This document shows positions 1 to 64,000 of a stretch of DNA of 64,000 nt, piece after piece. The first letter of the stretch is position 1; each line of letters starts with the position of its first letter. The stretch is from Protula sp. h YS-2021 (taxonomy: Eukaryota; Annelida; Polychaeta; Sabellida; Serpulidae). Made by a program: the position numbers and the translations under genes. Under the pieces are notes generated by a model. That model worked only from the letters and a program-made list of their open reading frames with translations, had not been told where the DNA came from and searched no databases. The stretch lies in NCBI GenBank assembly GCA_949752745.1, contig OX457034.1:5884264-5948263 (forward strand). Reading direction: 5' to 3'.

Positions 1-626
1 TGTGTTCGCGGAATCGCCAGCGGTTTTGCGGAACAAAAAGACATTGTATAACACGATGACAAAACCACACAAGCGTGAAGTAACACTACAAGAGCGGGAG
101 GGGGGGGGGGCGGGAACAGGAAGCACTGTAGCACCAGGCTGAATGGCGGGTGCGAACGGTGCCCAAGGCTAATAGTGGGTTTTCAGATCAGCCCAAAAAC
201 ACCACTGTGGTTTTATTTTTAATGTCATTAGTTTTGGTACAAATATATTCTCTTGTAAATTAGATATTTTGGGCACTAATCCGCGATGCTTCCTGTGGTA
301 CAGGCCCGTGCTACAGGCTGTTGTGGAGAGGGGTGTGGGGGGGTTGGATCGGTCCACCAACTATTCTCTGATAAATTAGCTACTTTTTGCACCCCTTTGC
401 GGTGCTTTCTGTAGTGTAGTGACGTGGTTTTGGCAACGCCAAGTACACACTTTCAAGAGCGCGTTGAATACGGCTTTGCGTACTTTCCCGGCCTATCTAC
501 CTACAATACTGTTTTTTTTTTGTGTACGCGAACTCGCAATCATGAAGTACATCAGGATACTCCATCCGTGTCCAGTGACTACTTAATCATGCAGTCCTTG
601 AATGCCTGTCTGTTGTGAACCATCCA
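1..626. other. left edge, no gene seen
   Basis: Downstream of timeless on its strand. It contains a poly-G run near 100 and short open frames without recognisable content. It may include timeless 3' UTR or intergenic DNA. Confidence 0.4.
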
Positions 627-1003
627 AAGCCATACGCTTGGCGCATCGCTTAGCGCATCGTTATCACGGCAGCTAGTGAAATACCCACAGTCATTCGCTT
701 GGCCCATCGCTTAGCGCATCGTTATCACGGTAGCTAGTGAAACACCCACAGTCATTCGCTTGGCGCATCGCTTAGCGCATCGTTATCACGGTAGCTAGTG
801 AAACACACACAGTCATTCGCTTGGCGCATCGCTTAGCGCATCGTTATCACGGTAGCTAGGGAAATGCCCAAAGCCATTCGCTTGGCGCATCGCTTAGCGC
901 ATCGTTATCACGGTAGCTAGTGAAACACCCACAGTCATTCGCTTGGCGCATCGCTTAGCGCATCGTTATCACGGTAGCTAGTGAAACACCAAAGCCTTTC
1001 GCG
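627..1003. repeat. 61-bp minisatellite, about 6 copies
   Basis: The unit contains CGCTTGGCGCATCGC and TTATCACGG and recurs every 61 bases (635, 696, 757 and onward), with few changes. Confidence 0.92.
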
Positions 1004-1160
1004 TAGCGTCTCCTTTTGACCCTCCACTTTGTTCCAGAGGATTCACAATCCATGAATCACCTCGAACTTATTCCCGTTCCGTTTCTGTACTCTGTTGGTC
1101 AAGTCGCATCCAAGTCAAACCGCAAGTTTTGCCGCATTTTTACTGTGTGGCCAGTGGAGA

Positions 1161-1625
1161 CACGGTGTATCGAGACCCTGGTGTATCAAGACCCGGTGTA
1201 TCGTGAACCGGTGTACCGAGACCCCGGTGTATCGAAACCCTGGTGTATCGAGACCCCGGTGTATCGAGACCCTGGTGTATCGTGAACCGGTGTATCGTAA
1301 ACCGGTGTATCGAGACCCTGGTGAATCGAGACCCTGGTGAATCGAGACCCGGTGTATCGAGACCCTGGTGAATCGTGAACCGGTGTATCGTGAACCGGTG
1401 TATCGTGAACCGGTGTATCGAGACCCTGGTGTATCGAGACCCTGGTGTATCGAGACCCCGGTGTATCGAGACCCTGGTGTATCGTGAACCGGTGTATCGT
1501 GAACCGGTGTACCGAGACCCCGGTGTATCGAAACCCTGGTGTATCGAGACTCCGGTGTATCGAGACCCTGGTGTATCGAGACCCCGGTGTATCGAGACAC
1601 GGTGAATCGTGAACCGGTGTATTTT
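1161..1625. repeat. 15/16-bp minisatellite
   Basis: Two interleaved unit types, GTGTATCGAGACCCTG and GTGTATCGTGAACCG, run for about 460 bases. Open frames on both strands here are repeat artefacts. Confidence 0.92.
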
Positions 1626-1971
1626 AAGGGGATAACAGTTACCAGGGCGGCTCTGGAGATCCATAATTAACAAGCGTATACACCCAACTCACACAAAACA
1701 TCAATCACAGACTGACAAAAACAACAATTTTCAATCGCCCCGCCCATTCATCTGGTTTAGATGGGGAAGGCGAAAGTGGGGGGGGGGGGGGGTGGGGATT
1801 GCAAAATAAGACTGACTATAACAATTCCACCACATTTAAACACAGCGCTGAATAAATGCGACACAATCCTAGGTGACGGCATTAATGACGTAATGTCCGC
1901 GACTGCTATAGTACATGACGTCAATGGTTAGCACATCGAGTCACACAGTGACGTCACTTCCGTCTCGTGCT

Positions 1972-2035
1972 CTAGGCCCGGGCGTTGGCTTTACCGATAT
2001 ACAGCATCCACATAGAGCTCTCGCATTCAGTCACG
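1972..2035 (-). CDS. tim: timeless exon 20, probable last coding exon with TAG
   Basis: After a strong polypyrimidine tract and acceptor (ttttttctttccag/CGTGA), the frame set by exon 19 codes SVTECESSMWMLYIGKANAR A and then TAG. No homology is recognised, and no AATAAA was found downstream on this strand. The true end of the gene could instead lie beyond the left edge. Confidence 0.5.
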
Positions 2036-5000
2036 CTGGAAAGAAAAAACAACAGACTTTATTCACGTTCCCTATTGTTCTGCATTATTTTACCACACTA
2101 CTGCTCACGAATCAGACACACACGAAAAGACGTAGCCAGGAAAAAAGCATCTTCGCTGCAAAGCTGCTTCTAATATTCATCAAATTTACCGCTGTGCACA
2201 TGATTTTCTCGTCTCTCAATTACACGAACGAGTTTTGAAATAAGTAGGGCTAATATATGACGAGTAGTGAAATGAGTAGGGTTACTATATGACGAGTGGT
2301 GAAATAAGTAGGGTTGTATGAAAAGTAGTGAAATAAGTGGGGTTATTACATGACGAGTAGTGAAATAAATAGGGTTGTTATGTGACCAGCAGTGAAATAA
2401 GTAGGGTTACTATGTGACTAGTAGTGAAATAAGTAGGGTTATATGAAAAATAGTGAATTAAGTAGGGTTATTATATGACGAGTAGTGAAATAAGTAGGGT
2501 CACTGTGTGACGAGTCGTGAAATAAGTAGGGTTATTACGTGACGAGTGGTGAAATAAGTAGGGTTATTATATGACAATTAGTGAAATAATTAGGGTTACC
2601 GTATGACAAGTGGTAAAATGAGGCTATTATAAGACGAGTCGGGAAATAAGTAGGGTTATTATATGACAAGTAGTGAAATAATTAGGGTTACCGTATGACA
2701 AGTGGTAAAATGAGGCTATTATAAGACAAGTGGGGAAATAAGTAGGGTTATTTTACACCGAAAGGAGGGATAAATGGCATTAACAAATAATAAGTGGTGA
2801 AATAAGTAAAGTATTATAAAACGAGTGGTGGATAAGTGTGGTTATTATATACCTGTTTTCAGCAGCAGACTCAGGACTGTTGAACGGAAGCGACGTCATT
2901 TTGTCGCAATAAGCTTTAACGTCTTGTGGCGTAAACTTTGTTTTGGCTGAAAAAGAGGAATTGCAGTGTCATCTAACAGTATCATCTAATATGCACTTGA
3001 GCGATTGTTTTCAGAGGAAAGCTTGGGCACGGGATCGCGTTAACTAGAGCGCCGGGAGATCTGGGTATGCCCGTTTAAACGTGCAACTCTTAGCAACGTT
3101 ACAATCTCTTAAAAATAATATCCCTGCTACGCCTTATTATTTTGTCAATGTACCACTCTATGACTCAAATAAGAATATATCCAGCAAATATGAATTCGAA
3201 TTTCATAAAATCAGTTGACCTTTTATTGTCATTCAAGGTCACCAAGGTCTAATTACCCGAACATTATTTTCTTTCTGTCTGAGCCTTTCGTTTTTTTTTT
3301 TGTTTTTTTTTTTAGAACTTGTGGGTTCAAATTCTGAAGAAACGGGAAAAAGCTTCCATCTGTCGAATAGAGAACTGATAGAAAACTAGCACATATAACA
3401 GTCTTACGTATATTGATCTTCTATATGTATCCCTTTCAATACATAAGGCAATGGCAAAGGGGACAGAGAAAAGACTAGCACATATAGACTGAATAACGAT
3501 TGCAACGATTTTATGGCTACTGTCCCCACTGAGAGATATTACCGAGAAATTCTATTTAATTTCACTTTTTTTCCATTATTTACAGCAGAGTTTTTGCTTA
3601 CAGTAATCGACAGGCCCCAGCTGCTCCGCTTTCTGGATGAGGTGTTGTACGTCCCAGCTGTGCGGTATGCGTGGATAAACCTCCTCATCCTGTGCAGCGC
3701 CCTCTATCCCTATACAACACCCATAACAACATACAGGGTGAATGCTCCAAGTCTCCCTGTACAATACGCACATAAACACGGGGGGCCGATTTCACAACTT
3801 AAGTCTAGACCTGATTTGGAGCAAACTTAGTCTAGACCGCGGTTTAGACTGGGTTTCAGACCATAGTGAATTTCACAGCCTCGGTCCAAACCACATTCAT
3901 AATCAACCTTCTCTTTCCCCGAGTTTTGCATTTAAGTTGAAAGATATTACATGGACGTTATTGATAAGACAATAAACAGTCACGCGTGTATTTTTTATCA
4001 GTGATCAGCAAAATTATTGTTAAGTTTTGATAAGATGGCCGCATGATTTTATGTCTGTTGCATTTTTCTGTCAACATATATCTCATTTCAATTTTTGGTT
4101 TATTGTGCAGGGCTGGAAAAAGATATTTTTTTCTCGTTGGGCACTCCGTCCAGTGATTCATGAAATTTACTGGACCGCACTCAAATTTCGGTGGATCACC
4201 TCATAAACCATATGTACCAAAGTTGATAAATTTTGGTGGACATCCGGTGGAGTCAATCAAAAATTTTAGTGGACCAGAAGGACATTTATTGGACATTTGC
4301 CAGCAACTAATGCTTTTTTAGCCCTATTGTGTATTTCTTAAAGCTAGTTAGCCATTAGATTTTGATATTTTAGCTCAAAACAAAGTTGAAACCACGGCTA
4401 AACCATGCTTTCACCAAACCAAGTTTGAAGCAGAATTTCACAACTTCAGTCTAGACCTGGTTTGATTGGACCACACTTCATAATGCACCCGTTTCAGGAC
4501 GACCATCGACTGAATTCTAGTGATACAGACTACAAAAACGGTTCGCTTATGACCAGTGTATAGTGTATTGCGAATCGGGGTCATGGTATAATGTGTCACA
4601 GCATATCCTGCGTCTCCGAGCAAATAACAACCACGTAAAGCTTCTAATACGACGAGCAGATTACATTTTTCTAGAATGCGGCTATCATGTGTACCCCCTG
4701 GCCAGCGAGCCACAATGTTACTATTCCTGCAGTGAGCATCGCACACGATTTGAACGTTTATGCTGTAAATAATGGTGGGTTTTTATATAGCGACTTTCCA
4801 GATGAAGCAACTGCTCAAACAACTTTACATCAAGTTTCGAACATACATTACAGTCATTTTTATTTTAACCAAAGATTACTATTAATTCGACGTGCTCATA
4901 CAGCGTTTCTTAAAGTCCCTATCTAATGCAGCCAAGATGGCGCTTTACAATATTCCTAAGTAGAAAGGCAGAAAACTATATAAGCACATCCATATCCGTA

Positions 5001-8000
5001 GGGGTGTGATTAATGTTGCGATTCCTAGCCATGAGCGGGATTCGAACCCACGACCTACAGCACAACGATTGGATGTGAAAGCGGCTTTAACCACTCGGCC
5101 ACACCCTTTCCATTAATAAAACGCAACGCGTCGTTTTGCTTCGGCTTCGCAATCTTTATATGAGTGCAGTCTATGGCACCTATTACATTTGGAAAGCCAG
5201 CAATAGCATGAAAATCCCGTTTGATACGCCAATAGTTATCTTCTCGCGGAAAATTTATGTACCCGTTTTTTTCGCGCGGCTTACACACGAGCAACTCTAT
5301 GAATAATGCGACGAGCGGTCGATATGCTCACGCCATGCAAGTCACCGGCCGTCCGTTGAAATCTACCAATGGCGAAAAATCTGAGACCGATTAAAACGTG
5401 TAGCTCCTGAGTTATATCCAAACGTTTTGAAACGGGGCCATCAAAATCCTGTTCAAGTTCATCGATTATTTCTAATGCAATGTGCCGTGAAAATCGGTAC
5501 CGCTGCCTAAATTCAACGTCATTGTATTTATCCAAGGGGTTTGAACGGTCTCTAAATACACGTTCTCTTCTTAAAGCTCTTTGATAATTTCGAAAGTGCA
5601 TCGGTCCAAGAACGTTCATATTCCTTTATTTCTCGGCTAATTCCTCATTTATAATTTTGATCAAAAGTTAAATAAGACACTATTGAAACATATTTGTAAG
5701 TGCAGATCTTTGCGGGAAGAATGTGATTCTGAGCACCTGTGTGAAAAACATATGTTGACCTGATGTTCAAGGTGTTATCATCATATAAAATGCTGTCATC
5801 AAATACTGAAACCTACTCTAATATGGTCTGTATCTACGCGCGGTTTTAATGATCATAATGGTCTAGTACAATTTTGAAACCCAGGTTGTCAAATCGGATC
5901 GCACATCATGCATGTTTTGATACATAACAAAGAGAAACAGAGAGGGGAACTATGTCTGTGTAAACTGACAAAACCCGGTCTAGACTGGGTTTGAAACATG
6001 GTTTCAGACCAGGTCTAGACTTAAGTTGTGATATCGGCCCGGGGTGTCTCCAGTACAATACGCACATAAACACGTGGTGTCTCCCTGTACAATACGCACA
6101 TAAACGCGGGTGTCTCCCTGTACAATACGCATATAAACACGGGTGTCTCCCTGTACAATACNNNNNNNNNNNNNNNNNNNNNNNNNNNNNNNNNNNNNNN
6201 NNNNNNNNNNNNNNNNNNNNNNNNNNNNNNNNNNNNNNNNNNNNNNNNNNNNNNNNNNNNNNNNNNNNNNNNNNNNNNNNNNNNNNNNNNNNNNNNNNNN
6301 NNNNNNNNNNNNNNNNNNNNNNNNNNNNNNNNNNNNNNNNNNNNNNNNNNNNNNNNNNNNNCGCTACAGGAAAACGTCAAGGCCACAGGAATGGCGTCAG
6401 AGAAATAGAAATGACGTCACGCTACAGGAATAACTCAAGAGCCACAGGAATGACGTCACAGCCACAGGAATGACGTCAAGTCACTGCAATGACGTCACAC
6501 ACCAGGAATGACAACTGGCTGTAAGAACGACATCATCTCACAGACTACGACCGCCGTGACAGCTCTCACCTGATTCAAGTCCTTGTTGATGCCTACAGCG
6601 TCCAGCTCCCTCCTCACTGTCTCCTCGAAGTCGTCGCAGCCGTCGCACGCCATGCAGATCTGGTAGAGCTCGTCGAGCTCCGCCTTGCTCCACGCACCCG
6701 CCGTCACCTCCATCGTCGTGTCGTCCGGCGAGCCGGAGCTGAAGCACACACCAACACTGTACGCACATGGCAGTGGGGGAGGGGGGGGGGGAGGGGGAAG
6801 GGGAGGGGCTGTCGAACAAGTCAGAAAATTTTGCATCTGTACTTTGCGACTGTTCCTGACGCGTGGAAGCTGGCACCATACATTTTGGACTGAATTTATA
6901 GTGATGTCACGTGACACCGGTGAGTTCATTGTGACGTCACCAGCTGACCTGCCATATTTGCAGTTTCTACTGATTCAGGCACTCGTGAAGCGAATGAGAC
7001 AAACATTAACGTGACTGAAGTGACCCTCAAAAACTCGCCAAAAAATAAATAAATAAATAAATAAAGTCTTCTGGAACAGGGTTTGAAACATCGAAACTTT
7101 TAAAGAGCTTACTCGCACCTGTACTCATCCGCAAAGCATAATAAATATAGATTGTCGCACCTGCTCCAAGCGCCATCTTGTGTCCCCTCCTGGAAATTGA
7201 GTAACAGTTTGGCGCAGTGCATGGGGTCACACTCGGCGCTCTGCATGTACTGTTGAAACGAGTACTCCATGAGATCTTTGCATTCCTGCAAATACAGATT
7301 CCATTCTAAAAATATTTATCTATTTTAAATAAATAAAGAAAATACACAACACTGTCAAACTATTTTTGATAACTCTATTTTAAAAATTAACCATGCCTTT
7401 TTAAAGTTTATTCCCAAACACTGCATAGTTTTAAAAGGTCCTAACTATACAAATTATGCTACTGCCCTCTTTTAGTGCCCCTCCCCCAGCATACCCGAGG
7501 ATAACGAAAACCTGCCTTATTTATGGGGCCCCTCCCTGAGCATATAGAAGGATAATAATTGCACATACAATACATACCACTAGTATCTCGATAGGAACCC
7601 TCTTCCAGTACTGAGAAAGCAAATGATTACCTGCGACAGTGTTTGTTTATACGTACCCTCCTCCAGTATGCAAAAGAGAAATTTTAACGGGCACAATATT
7701 TGTGACACTGTTTATAGGGCCCCTCCTTCAGCATACGAAACACAAATTATTACTGCACAATATCTGTGACAGTGTTTGTAGGGCCCCTCCTCAAGCATAA
7801 ACATCATTGCTTACGCATTTCCTGCGACAGCATTTGTTTATGGGACCCCTCTTCCAGCATACAGGAGGCAAATCATTTCATACACAATACCTGTGACAGT
7901 AGTTGTTTATAGGGCCCCTCCTCCAGCATACAGAAGGCGTTGAGGATGGGCAGCTGGAGCAGGGTCTGTGGGCGGCCGCAGTCGGTGGCCACGTGGTGCA

Positions 8001-11000
8001 TCATGGTGAACACCTGCTCGACGGTCTGCGCGGAGCACACGCGGTAGTGCGTCAGCAGCGTGCCGTACTGCCGCATCACTTCGTTCGTGGCAAAGCTGTA
8101 AAAAGGCGCACACACATTCCTCGCAACCTCTCAGATGCAACATTGAAATTCTGCTCTAACTTTCTTTTTGCAGCTAACTGAGTGGTTCACCAAAAATGAA
8201 GTCACATAAAATGTTGCGTTCAGACCAAGATTGAATGCTCGCAATTTTATTCTCATATATTCCAATCGATGTAAACAAATTTCAAATACAGATGAATTAA
8301 TTTAATTAATACATTTGATAGATTATTAATGTATCCAGCTTAAAATTAAACGAAAAAGAAGTGGCTATTTGCACCACTACAGCTGATCTCAAGATTCGCA
8401 TATTAATAAATATAGATCAAGAAATTACTGCGGTGCGAAAAGAATCTACAAAAGTCAACATCAGTCCCGTACTTATGGTCAGAAGTTATTTGCAGATATC
8501 CTCCTTCAGTGATTATAATTAGAACTTACTTTCGGGGGTTATGGTCAGACCTTACTTGCCGATGCCCTCTTTCAGTAGTAATAATTAGAACTTCATTTCA
8601 GTCGTTATGGTCAGAAATTACTTGCTGATGTCCTCTTTCAGTGGTTATGGTCAGAACTTACTTGCTGATGTCTTCTTTTAGTGGTTATGATCACAACTTA
8701 CTTGCTGATGTGCTCTTTCAGTGGTTATGGTCAGAACTTACTTGCTGATGTCTTCTTTCAGTGGTTATGATCAGAACTTACTTGCTGATGTCTTCTTTTA
8801 GTGGTTATGGTCACCACTTACTTGCTGATGTGCTCTTTCAGTGATTATGGTCAGAACTTACTTGCTGATGTGCGCTTTCAGTGGTTATGGTCAGAACTTA
8901 CTTGCTGATGTCTTCTTTCAGTGGTTATGATCAGAACTTACTTGCTGATGTCTTCTTTTAGTGGTTATGGTCACAACTTACTTGCTGATGTGCTCTTTCA
9001 GTGATTATGGTCAGAACTTACTTGCTGATGTGCGCTTTCAGTGGGTATGGTCAAAACTTATTGCTGATGTTCTCTTTTAGTGGTAATGGTCAGAATTTAC
9101 TGGCTGATGTCTTCTTTTAGAGTTACGGTCAGAACTCATTTGCTGATGTGCTCTTTCATTGGTTATGGTCAGAACTTACTTGCTGATATACTCTTTCAGT
9201 GGTTATGGTTAGAACTTACTTGCTGATGTGCACTTTCATGTCAAAGTAGCTGCGGCGACTATCTACAGACAGGAGCAACTCGGTCATGGTGAGGAAGGCA
9301 TGGTTGAGCTTGATGACGCACTTGAGGTACGACAGCTGGTGCGTGGCCGGCTTGTAGAGGCGAATGAGCAGCAGCAAGACATGGCGAAGGTCACTCTGCT
9401 GCACCAGCATCACCTGCGTGCAGATAACCGCGTCACGTCACCACCAGTACGGGTTCTTAAATGACAACCTGAACTCAAAAGCTCTGGTATTTCGACTCTT
9501 AGTTTTCTAATTTAAAAACTTCCAAGATATTCTCAGGAAAAAAAATCACCGCATGCATCTTTCTTGTGTTTTTATGGACTCAGAGATCTTTTTTTTTGCA
9601 CACGTGACGCCGCAGTCGCCGGTTGTAAACTTCCCAGGTAACCATTCCCTCAGCACAGTCAACTTCCAACCTACTGGTCCATGTGCCATCCCTTTGCGGG
9701 AAGGGGATGGGGGGGGGGATTTCCCCATCCATAGGCTGGAAAGCCGCATGTGGTGTGGACAAAGCCATGGGGGTGGGGGGGGAGATGGGGGGGGGGGGGC
9801 GGGGGGGTGTGAGACGCGTACCTGTATGTTGAAGAGGTACTGTCTCTCCTCAGCACTAAGCTCCGTGCTACGCCAGTAGAAATCCAGGCACTTGAACATG
9901 TACTTGAGTCCAGTTAACGCCAAGTCAATCCTGCGAGAAGAAGCCACGCGTTTTCACGCAGACCAAATGTCCTTAAACGAGATCTCACTAGACTGTCACC
10001 CGACCAAATGTCCTCACACGAAATCTCACTAGACTGTCACCCGACCAAATGTCCTCACACGAAATCTCACTAGACTGTCACCCGACCAAATGTCCTCACA
10101 CGAAATCTCACTAGATTGTCACCCAACCAAATGTCCTCACACGAAATCTCACTAGATTGTCACCCAGCCAAATGTCCTTACACGAAATCTCACTAGGCTG
10201 TCACCCAACAAAATGTCCTTACACGAAATCTCACTACACTGTCACCCAACCAAATGTCCTTACACGAAATCTCACTAGATTGTCACCCAACCAAATGTCC
10301 TCACACGAAATCTCACTAGATTGTCACCCAGCCAAATGTCCTTACACGAAATCTCACTAGGCTGTCACCCAAACAAAATGTCCTTACACGAAATCTCACT
10401 ACACTGTCACCCAACCAAATGTCCTTACACGAAATCTCACTAGATTGTCACCCAACCAAATGTCCTTACACGAAATCTCACCAGACTGTCACCCAACCAA
10501 ATGTCCTTACACGAAATCTCACTAGATTGTCACCCAACCCAATGCCGCGATATCGTGTTCAAGGATCATTTATAATAACATAAAATTGCGACATTCACAC
10601 GACACCATTACATAAAAGAGCTTTGGTCATTTTCTCCCCAGAAGAAGCGTTTTTTAGTATGCAGCTAGCAAAAAAAAAAAACAAAAAAAAAAAAAAAAAA
10701 AAACACAACAAAACAAAACAAACTGCCATAAGTCAAAACGCCAAAGCGGAAATTGTGAGCCCTAATGAAGACGATAGTTGTAATTTTTAGTTACGGGTAG
10801 CCATATAACCGCATTAGACAGCGTAATCAACAGCAATGTGTTGCCAGGCAACATCTGCTTCGTTCTACATCTCCGCAGTTCTCCTCACAATTTACTTGAA
10901 TGTTTTTTTTTTCAGTTTACAAATAAGACAAATTCGAATTGAAACAGAAGTCTTCAAAGCTGTCAGAAAGGTCACATGTGTGAAGGTCACATGTATGAAG

Positions 11001-14000
11001 GTCACATGTGTGAAGGTCAGATGTATGAAGGTCAGATGTGTGAAGGTCAGATGTATGAAGGTCACATGTGTGAAGGTCACATGTGTGAAGGTCACATGTG
11101 TGAAGGTCACATGTATGAAGGTCAGATGTGTGAAGGTCACATGTATGAAGGTCACATGTATAAACCATACGTGCTTGTTTCAGGCCTGGAAGGAATTTTT
11201 TATTCAGACATATATAACGCGACAGCATTTTCACAACAATATTGGAAAGGAGCCTGGGACTTAGGGCTGTCCGTGAAGTCCACACGCCCGCACGTATTTA
11301 ACTGGGGTTGGGTGGGGAAGGGTTGAGCTGTTAGCTCCAATGCCTATACTTTCGCACAAGAAGAAGGGGGGGGGGGTCGCGTCACATGCATTGTTTTAAT
11401 TGCTGGATAAATGTGCAACGATGCTTTAGTCATTCACCCTGTGTGCTATACGCAAGCGCGTACAGTGGAGAGGAAGGGGGAGGAGGGGGGAGGAGGGGGT
11501 GGAGAGCGTGAGCGTTATCCTTGCGCACAGAACAGGAGCAGGGTATGAAATATCATCAAAAATTTACGCATGCACTTTATATGTACGGTCCCTTAATGAC
11601 AGGTGCACTAGTCCTCGCTCCCGTGCTGTAACACAAACCCCGGGGGGGGGGGGGGAGGTATACTCCTCGCTATAGTGCTGTAACACATGCCCGGCGAGCG
11701 ACACACCGGGAGTGAGGGACTTACTTATTTGTGTAAGCGGTACAGTCCTCGCCCCTTTGCTGACACAGCAGCAGCTTCTCGCTGTTCACAGCGCACGTGT
11801 AGATGAGATAGTCCACGGTGTACACCGACAGCAAGTCCCTGCAAACCCAGTAAAAAACTATGAAAATATTTAATTTAAGTACATTTTTAAAGGTGTCGCA
11901 AACAAAAATTTTATTGAAAATTCAACTTATTTTAAGCCTTTGAGTTTACCATACATTTCGCTGCGCTGCAGCTCATTTTACTTATAACCTTCTGAATGGT
12001 TACTCTCCTCTCTTACCCCCATCTAAAATGGTTTAACTGGCGGTTCGACCAAACGCCAAACCTGCAGGCCACCACCAGAAAACACCTGCCTGTCAAGTCC
12101 CATCCCAACCCCACTCACACAACTCCCCCCCCCCCACCCTACGTCACCCGCCCGACCCAAAAGGACCGCCAAATCTGCAGGCCCCCATCAGAAAACACCT
12201 GCCTGTTCATCCCAACCCCACTCACACAACCTCCCCCCCCCCCCGCCCTACATCACCCGCCCGACCCCAAGAGGAACGCCACACCTGCAGGCCCCCATCA
12301 CAGAACACCTGCCTGTTCATCCCAACCCCACTCACACAACCCTCCCCTCCCGTCCTACGTCACCCGCCCGACCCCAAGAGGAACGCCAAACCTGCAGGCC
12401 CCCATCACAGAATACCTGCCTGTTCATCCCAACCCCACTCACACAACCCCCCCCCCCCCGCCCTACATCACCCGCCCGACCCCAAGAGGAACGTCACACC
12501 TGCAGGCCCCCATCACAAAATACCTGCCTGTTCATCCCAACCCTACTCACACACCCCCCCCGCCCTACATCACCCGCCCGACCCCAAGAGGAACGCCACA
12601 CCTGCAGGCCCCCATCACAAAATACCTGCCTGTTCATCCCAACCCCACTCACACAACCCCCCCCCCCCCCGCCCTACATCACCCGCCCGACCCCAAGAGG
12701 AACGCCAAACCTGCAGGCCCCCATCACAGAACACCTGCCTGTTCATCCCAACCCTACTCACACCCCCCCCCCCCCCCGCCCTACATCACCCGCCCGACCC
12801 CAAGAGGAACGCCACACCTGCAGGCCCCCATCACAAAATACCTGCCTGTTCATCCCAACCCCACTCACACAACCCCCCCCCCCCCCCGCCCTACATCACC
12901 CGCCCGACCCCAAGAGGAACGCCAAACCTGCAGGCCCCCATCACAGAACACCTGCCTGTTCATCCCAACCCCAATGACATGTTGAACCTGTGTGCAGCGT
13001 CATGAGGCAGAAGCTCAGGCTCCACATGTAGGATAATACACCCTCCTTTCCCTTCCTCCTTTTCCTCTCTCCCCATCTTCTCCGCCCCCCCCCCCGCCTT
13101 AACTCACCTGGCCGCGGCGAAGGACACGTTGAACCTGTGTGCCATCATCAAGCAGAAGCTCAGGTTCCACATGTAGTACATACTCGTCTGCGGCTGCGCC
13201 ACGTCATTCACCAGCAGCGTCTGAAACGTCACGAGGCAATGGGTGCAACGTCATGGCGCAACGGGTGCAACGTTAGCGCGCCACGTCACAACGCAATTAG
13301 TGCAATCCACAATAGTAATGCAAAGGGACACTTTTAATCAGTATGCTTTGTAATTTGCGCTGTCAGATCTTAAAACTTCATATATAAATATTGTAGTAAG
13401 TGCATTAATATAGGGGACACAGACATTAATATATGTGTAAAATTACTCTTTTATCCAACCCGTTTTCCAAACATAGGCCAACGCGACAGGGGAAATGTAA
13501 AAGATTGAATATATGAGCCTTCCACCTGTCTCTTTCTCGATGGATGCGCGGAAATTTTATGTCTATTTCCCTCCCACCCAAACCTCTCCCTCTATGGGGC
13601 CAAATGAAAGCATCTTCACAAGCTACATATTACTGTGTAATCTTATCTCTGTGCTATTTATAACCACGCCTTTCCAAGTTCACAGTCCAGTTTTCAAAAG
13701 TGCTTTGTCATTCCCAACTGTTTTACTTTGTTGACAAAGGAAAATTACTGGTTTCCGTTGTCTTTTGTTGTCTCTGTGGGCACGTACCTTAACCGCGCAT
13801 AGCAACCGGGCATAACCATTACTTAGCAACGTGTAGGAGAATTCTCTCAACTTCTCCCTGGCAACAAAAAGCAGGTCGCTAATTGGTCAAGATAGCGCTC
13901 CAACAACCGTCATACAAATATGGCGGTGCCCATGAATACTACCATTTTAAAAAATATACTGAAGTCTTTAAATGCGGAATATCAAATCTGACCAAAGTTA

Positions 14001-17000
14001 TCGAATAATTCTGAAACCTCTCTTCCAGTTAAGAGCCGAGCTAAATGCTATGCGTTATTTGTGTTTTTAATCGTCAATTCCGGAATGCAAAGTCGTTACC
14101 AACAGAACGCATCATATGTTATGACGTCACACCTGACAAAGATGATGGTGACCTCTGACGTCAGCGACTCGGCAGTTTTGGATGACGCAGAGCCCGCCAG
14201 ACTTCGACGTGTGTCGCTCGTCACTGCAAATGAACACACTCGTCATAATAACGGCATTTTATTTTTGTTTCAAAGACAGTTACAGGCGCCAATGACATGT
14301 CATAGCGTTGACATCGGTTATGTCAAAGAATTGTTTTTATTTCGTGACTGTAGTGCGCGTACACAGGAAACGGCAGTATTTTTGCAATTCTTCGTGTTTT
14401 TTTTTTTTATTTATTTATTTATTTTTTTATTTATTTTGTTCTTTGTGGTGGGGGGGGGGGGGAGGTAAAGTTTTAGAGGAGGTACAAGGCGCCACCGTGG
14501 AAGCACCGACCAATACTGTGGGAGGGAAAATAGGTCGGGCAGGTAAAAAGTGTGGTCGGGCAGTTCTAAAAATCAAGCTGCAAAGAAGTGACTTTCGTGT
14601 CCGCAGTGGGCGGAGAATATCGCTTTGATTGACACGTGTCCGAATAACTGCGTTAGATCCAACATGCAACAATTCAACAATCACTGTGTACCGAATGACG
14701 GGGAATAAATAGACAGAGATTCGACTTACCTAGCGTTGCCAGAGGTTGAAAAGCCTCAACCATGGCACAACCTTCAACTGATAAATAAAGGGGCAAAGTT
14801 TACTTCGGCACCATATTTCGGTTCAAATCCAAAACGTGTATGTTCGTATCAATAAATGGAAAAAGTACTGCAGTTTATAATTTTTAGACATTTTTTTGGC
14901 TTTATTTTATTTATATACTTCTTCTTTTTTTTGGTGGGGAGGGGGAAAAGGGGAGGGGGTCGGAGTTTCAGCGGAGCTAACTCAAGTGATTTATGGGTGT
15001 ATAAGGTGAAGTATTGAGAGTTGCATGTGTATAAGGTGTCACAGTAAGCCTGGCATGTGTATAAGGTGTCACAGTGAGCCTTGCATGTGTATAAGGTGTA
15101 ACAGTAAGCCTTGCATGTGTATAAGGTGTCACAGTAAGCCTTGCATGTGTATAAGGTGCCACAGTAAGCCTGGCATGTGTATAAGGTGTCACAGTAAGCC
15201 TGGCATGTGTATAAGGTGTCACAGTAAGCCTGGCATGTGTATAAGGTGCCGCAGTAAGCCTGGCATGTGTACAAGGTGCCGCAGTAAGCCTGGCATGTGT
15301 ATAAGGTGCGCAGTAAGCCTGGCATGTGTATAAGGTGCCGCAGTAAGCCTTGCATGTGTATAAGGTGCCGCAGTAAGCCTGGCCTGTGTATAAGGTGTCA
15401 CATTAAGCCTTGCATGTGTATAAGGTGTCACAGTAAGCCTGGCATGTGTATAAGGTGCCACAGTAAGCCTGGCATGTGTATAAGGTGCCGCAGTAAGCCT
15501 TGCATGTGTATAAGGTGTCACAGTAAGCCTTGCATGTGTATAAGGTGTCACAGTAAGCCTTGCATGTGTATAAGGTGTCACAGTAAGCCTTGCATGTGTA
15601 TAAGGTGCCACAGTAAGCCTGGCATGTGTATAAGGTGTCACAGTAAGCCTGGCATGTGTATAAGGTGTCACAGTAAGCCTGGCATGTGTATAAGGTGTCA
15701 CAGTAAGCCTGGCATGTGTATAAGGTGTCACAGTAAGCCTGGAATGTGTATAAGGTGAAGCAGTAAGCCTTGCATGTGTATAAGGTGCCGCAGTAAGCCT
15801 TGCATGTGTATAAGGTGTCACAGTAAGCCTTGCATGTGTATAAGGTGTCACAGTAAGCCTTGCATGTGTATAAGGTGCCACAGTAAGCCTGGCATGTGTA
15901 TAAGGTGCCGCAGTAAGCCTTGCATGTGTATAAGGTGCCACAGTAAGCCTTGCATGTGTATAAGGTGTCACATTAAGCCTGGCATGTGTATAAGGTGTCA
16001 CAGTAAGCCTTGCATGTGTATAAGGTGAAGCAGTAAGCCTGGCATGTGTATAAGGTGCCACAGTAAGCCTTGCATGTGTATAAGGTGAAGCAGTAAGCCT
16101 GGCATGTGTATAAGGTGCCGCAGTAAGCCTGGCATGTGTATAAGGTGCCGCAGTAAGCCTTGCATGTGTATAAGGTGTCACAGTAAGCCTTGCATGTGTA
16201 TAAGGTGTCACATTAAGCCTGGCATGTGTATAAGGTGTCACAGTAAGCCTTGCATGTGTATAAGGTGCCACAGTAAGCCTTGCATGTGTATAAGGTGAAG
16301 CAGTAAGCCTGGCATGTGTATAAGGTGCCGCAGTAAGCCTGGCATGTGTATAAGGTGCCGCAGTAAGCCTTGCATGTGTATAAGGTGTCACAGTAAGCCT
16401 TGCATGTGTATAAGGTGTCACATTAAGCCTGGCCTGTGTATAAGGTGTCACATTAAGCCTTGCATGTGTATAAGGTGTCACAGTAAGCCTGGCATGTGTA
16501 TAAGGTGCCACAGTAAGCCTGGCATGTGTATAAGGTGCCGCAGTAAGCCTTGCATGTGTATAAGGTGTAACATTAAGCCTGGCATGTGTATAAGGTGTCA
16601 CAGTAAGCCTTGCATGTGTCTAAGGTGTCACAGTAAGCCTTGCATGTGTATAAGGTGAAGCAGTAAGCCTGGCATGTGTATAAGGTGCCGCAGTAAGCCT
16701 GGCATGTGTATAAGGTGCCGCAGTAAGCCTTGCATGTGTATAAGGTGTCACAGTAAGCCTTGCATGTGTATAAGGTGTCACAGTAAGCCTGGCATGTGTA
16801 TAAGGTGTCACAGTAAGCCTTGCATGTGTATAAGGTGCCACAGTAAGCCTGGCATGTGTATAAGGTGAAGCAGTAAGCCTGGCATGTGTATAAGGTGAAG
16901 CAGTAAGCCTGGCATGTGTATAAGGTGCCGCAGTAAGCCTTGCATGTGTATAAGGTGCCACAGTAAGCCTTGCATGTGTATAAGGTGCCACAGTAAGCCT

Positions 17001-20000
17001 GGCATGTGTATAAGGTGTCACAGTAAGCCTGGCATGTGTATAAGGTGCCACAGTAAGCCTGGCATGTGTATAAGGTGAAGCAGTAAGCCTGGCATGTGTA
17101 TAAGGTGAAGCAGTAAGCCTGGCATGTGTATAAGGTGCCGCAGTAAGCCTTGCATGTGTATAAGGTGCCACAGTAAGCCTGGCATGTGTATAAGGTGAAG
17201 CAGTAAGCCTTGCATGTGTATAAGGTGCCGCAGTAAGCCTGGCATGTGTATAAGGTGAAGCAGTAAGCCTGGCATGTGTATAAGGTGTCACAGTAAGCCC
17301 TGCATGTGTATAAGGTGCCGCAGTAAGCCTGGCATGTGTATAAGGTGAAGCAGTAAGCCTTGCATGTGTATGAGGTGTCACAGTAAGCCCTGCATGTGTA
17401 TAAGGTGCCACAGTAAGCCTGGCATGTGTATAAGGTGCCGCAGTAAGCCTTGCATGTGTATAAGGTGCCACAGTAAGCCTTGCATGTGTATAAGGTGTCA
17501 CATTAAGCCTGGCATGTGTATAAGGTGTCACATTAAGCCTGGCATGTGTATAAGGTGCCGCGGTAAGCCTGGCATGTGTATAAGGTGAAGCAGTAAGCCT
17601 GGCATGTGTATAAGGTGTCACAGTAAGCCCTGCATGTGTATAAGGTGTCACAGTAAGCCTGGCATGTGTATAAGGTGTCACAGTAAGCCTGGAATGTGTA
17701 TAAGGTGAAGCAGTAAGCCTTGCATGTGTATAAGGTGCCGCAGTAAGCCTGGCATGTGTATAAGGTGCCGCAGTAAGCCTGGCATGTGTATAAGGTGCCA
17801 CAGTGAGCCTTGCATGTGTATAAGGTGTCACAGTAAGCCTGGCATGTGTATAAGATGTCACAGTAAGCCTTGCATGTGTATAAGGTGTCACAGTAAGCCT
17901 GGCATGTGTATAAGGTGCCGCAGTAAGCCTTGCATGTGTATAAGGTGCCGCGGTAAGCCTGGCATGTGTATAAGGTGAAGCAGTAAGCCTGGCATGTGTA
18001 TAAGGTGTCACAGTAAGCCCTGCATGTGTATAAAGTGTCACAGTAAGCCTGGCATGTGTATAAGGTGAAGCAGTAAGCCTTGCATGTGTATAAGGTGAAG
18101 CAGTAAGCCTTGCATGTGTATAAGGTGTCACAGTAAGCCTGGCATGTGTATAAGGTGCCGCGGTAAGCCTGGCATGTGTATAAGGTGCCACAGTAAGCCT
18201 TGCATGTGTATAAGGTGAAGCAGTAAGCCTTGCATGTGTATAAGGTGTCACAGTAAGCCTGGCATGTGTATAAGGTGTCACAGTAAGCCCTGCATGTGTA
18301 TAAGGTGTCACAGTAAGCCTGGCATGTGTATAAGGTGTCACAGTAAGCCTTGCATGTGTATAAGGTGAAGCAGTAAGCCTTGCATGTGTATGAGGTGTCA
18401 CAGTAAGCCTGGCATGTGTATAAGGTGTCACAGTAAGCCTTGCATGTGTATAAGGTGAAGCAGTAAGCCTGGCATGTGTATAAGGTGCCGCAGTAAGCCT
18501 TGCATGTGTATAAGGTGCCACAGTAAGCCTTGCATGTGTATAAGGTGAAGCAGTAAGCCTTGCATGTGTATAAGGTGTCACAATAAGCCTGGGATGTGTA
18601 TAAGGTGAAGCAGTAAGCCTTGCATGTGTATAAGGTGTCACAGTAAGCCTGGCATGTGTATAAGGTGCCACAGTAAGCCTGGCATGTGTATAAGGTGTCA
18701 CAGTGAGCCTTGCATGTGTATAAGGTGTCACAGTAAGCCTGGCATGTGTATAAGGTGAAGCAGTAAGCCTTGCATGTGTATAAGGTGTCACAGTAAGCCT
18801 GGCATGTGTATAAGGTGCCGCGGTAAGCCTGGCATGTGTATAAGGTGAAGCAGTAAGCCTGGCATGTGTATAAGGTGCCACAGTAAGCCTGGCATGTGTA
18901 TAAGGTGTCACATTAAGCCTGGCATGTGTATAAGGTGCCGCAGTAAGCCTGGCATGTGTATAAGGTGAAGCAGTAAGCCTTGCATGTGTATAAGGTGCCG
19001 CAGTAAGCCTGGCATGTGTATAAGGTGAAGCAGTAAGCCTTGCATGTGTATAAGGTGTCACAGTAAGCCTTGCATGTGTATAAGGTGCCACAGTGAGCCT
19101 TGCATGTGTATAAGGTGCCGCAGTAAGCCTGGCATGTGTATAAGGTGCCGCAGTAAGCCTGGCATGTGTATAAGGTGAAGCAGTAAGCCTTGCATGTGTA
19201 TAAGGTGTAACAGTAAGCCTGGCATGTGTATAAGGTGTAACAGTAAGCCTTGCATGTGTATAAGGTGAAGCAGTAAGCCTGGCATGTGTATAAGGTGTAA
19301 CAGTAAGCCTTGCATGTGTATAAGGTGTCACAGTAAGCCTTGCATGTGTATAAGGTGCCGCAGTAAGCCTTGCATGTGTATAAGGTGCCGCAGTAAGCCT
19401 TGCATGTGTATGAGGGAATGCTGTTAGCCTTGCATGAAGTAACGAGAAACAGGCGTCAAAAACATTTTCAGAATGTTCAACATCAAGATTAATCACGAAA
19501 AATACTCAAAATGTTAGAAAAAATAACAGATGTTAAACATCGGAAATTCTTCCTGGGGTTAAGACCCTTTTCCAAGCCATAAGACCCATTTTTAGGCGTC
19601 AAGACCCTTTTTTAGGCGTCAAGGCCCTTTTCCAGGTGTTAAGACCCTTTTCCCGGTGTTAAGACCCTTTTTAAGGTGTTAAGACCCTCTTCCCGGTGTT
19701 AAGACCCTTTTTAAGGTGTTAAGACCCTTTTCCCGGTGTTAAGACCCTTTTTAAGGTGTTAAGACCCTTTTTAAGGTGTTAAGACCCTTTTCCCGGTGTT
19801 AAGACCCTTTTTAAGGTGTTAAGACCCTTTTTAAGGTGTTAAGACCCTTTTCCCGGTGTTAAGACCCTTTTTAAGGTGTTAAGACCCTTTTTAAGGTGTT
19901 AAGACCCTTTTTAAGGTGTTAAGACCCTTTTCCCGGTGTTAAGACCCTTTTTAAGGTGTTAAGACCCTTTTTAAGGTTTTAAGACCCTTTTTAAGGTGTT

Positions 20001-23000
20001 AAGACCCTTTTCCCGGTGTTAAGACCCTTTTTAAGGTGTTAAGACCCTTTTTAAGGTGTTAAGACCCTTTTCCCGGTGTTAAGACCCTTTTTAAGGTGTT
20101 AAGACCCTTTTTAAGGTGTTAAGACCCTTTTTAAGGTGTTAAGACCCTTTTCCCGGTGTTAAGACCCTTTTCCCGGTGTTAAGACCCTTTTTAAGGTGTT
20201 AAGACCCTTTTTAAGGTGTTAAGACCCTTTTTAAGGTGTTAAGACCCTTTTCCAGGCGTCAAATCTACGCCAAAGGCCAAACATTAATTTCGAGTGCTGA
20301 ATGAAGCCTATAACCCTGTGGGAAAAGAGTTATTTTAAGGCCGATGTGTATCGCGCACTCCCTCCCGCTCCCCCGCACTCCCTCCCTCATCGCACTCCCT
20401 CCTCCCCACCCTCCCCTGCACTCCCTCCCCCTCCGCACTCCCTCCTCCACCCCTCCCTCATACTTTTACCACAACCTTATTATATCGCAGTCTTGCGTGA
20501 TTCTTATCGGTAGCTGCTTTTATGGATCCAGCCAACGCTTTATTGTGAAGCCGGCTGTTTTTAAGGATCCATGGTAATGCGTTTTCTATCTTGGGATTAG
20601 TAGTTTTCGGACTTACAATTTTGTTTTCGATGCATCATCTCGGACTAGCGACATTTGGAAGTCCCCCCCCCCCCGCCCCCTCCTTCGCCAGCACGCCATT
20701 TTAGGCAGCAAAGCCACCAAATCGAAAGATGCAGCGATGCCACGTCACAGGGGTATGCACGCATGACTTCCCAGAGGCATGTACGCATGAGGTCACAGGG
20801 ACATGTACGCATGGCGTCATAGGGTTATGTACGCATGACGTCAAAGGGGCATGTACGCATGACGTTACAGAGGCATGTACGCATGACGAAACCGGCAGAG
20901 AAAGAGTAAAAACCCTTCATGGTTATGATGATGAGGCGAACATCACACAAACACCCACATGAAAGCAGATCACAGGTAACAGAAAAACAGCGGTGGCTAG
21001 CAGCAGGCACAAAGCGACACATTACATCTTCAAACACACCAAAATATGAGCGCAAAGCGTACGTTATCAACGCAACTCAAGCTCACTATATATACGACGA
21101 GTGATTATTATATATAATAAACACAGCTGGGAATACCATACTGGCTGGACACAATCATACGCATGTAGATTACGGTTTTCGTTGTAGATAAGATAAAACA
21201 AAACAGACAAAAGCCACATACAAAATTCAAATGCCCCAAAGAAATCGAAGCCCCCTCCCAACATAAAAAACACTTAAATGCAATTCCGAGGAAGAGGGAA
21301 AGGGGGAGGAGGGTATCGGTCAGAGATATTGAAAGTGAGTTGCTCACTTCTGGTGGCGGCGGACACGTCACTTCCGGTGGCGGGCGCCTCGGTGAAGTAC
21401 TGCGAGTCGTCAGTGGCCGTCTCGTCGCTGTTCTCACTACTCGCGCCCAGGCTCGGCTGATACGAGTGGCACAGTGTCCTCTCCTGTCAACAGACGCGCA
21501 CGTGTATGTCATGCGCACGTCACGCGCACGTGTATGTCACGCGAACGTGTCACGCGCACGTATATGTCACGCGAACGTGTATGTCACACGAACGTGTATG
21601 TCACGCGAACGTGTCACACGCACGTGTATGTCACGCGAACGTGTGTCACGGGCACGTGTATGTCACGCGAACGTGTATGTCACGCGCACGTGTATGTCAA
21701 GCGATCATGTATGTCACACGCACGCCTCTGTCACGCGCACGTGCATGTCATGCGCACGTGTATGTCACGCGCACGCCATGCGCACGTCATGCATATTTCA
21801 CGCCATACGCACTGCTTGTCCAAAATCCTCGCAATCCGGCAGCGACCATGGCGCTTCATGAAAATCGGCTGCTAAAACGCGTCAACTGTCGGCTCACCAG
21901 TTTCTGCTTAAACGCGTCAAGTGTCGGCTCAGCAGTTTCTGCTAAAACGCGTCAAGTGTCGGCTCAGCAGTTTCTGCTAAAACGCGTCAACTGTCGGCTC
22001 ACCAGTATGTATATCCGTGGAAAAAATTGTTTACTTTCGCATTTTTTATGAGGCTAACATTTACACAACTGTACGTTAGAAAAGAAAATTTAGCATAACG
22101 TACAGGGTCTTTATACATGAGCGTGATGAGTTCTATGATGGACAGCGTCCACTTCTCATACTGTGGCGAGTTCACACAATACAAGACCACGTCCTTCAGG
22201 CCGAACTGAAACAGCAGTCTGCAATCAACCAAAGCACAAACGGCATCAATGTCATCTCCCAAATATAGATTATAAGAAAATACAAAATACTCTCAATCCA
22301 GAGGCAGTTTGTTTTGCTTACTTTTAATATACATGCTGAATGATTTTAGAGCAAAAATATTTTTTGAATATGCTCAAGAGTGTCATGAAAGTGCTCTCAA
22401 GTGTGTTGAAATCGACACGTGGTTACATCATCCGGTTGCTAGGCACTGTGCAGACATTCAGAAACAGCCATGAGAATTGTTATTGACAGCATTTCGGAGT
22501 TTTAGAATTATCAAAACACTTCGTCTGGCCACAGCATATTGTCAAACCGGCAAAACTGTTTCCCGCCAACACTAGAGCTGGTTCTCTCGCTGAGGCTGAT
22601 CACGTACCTGAGTATGACGCTGCTGAGGCTGATGGCGTATCTGAGTATGACGGTGCTGAGGCTGCTCACGAACCTGAGTATGACGGTGCTGAGGCTGATG
22701 GCGTACCTGAGTATGACGGTGCTGAGGCTGATCACATACCTGAGTATGACGGTGCTGAGGCTGATGACGTACCTGAGTATGACGCTGCTGAGGCCGATGG
22801 CGTACCTGAGTATGACGGTACTGAGGCTGCTCACGAACCTGAGTATGACGGTGCTGAGGCTGATGACGTACCTGAGTATGACGCTGCTGAGGCTGATGAT
22901 GTATCTGAGTATGACTCTGCTGAGGCTGATGACGTACCTGAGTATGACGCTGCTGAGGCTGATGACGTACCTGAGTATGACGGTGATGAGCCTGTTCACA

Positions 23001-26000
23001 TGAATGAGTATGACGGTACTGAGGCTGCTCACGAACCTGAGTATGACGCTGCTGAGGCTGATGACGTACCTGAGTATGACGCTGCTGAGGCTGATCACAT
23101 ACCTGAGTATGACGGTGCTGAGGCTGATGACGTACCTGGGAATGACGCTGCTGAGGCTGATGACGTACCTGAGTATGACGGTGCTGAGGCTGATGACGCA
23201 CCTGAGTATGACGCTGCTGAGACTGATGACGTACCTGAGTATGACGCTGCTGAGGCTGATGACGTACCTAAGTATGACGGTGCTGTGGCTGATGACGTAC
23301 CTAAGTATGACGCTGCTGAGGCTGATGGCGTACTGAGTATGACGGTGCTGAGGCTGTTGACGTATCTGAGTATGACGGTGCTGAGGCTGATGACGTACCT
23401 GAGTATGATGGTGCTGAGGCTGATCTCCTTACTGCTGCACGCCGCCCCCGTGGGTGAGTCGGACAGGTAGAGCAGGTTCCTGTACAGGAAGAACATGTTG
23501 TCCATTGCGTCGCACAGCTCCTCCGACAGCTTCTTCTCACGGTCCTATAACGAAAAACTGACAGATATTTCTCCTCATTCCCGCCCTTCTTTAACCCTTT
23601 TCCGCAGGGGTTTTGGTTTCACAGGGATTTAGCACGGAAGAGATTATCTGGAGAATTATAATGCCCTGGATGTAATGCCCTGGATTCCACTAGCTTGCAT
23701 GTAAAACGGCATATCGCTCGCAATGACACTAAACTATGTTAAAACACAAAACCCTTGAGCCCCGCCCTTACACACACACATCCGCACACACAGCCACCTC
23801 TTTTCCACATAGCGTCCGTACGTACCACTTTCATCATGTCCGTCAGTCTGTCCAGGATGATGTTGGTCGGCTGCGCCCTCGTAAAAGCCTTGACCCCCAC
23901 CCCCTCCTTACCTTACACATACACACACTAACCACCTCTTTTCTACATGGCGTCCGTGCGTACCTCCTTCATCATGCCCGTCAGTCTGCCCAGGATGACC
24001 TTGGTCGGCTACGCCTTTGTATAAGCCTTGACACGCCCCCCCCCCCCCCACCCCGTCCCACCTTACACACACACACACACACTAACCACCTCTTTTCTAC
24101 ATGGCGTCCGTGCGTACCTCCTTTATCATGTCCGTCAGCCTGCCCAGGATGATCTTGGTCGGCTCCGCCTTTGTAAAAGCCTGCTTTATCCTCAGCGGCA
24201 ACAGTTGCGTTTCCTTCACCAGCGTCTCTAGCTCGATCAGTTTGTGTGGAATCTGCTGAGTCGCTTCACTCTTTCTAAATTTCTCCAAAGTCTGCAGCTG
24301 TACACGAAGGTTAGGAATGAGGCATTCCAGCGGCTGGCTGATATGTGCCAGAACCCTGTCAAAATAAAATAATAACCTGCCGTTGCACAAGTTCACTATA
24401 TATACTTTCTGCCTGTAAAATTTGGTTTGCTTCCGACAAATAGTAACAGAGATATCGCGCGAACAAAAACAGACAGCCAGACAGACAAGTTCATAACTAT
24501 ATCCCTCCGTTACACGGGGGATAACAACACAAAACTGCAGTCATTTACGATAACATCCGTAGTATTTTCTCACAAACACATCTGCTATAGTTTTGTTGAG
24601 GGGGTGGGGAACCATTAAATATTTTAAAATGGGAGAGTCTGCGTTAAAAAAATAAAAATAAATACACAGCAATCAATAATTTTCTTACTGGGGAAGAAAA
24701 ATTCTTAATTTTATTTGCAAGGAATTTATGAAAGGAATTTAGAAAGCAGAGCAGAGATTATCACTCACTTGACAGCCGCGAAAAAGATACTGTCTTTATT
24801 TTCTATGTCGCTGTTGACGTCATCGTCAAGGCTGAAGAGAAGAGGCAGGAGATTCTACAAACACAGGACATAAAATGTCAACCCGAGCGGGTGAGGGGGG
24901 AGGGGTGAGGGGAAGTGAGGGGGGATGGGTCGGGGCGGGTTGTAATGTGACATAGTGCGGGACGTGAGATGTGAACCCCCTCAGGGCAGGGCATGACAGA
25001 TGAAACCTGCTACGCTCGTAATATCAAATACTACGGGGTTTCGGGTTAACATTAGCAATTCCGCCTTTTTATCGGTATTAAAATTTTTACGCCCATCCTT
25101 TTCTGGTTCACATCTATATGTAGGCGCATGCAAGACTGAGCTTTACCTTCCTGATGACGTCATACAAGACTGAGTCTTACCTTCCTGATGACGTCATACA
25201 TGACTGAGCCTTGCCTTCCTGGCGATGTCATACAGGACTGAGTCTTACCTTCCTGGTGACGTCATACAAGACTGAGCCTTACCTTCCTGGTGACGTCATA
25301 CAAGACTGAGCCTTACCTTCCTGATGACGTCATACAAGGCTGAGTCTTACCTTCCTGATGACGTCATTCAAGGCTGGGCCTCACCTTTCTGGTGACGTCA
25401 TACAAGACTAAGTCTTACCTTCCTGATGACGTCATACAAGGCTAGGCCTTACCTTCCTGATGACGTCATTCAAGGCTGGGCCTCACCTTTCTGGTGACGT
25501 CATACAGGACTGAGTCTAACCTTCCTGGTGACGTCATACAAGACTGAGCCTTACCTTCCTGGTGACGTCATACAGGACTGAGTCTTACCTTCCTGGTGAC
25601 GTCATACATGACTGAGCCTTACCTTCCTGACGATGTCATACAAGGCGCAGTATCTGCGGAAGTAACGCGTGTTTTTGTCTTCCGTCAACAGGCCTTTCTG
25701 AATCTCCTCCAACGCGTCTGTAACACAAAGCAATTACTGGGTCTGTAACACAAGGCAATTACTGGTCTGTAACACAAGGCAATTACTGGTCTGTAACACA
25801 AGGCAATTACTGGTCTGTAACACAAGGCAATTACTGGGTCTGTAACACAAGGCAATTACTGGGTCTGTAACACAAGGCAATTACTGGGTCTGTAACACAA
25901 GGCAATTACTAGTCTGTAACACAAGGCAATTACTGGTCTGTAACACAAGGCAATTACTGGTCTGTAACACAAGGCAATTACTGGTCTGTAACACAAGGCA

Positions 26001-29000
26001 ATTACTGGTCTGTAACACAAGGCAATTACTGGTCTGTAACACAAGGCAATTACTGGTCTGTAACACAAGGCAATTACTGGTCTGTAACACAAGGCAATTA
26101 CTGGTCTGTAACACAAGGCAATTACTGGTCTGTAACACAAGGCATTCACTCACTCACTGTGTCAGTAACATAAGGGAATTCGGCAAAAAAACTGGTAAAT
26201 CCGTGCGTCACAATGGCGCATGAGCAAAATTTATACGCACCATACTAGAAAATAGGTGCGTCATGGCGCACGCCAGAATCACTCGTGTTTACATTGAAAA
26301 ACACCGGATAATCGTATAAATCCGAAAAATGTATGATGTTGTATTGAGAACGGGCTACGGCTGGTCGCGGACTGGTTGCGGACTGGTTGCCCCCTGACAT
26401 ATGTACGGCAGCTTCCTTATCGCTGCAGCCAGCCTTGACCTTTCTCGACAAAACGGAGACGACACTGTCCTTTCTACGGGAATGTTGGGAAAAAAAATCC
26501 AGCAGTGAAGCTGGTTTCAAGCCCCCCCCCCCCCCCCCCCCCGCCAGTTTAGCTACAGAATACTGGATGTTTCAACTGAAAACCTACTGTTACGTTGGAC
26601 ACGAAGTTGTTGTCTGTGTTTCCTTGTGAATTTAAAAAAAAAAAACCTTTCGTGGCACATTTGTACTTTTTGTTTTGTTTTTTTTTTCACTGTGCCTCAC
26701 ATTGTTGGAGAACTTTGACAAACTTTGACAAACTTTGACAAACTTCCATCTCTTAACGGGAAATACGAATGTTTTTAACAAAAAAAAAATGAAATGCCTA
26801 TTCATCAATTCTTGGCTGACTTCAAAACAAAACATGACGTCACACATCTGCATAATAATATGATTTCTAATTGCTATCATTCTCACTGATCATGAACTTA
26901 AATAAAGCAAGCATTTTTATATCAGCCATTTCTTTTCGTAGAACCTTTTTCTTTCTGTAATTTATTTGCACATGTAATATGTTTCCAATCCACGTACTCC
27001 CAGTTGTGATTAATTTCACCAATAGAAGAAATGCGTTTCTGATGTTTTAACTGTAATTTTATAACATTTACATTGTAATTTATAATGTGTCTCTGTCATC
27101 AATGCGTAGTGACGCAAACCTTCATTTGGCCGAATTGCGGAGGATCGCCGAGAAGAGTAGCCTATCAAAACTACCTGCGGAATAGTCACACGCAATTTCA
27201 AAGCAATCGCATGAATACTGATGTGAAGTAGTATTTTAAATAAAAGTGTATATATATATACACAAAGGGGCATATATATACAGACAACAGACGAAATCCT
27301 CTCAATGATTGCTGAGATACAGCGTCTAAGTCTACAGCGCCTAAGTCTACAGCGCCTTAGTCTACAGCGCCTTCGTCCACCGCGCTTAAGTCCACAGCGC
27401 CTAAGTCCACAGCGCCTAGGTCCACAGCGCTTAAGTATACTGCGCCTACGCCAATAGCGCCTAGATCCACAGCGCCTTGGTACACAGCGCCTACGCCCAC
27501 AGCGCCTAAGTCTACCGAGCCTAGGTCCACAGCGACTACATACACTGCGCCTAGGTCCACAGTTCACATTTGTAAGGGCTTTTTTTTAATTTGTCTTTTT
27601 TTTCAATTTTTTACAAAAACAAGAATTAACCGCACATCGCAAAACCCCATTATATGGCCTGTTTTTGATGAAGAACGACACAGAGATGTGGCGCGCACAA
27701 AATGCCTCACTTACATCTGAAATGGCACGTACAAAATGCCTCACTTACATCTGAAATGGCACGTACAAAATGCCTCGCTTACATCTGAAATAGCCCGTAC
27801 AAAATGCCTCACTTACATCTGAAATGGCACGTACAAAATGCCTCACTTACATCTGAAATGGCACGTACAAAATGCCTCGCTTACATCTGAAATAGCCCGT
27901 ACAAAATGCCTCACTTACATCTGAAATGGCACGTACAAAATGCCTCACTTACATCTGAAATGGCACGTACAAAATGCCTCGCTTACATCTGAAATAGCCC
28001 GTACAAAATGCCTCACTTACATCTGAAATGCCGCGCACAAAATGCCTCACTTGCATCTGAAATGCCGCGCACAAAATGCCTCACTTAGATCTGGAATAGC
28101 GCGTACAAATTGGCTCACTTACATCTGAAATAGCGCGCACAAAATGCCTCACTTACATCTGAAATAGCGCGTGCAAAATGCCTCACTTACATCTGAAATA
28201 GCGCGTACGAAATGCCCCACTTACATCCGATATAGCACGTACAAAATGCCTCACTTACATCTGAAATTTCATTTGAAAAAAATGCCAAAAATTCTAAACA
28301 AATGTGAGTGAAAAGCATGAAAACGCACAAAGTTTTAATTTCATATTCCTTTAAGACGCCCTGTGGCCTTCAAACACAAACGACTCGGCTTAGACAGTTT
28401 CACAATATCCATTACATGTTAAACCAAGATTATTCAAAAACAGAACTTGTGTTTGAAAAGTCATTTCAAAAACAGCACGATTACACCATACCATCATTAA
28501 AGTTATAATGAAATCTTCTTGATTTTACTCCTTTTCAATCTTACAAATTGCATCCCTTGCAAAATGAATATCGTTTGTTATCGAAAAAATTAAAGACAAT
28601 TTCCTACTAATTACAGAAATCACAATTTGATCATATTTCCACTGGCATATCCGTGCAGATCACCGGTGAATCAACACGCTCACTTTCGAATTAAGGCTGT
28701 AATTTAAAGCAGTAACCATAGCAACTGAACTGGAGCGATTCCGCTGTCACATAGCACAAAACTTGCATCTTATCACTTGAGAAAAAGCAGTTCGCATTGA
28801 CATTCTGTGTGTCACCAAGTATTATGACGCAGGAACTCCCCCTCCCCCTCCCTCCACAGCGGGGGGTGGGGGCAGGGGAGGAGGCACCTGGTATTATGAC
28901 GCAGGAACTCCCCCTCCCCCTCCCTCCACAGCGGGGGGTGGGGGCAGGGGAGGAGGCACCTGGTATTATGACGCAGGAACTCCCCCTCCCCCTCCCTCCA

Positions 29001-31848
29001 CAGCGGGGGGTGGGGGCAGGGGAGGAGGCACCTGGTATTATGACGCAGGAACTCCTCCTCCCCCCCCTCCCTCCACAGCGGGGGGTGGGGGCAGGGGAGG
29101 AGGCACCTGGTATTATATGTCTTACCATGCTTGCCCCCCCAAAGAAAAAAATGCGGAGAAGGGGCGGGGGGGGGGGCTAATTTTGAGGCCAGAGGTAGTC
29201 AGCGCCTAGTGCTGATTTCGTTTAGCAAGGGGATAATTTTCAGTCAGTCCTTCGCGTTTATCACAGAATAAGGGTTACTGCGGAATTTCGCTATACAATG
29301 TATTACCTAGGAGCGACGATACGATATCGATAAGCAATTTGTAAATATCGATATTTTTGACAGTCTTATATTCGTCATAAAAGAAGCGAAACCCTTGCAC
29401 GAGATTACGAAGTGTTGGAAGTCGGTGACCTCGACACCGACCGACATATGTGGACGGTTTCAAATGTCTTCTAATACATCCTGCGGGGCGCAGGGTCGGT
29501 TTTCTTCACGGAAGAAAGGTATTTCTTCCCTTCCATGGGAAGAACTGGAAGAAAGTGGAAAGAAGCCTACTATCCAATTGATACAGCTGATTTAGTGCCT
29601 CACTAATCACCATTACGGCGACGGCAAACATTGTCTTCGCAGCAAGTGAACGAGTAAACTAGACCGATTTCGCCACCCAGTGACGAAATCAACGCTTGGA
29701 AGCAGTCAATTAGAATGTTAATGATATAGTTTATCGCTAATATATTTTGCATGGAGAGTTTTCAATATTGTGCGATTTTTCGAGCTTCATTCCCATTGTT
29801 AGGCATAACCTGTTTACTAATTACTGCGTCCCTTTTGTTTTATGTCCACACTTGCTCAGCTGTGACAACAATAGACTAAGCATGCAAGTAACGTCCCGTC
29901 AAGGTAAACATTAATATTAAGAAATGCTAAATTGGTACTCCATTTCACAAGGGGTAGGATAGATTTCAAATAAATGGGATCAGATTATGTGTTCATTCAT
30001 AAGCCGTTTAATTCTATTGAAAACTGTCTTATGGGACCGTAGAAAGTGTTCACAGTTCAGAGATGTTCACAAATTTCTGTTCAAAAGCCAATGATCAAGT
30101 AAATGGGGAAATTTCGGGCCAAGGAAAGTTGTTCATTGTAGGATTTTCACTATTTGAAGGTTTTGCTGTATTTGGATGCCTTATTATTTATGTGCTTTTT
30201 GCTGTGTACACAACTTTCTTTGTCTCATAATATATTTTGTTCTTAAACTCTCTGAAATTCAACAATTTTATGCGTAAAGCTTCACTCTTATAAGCTTAGC
30301 CGCATCATAGGAGATGTGTTGAAACGATGAGGAAGCGGTAAAAAGCTGCTCTGACCACTGCATATGCTTATCTCTGTTTGGCACACATACAGCAAATGGC
30401 TCGTGCGAGTACATCAGTGTCTGTTTGACCTTGTGATGGCAGTATTTTGTTTACGTATTTTGGGGGTGGAGTGGGGCGTTTTACAGGGCATTGGGTAGTT
30501 TCAAGTTACTTTTAATTTTCAATTCGTATACAACTAAGCTTTCTGTATACTGTGTGCAAAAATCCCGTTTTTAAACCGACCAGGAATAGAAAACGTAGAA
30601 ATGACGTCAGAATTGCACAATACGTAAAAAATAGTGCTATCACGGTGTTCTTTGTTAAAAAGCAGTCTCATGACGTTTTTAGCTCCAAACCTCTAGATAC
30701 AGCGGTTTTGGAGACATTAAGCCATTAAATCGGCGTGACGTCACAAGACGCAGATGATGACGTCATAGGTCAATAAAAAATTTATTTAGCGCCACTTCGC
30801 ATAAAAGACTTCAAGTGTGCCCAATTTTATACTTCTAGCTTCAGCCGTTTCTTCGGAGATGTCTGGAAACCGACGGGGACTTTGCGTGAAAAAAAAAAGA
30901 AAAAGAAAAAAAACTAACAAAAAAAAAAAAAAAAAAGGAAAAAAAAGGTACTTTAACCTCCACAATTCGAGGAAAAACAATAACTTCTTGGAACGAAGTT
31001 CCAAGCGTTAATAAGTACTCAGGTGACCGCTTAATGCATTGAGGGTACTGTCTCGACGGATCTAGATCCCCCCCTGGAATACTCTCCCCCCTCCCACCGG
31101 AATACTCCCCCCGTAGGAATATCCCCCCGTCCTTTTACATTGCCATTTTTCATGTAACAAATGTGGAAGCAGTTCTGTAGAAGTACATCCACCCCCATAT
31201 CACTGCTTTTTTCGATTATTAATTGAACAAACCTCGGAGTGGAAAAGGCTGGAAACTCGCGTTTTGCTACCGATCGTTCAATAAATGAAGAATTGAACTT
31301 GACAGTTATCTGAACATTTTAAAATTGAGGACAGTTGTCACAGATTTTGTGAACTGTAAATGTTTTTGTAGTACAAGAGAGTGTTACGAATCTTCAATTA
31401 ACTGTTAAAAGGTGGTGCTTTTGGATATGTTGTCGGATTTTTTTTCAGTTTGATTTAAATCAAAAACATTAAAAAAATCAGATTTAAATAAAAAAAATCA
31501 AAAATCATGATTTTTTTGAAAAAATCGGATTTTTTTCCAGCCCTGAAGACGGATTTTTTATGCGTCCCCTGGGACGCAAGCCCAAAATTTTTTTGCGTCC
31601 CGGGCTAATTTTTTTGCGACATTGACGCGCAATCCGCGTCCCGTAAAACCCTGGACACATTGTAACCTAATCTATATTAATACCATGCCGCGAAACTGGT
31701 CTCAGATGTCCATGGCTATCGTGATATGAAAACCCTAGCACTCACCTAAACATCCTTCGGAGATAAAGAAGGTGTTATCCATGAAGACGCCGATCTGCGA
31801 ATCCAGCGTCCGCAAACCTCCCAAATTCATGACCAGCACCTGCTCCAT
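1972..31848 (-). CDS. tim: timeless, insect-type circadian clock protein (20 exons found, incomplete)
   Basis: This entry spans the whole coding gene. In insects TIM pairs with PERIOD, moves to the nucleus and represses CLOCK:CYCLE; light triggers its degradation. The call rests on recalled similarity to Drosophila TIM across many exons: N-terminal armadillo-like repeats (exons 1-7), a short linker (exons 7-9), a second helical block (exons 9-17) and the conserved C-terminal segment with RIPHSW (exon 18). Shared motifs such as FTMMHH and ISQPLECL resemble TIM more than TIMEOUT. All introns between exons 1 and 17 have GT/AG ends and compatible phases, giving exactly 719 codons. Exons 18-20 add 88 codons and a stop. 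The segment between exons 17 and 18, about 100-150 residues in the fly protein, is not visible. The linker is much shorter than in the fly. Splicing is inferred, not observed. Confidence 0.88.
2235..2850. repeat. tim: 32/33-bp minisatellite abutting the exon 19 donor
   Basis: The unit reads GAAATAAGTAGGGTTATTAT then ATGACGAGTAGT on the plus strand. On the gene strand, the copy nearest exon 19 begins two bases after the donor GT (ATATAATAACC), so the array seems to derive from the first bases of this intron. It does not carry the GT itself. Confidence 0.85.
2853..2946 (-). CDS. tim: timeless exon 19
   Basis: It codes SKTKFTPQDVKAYCDKMTSL then PFNSPESAAEN in the phase set by exon 18. The acceptor is ctctttttcag/CCAAA and the donor AACAG/gtatat. 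Similarity to the fly protein is limited to the few residues after GPLD, so the support is mainly splice signals and phase. The intron array at 2235-2850 begins directly at the donor. Confidence 0.72.
3602..3709 (-). CDS. tim: timeless exon 18 (C-terminal conserved segment)
   Basis: It codes GIEGAAQDEEVYPRIPHSWD then VQHLIQKAEQLGPVDY. It matches fly TIM [20 protein letters not shown] and LAKKLGPLD, and the WRIP segment of vertebrate TIMELESS. The acceptor is gttgtatag/GGATA and the donor ATTACT/gtaagc. The exon needs one base from a preceding exon; that exon is not seen. Confidence 0.87.
3744..3784 (-). repeat. tim: acceptor-like minisatellite, left part (31-bp unit)
   Basis: The unit contains, on the gene strand, ATTGTACAG/GGAGAC, which resembles the true exon 18 acceptor TGTTGTATAG/GGATAGA just downstream. 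The array continues at 6041-6161 on the far side of the Harbinger element, which therefore inserted into it. Confidence 0.7.
4108..4325. mobile_element. hAT-like MITE nested in Harbinger
   Basis: It starts CAGGGCTGGAAAAA and ends TTTTTTAGCCCT, roughly inverted. ATTGTG flanks it on both sides (4102-4107 and 4326-4331), suggesting a target duplication shorter than the usual 8 bases of hAT. No coding capacity is seen in 218 bases. Confidence 0.6.
4438..5619 (-). pseudogene. Harbinger transposase (HARBI1-like DDE nuclease), broken
   Basis: The N-terminal half (5281-5619) starts MNVLGPMHFRNYQRALRRER and contains YRFSRHIALEIIDEL and a VSISTARRIIHRV helix. After a frameshift near 5285 it continues (5105-5280) with NVIGAIDCTHIKI, holding the first catalytic Asp. 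After the tRNA-like insertion, the last part (4438-4768) reads INVQIVCDAHCRNSNIVARW then PGGTHDSRI (second Asp) and YLLGDAGY. The family normally reads RKGYHSINVQ across the insertion point. The frameshift and insertion make it inactive. Confidence 0.88.
4780..5105 (-). mobile_element. tRNA-derived SINE-like insertion
   Basis: On the minus strand, a tRNA-like head contains an A box (TGGCCGAGTGG, 5091-5101) and a B box (GGTTCGAATCC, 5038-5048) at the usual spacing for a Leu/Ser type tRNA. The acceptor stem does not pair, so it is not a working tRNA. About 250 bases of unrelated body follow. The insertion splits the transposase between RFINGKG and YSINVQ. Target duplications were not resolved. 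Confidence 0.6.
6041..6161 (-). repeat. tim: acceptor-like minisatellite, right part
   Basis: Four visible copies of the 31-bp unit (GTGTCTCCCTGTACAATACG on the plus strand). On the gene strand each contains an ATTGTACAG/GGAGAC acceptor-like site. The array runs into the assembly gap. Confidence 0.8.
6162..6361. other. assembly gap (200 N)
   Basis: Exactly 200 N, probably a placeholder of unknown true length. It lies between timeless exons 17 and 18 and inside repeats. The missing C-terminal coding segment most likely falls here. Confidence 0.95.
6362..6530. repeat. short degenerate array rich in TGACGTCA
   Basis: Units of about 17 bases around CCACAGGAATGACGTCA, just downstream of timeless exon 17 on the gene strand. 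Several contain the palindrome TGACGTCA, a CRE core. Confidence 0.75.
6570..6738 (-). CDS. tim: timeless exon 17
   Basis: Residues 663-719: SGSPDDTTMEVTAGAWSKAE then LDELYQICMACDGCDDFEET and LDAVGINKDLNQ. It matches fly TIM CSWSQEEMDTLYWYY, the Myb-like helix conserved in TIM and TIMEOUT. The acceptor is gtgcttcag/CTCC and the donor AATCAG/gtgaga, phase 0. The next coding segment is not visible and probably lies in the N gap. Confidence 0.88.
7161..7285 (-). CDS. tim: timeless exon 16
   Basis: Residues 622-662: ECKDLMEYSFQQYMQSAECD then PMHCAKLLLNFQEGTQDGAW. It matches fly TIM DWSDLIEYVIHKFM. The acceptor is atttgcag/GAATG and the donor GAGCAG/gtgcga, phase 2. Confidence 0.88.
7440..7890 (-). 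repeat. tim: degenerate tandem copies of the exon 15 3' end
   Basis: About five to six diverged units of roughly 70 bases. On the gene strand they resemble the end of exon 15 (TATGCTGGAGGAGGGGCCCT, then a CTGTCACAG/gtattgtg-like junction) plus the start of the intron. Some copies keep an AG/GT or AG/AT at the junction position; others are decayed. Confidence 0.75.
7891..8095 (-). CDS. tim: timeless exon 15
   Basis: Residues 553-621: NFATNEVMRQYGTLLTHYRV, then VEQVFTMMHHVATDCGRPQT and ILNAFCMLEEGPYKQLLSQ. It closely matches fly TIM QFATLEVMHYYGILLEDF and IFTMMHHIGGDLGQ; the FTMMHH motif is typical of the circadian branch. The acceptor is ttttacag/CTTTG and the donor TCACAG/gtattg. It is GC-rich compared with the flanking intron. 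Confidence 0.93.
8461..9219 (-). repeat. tim: 40-bp array of exon 14 donor junctions, about 19 copies
   Basis: On the gene strand each unit reads CTGAAAGAGCACATCAGCAA/gtaag plus about 15 intron bases. The first part copies the last coding bases of exon 14 (ATGAAAGTGCACATCAGCAA). Most units keep gtaagt. In the middle, a block of four units (160 bases) with marker variants recurs. Copies are most decayed at the far end (8461-8620). Confidence 0.92.
9220..9413 (-). CDS. tim: timeless exon 14
   Basis: Residues 489-552: VMLVQQSDLRHVLLLLIRLY, then KPATHQLSYLKCVIKLNHAF and SYFDMKVHIS. It matches fly TIM SDLRCLFVLLLRRFNPSIH and DLVVTNHILL. The acceptor is gcacgcag/GTGAT and the donor CAGCAA/gtaagt, phase 2. 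The last ~20 coding bases and the donor are repeated about 19 times downstream (8461-9219). Confidence 0.92.
9822..9930 (-). CDS. tim: timeless exon 13
   Basis: Residues 452-488: IDLALTGLKYMFKCLDFYWR then STELSAEERQYLFNIQ. It matches fly TIM RMHLVVTAIREFLQAID followed by LNEDDKAHLRQLQ. The acceptor is cttctcgcag/GATTG and the donor ATACAG/gtacgc, phase 0. Confidence 0.9.
9968..10545. repeat. 41-bp minisatellite, about 14 copies
   Basis: The unit is TCACCCAACCAAATGTCCTT then ACACGAAATCTCACTAGACT. It lies in the intron before exon 13. No clear relation to the exon junction was found. Confidence 0.93.
10970..11162. repeat. 15-bp minisatellite (GAAGGTCACATGTGT)
   Basis: About 13 units with CACATG/CAGATG variants. 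All reading frames stay open because the unit is 15 bases. It lies in the intron between exons 12 and 13. Confidence 0.93.
11590..11710 (-). repeat. tim: possible decayed copies of the exon 12 3' part
   Basis: Two units share GTGTTACAGCAC then GCGAGGA on the gene strand. They resemble the exon 12 stretch GTGTCAGCAAAGGGGCGAGG. Similarity is short and could be chance. Confidence 0.4.
11725..11838 (-). CDS. tim: timeless exon 12
   Basis: Residues 414-451: DLLSVYTVDYLIYTCAVNSE then KLLLCQQRGEDCTAYTN. It corresponds to fly TIM ILTYDVLSYLTYEGVSLCEQ. The acceptor is ggtttgcag/GGACT and the donor AATAA/gtaagt. It ends in phase 2 and combines with G of exon 13 to give Lys. Confidence 0.87.
   Translation of the reverse strand, partial: GLAVGVHRGLSHLHVRCEQREAAAVSAKGRGLYRLHK
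12057..12972. repeat. about 108-bp minisatellite with poly-C, 9 copies
   Basis: Units contain ACCTGCAGGCCCCCATCACA, CCTGTTCATCCCAACCCC, a poly-C run of variable length, then ATCACCCGCCCGACC. Variable poly-C explains the unequal unit length. The 329-residue open frame on the plus strand is a repeat artefact. Confidence 0.93.
12974..13030 (-). pseudogene. tim: partial duplicate of timeless exon 11
   Basis: This stretch matches exon 11 (13123-13181), sharing GTTGAACCTGTGTG and CAGAAGCTCAG on the plus strand with several changes. The copy lacks the exon's donor end and its upstream acceptor. It sits between the 108-bp array and the true exon. Confidence 0.85.
13108..13220 (-). CDS. tim: timeless exon 11
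   Basis: Residues 377-413: TLLVNDVAQPQTSMYYMWNL followed by SFCLMMAHRFNVSFAAA. The YYMWNLSF motif matches YYMWALAF of vertebrate TIMELESS and FFWLVTYF of fly TIM. The acceptor is gacgtttcag/ACGCT and the donor GGCCAG/gtgagt. It ends in phase 2. A partial, mutated copy lies at 12974-13030. Confidence 0.9.
13788..13857 (-). CDS. tim: timeless exon 10
   Basis: Residues 353-376: EKLREFSYTLLSNGYARLLC then AVK. It matches fly TIM LLKEFTVDFLLKGYSYLVEE. The acceptor is tgttgccag/GGAG and the donor GTTAAG/gtacgt, phase 0. Confidence 0.85.
14133..14223 (-). CDS. tim: timeless exon 9
   Basis: Residues 323-352: TSDTRRSLAGSASSKTAESL then TSEVTIIFV. The acceptor is gttcatttgcag/TGACG and the donor TTGTCAG/gtgtga. 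It enters and leaves in the phases demanded by exons 8 and 10. A basic and Ser-rich stretch precedes the second helical block, as in fly TIM. Confidence 0.75.
14730..14777 (-). CDS. tim: timeless exon 8 (48 bp)
   Basis: A small exon between tttatttatcag and gtaagtcg, both strong signals. Read in the phase left by exon 7, it codes EGCAMVEAFQPLATL with no stop. The other two frames contain stops. It ends in phase 1 and joins TG of exon 9 to give Val. Similarity to fly TIM is weak because this is the variable linker, so the support comes from splice signals and phase. The intron upstream (14778-21347) holds the 30-bp and 20-bp giant arrays. Confidence 0.72.
   Translation of the reverse strand: MKVVPWLRLFNLWQR
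14778..15017. other. intron 7 segment between exon 8 and the giant array
   Basis: Includes T-rich and poly-G stretches. No gene or recognised element. Confidence 0.5.
15018..19425. repeat. tim: giant 30-bp minisatellite, about 147 copies
   Basis: The unit is GCATGTGTATAAGGTG plus a three-base variable slot plus CAGTAAGCCTG. The variable slot is TCA, CCA, CCG or AAG (rarely TAA); a second slot is T or G before GCATG. Blocks of variants recur, for example a seven-unit series beginning at the AAG units at 16087 and 16297. The 30-base length keeps frames open (958 and 460 residues on the minus strand), but the codons only echo the unit. It lies wholly in the intron between timeless exons 7 and 8. 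Confidence 0.97.
19559..20260. repeat. tim: 20-bp two-state minisatellite, about 35 copies
   Basis: Units alternate irregularly between AAGACCCTTTTCCCGGTGTT and AAGACCCTTTTTAAGGTGTT, otherwise nearly invariant. Runs of one to three TTAAGG units separate single CCCGG units. Confidence 0.96.
20735..20890. repeat. about 24-bp array with GCATGACGTCA
   Basis: Seven diverged units around CATGTACGCATGACGTCACA in timeless intron 7. Confidence 0.85.
21348..21483 (-). CDS. tim: timeless exon 7, acidic Ser-rich linker
   Basis: Residues 262-306, ERTLCHSYQPSLGASSENSD then ETATDDSQYFTEAPATGSDV. It resembles the Ser/Asp-rich stretch after the first armadillo block of fly TIM (ASLSESSEDNESN). Such regions are phosphorylation targets in the fly, but that role is only inferred here. 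The acceptor is tgttgacag/GAGAG and the donor CAGAA/gtgagc, phase 1. The reading frame stays open past the donor for about 20 codons. Confidence 0.8.
21484..21800. repeat. tim: 17/18-bp array containing seven CACGTG E-boxes
   Basis: Units such as GTATGTCACGCGCACGT. The array sits immediately upstream of the exon 7 acceptor. Seven units contain the palindromic E-box CACGTG, the sequence bound by CLOCK:CYCLE at fly tim and per. A regulatory role is only a suggestion. Confidence 0.85.
21868..22012. repeat. 35-bp array, 4 copies
   Basis: The unit contains AAACGCGTCAAGTGTCGGCT. On the gene strand, two of the four copies contain CTG/GTGAGC, a donor-like site. It lies about 90 bases downstream of exon 6. 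Confidence 0.85.
22104..22218 (-). CDS. tim: timeless exon 6
   Basis: Residues 223-261: LLFQFGLKDVVLYCVNSPQY followed by EKWTLSIIELITLMYKDP. It matches fly TIM IDKLLLYLMTCPQ through LIALIYKD, one of the best conserved TIM/TIMEOUT blocks. The acceptor is gattgcag/ACTGC and the donor GACCCT/gtacgt, ending in phase 0. Confidence 0.9.
22597..23430 (-). repeat. tim: 33-bp array of exon 5 donor junctions, about 25 copies
   Basis: On the gene strand each unit reads ATCAGCCTCAGCACCGTCAT then ACTCAG/gtacgtc: 26 bases of exon 5 end and 7 of the intron. By eye about 20 of 25 units keep AG/GT, most of them the strong CAG/gtacgt. A few are changed to AG/AT. The first unit supplies the real exon end and donor. 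Because 33 is a multiple of three, each unit read in the exon 5 frame would add 11 residues (YVISLSTVILR), until a one-base deletion in the third unit (near 23330). Confidence 0.93.
23399..23544 (-). CDS. tim: timeless exon 5, 3' end lies inside a minisatellite
   Basis: Residues 174-222: DREKKLSEELCDAMDNMFFL, then YRNLLYLSDSPTG and ISLSTIIL. It corresponds to fly TIM RNILHIPETH through ISMQNTILWNL. The acceptor is cgttatag/GACCG. A GT at 23431-23432 looks like a donor but gives a frameshift and an early stop with exon 6. The donor CTCAG/gtacgt ending at 23399 gives the right phase (AG plus A makes Arg) and restores the match ILRLLFQFG with exon 6. The last 26 coding bases are therefore the first monomer of the 33-bp array. 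Confidence 0.82.
23818..24190 (-). repeat. tim: three tandem copies of the exon 4 3' end with donor
   Basis: Units of about 120 bases. Each has about 63 coding bases of exon 4 (matching GCCTTTGTAAAAGCCT and GTCAGTCTGCCCAGGATGA on the plus strand), a donor (AAGGAG/gtacgc or GTG/gtacgt), and the first ~55 intron bases with an ACACAC run. The copy at 24118-24190 is the true exon end. The other two, near 23830-23900 and 23960-24025, lie in the intron. Confidence 0.92.
24118..24355 (-). CDS. tim: timeless exon 4
   Basis: Residues 95-174, starting VLAHISQPLECL and including KQAFTKAEPTK and ILGRLTDMIKE. In fly TIM the counterpart reads VNLTVPVECL and KEAFTEARSTK. The acceptor is ttttgacag/GGTTC and the donor AAGGAG/gtacgc, phase 0. 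About 63 bases of its 3' end, with the donor and the intron start, are repeated twice more just downstream (see the repeat at 23818-24190). Confidence 0.9.
24769..24854 (-). CDS. tim: timeless exon 3
   Basis: Residues 67-94, NLLPLLFSLDDDVNSDIENK then DSIFFAAV. It matches the armadillo-like segment SDLIPLLENAKDDAVLESVI of fly TIM. The acceptor is gtttgtag/AATCTC and the donor GTCAA/gtgagt. It ends in phase 2 and joins G of exon 4 to give Lys. No junction-derived array flanks this exon. Confidence 0.88.
25132..25622 (-). repeat. tim: 34-bp array of exon 2 donor junctions, about 15 copies
   Basis: On the gene strand the unit reads CTTGTATGACGTCATCAGGAAG/gtaagactcagt broken at the junction: about 22 bases of exon 2 end and 12 of intron. 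Fourteen of fifteen units keep GT; one has GC. Thirteen contain the CRE palindrome TGACGTCA, which the true exon (GACATCGTCA) lacks. Confidence 0.93.
25623..25717 (-). CDS. tim: timeless exon 2
   Basis: Residues 35-66, with ALEEIQKGLLTEDKNTRYFR followed by RYCALYDIVRK. It matches the fly TIM segment with LEEINYKLTYEDQTLRTFRR. The acceptor is tgtgttacag/ACGCG and the donor AGGAAG/gtaagg, ending in phase 0. Both splice sites continue outward into tandem arrays made of copies of these same sites (25132-25622 and 25718-26148), so the exon boundaries should be checked against cDNA. Confidence 0.88.
25718..26148 (-). repeat. tim: 24/25-bp array of exon 2 acceptor sites, about 17 copies
   Basis: On the gene strand each unit reads CAGTAATTGCCTTGTGTTACAG broken after TTACAG, then AC, matching the real acceptor TTTGTGTTACAG/ACGCG. 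All units keep the AG. The array lies directly upstream of exon 2. Confidence 0.93.
26245..26520 (-). other. isolated 91-residue open frame, unknown
   Basis: It starts MKPASLLDFFSQHSRRKDSV, a little like the N-terminal tail of some hAT-type transposases (xLLDFF plus basic residues). No zinc finger or other domain follows. It sits in timeless intron 1 and is most likely an old transposon fragment or chance. Confidence 0.2.
27308..27565. repeat. 15-bp array (CAGCGCCTAAGTCTA)
   Basis: About 17 diverged units in timeless intron 1. Translations on the minus strand only echo the repeat. Confidence 0.9.
27685..28270. repeat. tim: 34-bp array with adjacent AG and GTAAGT, about 17 copies
   Basis: The unit on the gene strand contains TTTCAGATGTAAGTGAGG, an acceptor-like CAG two bases from a perfect GTAAGT donor. 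The left half shows a three-unit (102-base) higher-order pattern marked by GCAC, GCAC, GCCC. It lies in the 6-kb intron 1. No exon is needed here for frame. Confidence 0.9.
28822..29112. repeat. 72-bp array, 4 copies
   Basis: The unit begins GGTATTATGACGCAGGAACT, then a CCCCTCC run and a GGGGGTGGGGGCAGG run. Very uniform, so recent. Confidence 0.95.
29120..31740. other. timeless intron 1, right part, no gene seen
   Basis: Mixed-composition DNA with poly-A/T runs (30890-30945, 31440-31620). A TTTTTTTCCAGCCCTG at about 31529-31544 resembles a hAT end like that at 4108, without a visible partner. Confidence 0.5.
31746..31848 (-). CDS. tim: timeless exon 1 (start codon)
   Basis: Residues 1-34, beginning MEQVLVMNLGGLRTLDSQIG and ending ISEGCL. 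The start fits a good context (A at -3, G at +4), and an in-frame TAG lies 27 bases upstream at 31876-31878. The position matches the N-terminus of Drosophila TIM, where a short helix leads to a GCLE-like turn. The donor is TTTAG/gtgag. The exon ends one base into a codon, completed by AC of exon 2 to give Asp. A TTTAG just upstream (about 31880) could be the acceptor of a 5' UTR intron. Confidence 0.85.
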
Positions 31849-31989
31849 GTTTTGTTCCTTGTGTAGCGCGTCCGGCTATCTAAATGACGTCACACGGTAC
31901 AGTGGGAGATTTGAGCTGCCGAGTTGTGTTCACATCCGTTCTCTGACACCGGTTTAACCCTACAAAGATATTAAGAATTAGAATTAAAA

Positions 31990-33318
31990 ACAAGAATGTC
32001 CAGGGACATTGCGACCAGCAGAGATCTAGTAAATTCCGTATCAATAGGCTTGTGTGTTCGTCAAAAAACAAAGTCAAAAAGTGGGAGTTATATTATTAAG
32101 ACCGGTTGTTGAAATCTTTTTCCTACAAAATTACACAGGATTCCGGTCAAAATTGTGGGAGAAGAAGCATTTTGAAAACTGGCTATTAAATATTTTTTAA
32201 ATGTCCCCCATTTAGCCATTTTCTTTTTCCATTGATCGTCAAAAAAGTAACTGTTCAAAGGAGTGAACATTTATGAAAAATTTAAAGACAATCCTAGCCA
32301 TATTGTTTGGAGAAAAACCTTTGGAAAATTGACTGTCAAATACATTAAAAAATGTCTCCTATTTTGCCAATGTTTTGTGGCTCGATAATTTCAATACAGG
32401 CCTACCCAGTAAACATTGGTAAAAATTTGAAAGGAATGCGATCCAGATTTCGTAGAAGCATTTTGAAAATTGGCTGCCAAAACATTCTAAAATGACACCC
32501 CTCCCCTTTAGCTAATTTTTTTGGATCGCAAAAAGTAGCCTTTCAAGAGAAGAAAGCCTGGTGAACATTCATACAAAATTGAAAAGTAATCCAATCAAAA
32601 TTGTGGAAGAAGCATGTTGAAAATTGGCCACAAAAAAGTTATAGATGCCCTGCCCCCAACTTTTGTGGATCACCAAAAAAAGTAATTTTTCACGAGTACC
32701 CTTCCTAGTAAACATTTATGCAAAATTTGAAGAGAACCAGATCAATGTTGCTACAGAAGAAGCAATTTAAAGATTGGCTACCAAAAAGTTTTAAGTGCCC
32801 CCCCCCCCCCCCCCATCTGGCCAATTTTTGGCGGATCGCCAAAAAGGGTCATTTTTGGAGAAAGAATCGTCTAGGATGCAATCGTTCAAAATTGCAAAGA
32901 AATCTGACACAAATGGCGGGAGAAGCATTCAGGAAATTATCTACCAAAAAATAAAAAAAATGCACCCCTCCCCCACATTTTGTAATTTTTTTCACGAGAG
33001 GCCTTCCTGGTGAACAGTTAGGCAAAATTTAAAGACAATCCAATCAAAATTATGGGAGAAGAAGGATTTTAAAAATTGGCAACTAACACATTTTAAATGG
33101 CCCCCATTTGTCCAACTGTTGGTGGGTTGGCAAAAGAAGTAATTTTTCAACAAAGCCTACCTATAGAACATTCGTGCAAAATTTGAAAGGAATCCTATCA
33201 AAACCGAGGGAGAAGAAGCATTTCAAGTAAAAGTTTACATACGTACACGCGTACATACAGACGATGGATACCCCCTCTAGTGATGTGATGAAGCCAGCCC
33301 GACGAAGTTGGCTGGTCT
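31990..33318 (+). mobile_element. Helitron-like non-autonomous element, copy 1
   Basis: It starts CAAGAATGTCCAGGGACATT, with a short palindrome, then GACCAGC. It ends with a hairpin (CCAGCCCGACGAAGTTGGCT then GGTCT) followed by A-rich DNA. The body is made of diverged tandem units of about 155 bases around CCATTTGGCCAATTTTTGGC. No Rep or helicase coding was found. It begins about 140 bases upstream of the timeless start codon. Confidence 0.65.
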
Positions 33319-34085
33319 AAAAAAAAAACATTTCTTTGTTTTAAATCGAGCAAGACAAAGAATATTGCTTTGTCCAGTTTTTGGCGCATTTTCCGGACAT
33401 CCTTCAATTTTGGCCTTTTGAGACTGTCGCGACTTACTTTAAACTTTGCAAAAAGAGAAAAAAAGTTCAGAGCTCAACTGCCAAAAATAAGTGATTCAGC
33501 TTATTTATGATGAAAATAAAAGAAATTGCCAAAAGCTAACATCCAAAAACGCTTTACATGTACCAATCGATAAAAATCTGTCAAGTCTGAGAGAGGACAT
33601 ATTGAGAACGGAAAGCGCCAGAAATTGGATAAAAATAACAGGTCGAAATTAGGTACAAATCTCTTGTAATTTGCAGGTTCCAGGGTAGGTGTAAATTTTC
33701 CGAAACTTTATACCTATCAATTGCGATGAAAATAAACAAAATTTACAAAATACAGACCTGTCAAGTGTTTAATCGCAGGCAGCTCCAAAAAGTGAAACAC
33801 TACTGTTGGGTTGGACATTATACGATAGTTTGTACTTTCGGGAAGTGGATTGTCAGTGAAGATAGAGAAACAATCTGGAAGTTTGGGACGAACTAGGAGC
33901 TACGTACAAGGCAATCCCAGCGGACCCCTTTCTATCTTCCTAGTTTCAACTCTCAAGTCAAATCTTTCGGTGCACGTTCCAGGACGATGAGGTTCGAACT
34001 AGCAAACCTTTTCTTAAAAAATCACCCTGAGGGGTATCCTGGAGCACTATTTTCGACCTCGAGGAAATTCCACAGAGTGGTTTTG

Positions 34086-34436
34086 CAATAAACCAAAGCA
34101 CACTTTGGGCGTTCCAAATAAAATGCGCAAAAATTCTGCGTTTCGAATACTAACTAAACAGGTGAAAAATGAAAGAAATGATACAGAGATTTTGCCTAAA
34201 TGACAAATTTCTTTTGCCCCAAACAGCAATCGTGTTTTGAACAACTCGTATGCTGTTATAAAAATTTATCAAAAAAATTAACAAATACTTTCAATTTCTT
34301 ACATGTTCCGAGTATGAGCTATTTTTTGCTACATTTCTTCTATTATTTCTTTCATTATACCAGGTTCCTTTGCAGTCGAAATTCAAAATACTTGCGCATT
34401 TTATTCTAAACACACCAATTGTGATTAGGCTTATTG
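34086..34436. mobile_element. long-TIR MITE, copy 1
   Basis: The two ends are inverted versions of AATAAGCCAAATCACACTTT followed by AATAAAATGCGCAAAAATTC. The centre resembles copy 2 at 37135 (GAAAGAAATGATA, CATGTTCCGAGTATGAGCT). About 350 bases and no coding. Confidence 0.7.
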
Positions 34437-34910
34437 TATATTCATTATTGCTGCAGGGTTTCTATTCCTGATCTCAAGGAAACATGTTTTTTTTCTATTT
34501 GAAAATTGTTACCCGACCCTAAAAATATGAATCTGATGAAGTACAGCGGAGAATCCTATACACATTAAATCCGCCAGGTGAGCAGGAGGTGCGCGCTGGC
34601 TTATGATATCATTTATTGGGTCACTTTACTATTCTTGAGGACGAGTTCACGTCACAACCTTACATCCACCAATGAGAATTAACATTTTTATCACGTGATC
34701 AAAAAGTGCCAGTGCTTGCGTCAGGGCAAAACGCATATTTTTTCTCTGTTTTATACCAAATATAACCGGGTATTTTTCTTGTTCTGGGCCGATTGCATAC
34801 ATTTTGCCCTACTTGTCACATGCCAGAAAGTTAGTTCTTTAAATAGTTTTTACCGTTTAGAAAAATTTTATTACTTAACTTAAATATCGAAGGATTTGTA
34901 TTGGAATAAA

Positions 34911-35982
34911 CAGGGTTGGGTTTCTACCAGGTAGAAACCCTTTTTCCCCTACCGTGGGTAAAAACTAGGGTAATAACCCGGGAAAAAGGGTTTTTACCCG
35001 GTAGAAATGGTAGAAATAGGGTAGAAACCCCCTTAACAACAACTTACCACAACACCTTTGGGTATCTATCCGATCTACTTGTAAGTTTACATCCATATTT
35101 TATATCTATAGTTCATATCCACAAACAACGCGATTATAAAAATATTGTAACACAAAAATTGTCTAGCTAACAGTCTTTATACAAATCTAAACATTCTACT
35201 AAAATGTGACGGGTGCATTTAATAATCCACTTCTTTTGCTCCTCGGAGCATGCGATAACAGAACACTAATTTTGATGCTTTGTCGTTGCCCAATCTGTTT
35301 CTGACTTTAGAATGAATAGCTAATTGTGTATTTCCACACCTGTGACATTTAGCATAGACTTTGGTATCCTTTGTGAATTGAGTAAAATGTTGCCATACTG
35401 AATCCCTTGGTCTGCCACCGTTATTCATGTTGAAATTTATTTTCAACGTTTTCTAAATTTATTTAATTTCCACTAAATACATTCAAAAGCTTAACTGTGT
35501 TTAGAAGCCTCAAAATACAATACTTTTGATTTCACAAAAACCATGTATTATATAGACCCTCTTAAGATGTTTAACTAACAAACGGATGTGACCATTTCTA
35601 ACATCAAAGTAGTATCGCGCTGATGTTTACCGATTACTCCAGGGAAAACACATCCCTTTGTCAGGTATTACTTCTTACATAAATAGTCTGTTCGTTAATA
35701 TCACAAGACCATTGCATAAGAGCAACTGCACAGCATACATAAGAAGAAATATTTGACAAAGGGATGTGGCTTCACGTGAGTAAAGTAAACAGTGGTGGTG
35801 GATATGAATTGCATGAAAGATAATTACCACCAGTACACAAGTTTGTGTGCAAAGATCTGAGAAATAAGCGCCGCCAAGTCCATGGTAGAAACCCCATGGT
35901 AAAAACCCTTTTTACCGTCCGGGTTTTTTACCCGGTAATTACCATGGCATTTACCCACTTCGGTAGAAACTTGCCAACCCTG
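34911..35982 (-). mobile_element. hAT transposon, internally deleted
   Basis: TIRs CAGGGTTGGGTTTCTACC and, inverted at the right end, CAGGGTTGGCAAGTTTCTACC (one break). A perfect 8-bp target duplication GGAATAAA lies at 34903-34910 and 35983-35990. The only coding remnant is the short frame at 35219-35446. The near-intact ends suggest it could be moved by a related hAT transposase elsewhere in the genome. Confidence 0.93.
35219..35446 (-). pseudogene. hAT transposase remnant, N-terminus fused to C-terminus
   Basis: 75 residues. The start carries GRPRDSVWQHFTQF and KVYAKCHRCGN, the first half of a BED zinc finger (W, aromatic, C-x2-C). It then jumps to RNRLGNDKASKLVFCYRML, the hAT C-terminal dimerisation segment. 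The whole catalytic core is deleted, while the frame stays open with its own ATG and stop. Confidence 0.8.
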
Positions 35983-35990
35983 GGAATAAA

Positions 35991-37134
35991 TAATAAAACA
36001 GTGCGAGAAACTCATTATGCTCTCAGTTGCCCACAAAGCATTGCATGAAGGTGTCCGCAAGAATCATAAATATCCGAAGTCTTTGCTTGGACTATATCCT
36101 CGTTTGATGCATTCCAGTTTGAAACAGTTTTTGTTAATAAAGAGTTTCTATATCGTGTGTGGTACAGTTGATAATTTAATAACATTTACGGTACTATTGT
36201 TTCTCATATTTTCAAACACAATATTATCCGATATATGAATACAGAAAGATTTTGCTTTGATTCTACGTGGATTTTGGCTTCGTTTCAGGTACAGTTCAGG
36301 ATCAACCGGTACCAGCCCTTCAGCGATCTTATAGAAACACGTTAATCTGCTTTTGGTCGTTCTAATTACATGATTTCTTGTAGTTTACTCAACAGAGGGG
36401 CGGTGATGGACTACGGTCACTCTAGCTCCAAGAAGCGGTGCGCTAAAAAGTTTCCAGGCACCGCTTCAAAGCCTCGCTATATAACGATAAGCAAGTCAAC
36501 TGCGCTCGTTTTGAGGCAACCCCTGTGGCTCATTTGTGCGAGATTCAACGACCCATAAGTTTTTATTGGCATTTGCTAAAGGCCCTCAAAGTACAACGGT
36601 AACCATATACAACTTCTGTGTTACGCTTTCTTTAAAAGAAAATAATACGGAAATAACCCCAAATCTTCCGCAATAATTGACATTTGTTTGTATACAGGGA
36701 GCATATATACTTTATTACGTGAAATAGTAACAACAATTTTCTGCAATTATCCACCAAAAAACTTTTAAATTGATACTTCAAAAAGAACGTAAACATAACA
36801 AGTCAAATATGGTGGGTGCACCAAATAAATTTATACGTAATTCTGCATCTATCAAATATTTAATAAATATTGTTCAAATAAACTATAACCCCTTCATTTA
36901 AATTTTCGGTCCCTTGACTTTGGTCACGTGACATTTAAAGGCCAGAATGTAAACAAAAATTTGACAGGTGGATGCGGAAGTTATTTTTTCTGAACCAATA
37001 AAAAATAAACAGCACACTAAAAACTTTTCCTGTTTTACAAAAAGGGCATATTGGGCATGAACTTTCTGTAGATGTTTGAATAATAGGGGCTGGTATGCAG
37101 GATTCGTGCCTGAAAACATGTGAAATTGACCCCT
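35991..37134. other. intergenic, no gene recognised
   Basis: AT-rich. A plus-strand frame at 36370-36558 was considered but has no recognisable domain or clear splice context. Confidence 0.5.
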
Positions 37135-37500
37135 ATAAGCCAAATCACACTTTCGGTGTTTCGAATAAAATGCATAAGAATTTTTAATTTCGACTGCGTG
37201 GGAACCGGGTAAAGAAATGAAAGAAATGATAGAAAAATATGGAAGAAATATCGCAAAAACAGCTCATACTCGGAACATAAAAGAAAATGAAACTTGAAAC
37301 CATTTGTTAAAACTTTTAATAAGTTTTTAAAATATCAAACGGGTTGTTAAAAACCCGATTGCTCTTTCGTGCAAGAGAAATTTGACATTTAGGTGAAATC
37401 TCTCTATCATTTCTTTCATTTTTTACCCGGTTATTTTATTCGAAACGCAGGAATTTTTGCGCATTTTTATTGGGAACGCCCAAAGTGTGATTTGGCTTAT
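37135..37500. mobile_element. long-TIR MITE, copy 2
   Basis: Ends TAAGCCAAATCACACTTT at the left and AAAGTGTGATTTGGCTTA at the right are near-perfect inverted repeats extending about 100 bases (GAATAAAATGC, GAAAGAAATGATAGA). It is 366 bases long and can fold into one long hairpin. Confidence 0.8.
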
Positions 37501-40500
37501 TAGTGGAACAATGGAAGGCTTCGTAGTTCTGACACAGAGTTATACTAAGTTATACAAGTCAGAGCTACTCGGAGCTACGGTCACTCGAGACTAATCGTTT
37601 TTATGTGATCATAAAAATTATGCGCCATAATTTATAATTTGAAGCACCCTTTCTAAAATAACACAATCAGCCCAATTTGTTGGTCCCAGCGGACCCTTTC
37701 TATCTTCTTAGGACATAGGAAGACCACAAGGGTCATCTAGAACTACCCAATTTGTGCGCCCAAACTGGCAAAACTGACATCAAATGACAAGTTCTATTGC
37801 AGGACCTATATGACTTTTGCTGTCATAACTGCAAGATGTTGCTTATTCATTATGTTTCAGGACTGTTTCAAACATATTTTCACGATACACATCGGTGCAT
37901 ATTCTTACCATAATACTGCTGGATCGAATTCTTCAACAAAATTGGTCTTTTCACCGTCGTTCTCTGGAATTATTTTAAGATTCGAGTCGCTACATATGTA
38001 CGTATGATGTTGTGTTTACACTGCAAATGCACTCTGCAAGCATGCTTGCGAGTTCAGGGACACGTGAATATGTATTCACGTGAACCGAAAACATGTGTGG
38101 AAAATATCCAAAACATTTCACATGACACCGAAAATATTACAGCTTCCAAGCAATTCTCAAAACGTTTTGAATAAATGCACTCTCCAGGCTAACTTCATAA
38201 ATGTCGTTGTTGTAAAACATTTGACTTCCGGTTAGATACCGTTAAAGAGGTTGTCTATTAGACAAGCACGTCTGAATGTGTGTTTCTGTCCAAAAGCTGT
38301 GTGCTTTGTTTCCATACGGTTGCTCCAACAGATTATAGTACAATACTGGAGTTGGTTTTATAAGAACCAACTGAAGATGGGAAGTTTACTCAGATTAAAA
38401 TCAATACACTAGATATGCATACAGATTAAAACCTACGCACACTTCTTGTATGTTCTTTCGAACAAATTGGATATTTCCAGGCCATAGAAGTGTTATACGG
38501 CCTTATTTACAAAATCTAAATCGGTTTCACAAATTTTATTTTTGTCCAACTCTTTCATATGTGCGAAATTGATTCTTGCTAGATTGCAGTTGTCTTATAA
38601 GATCTCTGGCCTCCTTCAATCTTTAAAAATTAACAACTAAGACTCACCTAACTGATAAGTGTGATGCTACTGCTTATTTGAAGCACTTGATATATGGTTT
38701 TACAGCAGGATAGATTGGGTACTTGGGGATCAGTCTTCATGTAAACTCATTTAAATTTTTATATCATTAAGATTCTGACGAAAAAAAACAACTAGTATAT
38801 CTGTAAAGTTCGATGTCGAGATATTTTGCCAAGCTAAGAACTATATTTAAGTGTTTTCTGTGACGTTGTGTTAATATTCTTTAAGCCTTTCTTTAGTAAT
38901 TTCCAAAGCTCATTTGAAAATTTTGTTAGTGTTCACAGTTGTCGACTCGATGCTTTTGTCTTAATTTTTCCTGTACCACATTTAACTAGGATTGTGAAAC
39001 GGCCAAAAAAATGTAGCGATTATATTAACAAATTTATAGTAAGAATTTGATATATTTGTAACTTTTCAATTTTTGCAAGTTTTGTTAACCTCTTTTAGCA
39101 GTTTTAAAAGACGACACAGCGAATAAGCAGTGACGTGGTAACTACTGTGTACAAAAATTAAGCTAAATTGTTAATGCGTTGTCAAGATTATTTAAAACAG
39201 CTCACGGTCTATTTTCAAATGTTGTGAATTTATGATCATACAAAATAATTATTGAAAAGCACATTAAAATTGAAATAGCTAATAAAATAGAGAACATTAT
39301 AAGTTTCCAATATATATACAAACATTATTCTTGCTAAACCACATACTATCTTTATTTGATATGAAAATAAGACATGGTAGATATTTACTTTGGGATTTAA
39401 AACAATTTCACATACAATAAAAGGGCAACAAATATTAACTGTTTCAGCTTTGCTCTGCATATGTTTAAAATATTACGCAAGTGTGGAGACGATTTGTATA
39501 TTTCAGTTTGGTCGACACTGTATCCAGAAACTTTGATAAGTAGCCCAAAATCAATATGATGTCCAGATATTTGAATTCATCCTTTTACTTTATACAAACA
39601 TATCCGGTGATTTGTAAGTCACTTGTAGTGATTTGGAAATAAACAGAAGAATTACTTATTACTTATATTTTAAATCAGAAAAGTAATATATATTGCAAAC
39701 TAAAAGAAAACTAAAGAGCATTGCTTTTCCACCTGCGATACTGGCCAAAATCATTAACACCAAAAGATATAAAAAATTTGATTTCGCAGTTCTACAATCC
39801 TTTGAAAACCTTTCTATAACATTTTAACTCATTTTGTATGCATACTTGTATCAGAGTAGCAGTCAAGATTACACTTTTGCGGTAAGTTCAGAGGCCCTTG
39901 TCTGCCCTGATACTCAGTTTTGGAACAGGAATGTTAAGCACTGTTGAAATTTCGTCAACAACATTCTTTGGCCTTTCCTCTGCCTGTTAAAGAAAAAGAT
40001 CAATAACAATATATTAATAAGAAACACAGTTATGGTTTTTCAATATACAATTTATAGGAAACACATATGGAGTTGTCTAGTATTGTGGGCAATAATGGAA
40101 GCTATTGCAGTTTTAGGATGTCTTTATACCCTCCAATCAAATCACAGCACCTTCTTTGCCTTCCCTATTTTAGTGACCCTTCAAGGGGATGAAGAACAAG
40201 GTAATTTTCCGTACTCTGCAATAACTTTTGTACAATAAACCACCTTTTGATTATAATGGGCAAATTTCATACATCTACAAAACATATATTTCCCCTGAAA
40301 TAAATTTAAAAGCTGTGAAACTATTTCTGATTAAAATAGCACATGCAAAATTATCGACAGTCAAACACAGATTTCTGTCTCCCATGTCCCTCTTTCTAGG
40401 TGGAGGGGACAGTAATAAAAGAGATTTCATATTCATTTTATTATCACACATAATTATTGAAGCATTGTTTAACATTAACTTAAATAAGTATTTATATGAC

Positions 40501-43500
40501 CGTTAAATACACGGCATTGTTCAGTGTGATTTCTCTTTTATTGTTGCTGCACATTCTCACCTAAATCAGTAATCATTTCAGTCGCGTTTGTCGACTTTTT
40601 CGTCATAATCGGACAAAATAATGACACCTTCAGTTGTATTTTACCGCAAGCAGATTACATGTTCTGTAGTTGTTTGTAGTACATACAACAATCCCGCAGA
40701 TGTTTCTTGGTTCTTCTTCATATTTTTAGTAGTTATGTTATTTTACATACCTTTGCAATTTTTCCGTCATTTTATGAGCAGTTTTGATAACATCCAGTTT
40801 AGTTATGATAATCTCACCAAAAAAGTTCTGACGTCAGGCAGATTAGATTAAGACAAACAATTATACTTGCTTTCGAGAAATATCTGTTTATACGAAGTAC
40901 TCAGATAATAAAGCAATTTTTAGCATTATGCACCGAGGCATTGTTTTTACCATGCCTGTCCCTTATCCTGGATTGGCAAATACAAATACACCCCTTTTTT
41001 TAAACTGAATGCGGGTACCATTGTAAACCTCAATCCCAAGCGGGGAATAACTTGCCTACTAAAGAAAACGCTGTTTCACCACAGAATATATTTATGATTA
41101 CAAGCGAGGATACACACACGTTACCACAACTATAGAATTAAAACTAGACACGTGAGAAGTGTGTGCACATGATTTTTGAGCCCCTTTTTGAGCCCCTTTT
41201 TGTCGTGGAGTATAATATACAGCTGGTGTACATGTTAAAAATTTTCCCCTTACTGTCCCAGAATTACATCCCTTTCTCTACTTTTTTTTGGCACGTATGG
41301 TAACACATTTGGTACCAGATGCCAACCCCTGACCCAGGATGTATGAGGTAGCGTGGAAGCATAACGGTCTTTGTTTTTTTGCACCGGTATAATTGGAAAG
41401 AAAGACTTCAGAAATACATCTACGCGGTATATTATAGATAATCTACAGTATTTTGCGATTCGATCTATTTTCCGGATACATAATTGGTTAGATGGAAGAT
41501 CGGCTATTTTGCTTCTTTAAGGCAGATTAATAAAGAATGAAACAACTCTGAGAAAATTTAGCAATAAATATTCACAACATTTAGGATAAAAATTAAAATA
41601 AAAAAATTGAAACTTTAAAAGAACAAGCAACGGTTCGTTATAGTACATAAAGCTGCTTACTTCGTCAAGCCCATTTAGTCAAGCATATCTGCTAATGTTC
41701 TTTTAACAGTGACTGCAAGGTCTTTAACACTTTTTTAACGTTCAGTAATGTTGGCAAAACTTCAGCAAATACTGATAGGGACAACAATACGAACAATACA
41801 AGATGGTTGCTTTAAGAAGTGCTTAAAGGTATGCAGTGACAATTATACAGCTTTTCCATGATCCACACAACCGGCAAAACTAAATACAGGAGTATATGTT
41901 TGCTAAGAGTCATCTTTTCTTTGACCTTTAAACAACATATCTGAATTGTTTTTGCCAAGACAGACTGTCTCAAAACAATGAGCAAGGTGTGAAAAATTTC
42001 TTCAGAACTGTCAGCGTAGAGGAATTCTTTATGCATCACCGCGTATTGTTTCATCATCCTCAAAGTATTGAATTTGTTATAGACATATCTATAAACAAAA
42101 GTAACATGAAGATCTATATGGACGTAAGATGCCTAGAAGGTTGGTGGCAGTCTATTTCCCCCCCCCCGGTGCGGTACAACAATATATGGACGGCATAGGC
42201 CGTATCATGCGTGGAATACTGGGTCGTCACAATAACTTAAGAAATTACCAAAAGGTTTGGCGTCGACTGCACGAGAACAGCTTATGTGCATGCCTCCGTA
42301 TCGAGGCGACACACTTGAGCCCGAAAAAAACCCGGCAAAACTGATTACATGAAGTAGATTACAATTGCGGTGGGATCTAGAAAACTTCAGATCAGTACTG
42401 CTTTCGGGCTATTCTTGGGCTGATGGCCGAAATCACGTATGCTTGCGAAAAAGTAATTGACGCACAGATTTTTGTTGCAAGAGATAGGCAGACGCACTTT
42501 TGGTCTGCATATATTTTTCTCCGTGATATCATGCTGTTTCAACAGCACAATCCACGTCTCCACATGCAAAAAAGGACTAATTTCTCGATAAATCAACGCC
42601 ATAAGGTGGGTCAACATACTCACCACAGAGGACTTATCTGGTTACCTCGACAAGAAGTCACCTGGTCTAGATGTGCAACCAATCACTCGCCCAGAATCCC
42701 ATAGAAGGCTTGGTAGGGAAATGGGATGTCATATGACGATACAGAACAGGTAAACTGATCAACGGAATACACGGTATAAGCCACGAACGGTCGTAAATGT
42801 TAATGACAATTTTGCAAAAAAATTAAACCACACCTTTTTCACTTGAGCATTGACTGTTGACAAGTTAGATTAAGTGTCCACGTACTTTTTAAATCATCAC
42901 TTGAGCTATTCTATTCTATTATAATAACCTCTCTTTACATTTTTAAGTTATGGGTATTTTAATACTGTTTGAAAACTGATATAAATAATATTAACTTAGA
43001 CTAAAAGAAAAGTGACACAAATTTGATTTTCAGTTAAAAGACAAAAACTGAGGTTTAAGGTGCTTGAGGGAAGCGACTAACACTAAATTTTACGCATTCA
43101 CGAACAATCACAGAAGTTTAGCTGAACTTAAGTTCCTTGATGAACTACGTCAATGAGAAATACCATAGTATCAGGCACATGCCTATGGGAGTTAATAGAC
43201 TCTCTCCTAGCAACAGGCACTCGCCAGTGGGCATTATTAGAAAATACCCTAGCAACAAGCACACGCCGAAGGGTGTCAGCACAAAACTACACAACATTCA
43301 ACAGCTAAAGGAGATGTCAACGGAACAGTTTTATGCTCATATATTATGATCATCTTCACTTCATACATCAATTCAGATATATATAATAAATATTTGGAAG
43401 CCAACGAAGCAATGCGCCACAAACGTGCTGATACATTTATGCAACTAGATAGTACCGCAAACACGATTCTTATAAATAATGAGTACTGTAAAACATCATT

Positions 43501-44560
43501 AAATAAATGGCGAGCACTGTAAAGCCATAACAAAGCGACACAATTCGATAAAGATCAACTTCATGGTATTCTTTTTCTTACACTTGTAAGTAGAATATGG
43601 ATCGAAAAATTGGGCATGTTTTATGGCATTCTTTCAAATGTTTACACCATGCTTTTTTGTTTGAAACAATAAGGATATCGGTTCACAATGTTGGTGAACG
43701 CAGACCTAAAGATCTATTTTATGGATCAAAGAAGTGTATTTTCTCAATGGGCCCGGTATTTTCACAAACATGAAATCTCTTTATAATTTTGTTTCCCACA
43801 ACATAATCTACATAGGTGTGTGTGCCCTTCTAGCTTCTTTTGTCACTGTTGGTCAGGATGTGACCATAATCGAATTAATGGCCTTTCTGCATCGCAGTTA
43901 GGGACATTTTAATCTTAAAAAGATCAGGTGAAAATAATGGTCAAACAAAAAAAGGATTATTTTGATCCATTAATTGCTCTTAAATTCTACATGCTATATG
44001 GTGCTCGACTGTATCTGTAAATCCTCCAGAGCAGTTTGACCATTGATAACCCTTGAACGCTTTTGGTTCCCGACTTCTACTTCAAGTTCATCGAAAAAGA
44101 ACAACAAGCAAACAAACAAAGCTGTGTGACCTTGGATACTGCCAGAACATAATACTTATTGTCTTTAAAAAATCTAGACGTCTTCAAATGTTTGCAGTAC
44201 ATGCTCTGATACTGAGTATAAAGCAAGTATACGACTCCTCGAAAAGATTTCTTACGAACTTCTTTTTTTATCAGCGAAATAATACGTAAATTCATTCCAA
44301 AGTGTTGAAAAATAAATAACACTCCTACCGAGTCTGAACCTACAATATTTTGGAGCTTATGTAACACGTTTGTCAGATATTCGAAGGGCTGAGCCCCATC
44401 CCCTCCAAACCCCACTCCCCTTACTTCTCATCGACGTTTCTTTCAAGTCATGGCTCTTGTAATATCAACTTCTGCTATGTAAAAGCCAGGATAATAGATT
44501 AAATACGAATTTCTGGCGATCTCACAAAAGTAAATTTCAAAGAACAATGACGTTGCATTA
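37501..44560. other. AT-rich intergenic region, no gene recognised
   Basis: About 7 kb with no minisatellite and no recognised coding exon. Short frames (for example 40032-40238, 42129-42344, 44077-44415) have no domain I recognise. This stretch differs from the rest of the window in having almost no tandem repeats. Confidence 0.5.
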
Positions 44561-44579
44561 GGCCTAAAAACGAAAACAA

Positions 44580-46393
44580 TCTGGCAAAAATTGCTTGCAA
44601 AAGAACCATTTTGAAAAGCTTGGCTAGATTTTTAAAGAATCAACAAAAAATGTAATTTCTCGAAAAGAGCAACATCTAGAGAACATTCCTACAAAATTTT
44701 AACCAGATCCGGTCAAAATCGTGCGAGAAGAAGTATTTTGGATAATGGCTTCCAAAATTTTTTAATGCCCCCCCCCCATTTAGGCAACTTTTGGCGGATC
44801 ACTAAGAGATAAATTTTCGAAAGAAGACCGTCTAGCGAACATCTAGATAAAATTTGAAGGCAATCCGAGGAAAACTGTAGGAGAAAAATCATTTTGAAAA
44901 CTGGCATTCAACAAATAATAAATCCCCCCTTCCATTGTGCCAATTTTGGTGGCTCGCCCAAAAAAGTAATTTTCAAAAGAAGACAGCCCAGCAAATATTT
45001 AGGTAAAAATGAAAATTGGCAACCCAATCAAAACTGAGAGGAAAATAACCATGGAGAAAATTGGCCAGCAAAAAATAGTAAAAATACACCTATTTGGCCA
45101 ATTTTTGGGGGTCGGCAAAAATTTCAAGGGAGGCCTACCCAGAAGACATTCGCACAAAATTTAAAGGCAGTCTGGTTCAATTGTGGGATTAGATGCATTT
45201 GGAAAATTGCTTACCAAAAAATGTAAATGTCCCCGGTTGGCCAAGTTTTGGCGGATCGACAAAAATAGTAACTTTTCAAGAGAGAACCTTCTAGGGAACA
45301 ATCGTTCAAAATTGGAAAGAAAATCTATCAAAATTGTGGGAGAAGAAGCCAATTTTTGAAGGATTGCCAGAAAAGTAATTTTTCAACACATGACAGAGTA
45401 GTGAACCTTTATGCGAAATTCGAACGCAATCCTATCAAAACTTTAAAAAAAAAAAACCTTTGAAAAAGTGGTTACCTAAAACTTTGGTAAATTTCTTGCG
45501 GATCGCCAACAAATTTCAAGAGGCGCCTACCTAGTAAACATTGGTACAAAATTTGTACGGGATCCGATCCAATTTGCGGAAGTAGATGCATTCTGAAAAT
45601 TGGCTTTCAAAAAATTTAAAACACGGCCCCGTTTCAGCCAATTTCCCTTTGGATCGCCAAAAAAGATTTTTAAGACGGGACAGCCTAGTGAATATTTATA
45701 ATATTTAATTTGTTACTCGATGTAGTAGGTTATTTAATTACATAAAAATATGTTTCAGACATTTAAAAAATGCGTACGTACGCGGAAGCCCGGACCCTAC
45801 CTCTCCCTCCCGTATACGCAGTGCGTACGCACCGAACGTGATCCCCTCCCCTTCTATGCGTATGTACTTTATGGATGACCCCTAAATGCTCCCCCCCCTT
45901 TGGCCAAATATTTGGCGATTGGCAAAAAAGTGAATTTTTAAGAGAGAACCGTCTAGGAAAAGATCGTACAAAATTGAAAAGAAATCCTATCCAAACTGTG
46001 GGACAAGCATTTTGAAAATTGGCCACGAATAAATAAAAAAATACCACCAATTGGTAAATTTTTGGTGGATCGCCAAAAAAAAAGTAATATTTCAAAAGAA
46101 GCTTTCCCAGTGAACATTTATGCAAAGTTCGAAGACAATCCGATCAAAATTTCATGAGAAAAAGCATATTGAACATTGCCGCGGAAAATTTAAAACGGCC
46201 CACGGCCCACGGCGGATTGCCGATTTTTTTTTCAAGACAGGCCTGCCTAGAGAATATTAGCACAAAATTTGAAAGGAATCCAGTCAAATTTGAGGGAGAA
46301 GCATTTTAAATAAAAGTTTACATACGTTCATACAGACGACGGATACCACCTCTACTGATGTGATAAGACCAGCCCGACGAAGTCGACTTGTCT
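44580..46393 (+). mobile_element. Helitron-like element, copy 2, 5' end not found
   Basis: Diverged units as in copy 1 (GGCGGATCGCC, AGAAGCATTTTGAAAATTGG). It ends ACAGACGACGGATACC then the hairpin remnant GACCAGCCCGACGAAGTCGA and TTGTCT. The starting palindrome is missing. It is interrupted at about 45770-45892 by another sequence. Confidence 0.6.
45770..45892. repeat. short insertion ending ACTTTATGGATGACCCC
   Basis: It contains GCGTACGTACGCGGAAGC, GTGCGTACGCACC and, at its right end, the complement of GGGGTCATCCATAAAGTAC. This motif resembles an end motif I recall from repeats of several invertebrates. Family not identified. Confidence 0.4.
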
Positions 46394-47180
46394 AAAATGT
46401 AGTTCCTCTCTTTATGATTACTATTTTCGGAAATTCCCAGTGGATCTTCAGAGTGAGAAGTATTATACACAACAGACTGAGCAGTCGTAGAGGTTGGCTG
46501 TTGGACAGCAACGAGTTCACAGAGCCGTCTGGCACTTAACTTGTATATAACAGAAGCATGCAAGCGCTTACTACAGTATGTAATATGCACCCCGTAAACA
46601 TTTGGTAAGTATCAGGTGTTAAATAAAGACCCAGTTCTAGTTCTATCCCCTCCCCCAATCTTTGTAGCTTCAATGCTATCGTCTCTGTGGGATAGTTTTC
46701 AACCCAAGCCATGATCTTCAAAGAACCCTTGTGGTGTTTCCTCCTACAACATACACAAAATCAATCGATCAATCAATCATGCATTCAATCAATCAATCAT
46801 TCCGATTTTTCTGTTAATAAAAATGTTTAGGCAAGTTTGCTTTTTCCCTAAGAGAATTAGATCCATAATGCCTTTATCCAGTACAGCGACTGCTGCTCTT
46901 TTCAAACCGTTAAAAGTGAATGTTTTAGTTCAACGCAACCATGCAAACTAAACAAGAAATATAAAGCGCATAGGATGTGGAGAAATCAGGTATAAGGCAC
47001 TAATCAGGCATAAGGCATTGGTTTTAGGCATGTTTTGGCATGGGATTCGACAATGGGTGTTGGGTATTCGGCCGGGTTTTGGGTGCTATTGATTTTCGAT
47101 TTGTTATTTTTTGTGCTTTTTTTTTTTTGTTTTGTTTTGTTTTTTTTTTTTTTTTTTGGGGGGGGGGGGAATTCGGTGCG
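46394..47180. other. intergenic, no gene recognised
   Basis: Includes a CAAT-type run (46760-46800) and a poly-T/poly-G stretch near 47120-47170. A minus frame at 46536-46721 has no recognised domain. Confidence 0.45.
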
Positions 47181-47350
47181 GTGTTCGGTGCTTTTGATAT
47201 TCGGTGCGGTGTTGGGTGCTTTTAATATTCGGTGCAGTGGTGGGTGCTTTTGATATTCGGGGCGGTGTTGGGTGCTTTTGATATTTGGTGCGGTGTTGGA
47301 TGTGTTGATATTCGGAGCGGTTTCGGGTGCTTATGATATTCGATGTGGTG
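47180..47350. repeat. about 30-bp GGTGCGGTGTTGGGTGCTTT array
   Basis: Five to six units containing GATATTCGGTGCGGTG, starting beside the poly-G run. Confidence 0.85.
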
Positions 47351-47399
47351 TTGGGTGCTTCTTGCATGCAATTCGTTTTCCATCCCTTCACAAGTACAT

Positions 47400-48395
47400 T
47401 TGGTACTGGTACATACGGTACTGGCGCATAAGGTACTGGTATACTTAGCACTGTTACACTTGGTGCTGGACATTCGCTACTGGTACAATTGCTATTGGCA
47501 CAATAGATACTGGTACATTCGGTACTGGTACGCTTGATACTGGCACACCTGATACCGGTATACTTGGTATTGGTACACTTGGCAATGGAACATTCGATCG
47601 GTACTGGTACACTTTGTATTGGTACACTTGATGCTGGTACATTTGGCACTGGTACACTTGATACTGGTACACTTGGTACTGGTACATACGGTACTGATAC
47701 ACTTGATACTGGCACACTTGGTGCTGATACATACGGTACTGGTACAGTTAATACTGGTACACTTGGTGCTGATACATACGGTACTGGCACACTTGATACT
47801 GGTACATACGGTACTGGTACACTTGATACTGGTACATACGGTACTGGTACATACGGTACTGGTACACTTGATACTGGTACACTTGGTACTGGTACACTTG
47901 GTACTGATACATTCGGTACGGGTACGTTTGGTACTAGTACACTTGGTGCTGGTACATTTGATACTGTACACTTGGTACTGGTACATACGGTACTGGTACA
48001 CTTGGTGCTGGTACATTTAGTACTGATACATACGGTACTGGTACACTTTATACTGGTGCATCTGGTACTGGTACATATGGTACCGGTACACTTGGTGCTG
48101 ATAATACGGTACTGGTACACTTGGTACTGATACATACGGTATTGGTACATACGGTACAGGTACACTTGATACTGGTAAACTTCGTACTGATACATTCGGT
48201 ACTGGTCCACTTGATACTGGTACACTTCGTACTGATACATACGGTACTGGTACACTTGATACTGGTACACTTGGTACTTATACAAACGGTTCTGGTTCAC
48301 TTGATACTGGTACACTTAGTACTGATACATACGGTACTGGTACACTTGGTACTGATACACACGGTACTGGTACACTTTTTACTGATACAAACAGG
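47400..48395. repeat. 15-bp array (ACTTGGTACTGGTAC)
   Basis: About 65 units with variants such as ACTTGATACTGGTAC and ATACGGTACTGGTAC. Many contain GTAC palindromes. Frames are open on both strands because the unit is 15 bases. Confidence 0.95.
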
Positions 48396-48779
48396 ATACA
48401 AACATGACAGACATTTATTACTATACTGCACCTCGCCGAGCTTTTTTGGGCTTGTAGGGGGAGAAAAATCAAAATTTAGCGTCTTGGCCAAGTGGAACAA
48501 AACTTAAGAACAGCTACTGCTGTTAGATCGATACGATGTGAAGCCATTGATATTTACTGTTGTGATGTGGAATAGGTGTGAGTTTTTATTGGTATGACAC
48601 CGCATTGGCATGTTTAGTCACTGCTATAAGGGTTAAATAGGCATAGGTATGTATAAGTATGGCCACATACTGGTATGCCCGGCAAGTGTAAAGACCAAGC
48701 ACATATAGGGGTATCGGTATGAACTGGTATTGCATTAAGAAACTGGTATTGCATTAAGATACGACAGAGAGAATCGTAC

Positions 48780-49926
48780 GGTTCTGTGCCGGTAGGACAG
48801 AGAGGAACGCATATTCGTGTGCTGGTACGGCAAGGAGAAACATGGTTGTATGCTGGTACAACAGAGAGAAACGCATATTTGTGTACTAGTACGGCACGGG
48901 GAAACGTACGGTTGTATGCTGGTACGACAGGGAGAAACGCATGGTTGTATGTTGGTACGACAGGGAGAAACGCATGGTTGTATGTTGGTATGACAGGGAG
49001 AACCGTATGGTTGTATGCTGGTACGACAGGGAGAAACGCATGGTTGTATGTTGGTACGACAGGGAGAAACGCATGGTTGTATGTTGGTATGACAGGGAGA
49101 ACCGTATGGTTGTATGCTGGTACGACAGGGAGAAACGCATGGTTGTATGTTGGTACGACAGGGAGAAACGCATGGTTGTATGTTGGTATGACAGGGAGAA
49201 CCGTATGGTTGTATGCTGGTACGACAGGGAGAAACGCATGGTTGTATGTTGGTACGACAGGGAGAAACGCATGGTTGTATGTTGGTATGACAGGGAGAAC
49301 CGTATGGTTGTATGCTGGTACGACAGGGAGAAACGCATGGTTGTATGTTGGTACGACAGGGAGAAACGCATGGTTGTATGCTGGTAAGACAGGGACAAAC
49401 GTATGGTTGTATGCTGGTACGATAGGGAGAAACGCATGGTTGTATGCTGGTATGACAGGAGGAAACGTATGGTTGTATGCTGGTATGACAGGGAGAAACG
49501 CATGGTTGTATGCTGGTATGACAGGGAGAACCGCATGGTTGTATGCTGGTATGACAGGGAGAACCGTATGGTTGTATGTTGGTATAACAGGGAGAACCGT
49601 ATGGTTGTATGACAGGGAGAACCGTATGGTTGTATGTTGGTATGACAGGGAGAACCGCATGGTTGTATGTTGGTATAACAGGGAGAACCGTATGGTTGTA
49701 TGTTGGTATGACAGGGAGAACCGTATGGTTGTATGTTGGTATGACAGGGAGAACCGTATGGTTGTATGTTGGTATAACAGGGAGAACCGTATGGTTGTAT
49801 GTTGGTATGACAGGGAGAACCGCATGGTTGTATGTTGGTATGACAGGGGGAACCGTATGGTTGTATGCTGGTATGACAGGGAGAACCGCATGGTTGTATG
49901 TTGGTATGACAGGGAGAACCGTATGA
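48780..49926. repeat. 33-bp array with 99-bp higher-order structure
   Basis: About 34 units of ACAGGGAGAACCGTATGGTT then GTATGTTGGTATG. From about 48900 to 49330 three unit types repeat in fixed order (99 bases). The right part is simpler. Frames of 349-438 residues on both strands are artefacts. Confidence 0.96.
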
Positions 49927-51700
49927 CCACAGCATTGTAATTATACTAATAAATAATAACTCAACTTCGATTATTCCAGAATCTTAAGTGGTGCAATTCA
50001 ATATTTTCACATCACAGTGTTTATTATTTATTTATTTTTTTGTTTGCTTACTTTATGAATCGCAATACAACTGAGTTCAATTTGATGGGTCAAATTAAAC
50101 TTATGACCCATATTTTGGGTTAAAATTATTGGTCGTAATTCTGATCCAAAAATTGAAATCAAGACCCGGACTATTGGCTCAATTCATGTGTCTGGCTCTA
50201 AATGAGTCCAAAACTTCAATTTATGGCCATAATATGTGTGAGATATTGCTCATTGTGACCCATTCCACCGATCCCACTTATCTTGAGCAGGGGGCTTGGG
50301 GTAGGGGGGGGGGCTGGAAGGGGTCAAGATTTGCTACCCACTCCAGCTGGGCCTGGGCCAAAACAAGTAAAAAAAAAAAAAAGAAAAAGGATTATCGGTG
50401 AAAAAACAGGTTACAACCAACAACCCATCAATCCTTGAGGAAATAGTAAATCTGGTCCGACATTAGCTTTTTTCGTATTTTTTTTTTTGGTGAAAAAAAT
50501 ATTAAAAAGTAAAAAAAACAAAAAAAACGTAATGGTAATAACCGCACGTTGCACATTGGCGGCTATCCAATGGAAAGCGTGATGACTGAGGCAATGTCTA
50601 TTCAGATCTTGTCGTGGTACTAAAAGTGAAATGAAATACAACACAACTCACGTGCAAGCTCTACACGTGACTTTTACCCTGCAATACATTGCACATCTGT
50701 AACGTGAAGCGCTGTTGGCGAAACTAAGTGTGTTCAATGTCGAATAAATTAAATGATTTCAACTGAAACTAAAAAAGCAATTAGACGTTGCTTTTTTTGT
50801 TTGTTTGTTTGTTTGTTTGTTTTTTTTTTTCATACAGCTGCTAAGGCTGTCTTGCCTCGCTGTTCTGTTGCAGCCTTTATCGGCAATTAACACATCACGT
50901 GGATTTGGGCCACGAGCTTGGACCAGAATAGTCTCGTTTCTTGCCCCACGTTTTTAACACACTCGACCCACCGGCTATCTTTTTTTTCTTCAACAAATTA
51001 GACCCTTTTAATAATTTTTTTGCCAACTTCGTTGACCCGGCATTTGCCTAGTGTTTTTTTTTTCTCTTGGGGGCAGGGGGTGGGGAGAGGGGAGGCATGT
51101 AGTCATTAATTGGTTTTTACACGGCATAACATTTACATTATCAATTGCTAAGTTAAGCGCCGGGTGGGCGAGCGCATATTTTACATTTTCCCGAAAAGCC
51201 ATTTTCACTACTTTTCCTTTTGTACTTTGGATTATTTTTACATTTCAAATTCTGCACAGCGGGTCGGTAGAATTTTTTTATTCCAAATTTTGTGGATCAG
51301 GCTGGGTCACTTTTCTTTGTGATTTTAGTGACATGGCTGGGGAAGCAGAAACGAGGCTATTCATTGTCGGGCGGTGGGGAGGAGGTGGGGTGGGGTCTCG
51401 CGGAGGGTTGAGGAGGTGGAACTCTGTGGATCAGGCTGGGCCACTTTTCTTTGTGATTTTAGTGACCCGGCTGGGGGAGCAGAAACAAGGCTATTCCCTT
51501 CCTGGCTCTAGATTGCCAGCCAGTTTTATTCCTGTGTTGTCTTAAAACATCAGGATATTTCATTGTCTGTTGTCGGGTGCTGGAGGCGGGGGGGGGGGGG
51601 GGGGGAGGGGGGATGGGATGGGGTCTCGCGCACTTAGTTACTAATCTATTATAACACCAAGAGTTCGAATCTTCCAGCGTCTATCTCGCCAAACCATTCA
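49927..51700. other. intergenic, no gene recognised
   Basis: Contains A/T and G runs and a duplicated stretch (TTTTCTTTGTGATTTTAGTG at about 51310 and 51444). No exon recognised. Confidence 0.45.
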
Positions 51701-51704
51701 CCAT

Positions 51705-51856
51705 CAGGGTTCGCGCTGGGTTCTCAGGAAAGTGAGTCAAAAAAGGAAAGTGTGACTCACTTTGGTCCAGAAAGACTCGATGGGTTCCGAAAAAGTGAGT
51801 CATTTCGTAAAAAAATGCCCAAAAAGTGGACAAAAACCCCGCCAACGCGAACCCTG
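51705..51856. mobile_element. hAT-like MITE, 152 bp
   Basis: Ends CAGGGTTCGCGCTGGG and CCAACGCGAACCCTG are inverted repeats of hAT type. ACCAT flanks both sides. The inside contains AGTGAGTCA repeats and no coding. Confidence 0.7.
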
Positions 51857-51879
51857 ACCATCATTCTACGAATCCCGAC

Positions 51880-52205
51880 CCCCACTCCACCTCGCTTCGC
51901 CATTCTGTTCTAGAAACCTCCACCCCACTCCACCTCGCCTCGCCATTCTGTTCTAGAAGCCTCCACCCCACTCCACCTCGCCTCGCCATTCTGTTCTAGA
52001 AACCTCCACCCCACTCCACCTCGCCATTCTGTTCTAGAAACCTCCACCCCACTCCACCTCGCCTCGCCATTCTGTTCTAGAAACCTCCACCCCACTCCAC
52101 CTCGCCATTCTGTTCTAGAAACCTCCACCCCACTCCACCTCGCCTCGCCATTCTGTCCTAGAAACCTCCACCCCACTCCACCTCGCTTCGCCATTCTGTT
52201 CTACG
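51880..52205. repeat. 38/43-bp array
   Basis: The unit contains AAACCTCCACCCCACTCCAC then CTCGCCATTCTGTTCTAG; length differs by an optional CTCGC. About eight units. Confidence 0.93.
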
Positions 52206-52763
52206 CGCTCCCAGTTCTACAAACCCCCAGCCCCCACTCAACCTCACCCCACATCATCCGATAAAACGTGGATCCGATACCTCCAGTGACATCACTTTAT
52301 CACAAAGCCCTAGATAAAACATAAAACATGTGACCTACAATGGCAAGACCTGATGCACGGGATAACGTCAACCGTTGTCCAATCAAAATGCCCGAGACAT
52401 TTTTTTTTGTCAAATCTGATTTTTACAATACTTGATCCTAAATCTGTCAAACTCTAAAGATTTGATAAACTTGAAACCTAACACAAATAAAGAAACTTTT
52501 CTTGTTGTCACAAAGCAAATTTTTATTATTTCTTATCACTATTTTATGAAGTTCCCTCTGCAAAAGGACAATATTTATCAGGCACAATCACCATCACACT
52601 AACACTTTGAGCACAATTGAAAAAAAAGCAACTATAAAAATGACTTCACTGCACATGAGGGACTAAATTCCTAGCTTCTGATTTCTAAGTTGTTATTTTT
52701 ATCTGTCTGACTAAACAAATTTTTGTTTGGATCATGCCAAATCTATTTGTTTTGATTAAACAA

Positions 52764-55284
52764 CAAGCATGTCCAGGGACATGGTGACCAGCCGTGACCT
52801 ACAGAATATATAGCCAAGAATCACAGACAAAATCATGATCATATTCGCAGACAGCGGTTACGAAAAAAGCCGTAACTGAACGGAGAAAATATTCGCTCAC
52901 TTGATCGGTGTAGTTGTGGCTGATGAGGAGTCATTCTTTCAATTCTTTCATAAGGGGAAAAAATTAAAAAATGCCCCCCATTTGGCCAATTTTTGGCGGA
53001 TCGCCAAAATGAGTAATTTTTCAAAAGAGGCCTACCTGGAGAGTATTCGTGCAAAATTTGAAGAAAATCTGATCAAAATTGTGGGAGAAGAAGCATTTTG
53101 AAAATTGGCAACCACAAAATTACAAATGTCCCCCATTTGACCAATTTTTGGCGGATCGCCAAAAAGAGTAATTTTTCAGGAGAGGTCTACCTAGAGAACA
53201 AGTATCCAAAATTGGAGAAGAATGCTATCAAAATTGTGGGAGAAGCAATTTGAAAATTGGACACCAAAAAATTAAAAAATGTCCCCCATTTAGCAAATTT
53301 TCGGCAGATCGCCAAAACGAATAATTTTTCAAAAGAAGTCAACCCAGGATATATTGGTGCAAAATTTGAAGAAAATGTGATCAAAATTGTGGGAGAAGAA
53401 GCATTTTGAAAATTGGCAACCACAAAATTACAAATGTCCTCCATTTGGCCAATTTTTGGCGGATCGCCAAAAAGAGTAACTTTTCAAGAGAGGTCTACCT
53501 AGAGAACAAGTATCCTAAATTGGAAAAGAATCCGATCAAAATTGTGCGAGAAGAAGCAATTTGAAAATTTGACACAAAAAAATTAAAAAATGTCCCCCAT
53601 TTGGCCAATTTTTGGCGGATCGCCTAAATGAGTAATTTTTCAAAAGAGGTCTATCTAGGAAATATTCGTACAAAATTGGGTGAAAATGTGATCAAAATTG
53701 TGGGAGAAGAAGCATTTTGAAAATTGGCAAGCACAAAATTACAAATGTCAAACATTTGGTAAATTTTAAGCGGATTGCCAAAAAAAAGTATTTTTTCAAG
53801 AGAGATCTACCTTGAAAACAACTACCAAACATTGAAAAGGAATCCGATCAAAATTGTGGGAGAAGAAGCAATTTGAAAATTTGACACCAAAAAATTAAAA
53901 AATGTCCCCCATTTAGCCAATTTTTGGCGGATCGCCAAAATGAGTAATTTTTCAAAAGAGGCCTACCTAAGGAATAGTTTTGCAAAATTTGAAGAAAATC
54001 TTATGAAAATTGTGGGAGAAGAAGCATTTTGAAAATTGGCAACCACAAAATTACAAATGTCCCCCATTTGGCCAATTTTTGGCGGATCGCCAAAAAAAAG
54101 TAATTTTTCAAGAGAGGCTTACCTAAGAAAAAACTATACAAAATTGGAAAGGAATCCGATCAAAATTGTGGGAGAAGAAGCAATTTGAAAATTGGACACC
54201 AAAAAATTAAAAAATGTCCCCCATTTAGCCAATTTTTGGCGGATCGCCAAAATGAGTAATTTTTCAAAAGAGGTCCTACCTAGGGAATATTCATGCAAAA
54301 TTTGAAGAAAATCTGATCAAAATTGTGGGAGAAAAAGCATTTTGAAAATTAGCAACCACAAAATTACAAATGTCCCCCATTTGGCCAATTTTTGGCGGAT
54401 CGCCAAAAAAAGTAATTTTTCAAGCGAGGTCTATCTGAGAACAACCAACAAAATTTCAAAGAAATCCGAATAAAATTGTGCGAGACAATTTGACACCAAA
54501 AAATTAAAAAATGTCCCTCATTTGGCCAATTTTAGGCAAATCGCCAAAATGAGTAAATTTTCAAAAGAGGCCTAACTAAGGAATATTCTTGCAAAATTTG
54601 AAGAAAATCTTATCAAAATTGTGGGAGAAGCATTTTGAAAATTGGCAACCACAAAATTACAAATGTCCCCCATTTAGCCAATTTTTGGCGTCTCGCCAAA
54701 AAGAGTAATTTTTCAAGAAGGGTCTATCTAGGGAAAAACTATCCAAAATTGGAAAGGAATCCGATCAAAATTGTGGGAGAAGAAGCATTTTGAAAATTGC
54801 CAACCACAAAAATACAAATGTGCCCCATTTGGCCAATTTTTGGTGGATCGCCAAAACGAGTAACTTTTCAAGACAGGTCTACCTTGAGAACAAATATTTA
54901 AACTTGGAAAGGAATCCGATCAAAATTGTGGGAGAAGAAGCAATTTGAAAATTTGATACCAAAAAATTAAAAAATGTCCCCTATTTGACCAATTTTTGGC
55001 GGATCGCCAAAATGAGTAATTTTTCAAAAGAGGTCTACCTAGGGCATATTCGTGTAAAATTTGAGCGGAATCCGATCAAAACTGAAGGAGAGGAAGCATT
55101 TTGAAAATTGGCAATCGAAAAATTTGAAATGCCCCCCATTTGGCCAATTTTTGGCGGATCGCCAAAAAAAATAATTTTTAAAGAGAGGTATACCTAGTTT
55201 ACACACGTACATACATACGTACATACGGACGACGGATACCCCTCTATTGATAAGATAAGACCAGCCCGACATAGTCGGCTGGTC
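52764..55284 (+). mobile_element. Helitron-like element, copy 3, most complete
   Basis: It starts CAAGCATGTCCAGGGACATG then GTGACCAGC and ends AGACCAGCCCGACATAGTCG then GCTGGTCT, a strong hairpin. The inner GACCAGC of the start is complementary to GCTGGTC at the end. About 15 units of 155 bases lie between. In most of the body two unit types alternate (with GAATCCGATCAAAATT or GAAAATCTGATCAAAATT), giving a dimer of about 310 bases. No transposase. Confidence 0.7.
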
Positions 55285-56030
55285 TAAAAATGCGAATCGC
55301 GTGAATTTTAAATCCTATTGCCGTGGAATAACGTTAACATCAGGCACATAAATACAAACGTCAGACAACGTGGAGGAAGGGGAGGGGGGTGGTGGGGATG
55401 GCAGGGGATAGGGGGCATGGGCAGGGGGAGGGATAGATTTGCTAACCGCAGAACCGTATTCGCCGTTTTTTTCACACCCATTAACTGGTGACACCATATT
55501 GTGTCACATATTATATTTGCTTCGGGGAGATGGGGGGGGGGGGGGGAGGGGGACAGAAACCTTATAAATCCAAAGGTTATGTGTGTGTGTGTTTTTTTTT
55601 TTAATTCCTCTAAATTCACCGAAGTCACAAGTGATTACTGTAATCGCACACACAGCATAACCTACAAAAAGCATATACACTCCTTGCTGATCTGTAAAAT
55701 GTTGCACAAGTTGCGCCAGATTAGAGACAGGGTAGAAAAAAGACAGACGGTTTCTCCTCGAAATCTGTTCGCTGTTATCAACCACGTGCGAGTGTCACAA
55801 CCTTGGCACTTTAGGGTAGTGTGTTATGCAGTGTGGTACGATTTACAGTCACAGGCACTTTTTTCCGATCAATATAATCACAGCATTGTGTTAACCAGTT
55901 GGGCCCATTTATCATATTATCATTCAAAATCAATAATGAGAATGGAAAAAGGTAAAAAGTTAGGCGTGGTTAGGCCAAGCTGAATGGTGAATGCCAAGCA
56001 ATACACAATATTGTTAGTCAGTAAAGTGGT
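55285..56030. other. intergenic, no gene recognised
   Basis: G-rich runs near 55380-55430 and 55530-55550. No supported exon. Confidence 0.45.
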
Positions 56031-56720
56031 ATACGCCGGGCAATACATGCCACTAGTCAGTTAAGTTGTTTGTGCCGAGCAATACATACTGTTAATAGTC
56101 AGTTAAGTGGTCTACGCCGGGCAATACATACTGCCAGTAGTCAGTTAAGTGGTCTACGCCGGGCAATACATACTGCTAATAGTCAGTTAAGTGGTCTACG
56201 CCGGGCAATACATAATGCCACTAGTCAGTTAAGATGTCTGTGCCGAGCAATACATACTGCTAATAGTCAGTTAAGTGGTCTACGCCGGGCAATATATACT
56301 GCCAGTAGTCAGTTAAGTGGTCTACGCCGGGCAATACATACTGCTAATAGTCAGTTAAGTGGTCTACGCCGGGCAATACATAATGCCACTAGTCAGTTAA
56401 GATGTCTGTGCCGAGCAATAAATACTGCTAATAGTCAGTTAAGTGGTCTACGCCGGGCAATACATACTGCTAATAGTCAGTTAAGATGTCTGTGCCGAGC
56501 AATACATACTGCTAATAGTCAGTTAAGATGTCTGTGCCGAGCAATACATACTGCTAATAGTCAGGTAAGTGGTCTACGCCGGGCAATACATACTGCCAGT
56601 AGTCAGCTAAGTGGTCTACGCCGGGCAATACATACTGCCAGTAGTCAGCTAAGTGGTCTACGCCGGGCAATACATACTGCCAGTAGTCAGTTAAGTTGTC
56701 TATGCCGAGCAATACATGTC
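56030..56720. repeat. 42-bp array, about 16 copies
   Basis: The unit is AGTCAGTTAAGTGGTCTACG then CCGGGCAATACATACTGCTA. A second type has AGATGTCTGTGCCGAGC. The 218-residue plus-strand frame only reflects the 42-base unit. Confidence 0.95.
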
Positions 56721-56829
56721 ACTTAAGCAACCTACGCGGGACAATACACAATATGACTAGTTCCAAGGCAACTCTTCTGCACTGATATTTTCAACTGCAC
56801 AATTAATTGAGACAGTAAGGAAAGGACGT

Positions 56830-56970
56830 GACGTCAAGCGTTTTTTTTTTTACATCTCCCTGCCTTATCCTTCACAGAGCAGTATCACACTGGTCACGTG
56901 ACATTGGAGTCAATCGTTTTTTTTTTTCAATCTCCCTGCCTTATCCTTCACATAGCGGTATCACAGGCTG
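56830..56970. repeat. two diverged copies of a ~95-bp sequence
   Basis: CAATCTCCCTGCCTTATCCTTCACA-like text appears twice (56860 and 56930), each with GGTCACGYG downstream and TCAAGCG or TCAATCG plus poly-T upstream. Confidence 0.7.
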
Positions 56971-57264
56971 GTCACGCGGCAGTCCATGCCCTGAGAACTG
57001 AGCAGTGTAAGTACAGTGTTCACTTCTGTTCGTTTTTTTTTTTTTTTGTTTTCTTTTTTCAGTTATAACCCGAACGATTCAGTTCGTTGTTGAAAGTTAA
57101 GAAATCAAAGCGCAATGGTTAAATATGGTTGAATATTTACACCAACAATTATCTTACTTTTACAAGAATTTGGTTTAACCCTGAGGGCTGTGCTCTCTAC
57201 TATGGCTTTTTTTTAAATTTTTATTTCTTTTCCCCACAACATCTTTGCTGTTCCTAAACACGAC

Positions 57265-57400
57265 AGCGTTGTTATCAGTACTTATCACCAGTACTTATTA
57301 TCAGTACTTATCACCAGTACTTATTATCAGTACTTATCACCAGTGTTTATTATCAGTACTTATCATTAGTACTTATTGTCGGTACCTATTAGCACTGACT
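57265..57400. repeat. 13-bp array (CAGTACTTATTAT)
   Basis: About ten units alternating TTATTAT and TTATCAC. Confidence 0.9.
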
Positions 57401-57409
57401 ATTACTTAG

Positions 57410-58350
57410 CAGGTGATTCTTCACTCCTAGTGGGCAGGATGCATTTATTAGCATTTCTTCACACGCTAGAATCGGATTATATTTCGTATAAAAAACCACA
57501 CAACTTAAAATGTTAAATTCAAATACAAAAATACATACCAGAAAAGAAAATATTGAACGAAAAAATTTAAATCTGGATAAAATTCATTCATGCAATACAG
57601 TATTGAAAACAAAATGTAAACATGTACAAACATAATGTTATTCCTTCCATGTACAAACATTTCACAAATAAAAAGATACAATAAATAAATAAATAAATAC
57701 GTTGACATTACACACTCGGCTGGTTTGGAAAACCTTCGCCAAAACGATCAACATTGTTAGATACATCTCGATCTAGCCGGATACACTCAAACTGTGCATC
57801 CAACAGGAGGCGCAGAATTTCTCAACTTAGGTCCGGACATGGCTTCTGAAGGCTAAATTATGGAGGAGATATTCCTCCGGTTTTAAGCTCCCTGTGCTCA
57901 CGACGCCATAACATGATTCTTCATATTTTTTGTCATTTACTACATCAAAAGGATTAGTTTATTACCCGAATGAGTCGTGCCTATTGATGCACTGTGTGCT
58001 CCTACAGTATTTTAGGCAGGTATGCGCTCGTGCATGATAGCTTACATACATTATTTATGGTGAAATCGCGTTGAGCTTTGATTTGTAATATAACAGAAAT
58101 TGATTAATCGCAAATCAGTTCATGGCTAAAAATCGGCATGATTGCATTCGATTTTCAAATTCCAGTCTGCAAATTCACGTTCAAAGCATACGGGAGAGAG
58201 AATCGCACAGACTGACACATGCCAGTTTGTTCGCGGCATTGGCTGTGTCAACCGTGCCTTTCCTTTCAAAATGAGACGGTTGCAATCCCACTCTGACGCT
58301 GATAGGTTTATATTCCTGTACACAGTGACAGACGCTGAACCTAAAGTTAC
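57410..58350. other. intergenic, no gene recognised
   Basis: AT-rich. The two opposed short frames at 58126-58372 have no recognised domain. Confidence 0.45.
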
Positions 58351-58354
58351 ATGT

Positions 58355-58520
58355 GAACACCCCTACTGCTGAAGTGGGCTGTTCCGAAAAAATTAAATGT
58401 GAATACCTCTACTGCTGAAGTGGGCTGTTCCAAAAAAGTTAAATGTGAATACCCCTACTGCTGAATTGAACTGTTCCGATATAGTTAAATGTGAACAGCC
58501 CCACTGCTCAAGTGGGCTGC
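58355..58520. repeat. about 46-bp array, 4 copies
   Basis: Units contain AAATGTGAATACCCCTACTG then AAGTGGGCTGTTCC. Confidence 0.88.
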
Positions 58521-59157
58521 TCCACAAAACAACTGCGTACGTCCGTATTTATATTTTGTTTCCACCAGCGTAAAGGAAATGGGCTCTTAATGTTTTTTTC
58601 TGTTAAGGAGAGGGGAGAATAAAGCCTGGTCTCGGATGTCAGGGGTCAAGGCAACCGCCGATTTGTTTTGTTTTTCTCTTCTGGAAGATTCCACAAGTTC
58701 TTCCAGTTTTCTGGAACAGCCCACAACAGCCTTTCTTTATAAAGGCCAATGCAAAAGAAACTTCTGATTAGAAACTGACAAAAAACCCTGCATTACACAC
58801 ACATACATTTACATCGTGCGTTAAGAGGAGATTCAGCACTTGGTTAGTTACCACAGAGATTCTAATTACTTTTCAGGCTACAGTAGAAGGCGTATAAACC
58901 AGTACATGACAGCGTCACGTGGTCTGGAAAAGTTCAATATCAGCTTCGAATATTCAATGTGTGTTTCTTTCTTTTTCAATTAATTTTCGTCTTACGACAT
59001 CTACCGTAAGCAGGTTAGTGACCGACAGTCGTTGACAATGCGACAAGGCGTGCGAGTAGTCTTTTTCAGCGACCAGCGAGCACGTGATGGGCGATAATAG
59101 CATATACGGGCCTGTGATTGGTCAATGAGTGCAGACGCAGTGTATGTTTTAGTAGGT

Positions 59158-59202
59158 CTAGGCCAGGCCGTAATCTTTGAGCGCACTGTCAATGGCTTCA
59201 TC
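59158..59202 (-). CDS. AP1S: AP-1 complex sigma subunit, last exon
   Basis: It codes DEAIDSALKDYGLA and then TAG after the acceptor gttgtttctag/GATGA. The tail resembles the C-terminus of vertebrate AP1S1 (SVLEEMGLA). It starts in phase 0, which matches the end of the exon at 63477-63614. No other exon between the two is needed to join them, but none can be excluded. Confidence 0.8.
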   Translation of the reverse strand, partial: DEAIDSALKDYGLA

Positions 59203-59439
59203 CTAGAAACAACGTAAGAAAACGGTAACAGAGTATATGGCACAAAAAAAAACAAACAAACAAACAAACAAAAAAAACTTAGTAATACTTTATTTAAACC
59301 AGGTACAAATATATGTAAATTAAAAAAGCTGTATATAAAAAATTATGTGGCTACAAGCTCAAGCTATACCTTCACATTAATACGGCTAGAGCATATCAGG
59401 TTAAGTACGCGACGCATGGTCAACATTTTTATGCTAATA

Positions 59440-60295
59440 AAGGGCAGCCGAGGGCCAGGTTATAGGGAGGTCTGGAAGCGCTATAATGCCATCTACAGGC
59501 CCGGACAACCGAGGGACAGATTATAGGGAGGTCTGGAAGCGCTATAATGCCATCTACAGGCCCGGACAGTCGAGGGACGGATTATAGGGAGGTCTGGAAG
59601 CGCTATAATGCCGTCTACAGGCCCCGACAGTCGAGGGACAGATTATAGGGAGGTCTGGAAGCGCTATAATGCCATCCATAGGCCCGGACAGTCGAGGGAC
59701 AGGTTATAGGGAGGTCTGGATGCACTATTAACGTCATCTACAGGCCCGGACAGTTGAGGGACAGGTTATAGAGAGGTCTGGACGCACTATTAACGTCATC
59801 TACAGGCCCGGACAGTTGAGGGACAGGTTATAGAGAGGTCTGGACGCACTATTAACGTCATCTACAGGCCCGGACAGTTGAGGGACAGGTTATAGGGAGG
59901 TCTGGATGCACTATTAACGTCATCTACAGGCCCGGACAGTTGAGGGACAGGTTATAGAGAGGTCTGGACGCACTATTAACGTCATCTACAGGCCCGGACA
60001 GTTGAGGGACAGGTTATAGAGAGGTCTGGACGCACTATTAACGCCATCTACAGGCCCGGACAGTTGAGGGACAGGTTATAGAGAGGTCTGGACGCACTAT
60101 TAACGCCATCTACAGGCCCGGACAGTTGAGGGACAGGTTATAGAGAGGTCTGGACGCACTATTAACGCCATCTACAGGCCCGGACAGTTGAGGGACAGGT
60201 TATAGAGAGGTCTGGACGCACTATTAACGCCATCTACAGGCCCGGACAGTTGAGGGACAGGTTATAGGGAGGTCTGGATGCGCTATAACGCCAAC
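59440..60295. repeat. 60/62-bp array in the AP1S intron, about 14 copies
   Basis: The unit contains GGTTATAGAGAGGTCTGGAC, CGTCATCTACAGGCCCGGAC and AGTTGAGGGACA. Left copies are 60 bases (GCGCTATAATGCC) and right copies 62 (GCACTATTAACGCC), so two subfamilies. Confidence 0.95.
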
Positions 60296-60849
60296 GAGAC
60301 ATGTTACGGATTCTTACGCACATAAACTACTACTACTACCACAACAAACCGTGTTACAACATGCTTTATTTTCTGTAACGTAAATAACACATGCTTCATT
60401 TTTCACATGCTACAGTTTCAAAAAGAATTTACTGATATATTCTACAGTTTGTATAACCAACAAAGCCACATGCATCAGTTTCTATAATACGACAGCTACA
60501 GCCAACCTTTCCCAAAGCGCAACTACTGCAGGCTACACGTGTTACAACAAACCACACATGTTATAACCTGGTAGTGAGCATTTACGTGCAAGGAACAAAA
60601 AGATACTTACACCTGTGAGGGCTACCGGTCACGTGACACAACACAACAACGTCACAGTGGTGTCCCCGCAGAAAAAAGCAGACGTACAGTAAAAGCGAAA
60701 AAAGAAAACTCCACAAAACTCCACACGAGCACTCTCACTATATTATCTAAGTGCCAGTAAAATGCCGAAATAGCTATGCACATTTATGTCGGACTCGACG
60801 CCCAGTAGCCAACCGGAGGGCTGCTACGCCAAGAAGCCACCCATATTAC

Positions 60850-61480
60850 ACGTGCATCTGGATGTATTTTCCGTACAGGAACCGGACATATTTGCGCGCG
60901 CATCTGGATGAGTTTTTCGCACAGGAGCCGATCACATTCACACGTGCATCAAGATGAGATTGCAGCAGAGGAGCCGGTCGCATTTACACGCGTATCTGGG
61001 TGAATTTTCAGCCAAGGAGCCGGTCACATTTACATGCGTATCTGGGTGAGTTTTCAGCCAAGGAGCCGGTCATCTATACACGTGCATCTGGACGACATTT
61101 CAGCAGAGGAGCCGGTCACAATTACAAGCGCATATGTATGAGTTTTCCGCACATGAGCTGGTCACACCCACACGTGTATCGCGATGAGTTGTCAGTCAAG
61201 GAGCCGGTCACATTTACGCGTGCATCTAGACGAAATTTCGGCTGAGGAGCCAGTCACAATTACAAGCGCATATGTATGAGTTTTCAGCACAGGAGCTGGT
61301 CACACCCACACGTGCATCAAAATAATATTTCAGCAGACGATCCGGACACATTGGCATGGGCATCTAAATGAGTTTTTGGCACAGGAGCCGGTCATAATTA
61401 CGCGCATTACACGCGAATCCCGACGAGTTTTCAAATACATCTGGATCACATGTGCATCAAGATGAGATTTCAGCAGAGCA
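60850..61480. repeat. degenerate ~50-bp array in the AP1S intron
   Basis: About twelve diverged units with GGAGCCGGTCACATTTACAC and ATCTGGATGAGTTTTC. Confidence 0.85.
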
Positions 61481-61908
61481 GCAGGTCAATTTTACTAGCA
61501 CATTTTATGTTATTTTTCCAAGGAGCTTTAGGTGACCGCATTTTGTAATCTCATACAACACAAACGCCCAGAAATGACTTCACCATTTGGTGCATATGAT
61601 GTGCATGAGGATGGACAACTAACTGAGAAGAAGTAAATGCTTAAACTACTGTACTCCACCTCAGGAGGTTGAGGGTGCGTGAGAGACATGGGGGAAGGGG
61701 GGGGGGGGGGGGTACAAAATATGCAAACACATACACTGCGAGAACCAAAGAAAATACAGATCATTATTAAAGTCAATCATCATTATTAAAAATGGAAAAG
61801 CACAAAAAATAATTAAGAAATAAATGAAAAAGAAATATAAAAAAAAGAATATTTTAATTCATTGAACCTAACTCGATCCTTAAAAGATAAGTGAAATCAT
61901 ACCTCCAC

Positions 61909-61910
<2 letters not shown>

Positions 61911-62001
<91 letters not shown>
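61911..62001. repeat. (TA)n microsatellite
   Basis: About 45 uninterrupted AT dinucleotides. Confidence 0.98.
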
Positions 62002-62002
<1 letters not shown>

Positions 62003-62299
62003 CCTTCAACCTTTAGACTTTTTGTGCGATGCACACTGGATATGGACTTGTAAATGCTCAGACATGATTTAGTTAAATATGGCTTAAATTCTGGTGAAAT
62101 GGATTGCCTTTAAGCAAGAACATTTGTTTGCAATGTGCCTATAACTATGAAACCTCCGGACAAGCTTTGCAGCTTTTTGTTCTACATGTTTTTCATAACG
62201 TATCACATGACCCCTGGCTCCCGGAACCGGATACGTAATGGCCTACCGACAGACGGCACCGAGCGCGTAAACGTTTCCAGCACACAGTCCTCGTAAAGA

Positions 62300-63070
62300 C
62301 AAAAACGCACAGGAGAGGGTAACAAACCACAGTGGAGAGGATAACAAACCACACAGGAGAGAGGTAAGAAACCACACAGGAGAGGGTAACAAACCACACA
62401 GGAGAGAGGTAAGAAACCACACAGGAGAGAGGTAAGAAACCACACAGGACAGGGGTAACAAACCGCATAGGAGAGGGGTAACAAACCACACAGGAGAGGG
62501 CAACAAACCACACAGGAAAGGGTAACAAACCACACAGGAGGGGGTAACAAACCGCATAGGAGAGGGGTAACAAACCACACAGAAGAGGGTAACAAACCAC
62601 ACAGAAGAGGGTAACAAACCACACAGGAGAGGGTAACAAACCACACAGGAGAGGGGTAACAAACCACACAGGAGAGGGTAACAAACCACACAGGAGAGGG
62701 TAACAAACCACACAGGAGAGGGTAACAAACCACACAGGAGAGAGGTAACAAACCGCACAGGAGAGGTGTAACAAACCGCATAGGAGATAGATAACAGTTC
62801 ACACAGGAGAGGGGTAAAAAACCACACAGGAGAGGGGTAACAAATCCCGCAGGCGAGGGGTAACAAATCACACGTGGGGGGTGCAACAACCACACAGGAG
62901 AGGAGTATAAATCATACAGAAGAGGGGTAACAAATCCTACAGGCGAGGGGTAACAAAATACCACATTCGAGGGGTAACAAATCACACGTGGGGGGTGCAA
63001 CAACCACACAGGAGAGGAGTATAAATCATACAGGAGAGGGGTAACAAACTATACGGGAGGAGAGGGCAAC
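62300..63070. repeat. 24/25-bp array in the AP1S intron, about 31 copies
   Basis: The unit is GGTAACAAACCACACAGGAG plus AGGG. The right part (62850-63060) is more diverged, with a duplicated block containing CACGTGGGGGGTGCAACAAC. Minus-strand frames up to 268 residues are artefacts. Confidence 0.95.
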
Positions 63071-63476
63071 AAACTAACCAATGGGACAACGCCCCCCCCC
63101 CCCCCCCAGGAACGTGAACCAGACCAGTCATGACTTCCGAGATCCCACTTCTAACCAGTTTACTTATTTGTACTTTCCTGTTTTCATTTTATGTTATTCA
63201 ATAACAAGAGTTTTAAAAAAATATTAAAATCTATTTTCGGTTGGTGCCCTCCCCCCTCCCCCTCACTCCCTAAATCTCACTGGGAAGAAAAAAAAAAAAC
63301 GAAAAAACGAAAAAAGTCACTTTGTATTATTTAAAATGAGAATTCTGAAACAAATGAGAAACTAAATACCTTATGACAGGCTGCTCCGTGCCTCATAAAT
63401 AAATATCTGGTTTCTTATTTGCTTTAGAATTCTGATTTTCAATGATACGGTGTTGGAGTGAGAAATGAAAGCCGAC

Positions 63477-63614
63477 CTCCTGCAGCAGATCCTGGGCAGC
63501 GATGGCCTTGAGGACATTCTTCTTGCTTGTCTCCTGCACCTCGCCGCCGAGAACCAGCTCATCCAGCATGAAGTACGCCTTCTCAAAGTTGAATATTATG
63601 TCCAATTCACACAC
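63477..63614 (-). CDS. AP1S: AP-1 complex sigma subunit, penultimate exon
   Basis: It codes [20 protein letters not shown] then [20 protein letters not shown] and QDLLQE, 46 codons, phase 0 at both ends. This is nearly identical to the conserved C-terminal half of AP1S1/2/3. The sigma subunit is the small chain of the AP-1 heterotetramer, which links clathrin to cargo at the trans-Golgi and endosomes; sigma with gamma reads dileucine sorting signals. The acceptor is atttggctag/GTGTG and the donor CAGGAG/gtcggc. The upstream exons lie beyond the right edge. The family's paralogue cannot be decided from this fragment. Confidence 0.95.
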
Positions 63615-64000
63615 CTAGCCAAATAAACAAATATTATACTCCTTAAGCATCTAAATCCGAGTGAAAAAGAAATCGTACTCATGGCAAGCGGTAACTGCCC
63701 TTGTAGTAAAGTAGCGCGAATTCTGCCTTTTTTTGCGGTATTTATTAAGGGCTCATCCAGCAAGTACGCATGTGGAAAGGTGGTGTGGGGGTGGGGGGCC
63801 AGGGGTTCGGATGTTGATGTTACGGTGAATGGGTGGACTGTAGATTTTTATAACATGGTTTTGTGTTTCTCAAAAACTTTGTTTTTGCCTTTTCCGCTTC
63901 ATAATTTTGTATAAAGAAGCAGCAATGATATCTATAGCATATCACGGAAGTTTTACGGTCATCAGTTTACATTAGTCTATTCCGGAATAGACTCGTGATA
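63615..64000. other. AP1S intron at the right edge
   Basis: No further sigma exon is visible. The upstream exons should lie beyond the window. Confidence 0.6.

Follow-up and report, generated by a model that had tools for sequence, protein, structure and literature searches.

Minisatellite-like repeats lying over exon–intron boundaries, termed 'mirages', have been described in amphioxus, in Adh3 and the globin genes BflGb6 and BflGb9 (PMC3087553) and also in TnC and PGBD5 (PMC3902484). According to the available portions of both papers, the units measure 10–160 bp, they lie over either the 5′ or the 3′ boundary, many copies carry the AG or the GT and normal splicing is undisturbed (PMC3087553, PMC3902484). 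The globin mirages show length instability and were put forward as a path to intron gain (PMC3087553, available text). In the related Rogers model, as outlined in the accessible parts of the sources, introns are gained by tandem duplication of segments bearing AG|GT (cited in PMC3087553; PMC2891723, PMC4974935). Mirages by that name are described only from lancelets in the literature that we found, as far as its available text goes. In annelids, earthworm metallothionein loci have minisatellites in intron 1, together with additional exon 4 copies that do not appear in transcripts (PMC12783039, available text). Among the matches listed in our literature search, no title or opening of an abstract pointed to an annelid mirage.

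The window, by which we mean the whole 64-kb stretch of serpulid DNA analysed here, contains a Drosophila-type timeless gene on its minus strand (31848–1972), running from a start ATG at 31848 to a stop codon that ends at 1972. We placed 18 exons; further exons are missing in two gaps, 21347–13857 and 6570–3709, one of which holds a run of N (6162–6361) and pieces of a DDE-type transposase. Several exons were found with Drosophila TIM, whose sequence matches PDB 8dd7 over residues 1–1177, and for the remainder frame and phase guided placement by eye; the boundaries are thus based on homology, phase and splice consensus rather than on cDNA. Internal exon ends are AG and GT, with the exon 7 donor uncertain, and the phases, followed by eye, chain throughout apart from the two gaps. 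Together the exons encode 771 residues, a product in which a profile search finds the Pfam TIMELESS domain (E = 9.7e-19) and which scores 183 bits against Drosophila TIM versus 76 bits against human TIMELESS. Transposase pieces of DDE type, Harbinger-like by eye, occupy 4441–5625 of the minus strand in a timeless intron, with a Pfam DDE_Tnp_4 match at 4441–4782. COX1 on contig C218, translated with the invertebrate mitochondrial code, places the genome among the serpulids with fair confidence: the closest named matches are Ficopomatus enigmaticus (65%) and Hydroides elegans (62%), nearly all other named sequences among the best 120 of 8000 scored fall at about 54–58%, and three unnamed ones at 64–67% are unplaced. 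A lancelet origin, which the mirage literature had brought to mind, was rejected on this basis.

Tandem arrays are abundant in this DNA, occupying 22.4 kb of the window (52 merged arrays with a period of at least 8). The largest found by TRF, at 15023–19415 in a timeless intron, extends over 4.4 kb and repeats a 30-bp unit about 146 times. A satellite-like array of 156/312 bp lies at 52958–55197, and stretches near 32–33.5 kb and 44.6–46.3 kb resemble it by eye, as judged from translations only.

The original prediction held that at least six timeless exons are accompanied by arrays whose unit is the exon's own splice junction. When an array is counted as spanning only if it extends at least 5 nt on each side of the junction, arrays span 5 of the 17 placed donors (exons 2, 4, 5, 14 and 15) and none of the acceptors among the 34 timeless junctions tested, and the spanning units carry 19–65 exon nucleotides together with the GT side. 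All of the following features read on the minus strand. Exon 2 (25623–25717, 95 nt) has junction arrays at both ends, the donor-side array (25127–25644, 34 bp × 15.2) reaching 22 nt into the exon. The donor-side array of exon 4 (24118–24355) consists of 2.7 units of 154 bp and reaches 65 nt into the exon (23785–24182). For exon 5 (23399–23544), whose donor we read as CTCAG|GTACGT because the phase of exon 6 then fits, 25.4 units of 33 bp contain 26 exon nucleotides followed by GTACGTC (22589–23424). Exon 14 (9220–9413) is followed by 16.1 units of 40 bp with 19 exon nucleotides and GTAAGT (8473–9238). Exon 15 (7891–8095) has an array of diverged 64–69-bp units with 48 exon nucleotides, reported as two TRF rows (7644–7938), of which the part at 7803–7938 passes the spanning test.

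Five of the six exons named thus have spanning donor arrays; the sixth, exon 18, fits the description loosely. The exon that we equate with it (2853–2946) is followed by a 32-bp array that does begin at the GT and lacks coding bases (2219–2852; the TRF limits are 2219–2803, and homology reaches the GT of the donor at 2852). Acceptor-side arrays, which had also been claimed, are represented in timeless by exon 2 (25716–26144, 24 bp × 17.7, unit end ...TTACAG|AC), where the units match one another at 98% and the AG is kept in 18 of 18 copies; this array falls short of the 5-nt rule because it includes just the AG and two exon bases.

Other timeless arrays approach junctions or resemble them. The donor at 13107 is followed only by weak, low-scoring copies, and the homology of a 17-bp array at 21494–21775 stops 10 nt before the acceptor at 21483, near the junction without spanning it. 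Two arrays carry strong sense donor motifs: one at 27689–28267 (34 bp × 17, GAT|GTAAGT), for which we found no adjacent exon, and one at 21869–22006 (35 bp × 3.9, CTG|GTGAGC), about 100 nt beyond the exon 6 donor. Both could perhaps mark unannotated or lost exon ends.

Arrays of the same kind occur at junctions of other genes. Profile searches of the 863-Mb assembly (218 contigs) reported 362 matches (Timeless 5, Myosin_head 89, Kinesin 144 and dynein AAA_6 124), from which 170 in retrievable sequence were chosen by hand with haplotype doubles and the repeat copies of contig C143 excluded; these correspond to 164 exons and 328 junctions, or 297 after removal of 31 with weak splice-site scores. 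Arrays span 12 of these non-timeless junctions (4.0%, 95% CI 2.1–7.0%), comprising 6 of 146 donors and 6 of 151 acceptors, and they are distributed over timeout (1), myosins (4), kinesins (5) and dyneins (2). Base-by-base inspection found real copies at ten of the 12, the other two being the last dynein loci. The periods of all 17 spanning arrays, 5 in timeless and 12 elsewhere, lie between 23 and 154 bp. Examples include a kinesin acceptor array of 11 units of 74 bp with 45 exon nucleotides, a myosin donor array of 26.7 units of 34 bp and a timeout acceptor array of 28 units of 30 bp with 7 exon nucleotides. The pattern is shared by myosin, kinesin, dynein and timeout genes, so that the proposed link to the clock gene is not supported, nor is control of clock-gene splicing by the arrays.

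On contig C8 near 24.715 Mb lies a second gene of the timeless family, timeout-like by eye, in which an 830-bp array of 30-bp units extends 7 nt past an acceptor. Contig C74 resembles a second haplotype of the myosin region of contig C11 near 7.27 Mb; what is possibly the same non-spanning array at a myosin exon differs in copy number, at least 6.5 (period 180) versus 3.8 (period 188), the two being compared unaligned.

The original prediction also allowed that selection might preserve duplicated splice sites because, as decoys or spares, they adjust splicing; this can be considered for timeless or for genes generally. Most copies do keep the GT or AG, with a per-column retention of 0.83–1.00 in four timeless arrays, and the exon 5 array, whose period is divisible by 3, would add 33 nt in frame per unit, the first extra unit being free of stops. 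In the same four arrays, however, the GT and AG columns show no better conservation than the unit does on average: 1.00 and 0.93 versus 0.92 for the exon 2 donor, 0.83 and 0.96 versus 0.93 for exon 5, 0.87 and 1.00 versus 0.93 for exon 14, and 1.00 and 1.00 versus 0.99 for the exon 2 acceptor. Exon-derived codons drift in a near-neutral manner. Codons could be compared in 15 of the 17 spanning arrays, the remaining two containing too little exon sequence; in their 113 copies we counted 32 synonymous, 55 nonsynonymous and 4 stop changes, a synonymous share of 35% versus a neutral expectation of 27%; a share slightly above neutral is what is expected if constraint acts on the exon side alone. 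The changes in timeless alone number 13 synonymous, 36 nonsynonymous and 2 stop, or 25% synonymous. The suggestion of in-frame decoy sites also meets the difficulty that a donor used one unit onward would read into a stop in four of the five timeless cases, exon 5 being the exception, and a splice site one unit away meets a stop in 6 of the 10 other arrays scanned. The array copies look free of both coding and splice-site constraint. Motor-protein genes also show the same pattern as timeless, and we regard selection for tandem splice sites as very improbable.

How often arrays should cover junctions by chance was estimated by collapsing each array to one unit and calculating the chance that a random noncoding point falls inside it, with either all arrays included or the junction arrays excluded; both nulls are reported because a screen for donor motifs revealed mirages at exons off our list. 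The original prediction had proposed a genome-wide comparison of junctions with intronic arrays and had suggested either a process that duplicates splice junctions or selection that retains them. Run in small on the 164 exons outside timeless, the comparison gives 12 spanned junctions versus 7.9 expected with the all-array null (P = 0.11) or 5.5 without junction arrays (P = 0.011), so that junction arrays stand at 1.5–2.2 times expectation depending on the null. That the arrays derive from junctions is supported, and a small bias towards junctions is possible, its significance varying with the null. An earlier sample with 10 of 234 junctions spanned had given 5.4 expected when 10 nt were subtracted per unit; since every array continues on its intron side, the subtraction was reduced to 5 nt, whereupon 6.2 were expected (P = 0.10), or 8.2 versus 15 seen with timeless included (P = 0.022).

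Timeless was picked for showing the pattern, which bears both on its own P values, with 5 junctions spanned versus 2.0 (P = 0.053) or 1.4 (P = 0.013) expected, and on the comparison in which it appears richer in spanned junctions than other genes (5 of 34 versus 10 of 234, Fisher P = 0.029). Arrays also cover this gene more densely, at 13.1 of 29.7 kb versus 30.0 of 236.7 kb in the other genes. Timeless and the other genes together have 17 spanned junctions versus 6.8 expected (P = 0.0008, with the null that excludes junction arrays).

Several counts describe where arrays do and do not lie relative to exons. None lies wholly within the 26.7 kb of exon, where 16.7 would be expected at the density of non-junction arrays; this count relies on exons that still match the profiles, and exons broken by arrays would therefore escape it. 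Arrays that stop 0–40 bp short of a junction number 10 versus about 7.6 expected, and the density of non-junction arrays neither rises nor falls consistently as one moves away from the listed exons (0.71, 0.47, 0.55, 0.52 and 0.71 per kb). Overall, arrays are common in the gene regions sampled, and there the rate of junction arrays is about equal to or modestly above that of other noncoding DNA.

The modest excess raises the question of junction-directed mutation, in which, for example, R-loops, nicks or breaks at the 5′ splice sites of transcribed genes seed duplications. The ratio of 1.5–2.2 over the neutral rate would be in keeping with such a process, as would a strand bias of donor motifs. 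In arrays of gene-bearing segments, a strong donor motif occurs in the sense orientation in 23 of 106 and in the antisense orientation in 5 of 106, with background densities of 1.30 sense versus 0.99 antisense per kb predicting 6.3 and 4.8 over 112 arrays. By eye, 9 of the 17 sense-donor arrays outside the list are mirages of unlisted exons. Because of the sense donor excess, a mild donor bias may exist. Acceptor motifs have no such asymmetry (5 sense and 4 antisense of 106 arrays). Donors also account for all five timeless arrays that pass the 5-nt rule and for all nine further arrays recognised by eye at exons outside the match list (including the one on contig C143), though the screen that yielded these nine mainly sought donors. 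Yet among the listed exons donors and acceptors are affected equally (6 of 146 and 6 of 151), the excess is not significant with the all-array null, arrays that narrowly miss a junction are near expectation and non-junction arrays do not thin out or thicken with distance from the listed exons. We therefore consider junction-directed mutation unlikely as the main source of the arrays. More doubtful still is the pair of claims, taken together, that 5′ splice sites of transcribed genes in this annelid are hotspots of tandem duplication through a strand-specific process linked to transcription or splicing, and that this process arose separately in lancelets and serpulids, feeding intron lengthening and gain.

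The arrays are probably mirages: in a genome rich in minisatellites, tandem duplication would have been neutral and tolerated at junctions because the exon-proximal splice site is left intact. Such an array would originate when a short segment that by chance includes an exon–intron junction is duplicated in tandem. Neither the reading frame nor the splice site next to the exon would change, and the intron would simply become longer, so that the event should be invisible to selection. The array would then grow or contract by slippage or unequal exchange while selection on the exon maintains the copy that touches it. The exon-proximal site would presumably be the one used, with the additional copies mostly inert. 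Several results speak against a purely neutral origin: the 2.2-fold junction excess obtained with the null that excludes junction arrays (P = 0.011, or P = 0.0008 with timeless included), the excess of sense donor motifs in array units, and the timeless array at 27689–28267 with its strong donor motif and no exon found next to it.

Duplicated junctions might instead be transitional forms in intron sliding or intron gain, supplying the stock from which further splice sites and introns arise, as proposed for the amphioxus globins. The anatomy of the arrays fits the model set out in the available text of PMC3087553, and a dynein heavy-chain exon piece on contig C143 (24192–25458) lies in a 92-bp × 13.7 array that continues up to the contig end, in which every copy has a 63-nt exon-like piece flanked by AG and GT. 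The arrays seen here lengthen introns that already exist, and we think it very improbable that as a class they represent such intermediates. Neutral duplication remains the reading that we prefer for the arrays, at timeless and elsewhere.

With mirages at roughly 4% of the junctions sampled and five in a single gene, this annelid points beyond a lancelet oddity and towards mirages as a general outcome of minisatellite-rich genomes. Natural junction duplicates of this kind allow splice-site choice among tandem copies to be tested, and they allow one to ask whether such duplicates feed intron gain. For gene annotation mirages are a hazard as well, since good splice sites and pieces that resemble coding sequence recur from copy to copy.

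Set beside the known systems, the annelid arrays belong with the mirages of amphioxus. As in amphioxus, they are minisatellite-like, with periods of 23–154 bp in the 17 spanning arrays; their units cross the boundary and take in coding bases, at five timeless donors and at 12 of the 297 junctions from other genes; 5′ and 3′ boundaries alike are affected, with six donors and six acceptors in the other genes; and many copies retain the AG or GT, here in four timeless arrays. They differ in that the host is an annelid and not a cephalochordate, and in that five spanning donors occur within one gene. The annelid occurrence appears to be new, in that no earlier case was among the matches listed in our literature search. 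The likeness to the earthworm metallothionein loci is that of minisatellite arrays inside an annelid gene, whereas the arrays there are not described as junction-spanning in the available text of PMC12783039. Intron gain by tandem duplication shares with the present case the duplication of exon–intron signals, but here it is existing introns that lengthen. For the annelid there is an estimate of frequency, 4.0% of sampled junctions; for amphioxus there is a check of splicing.
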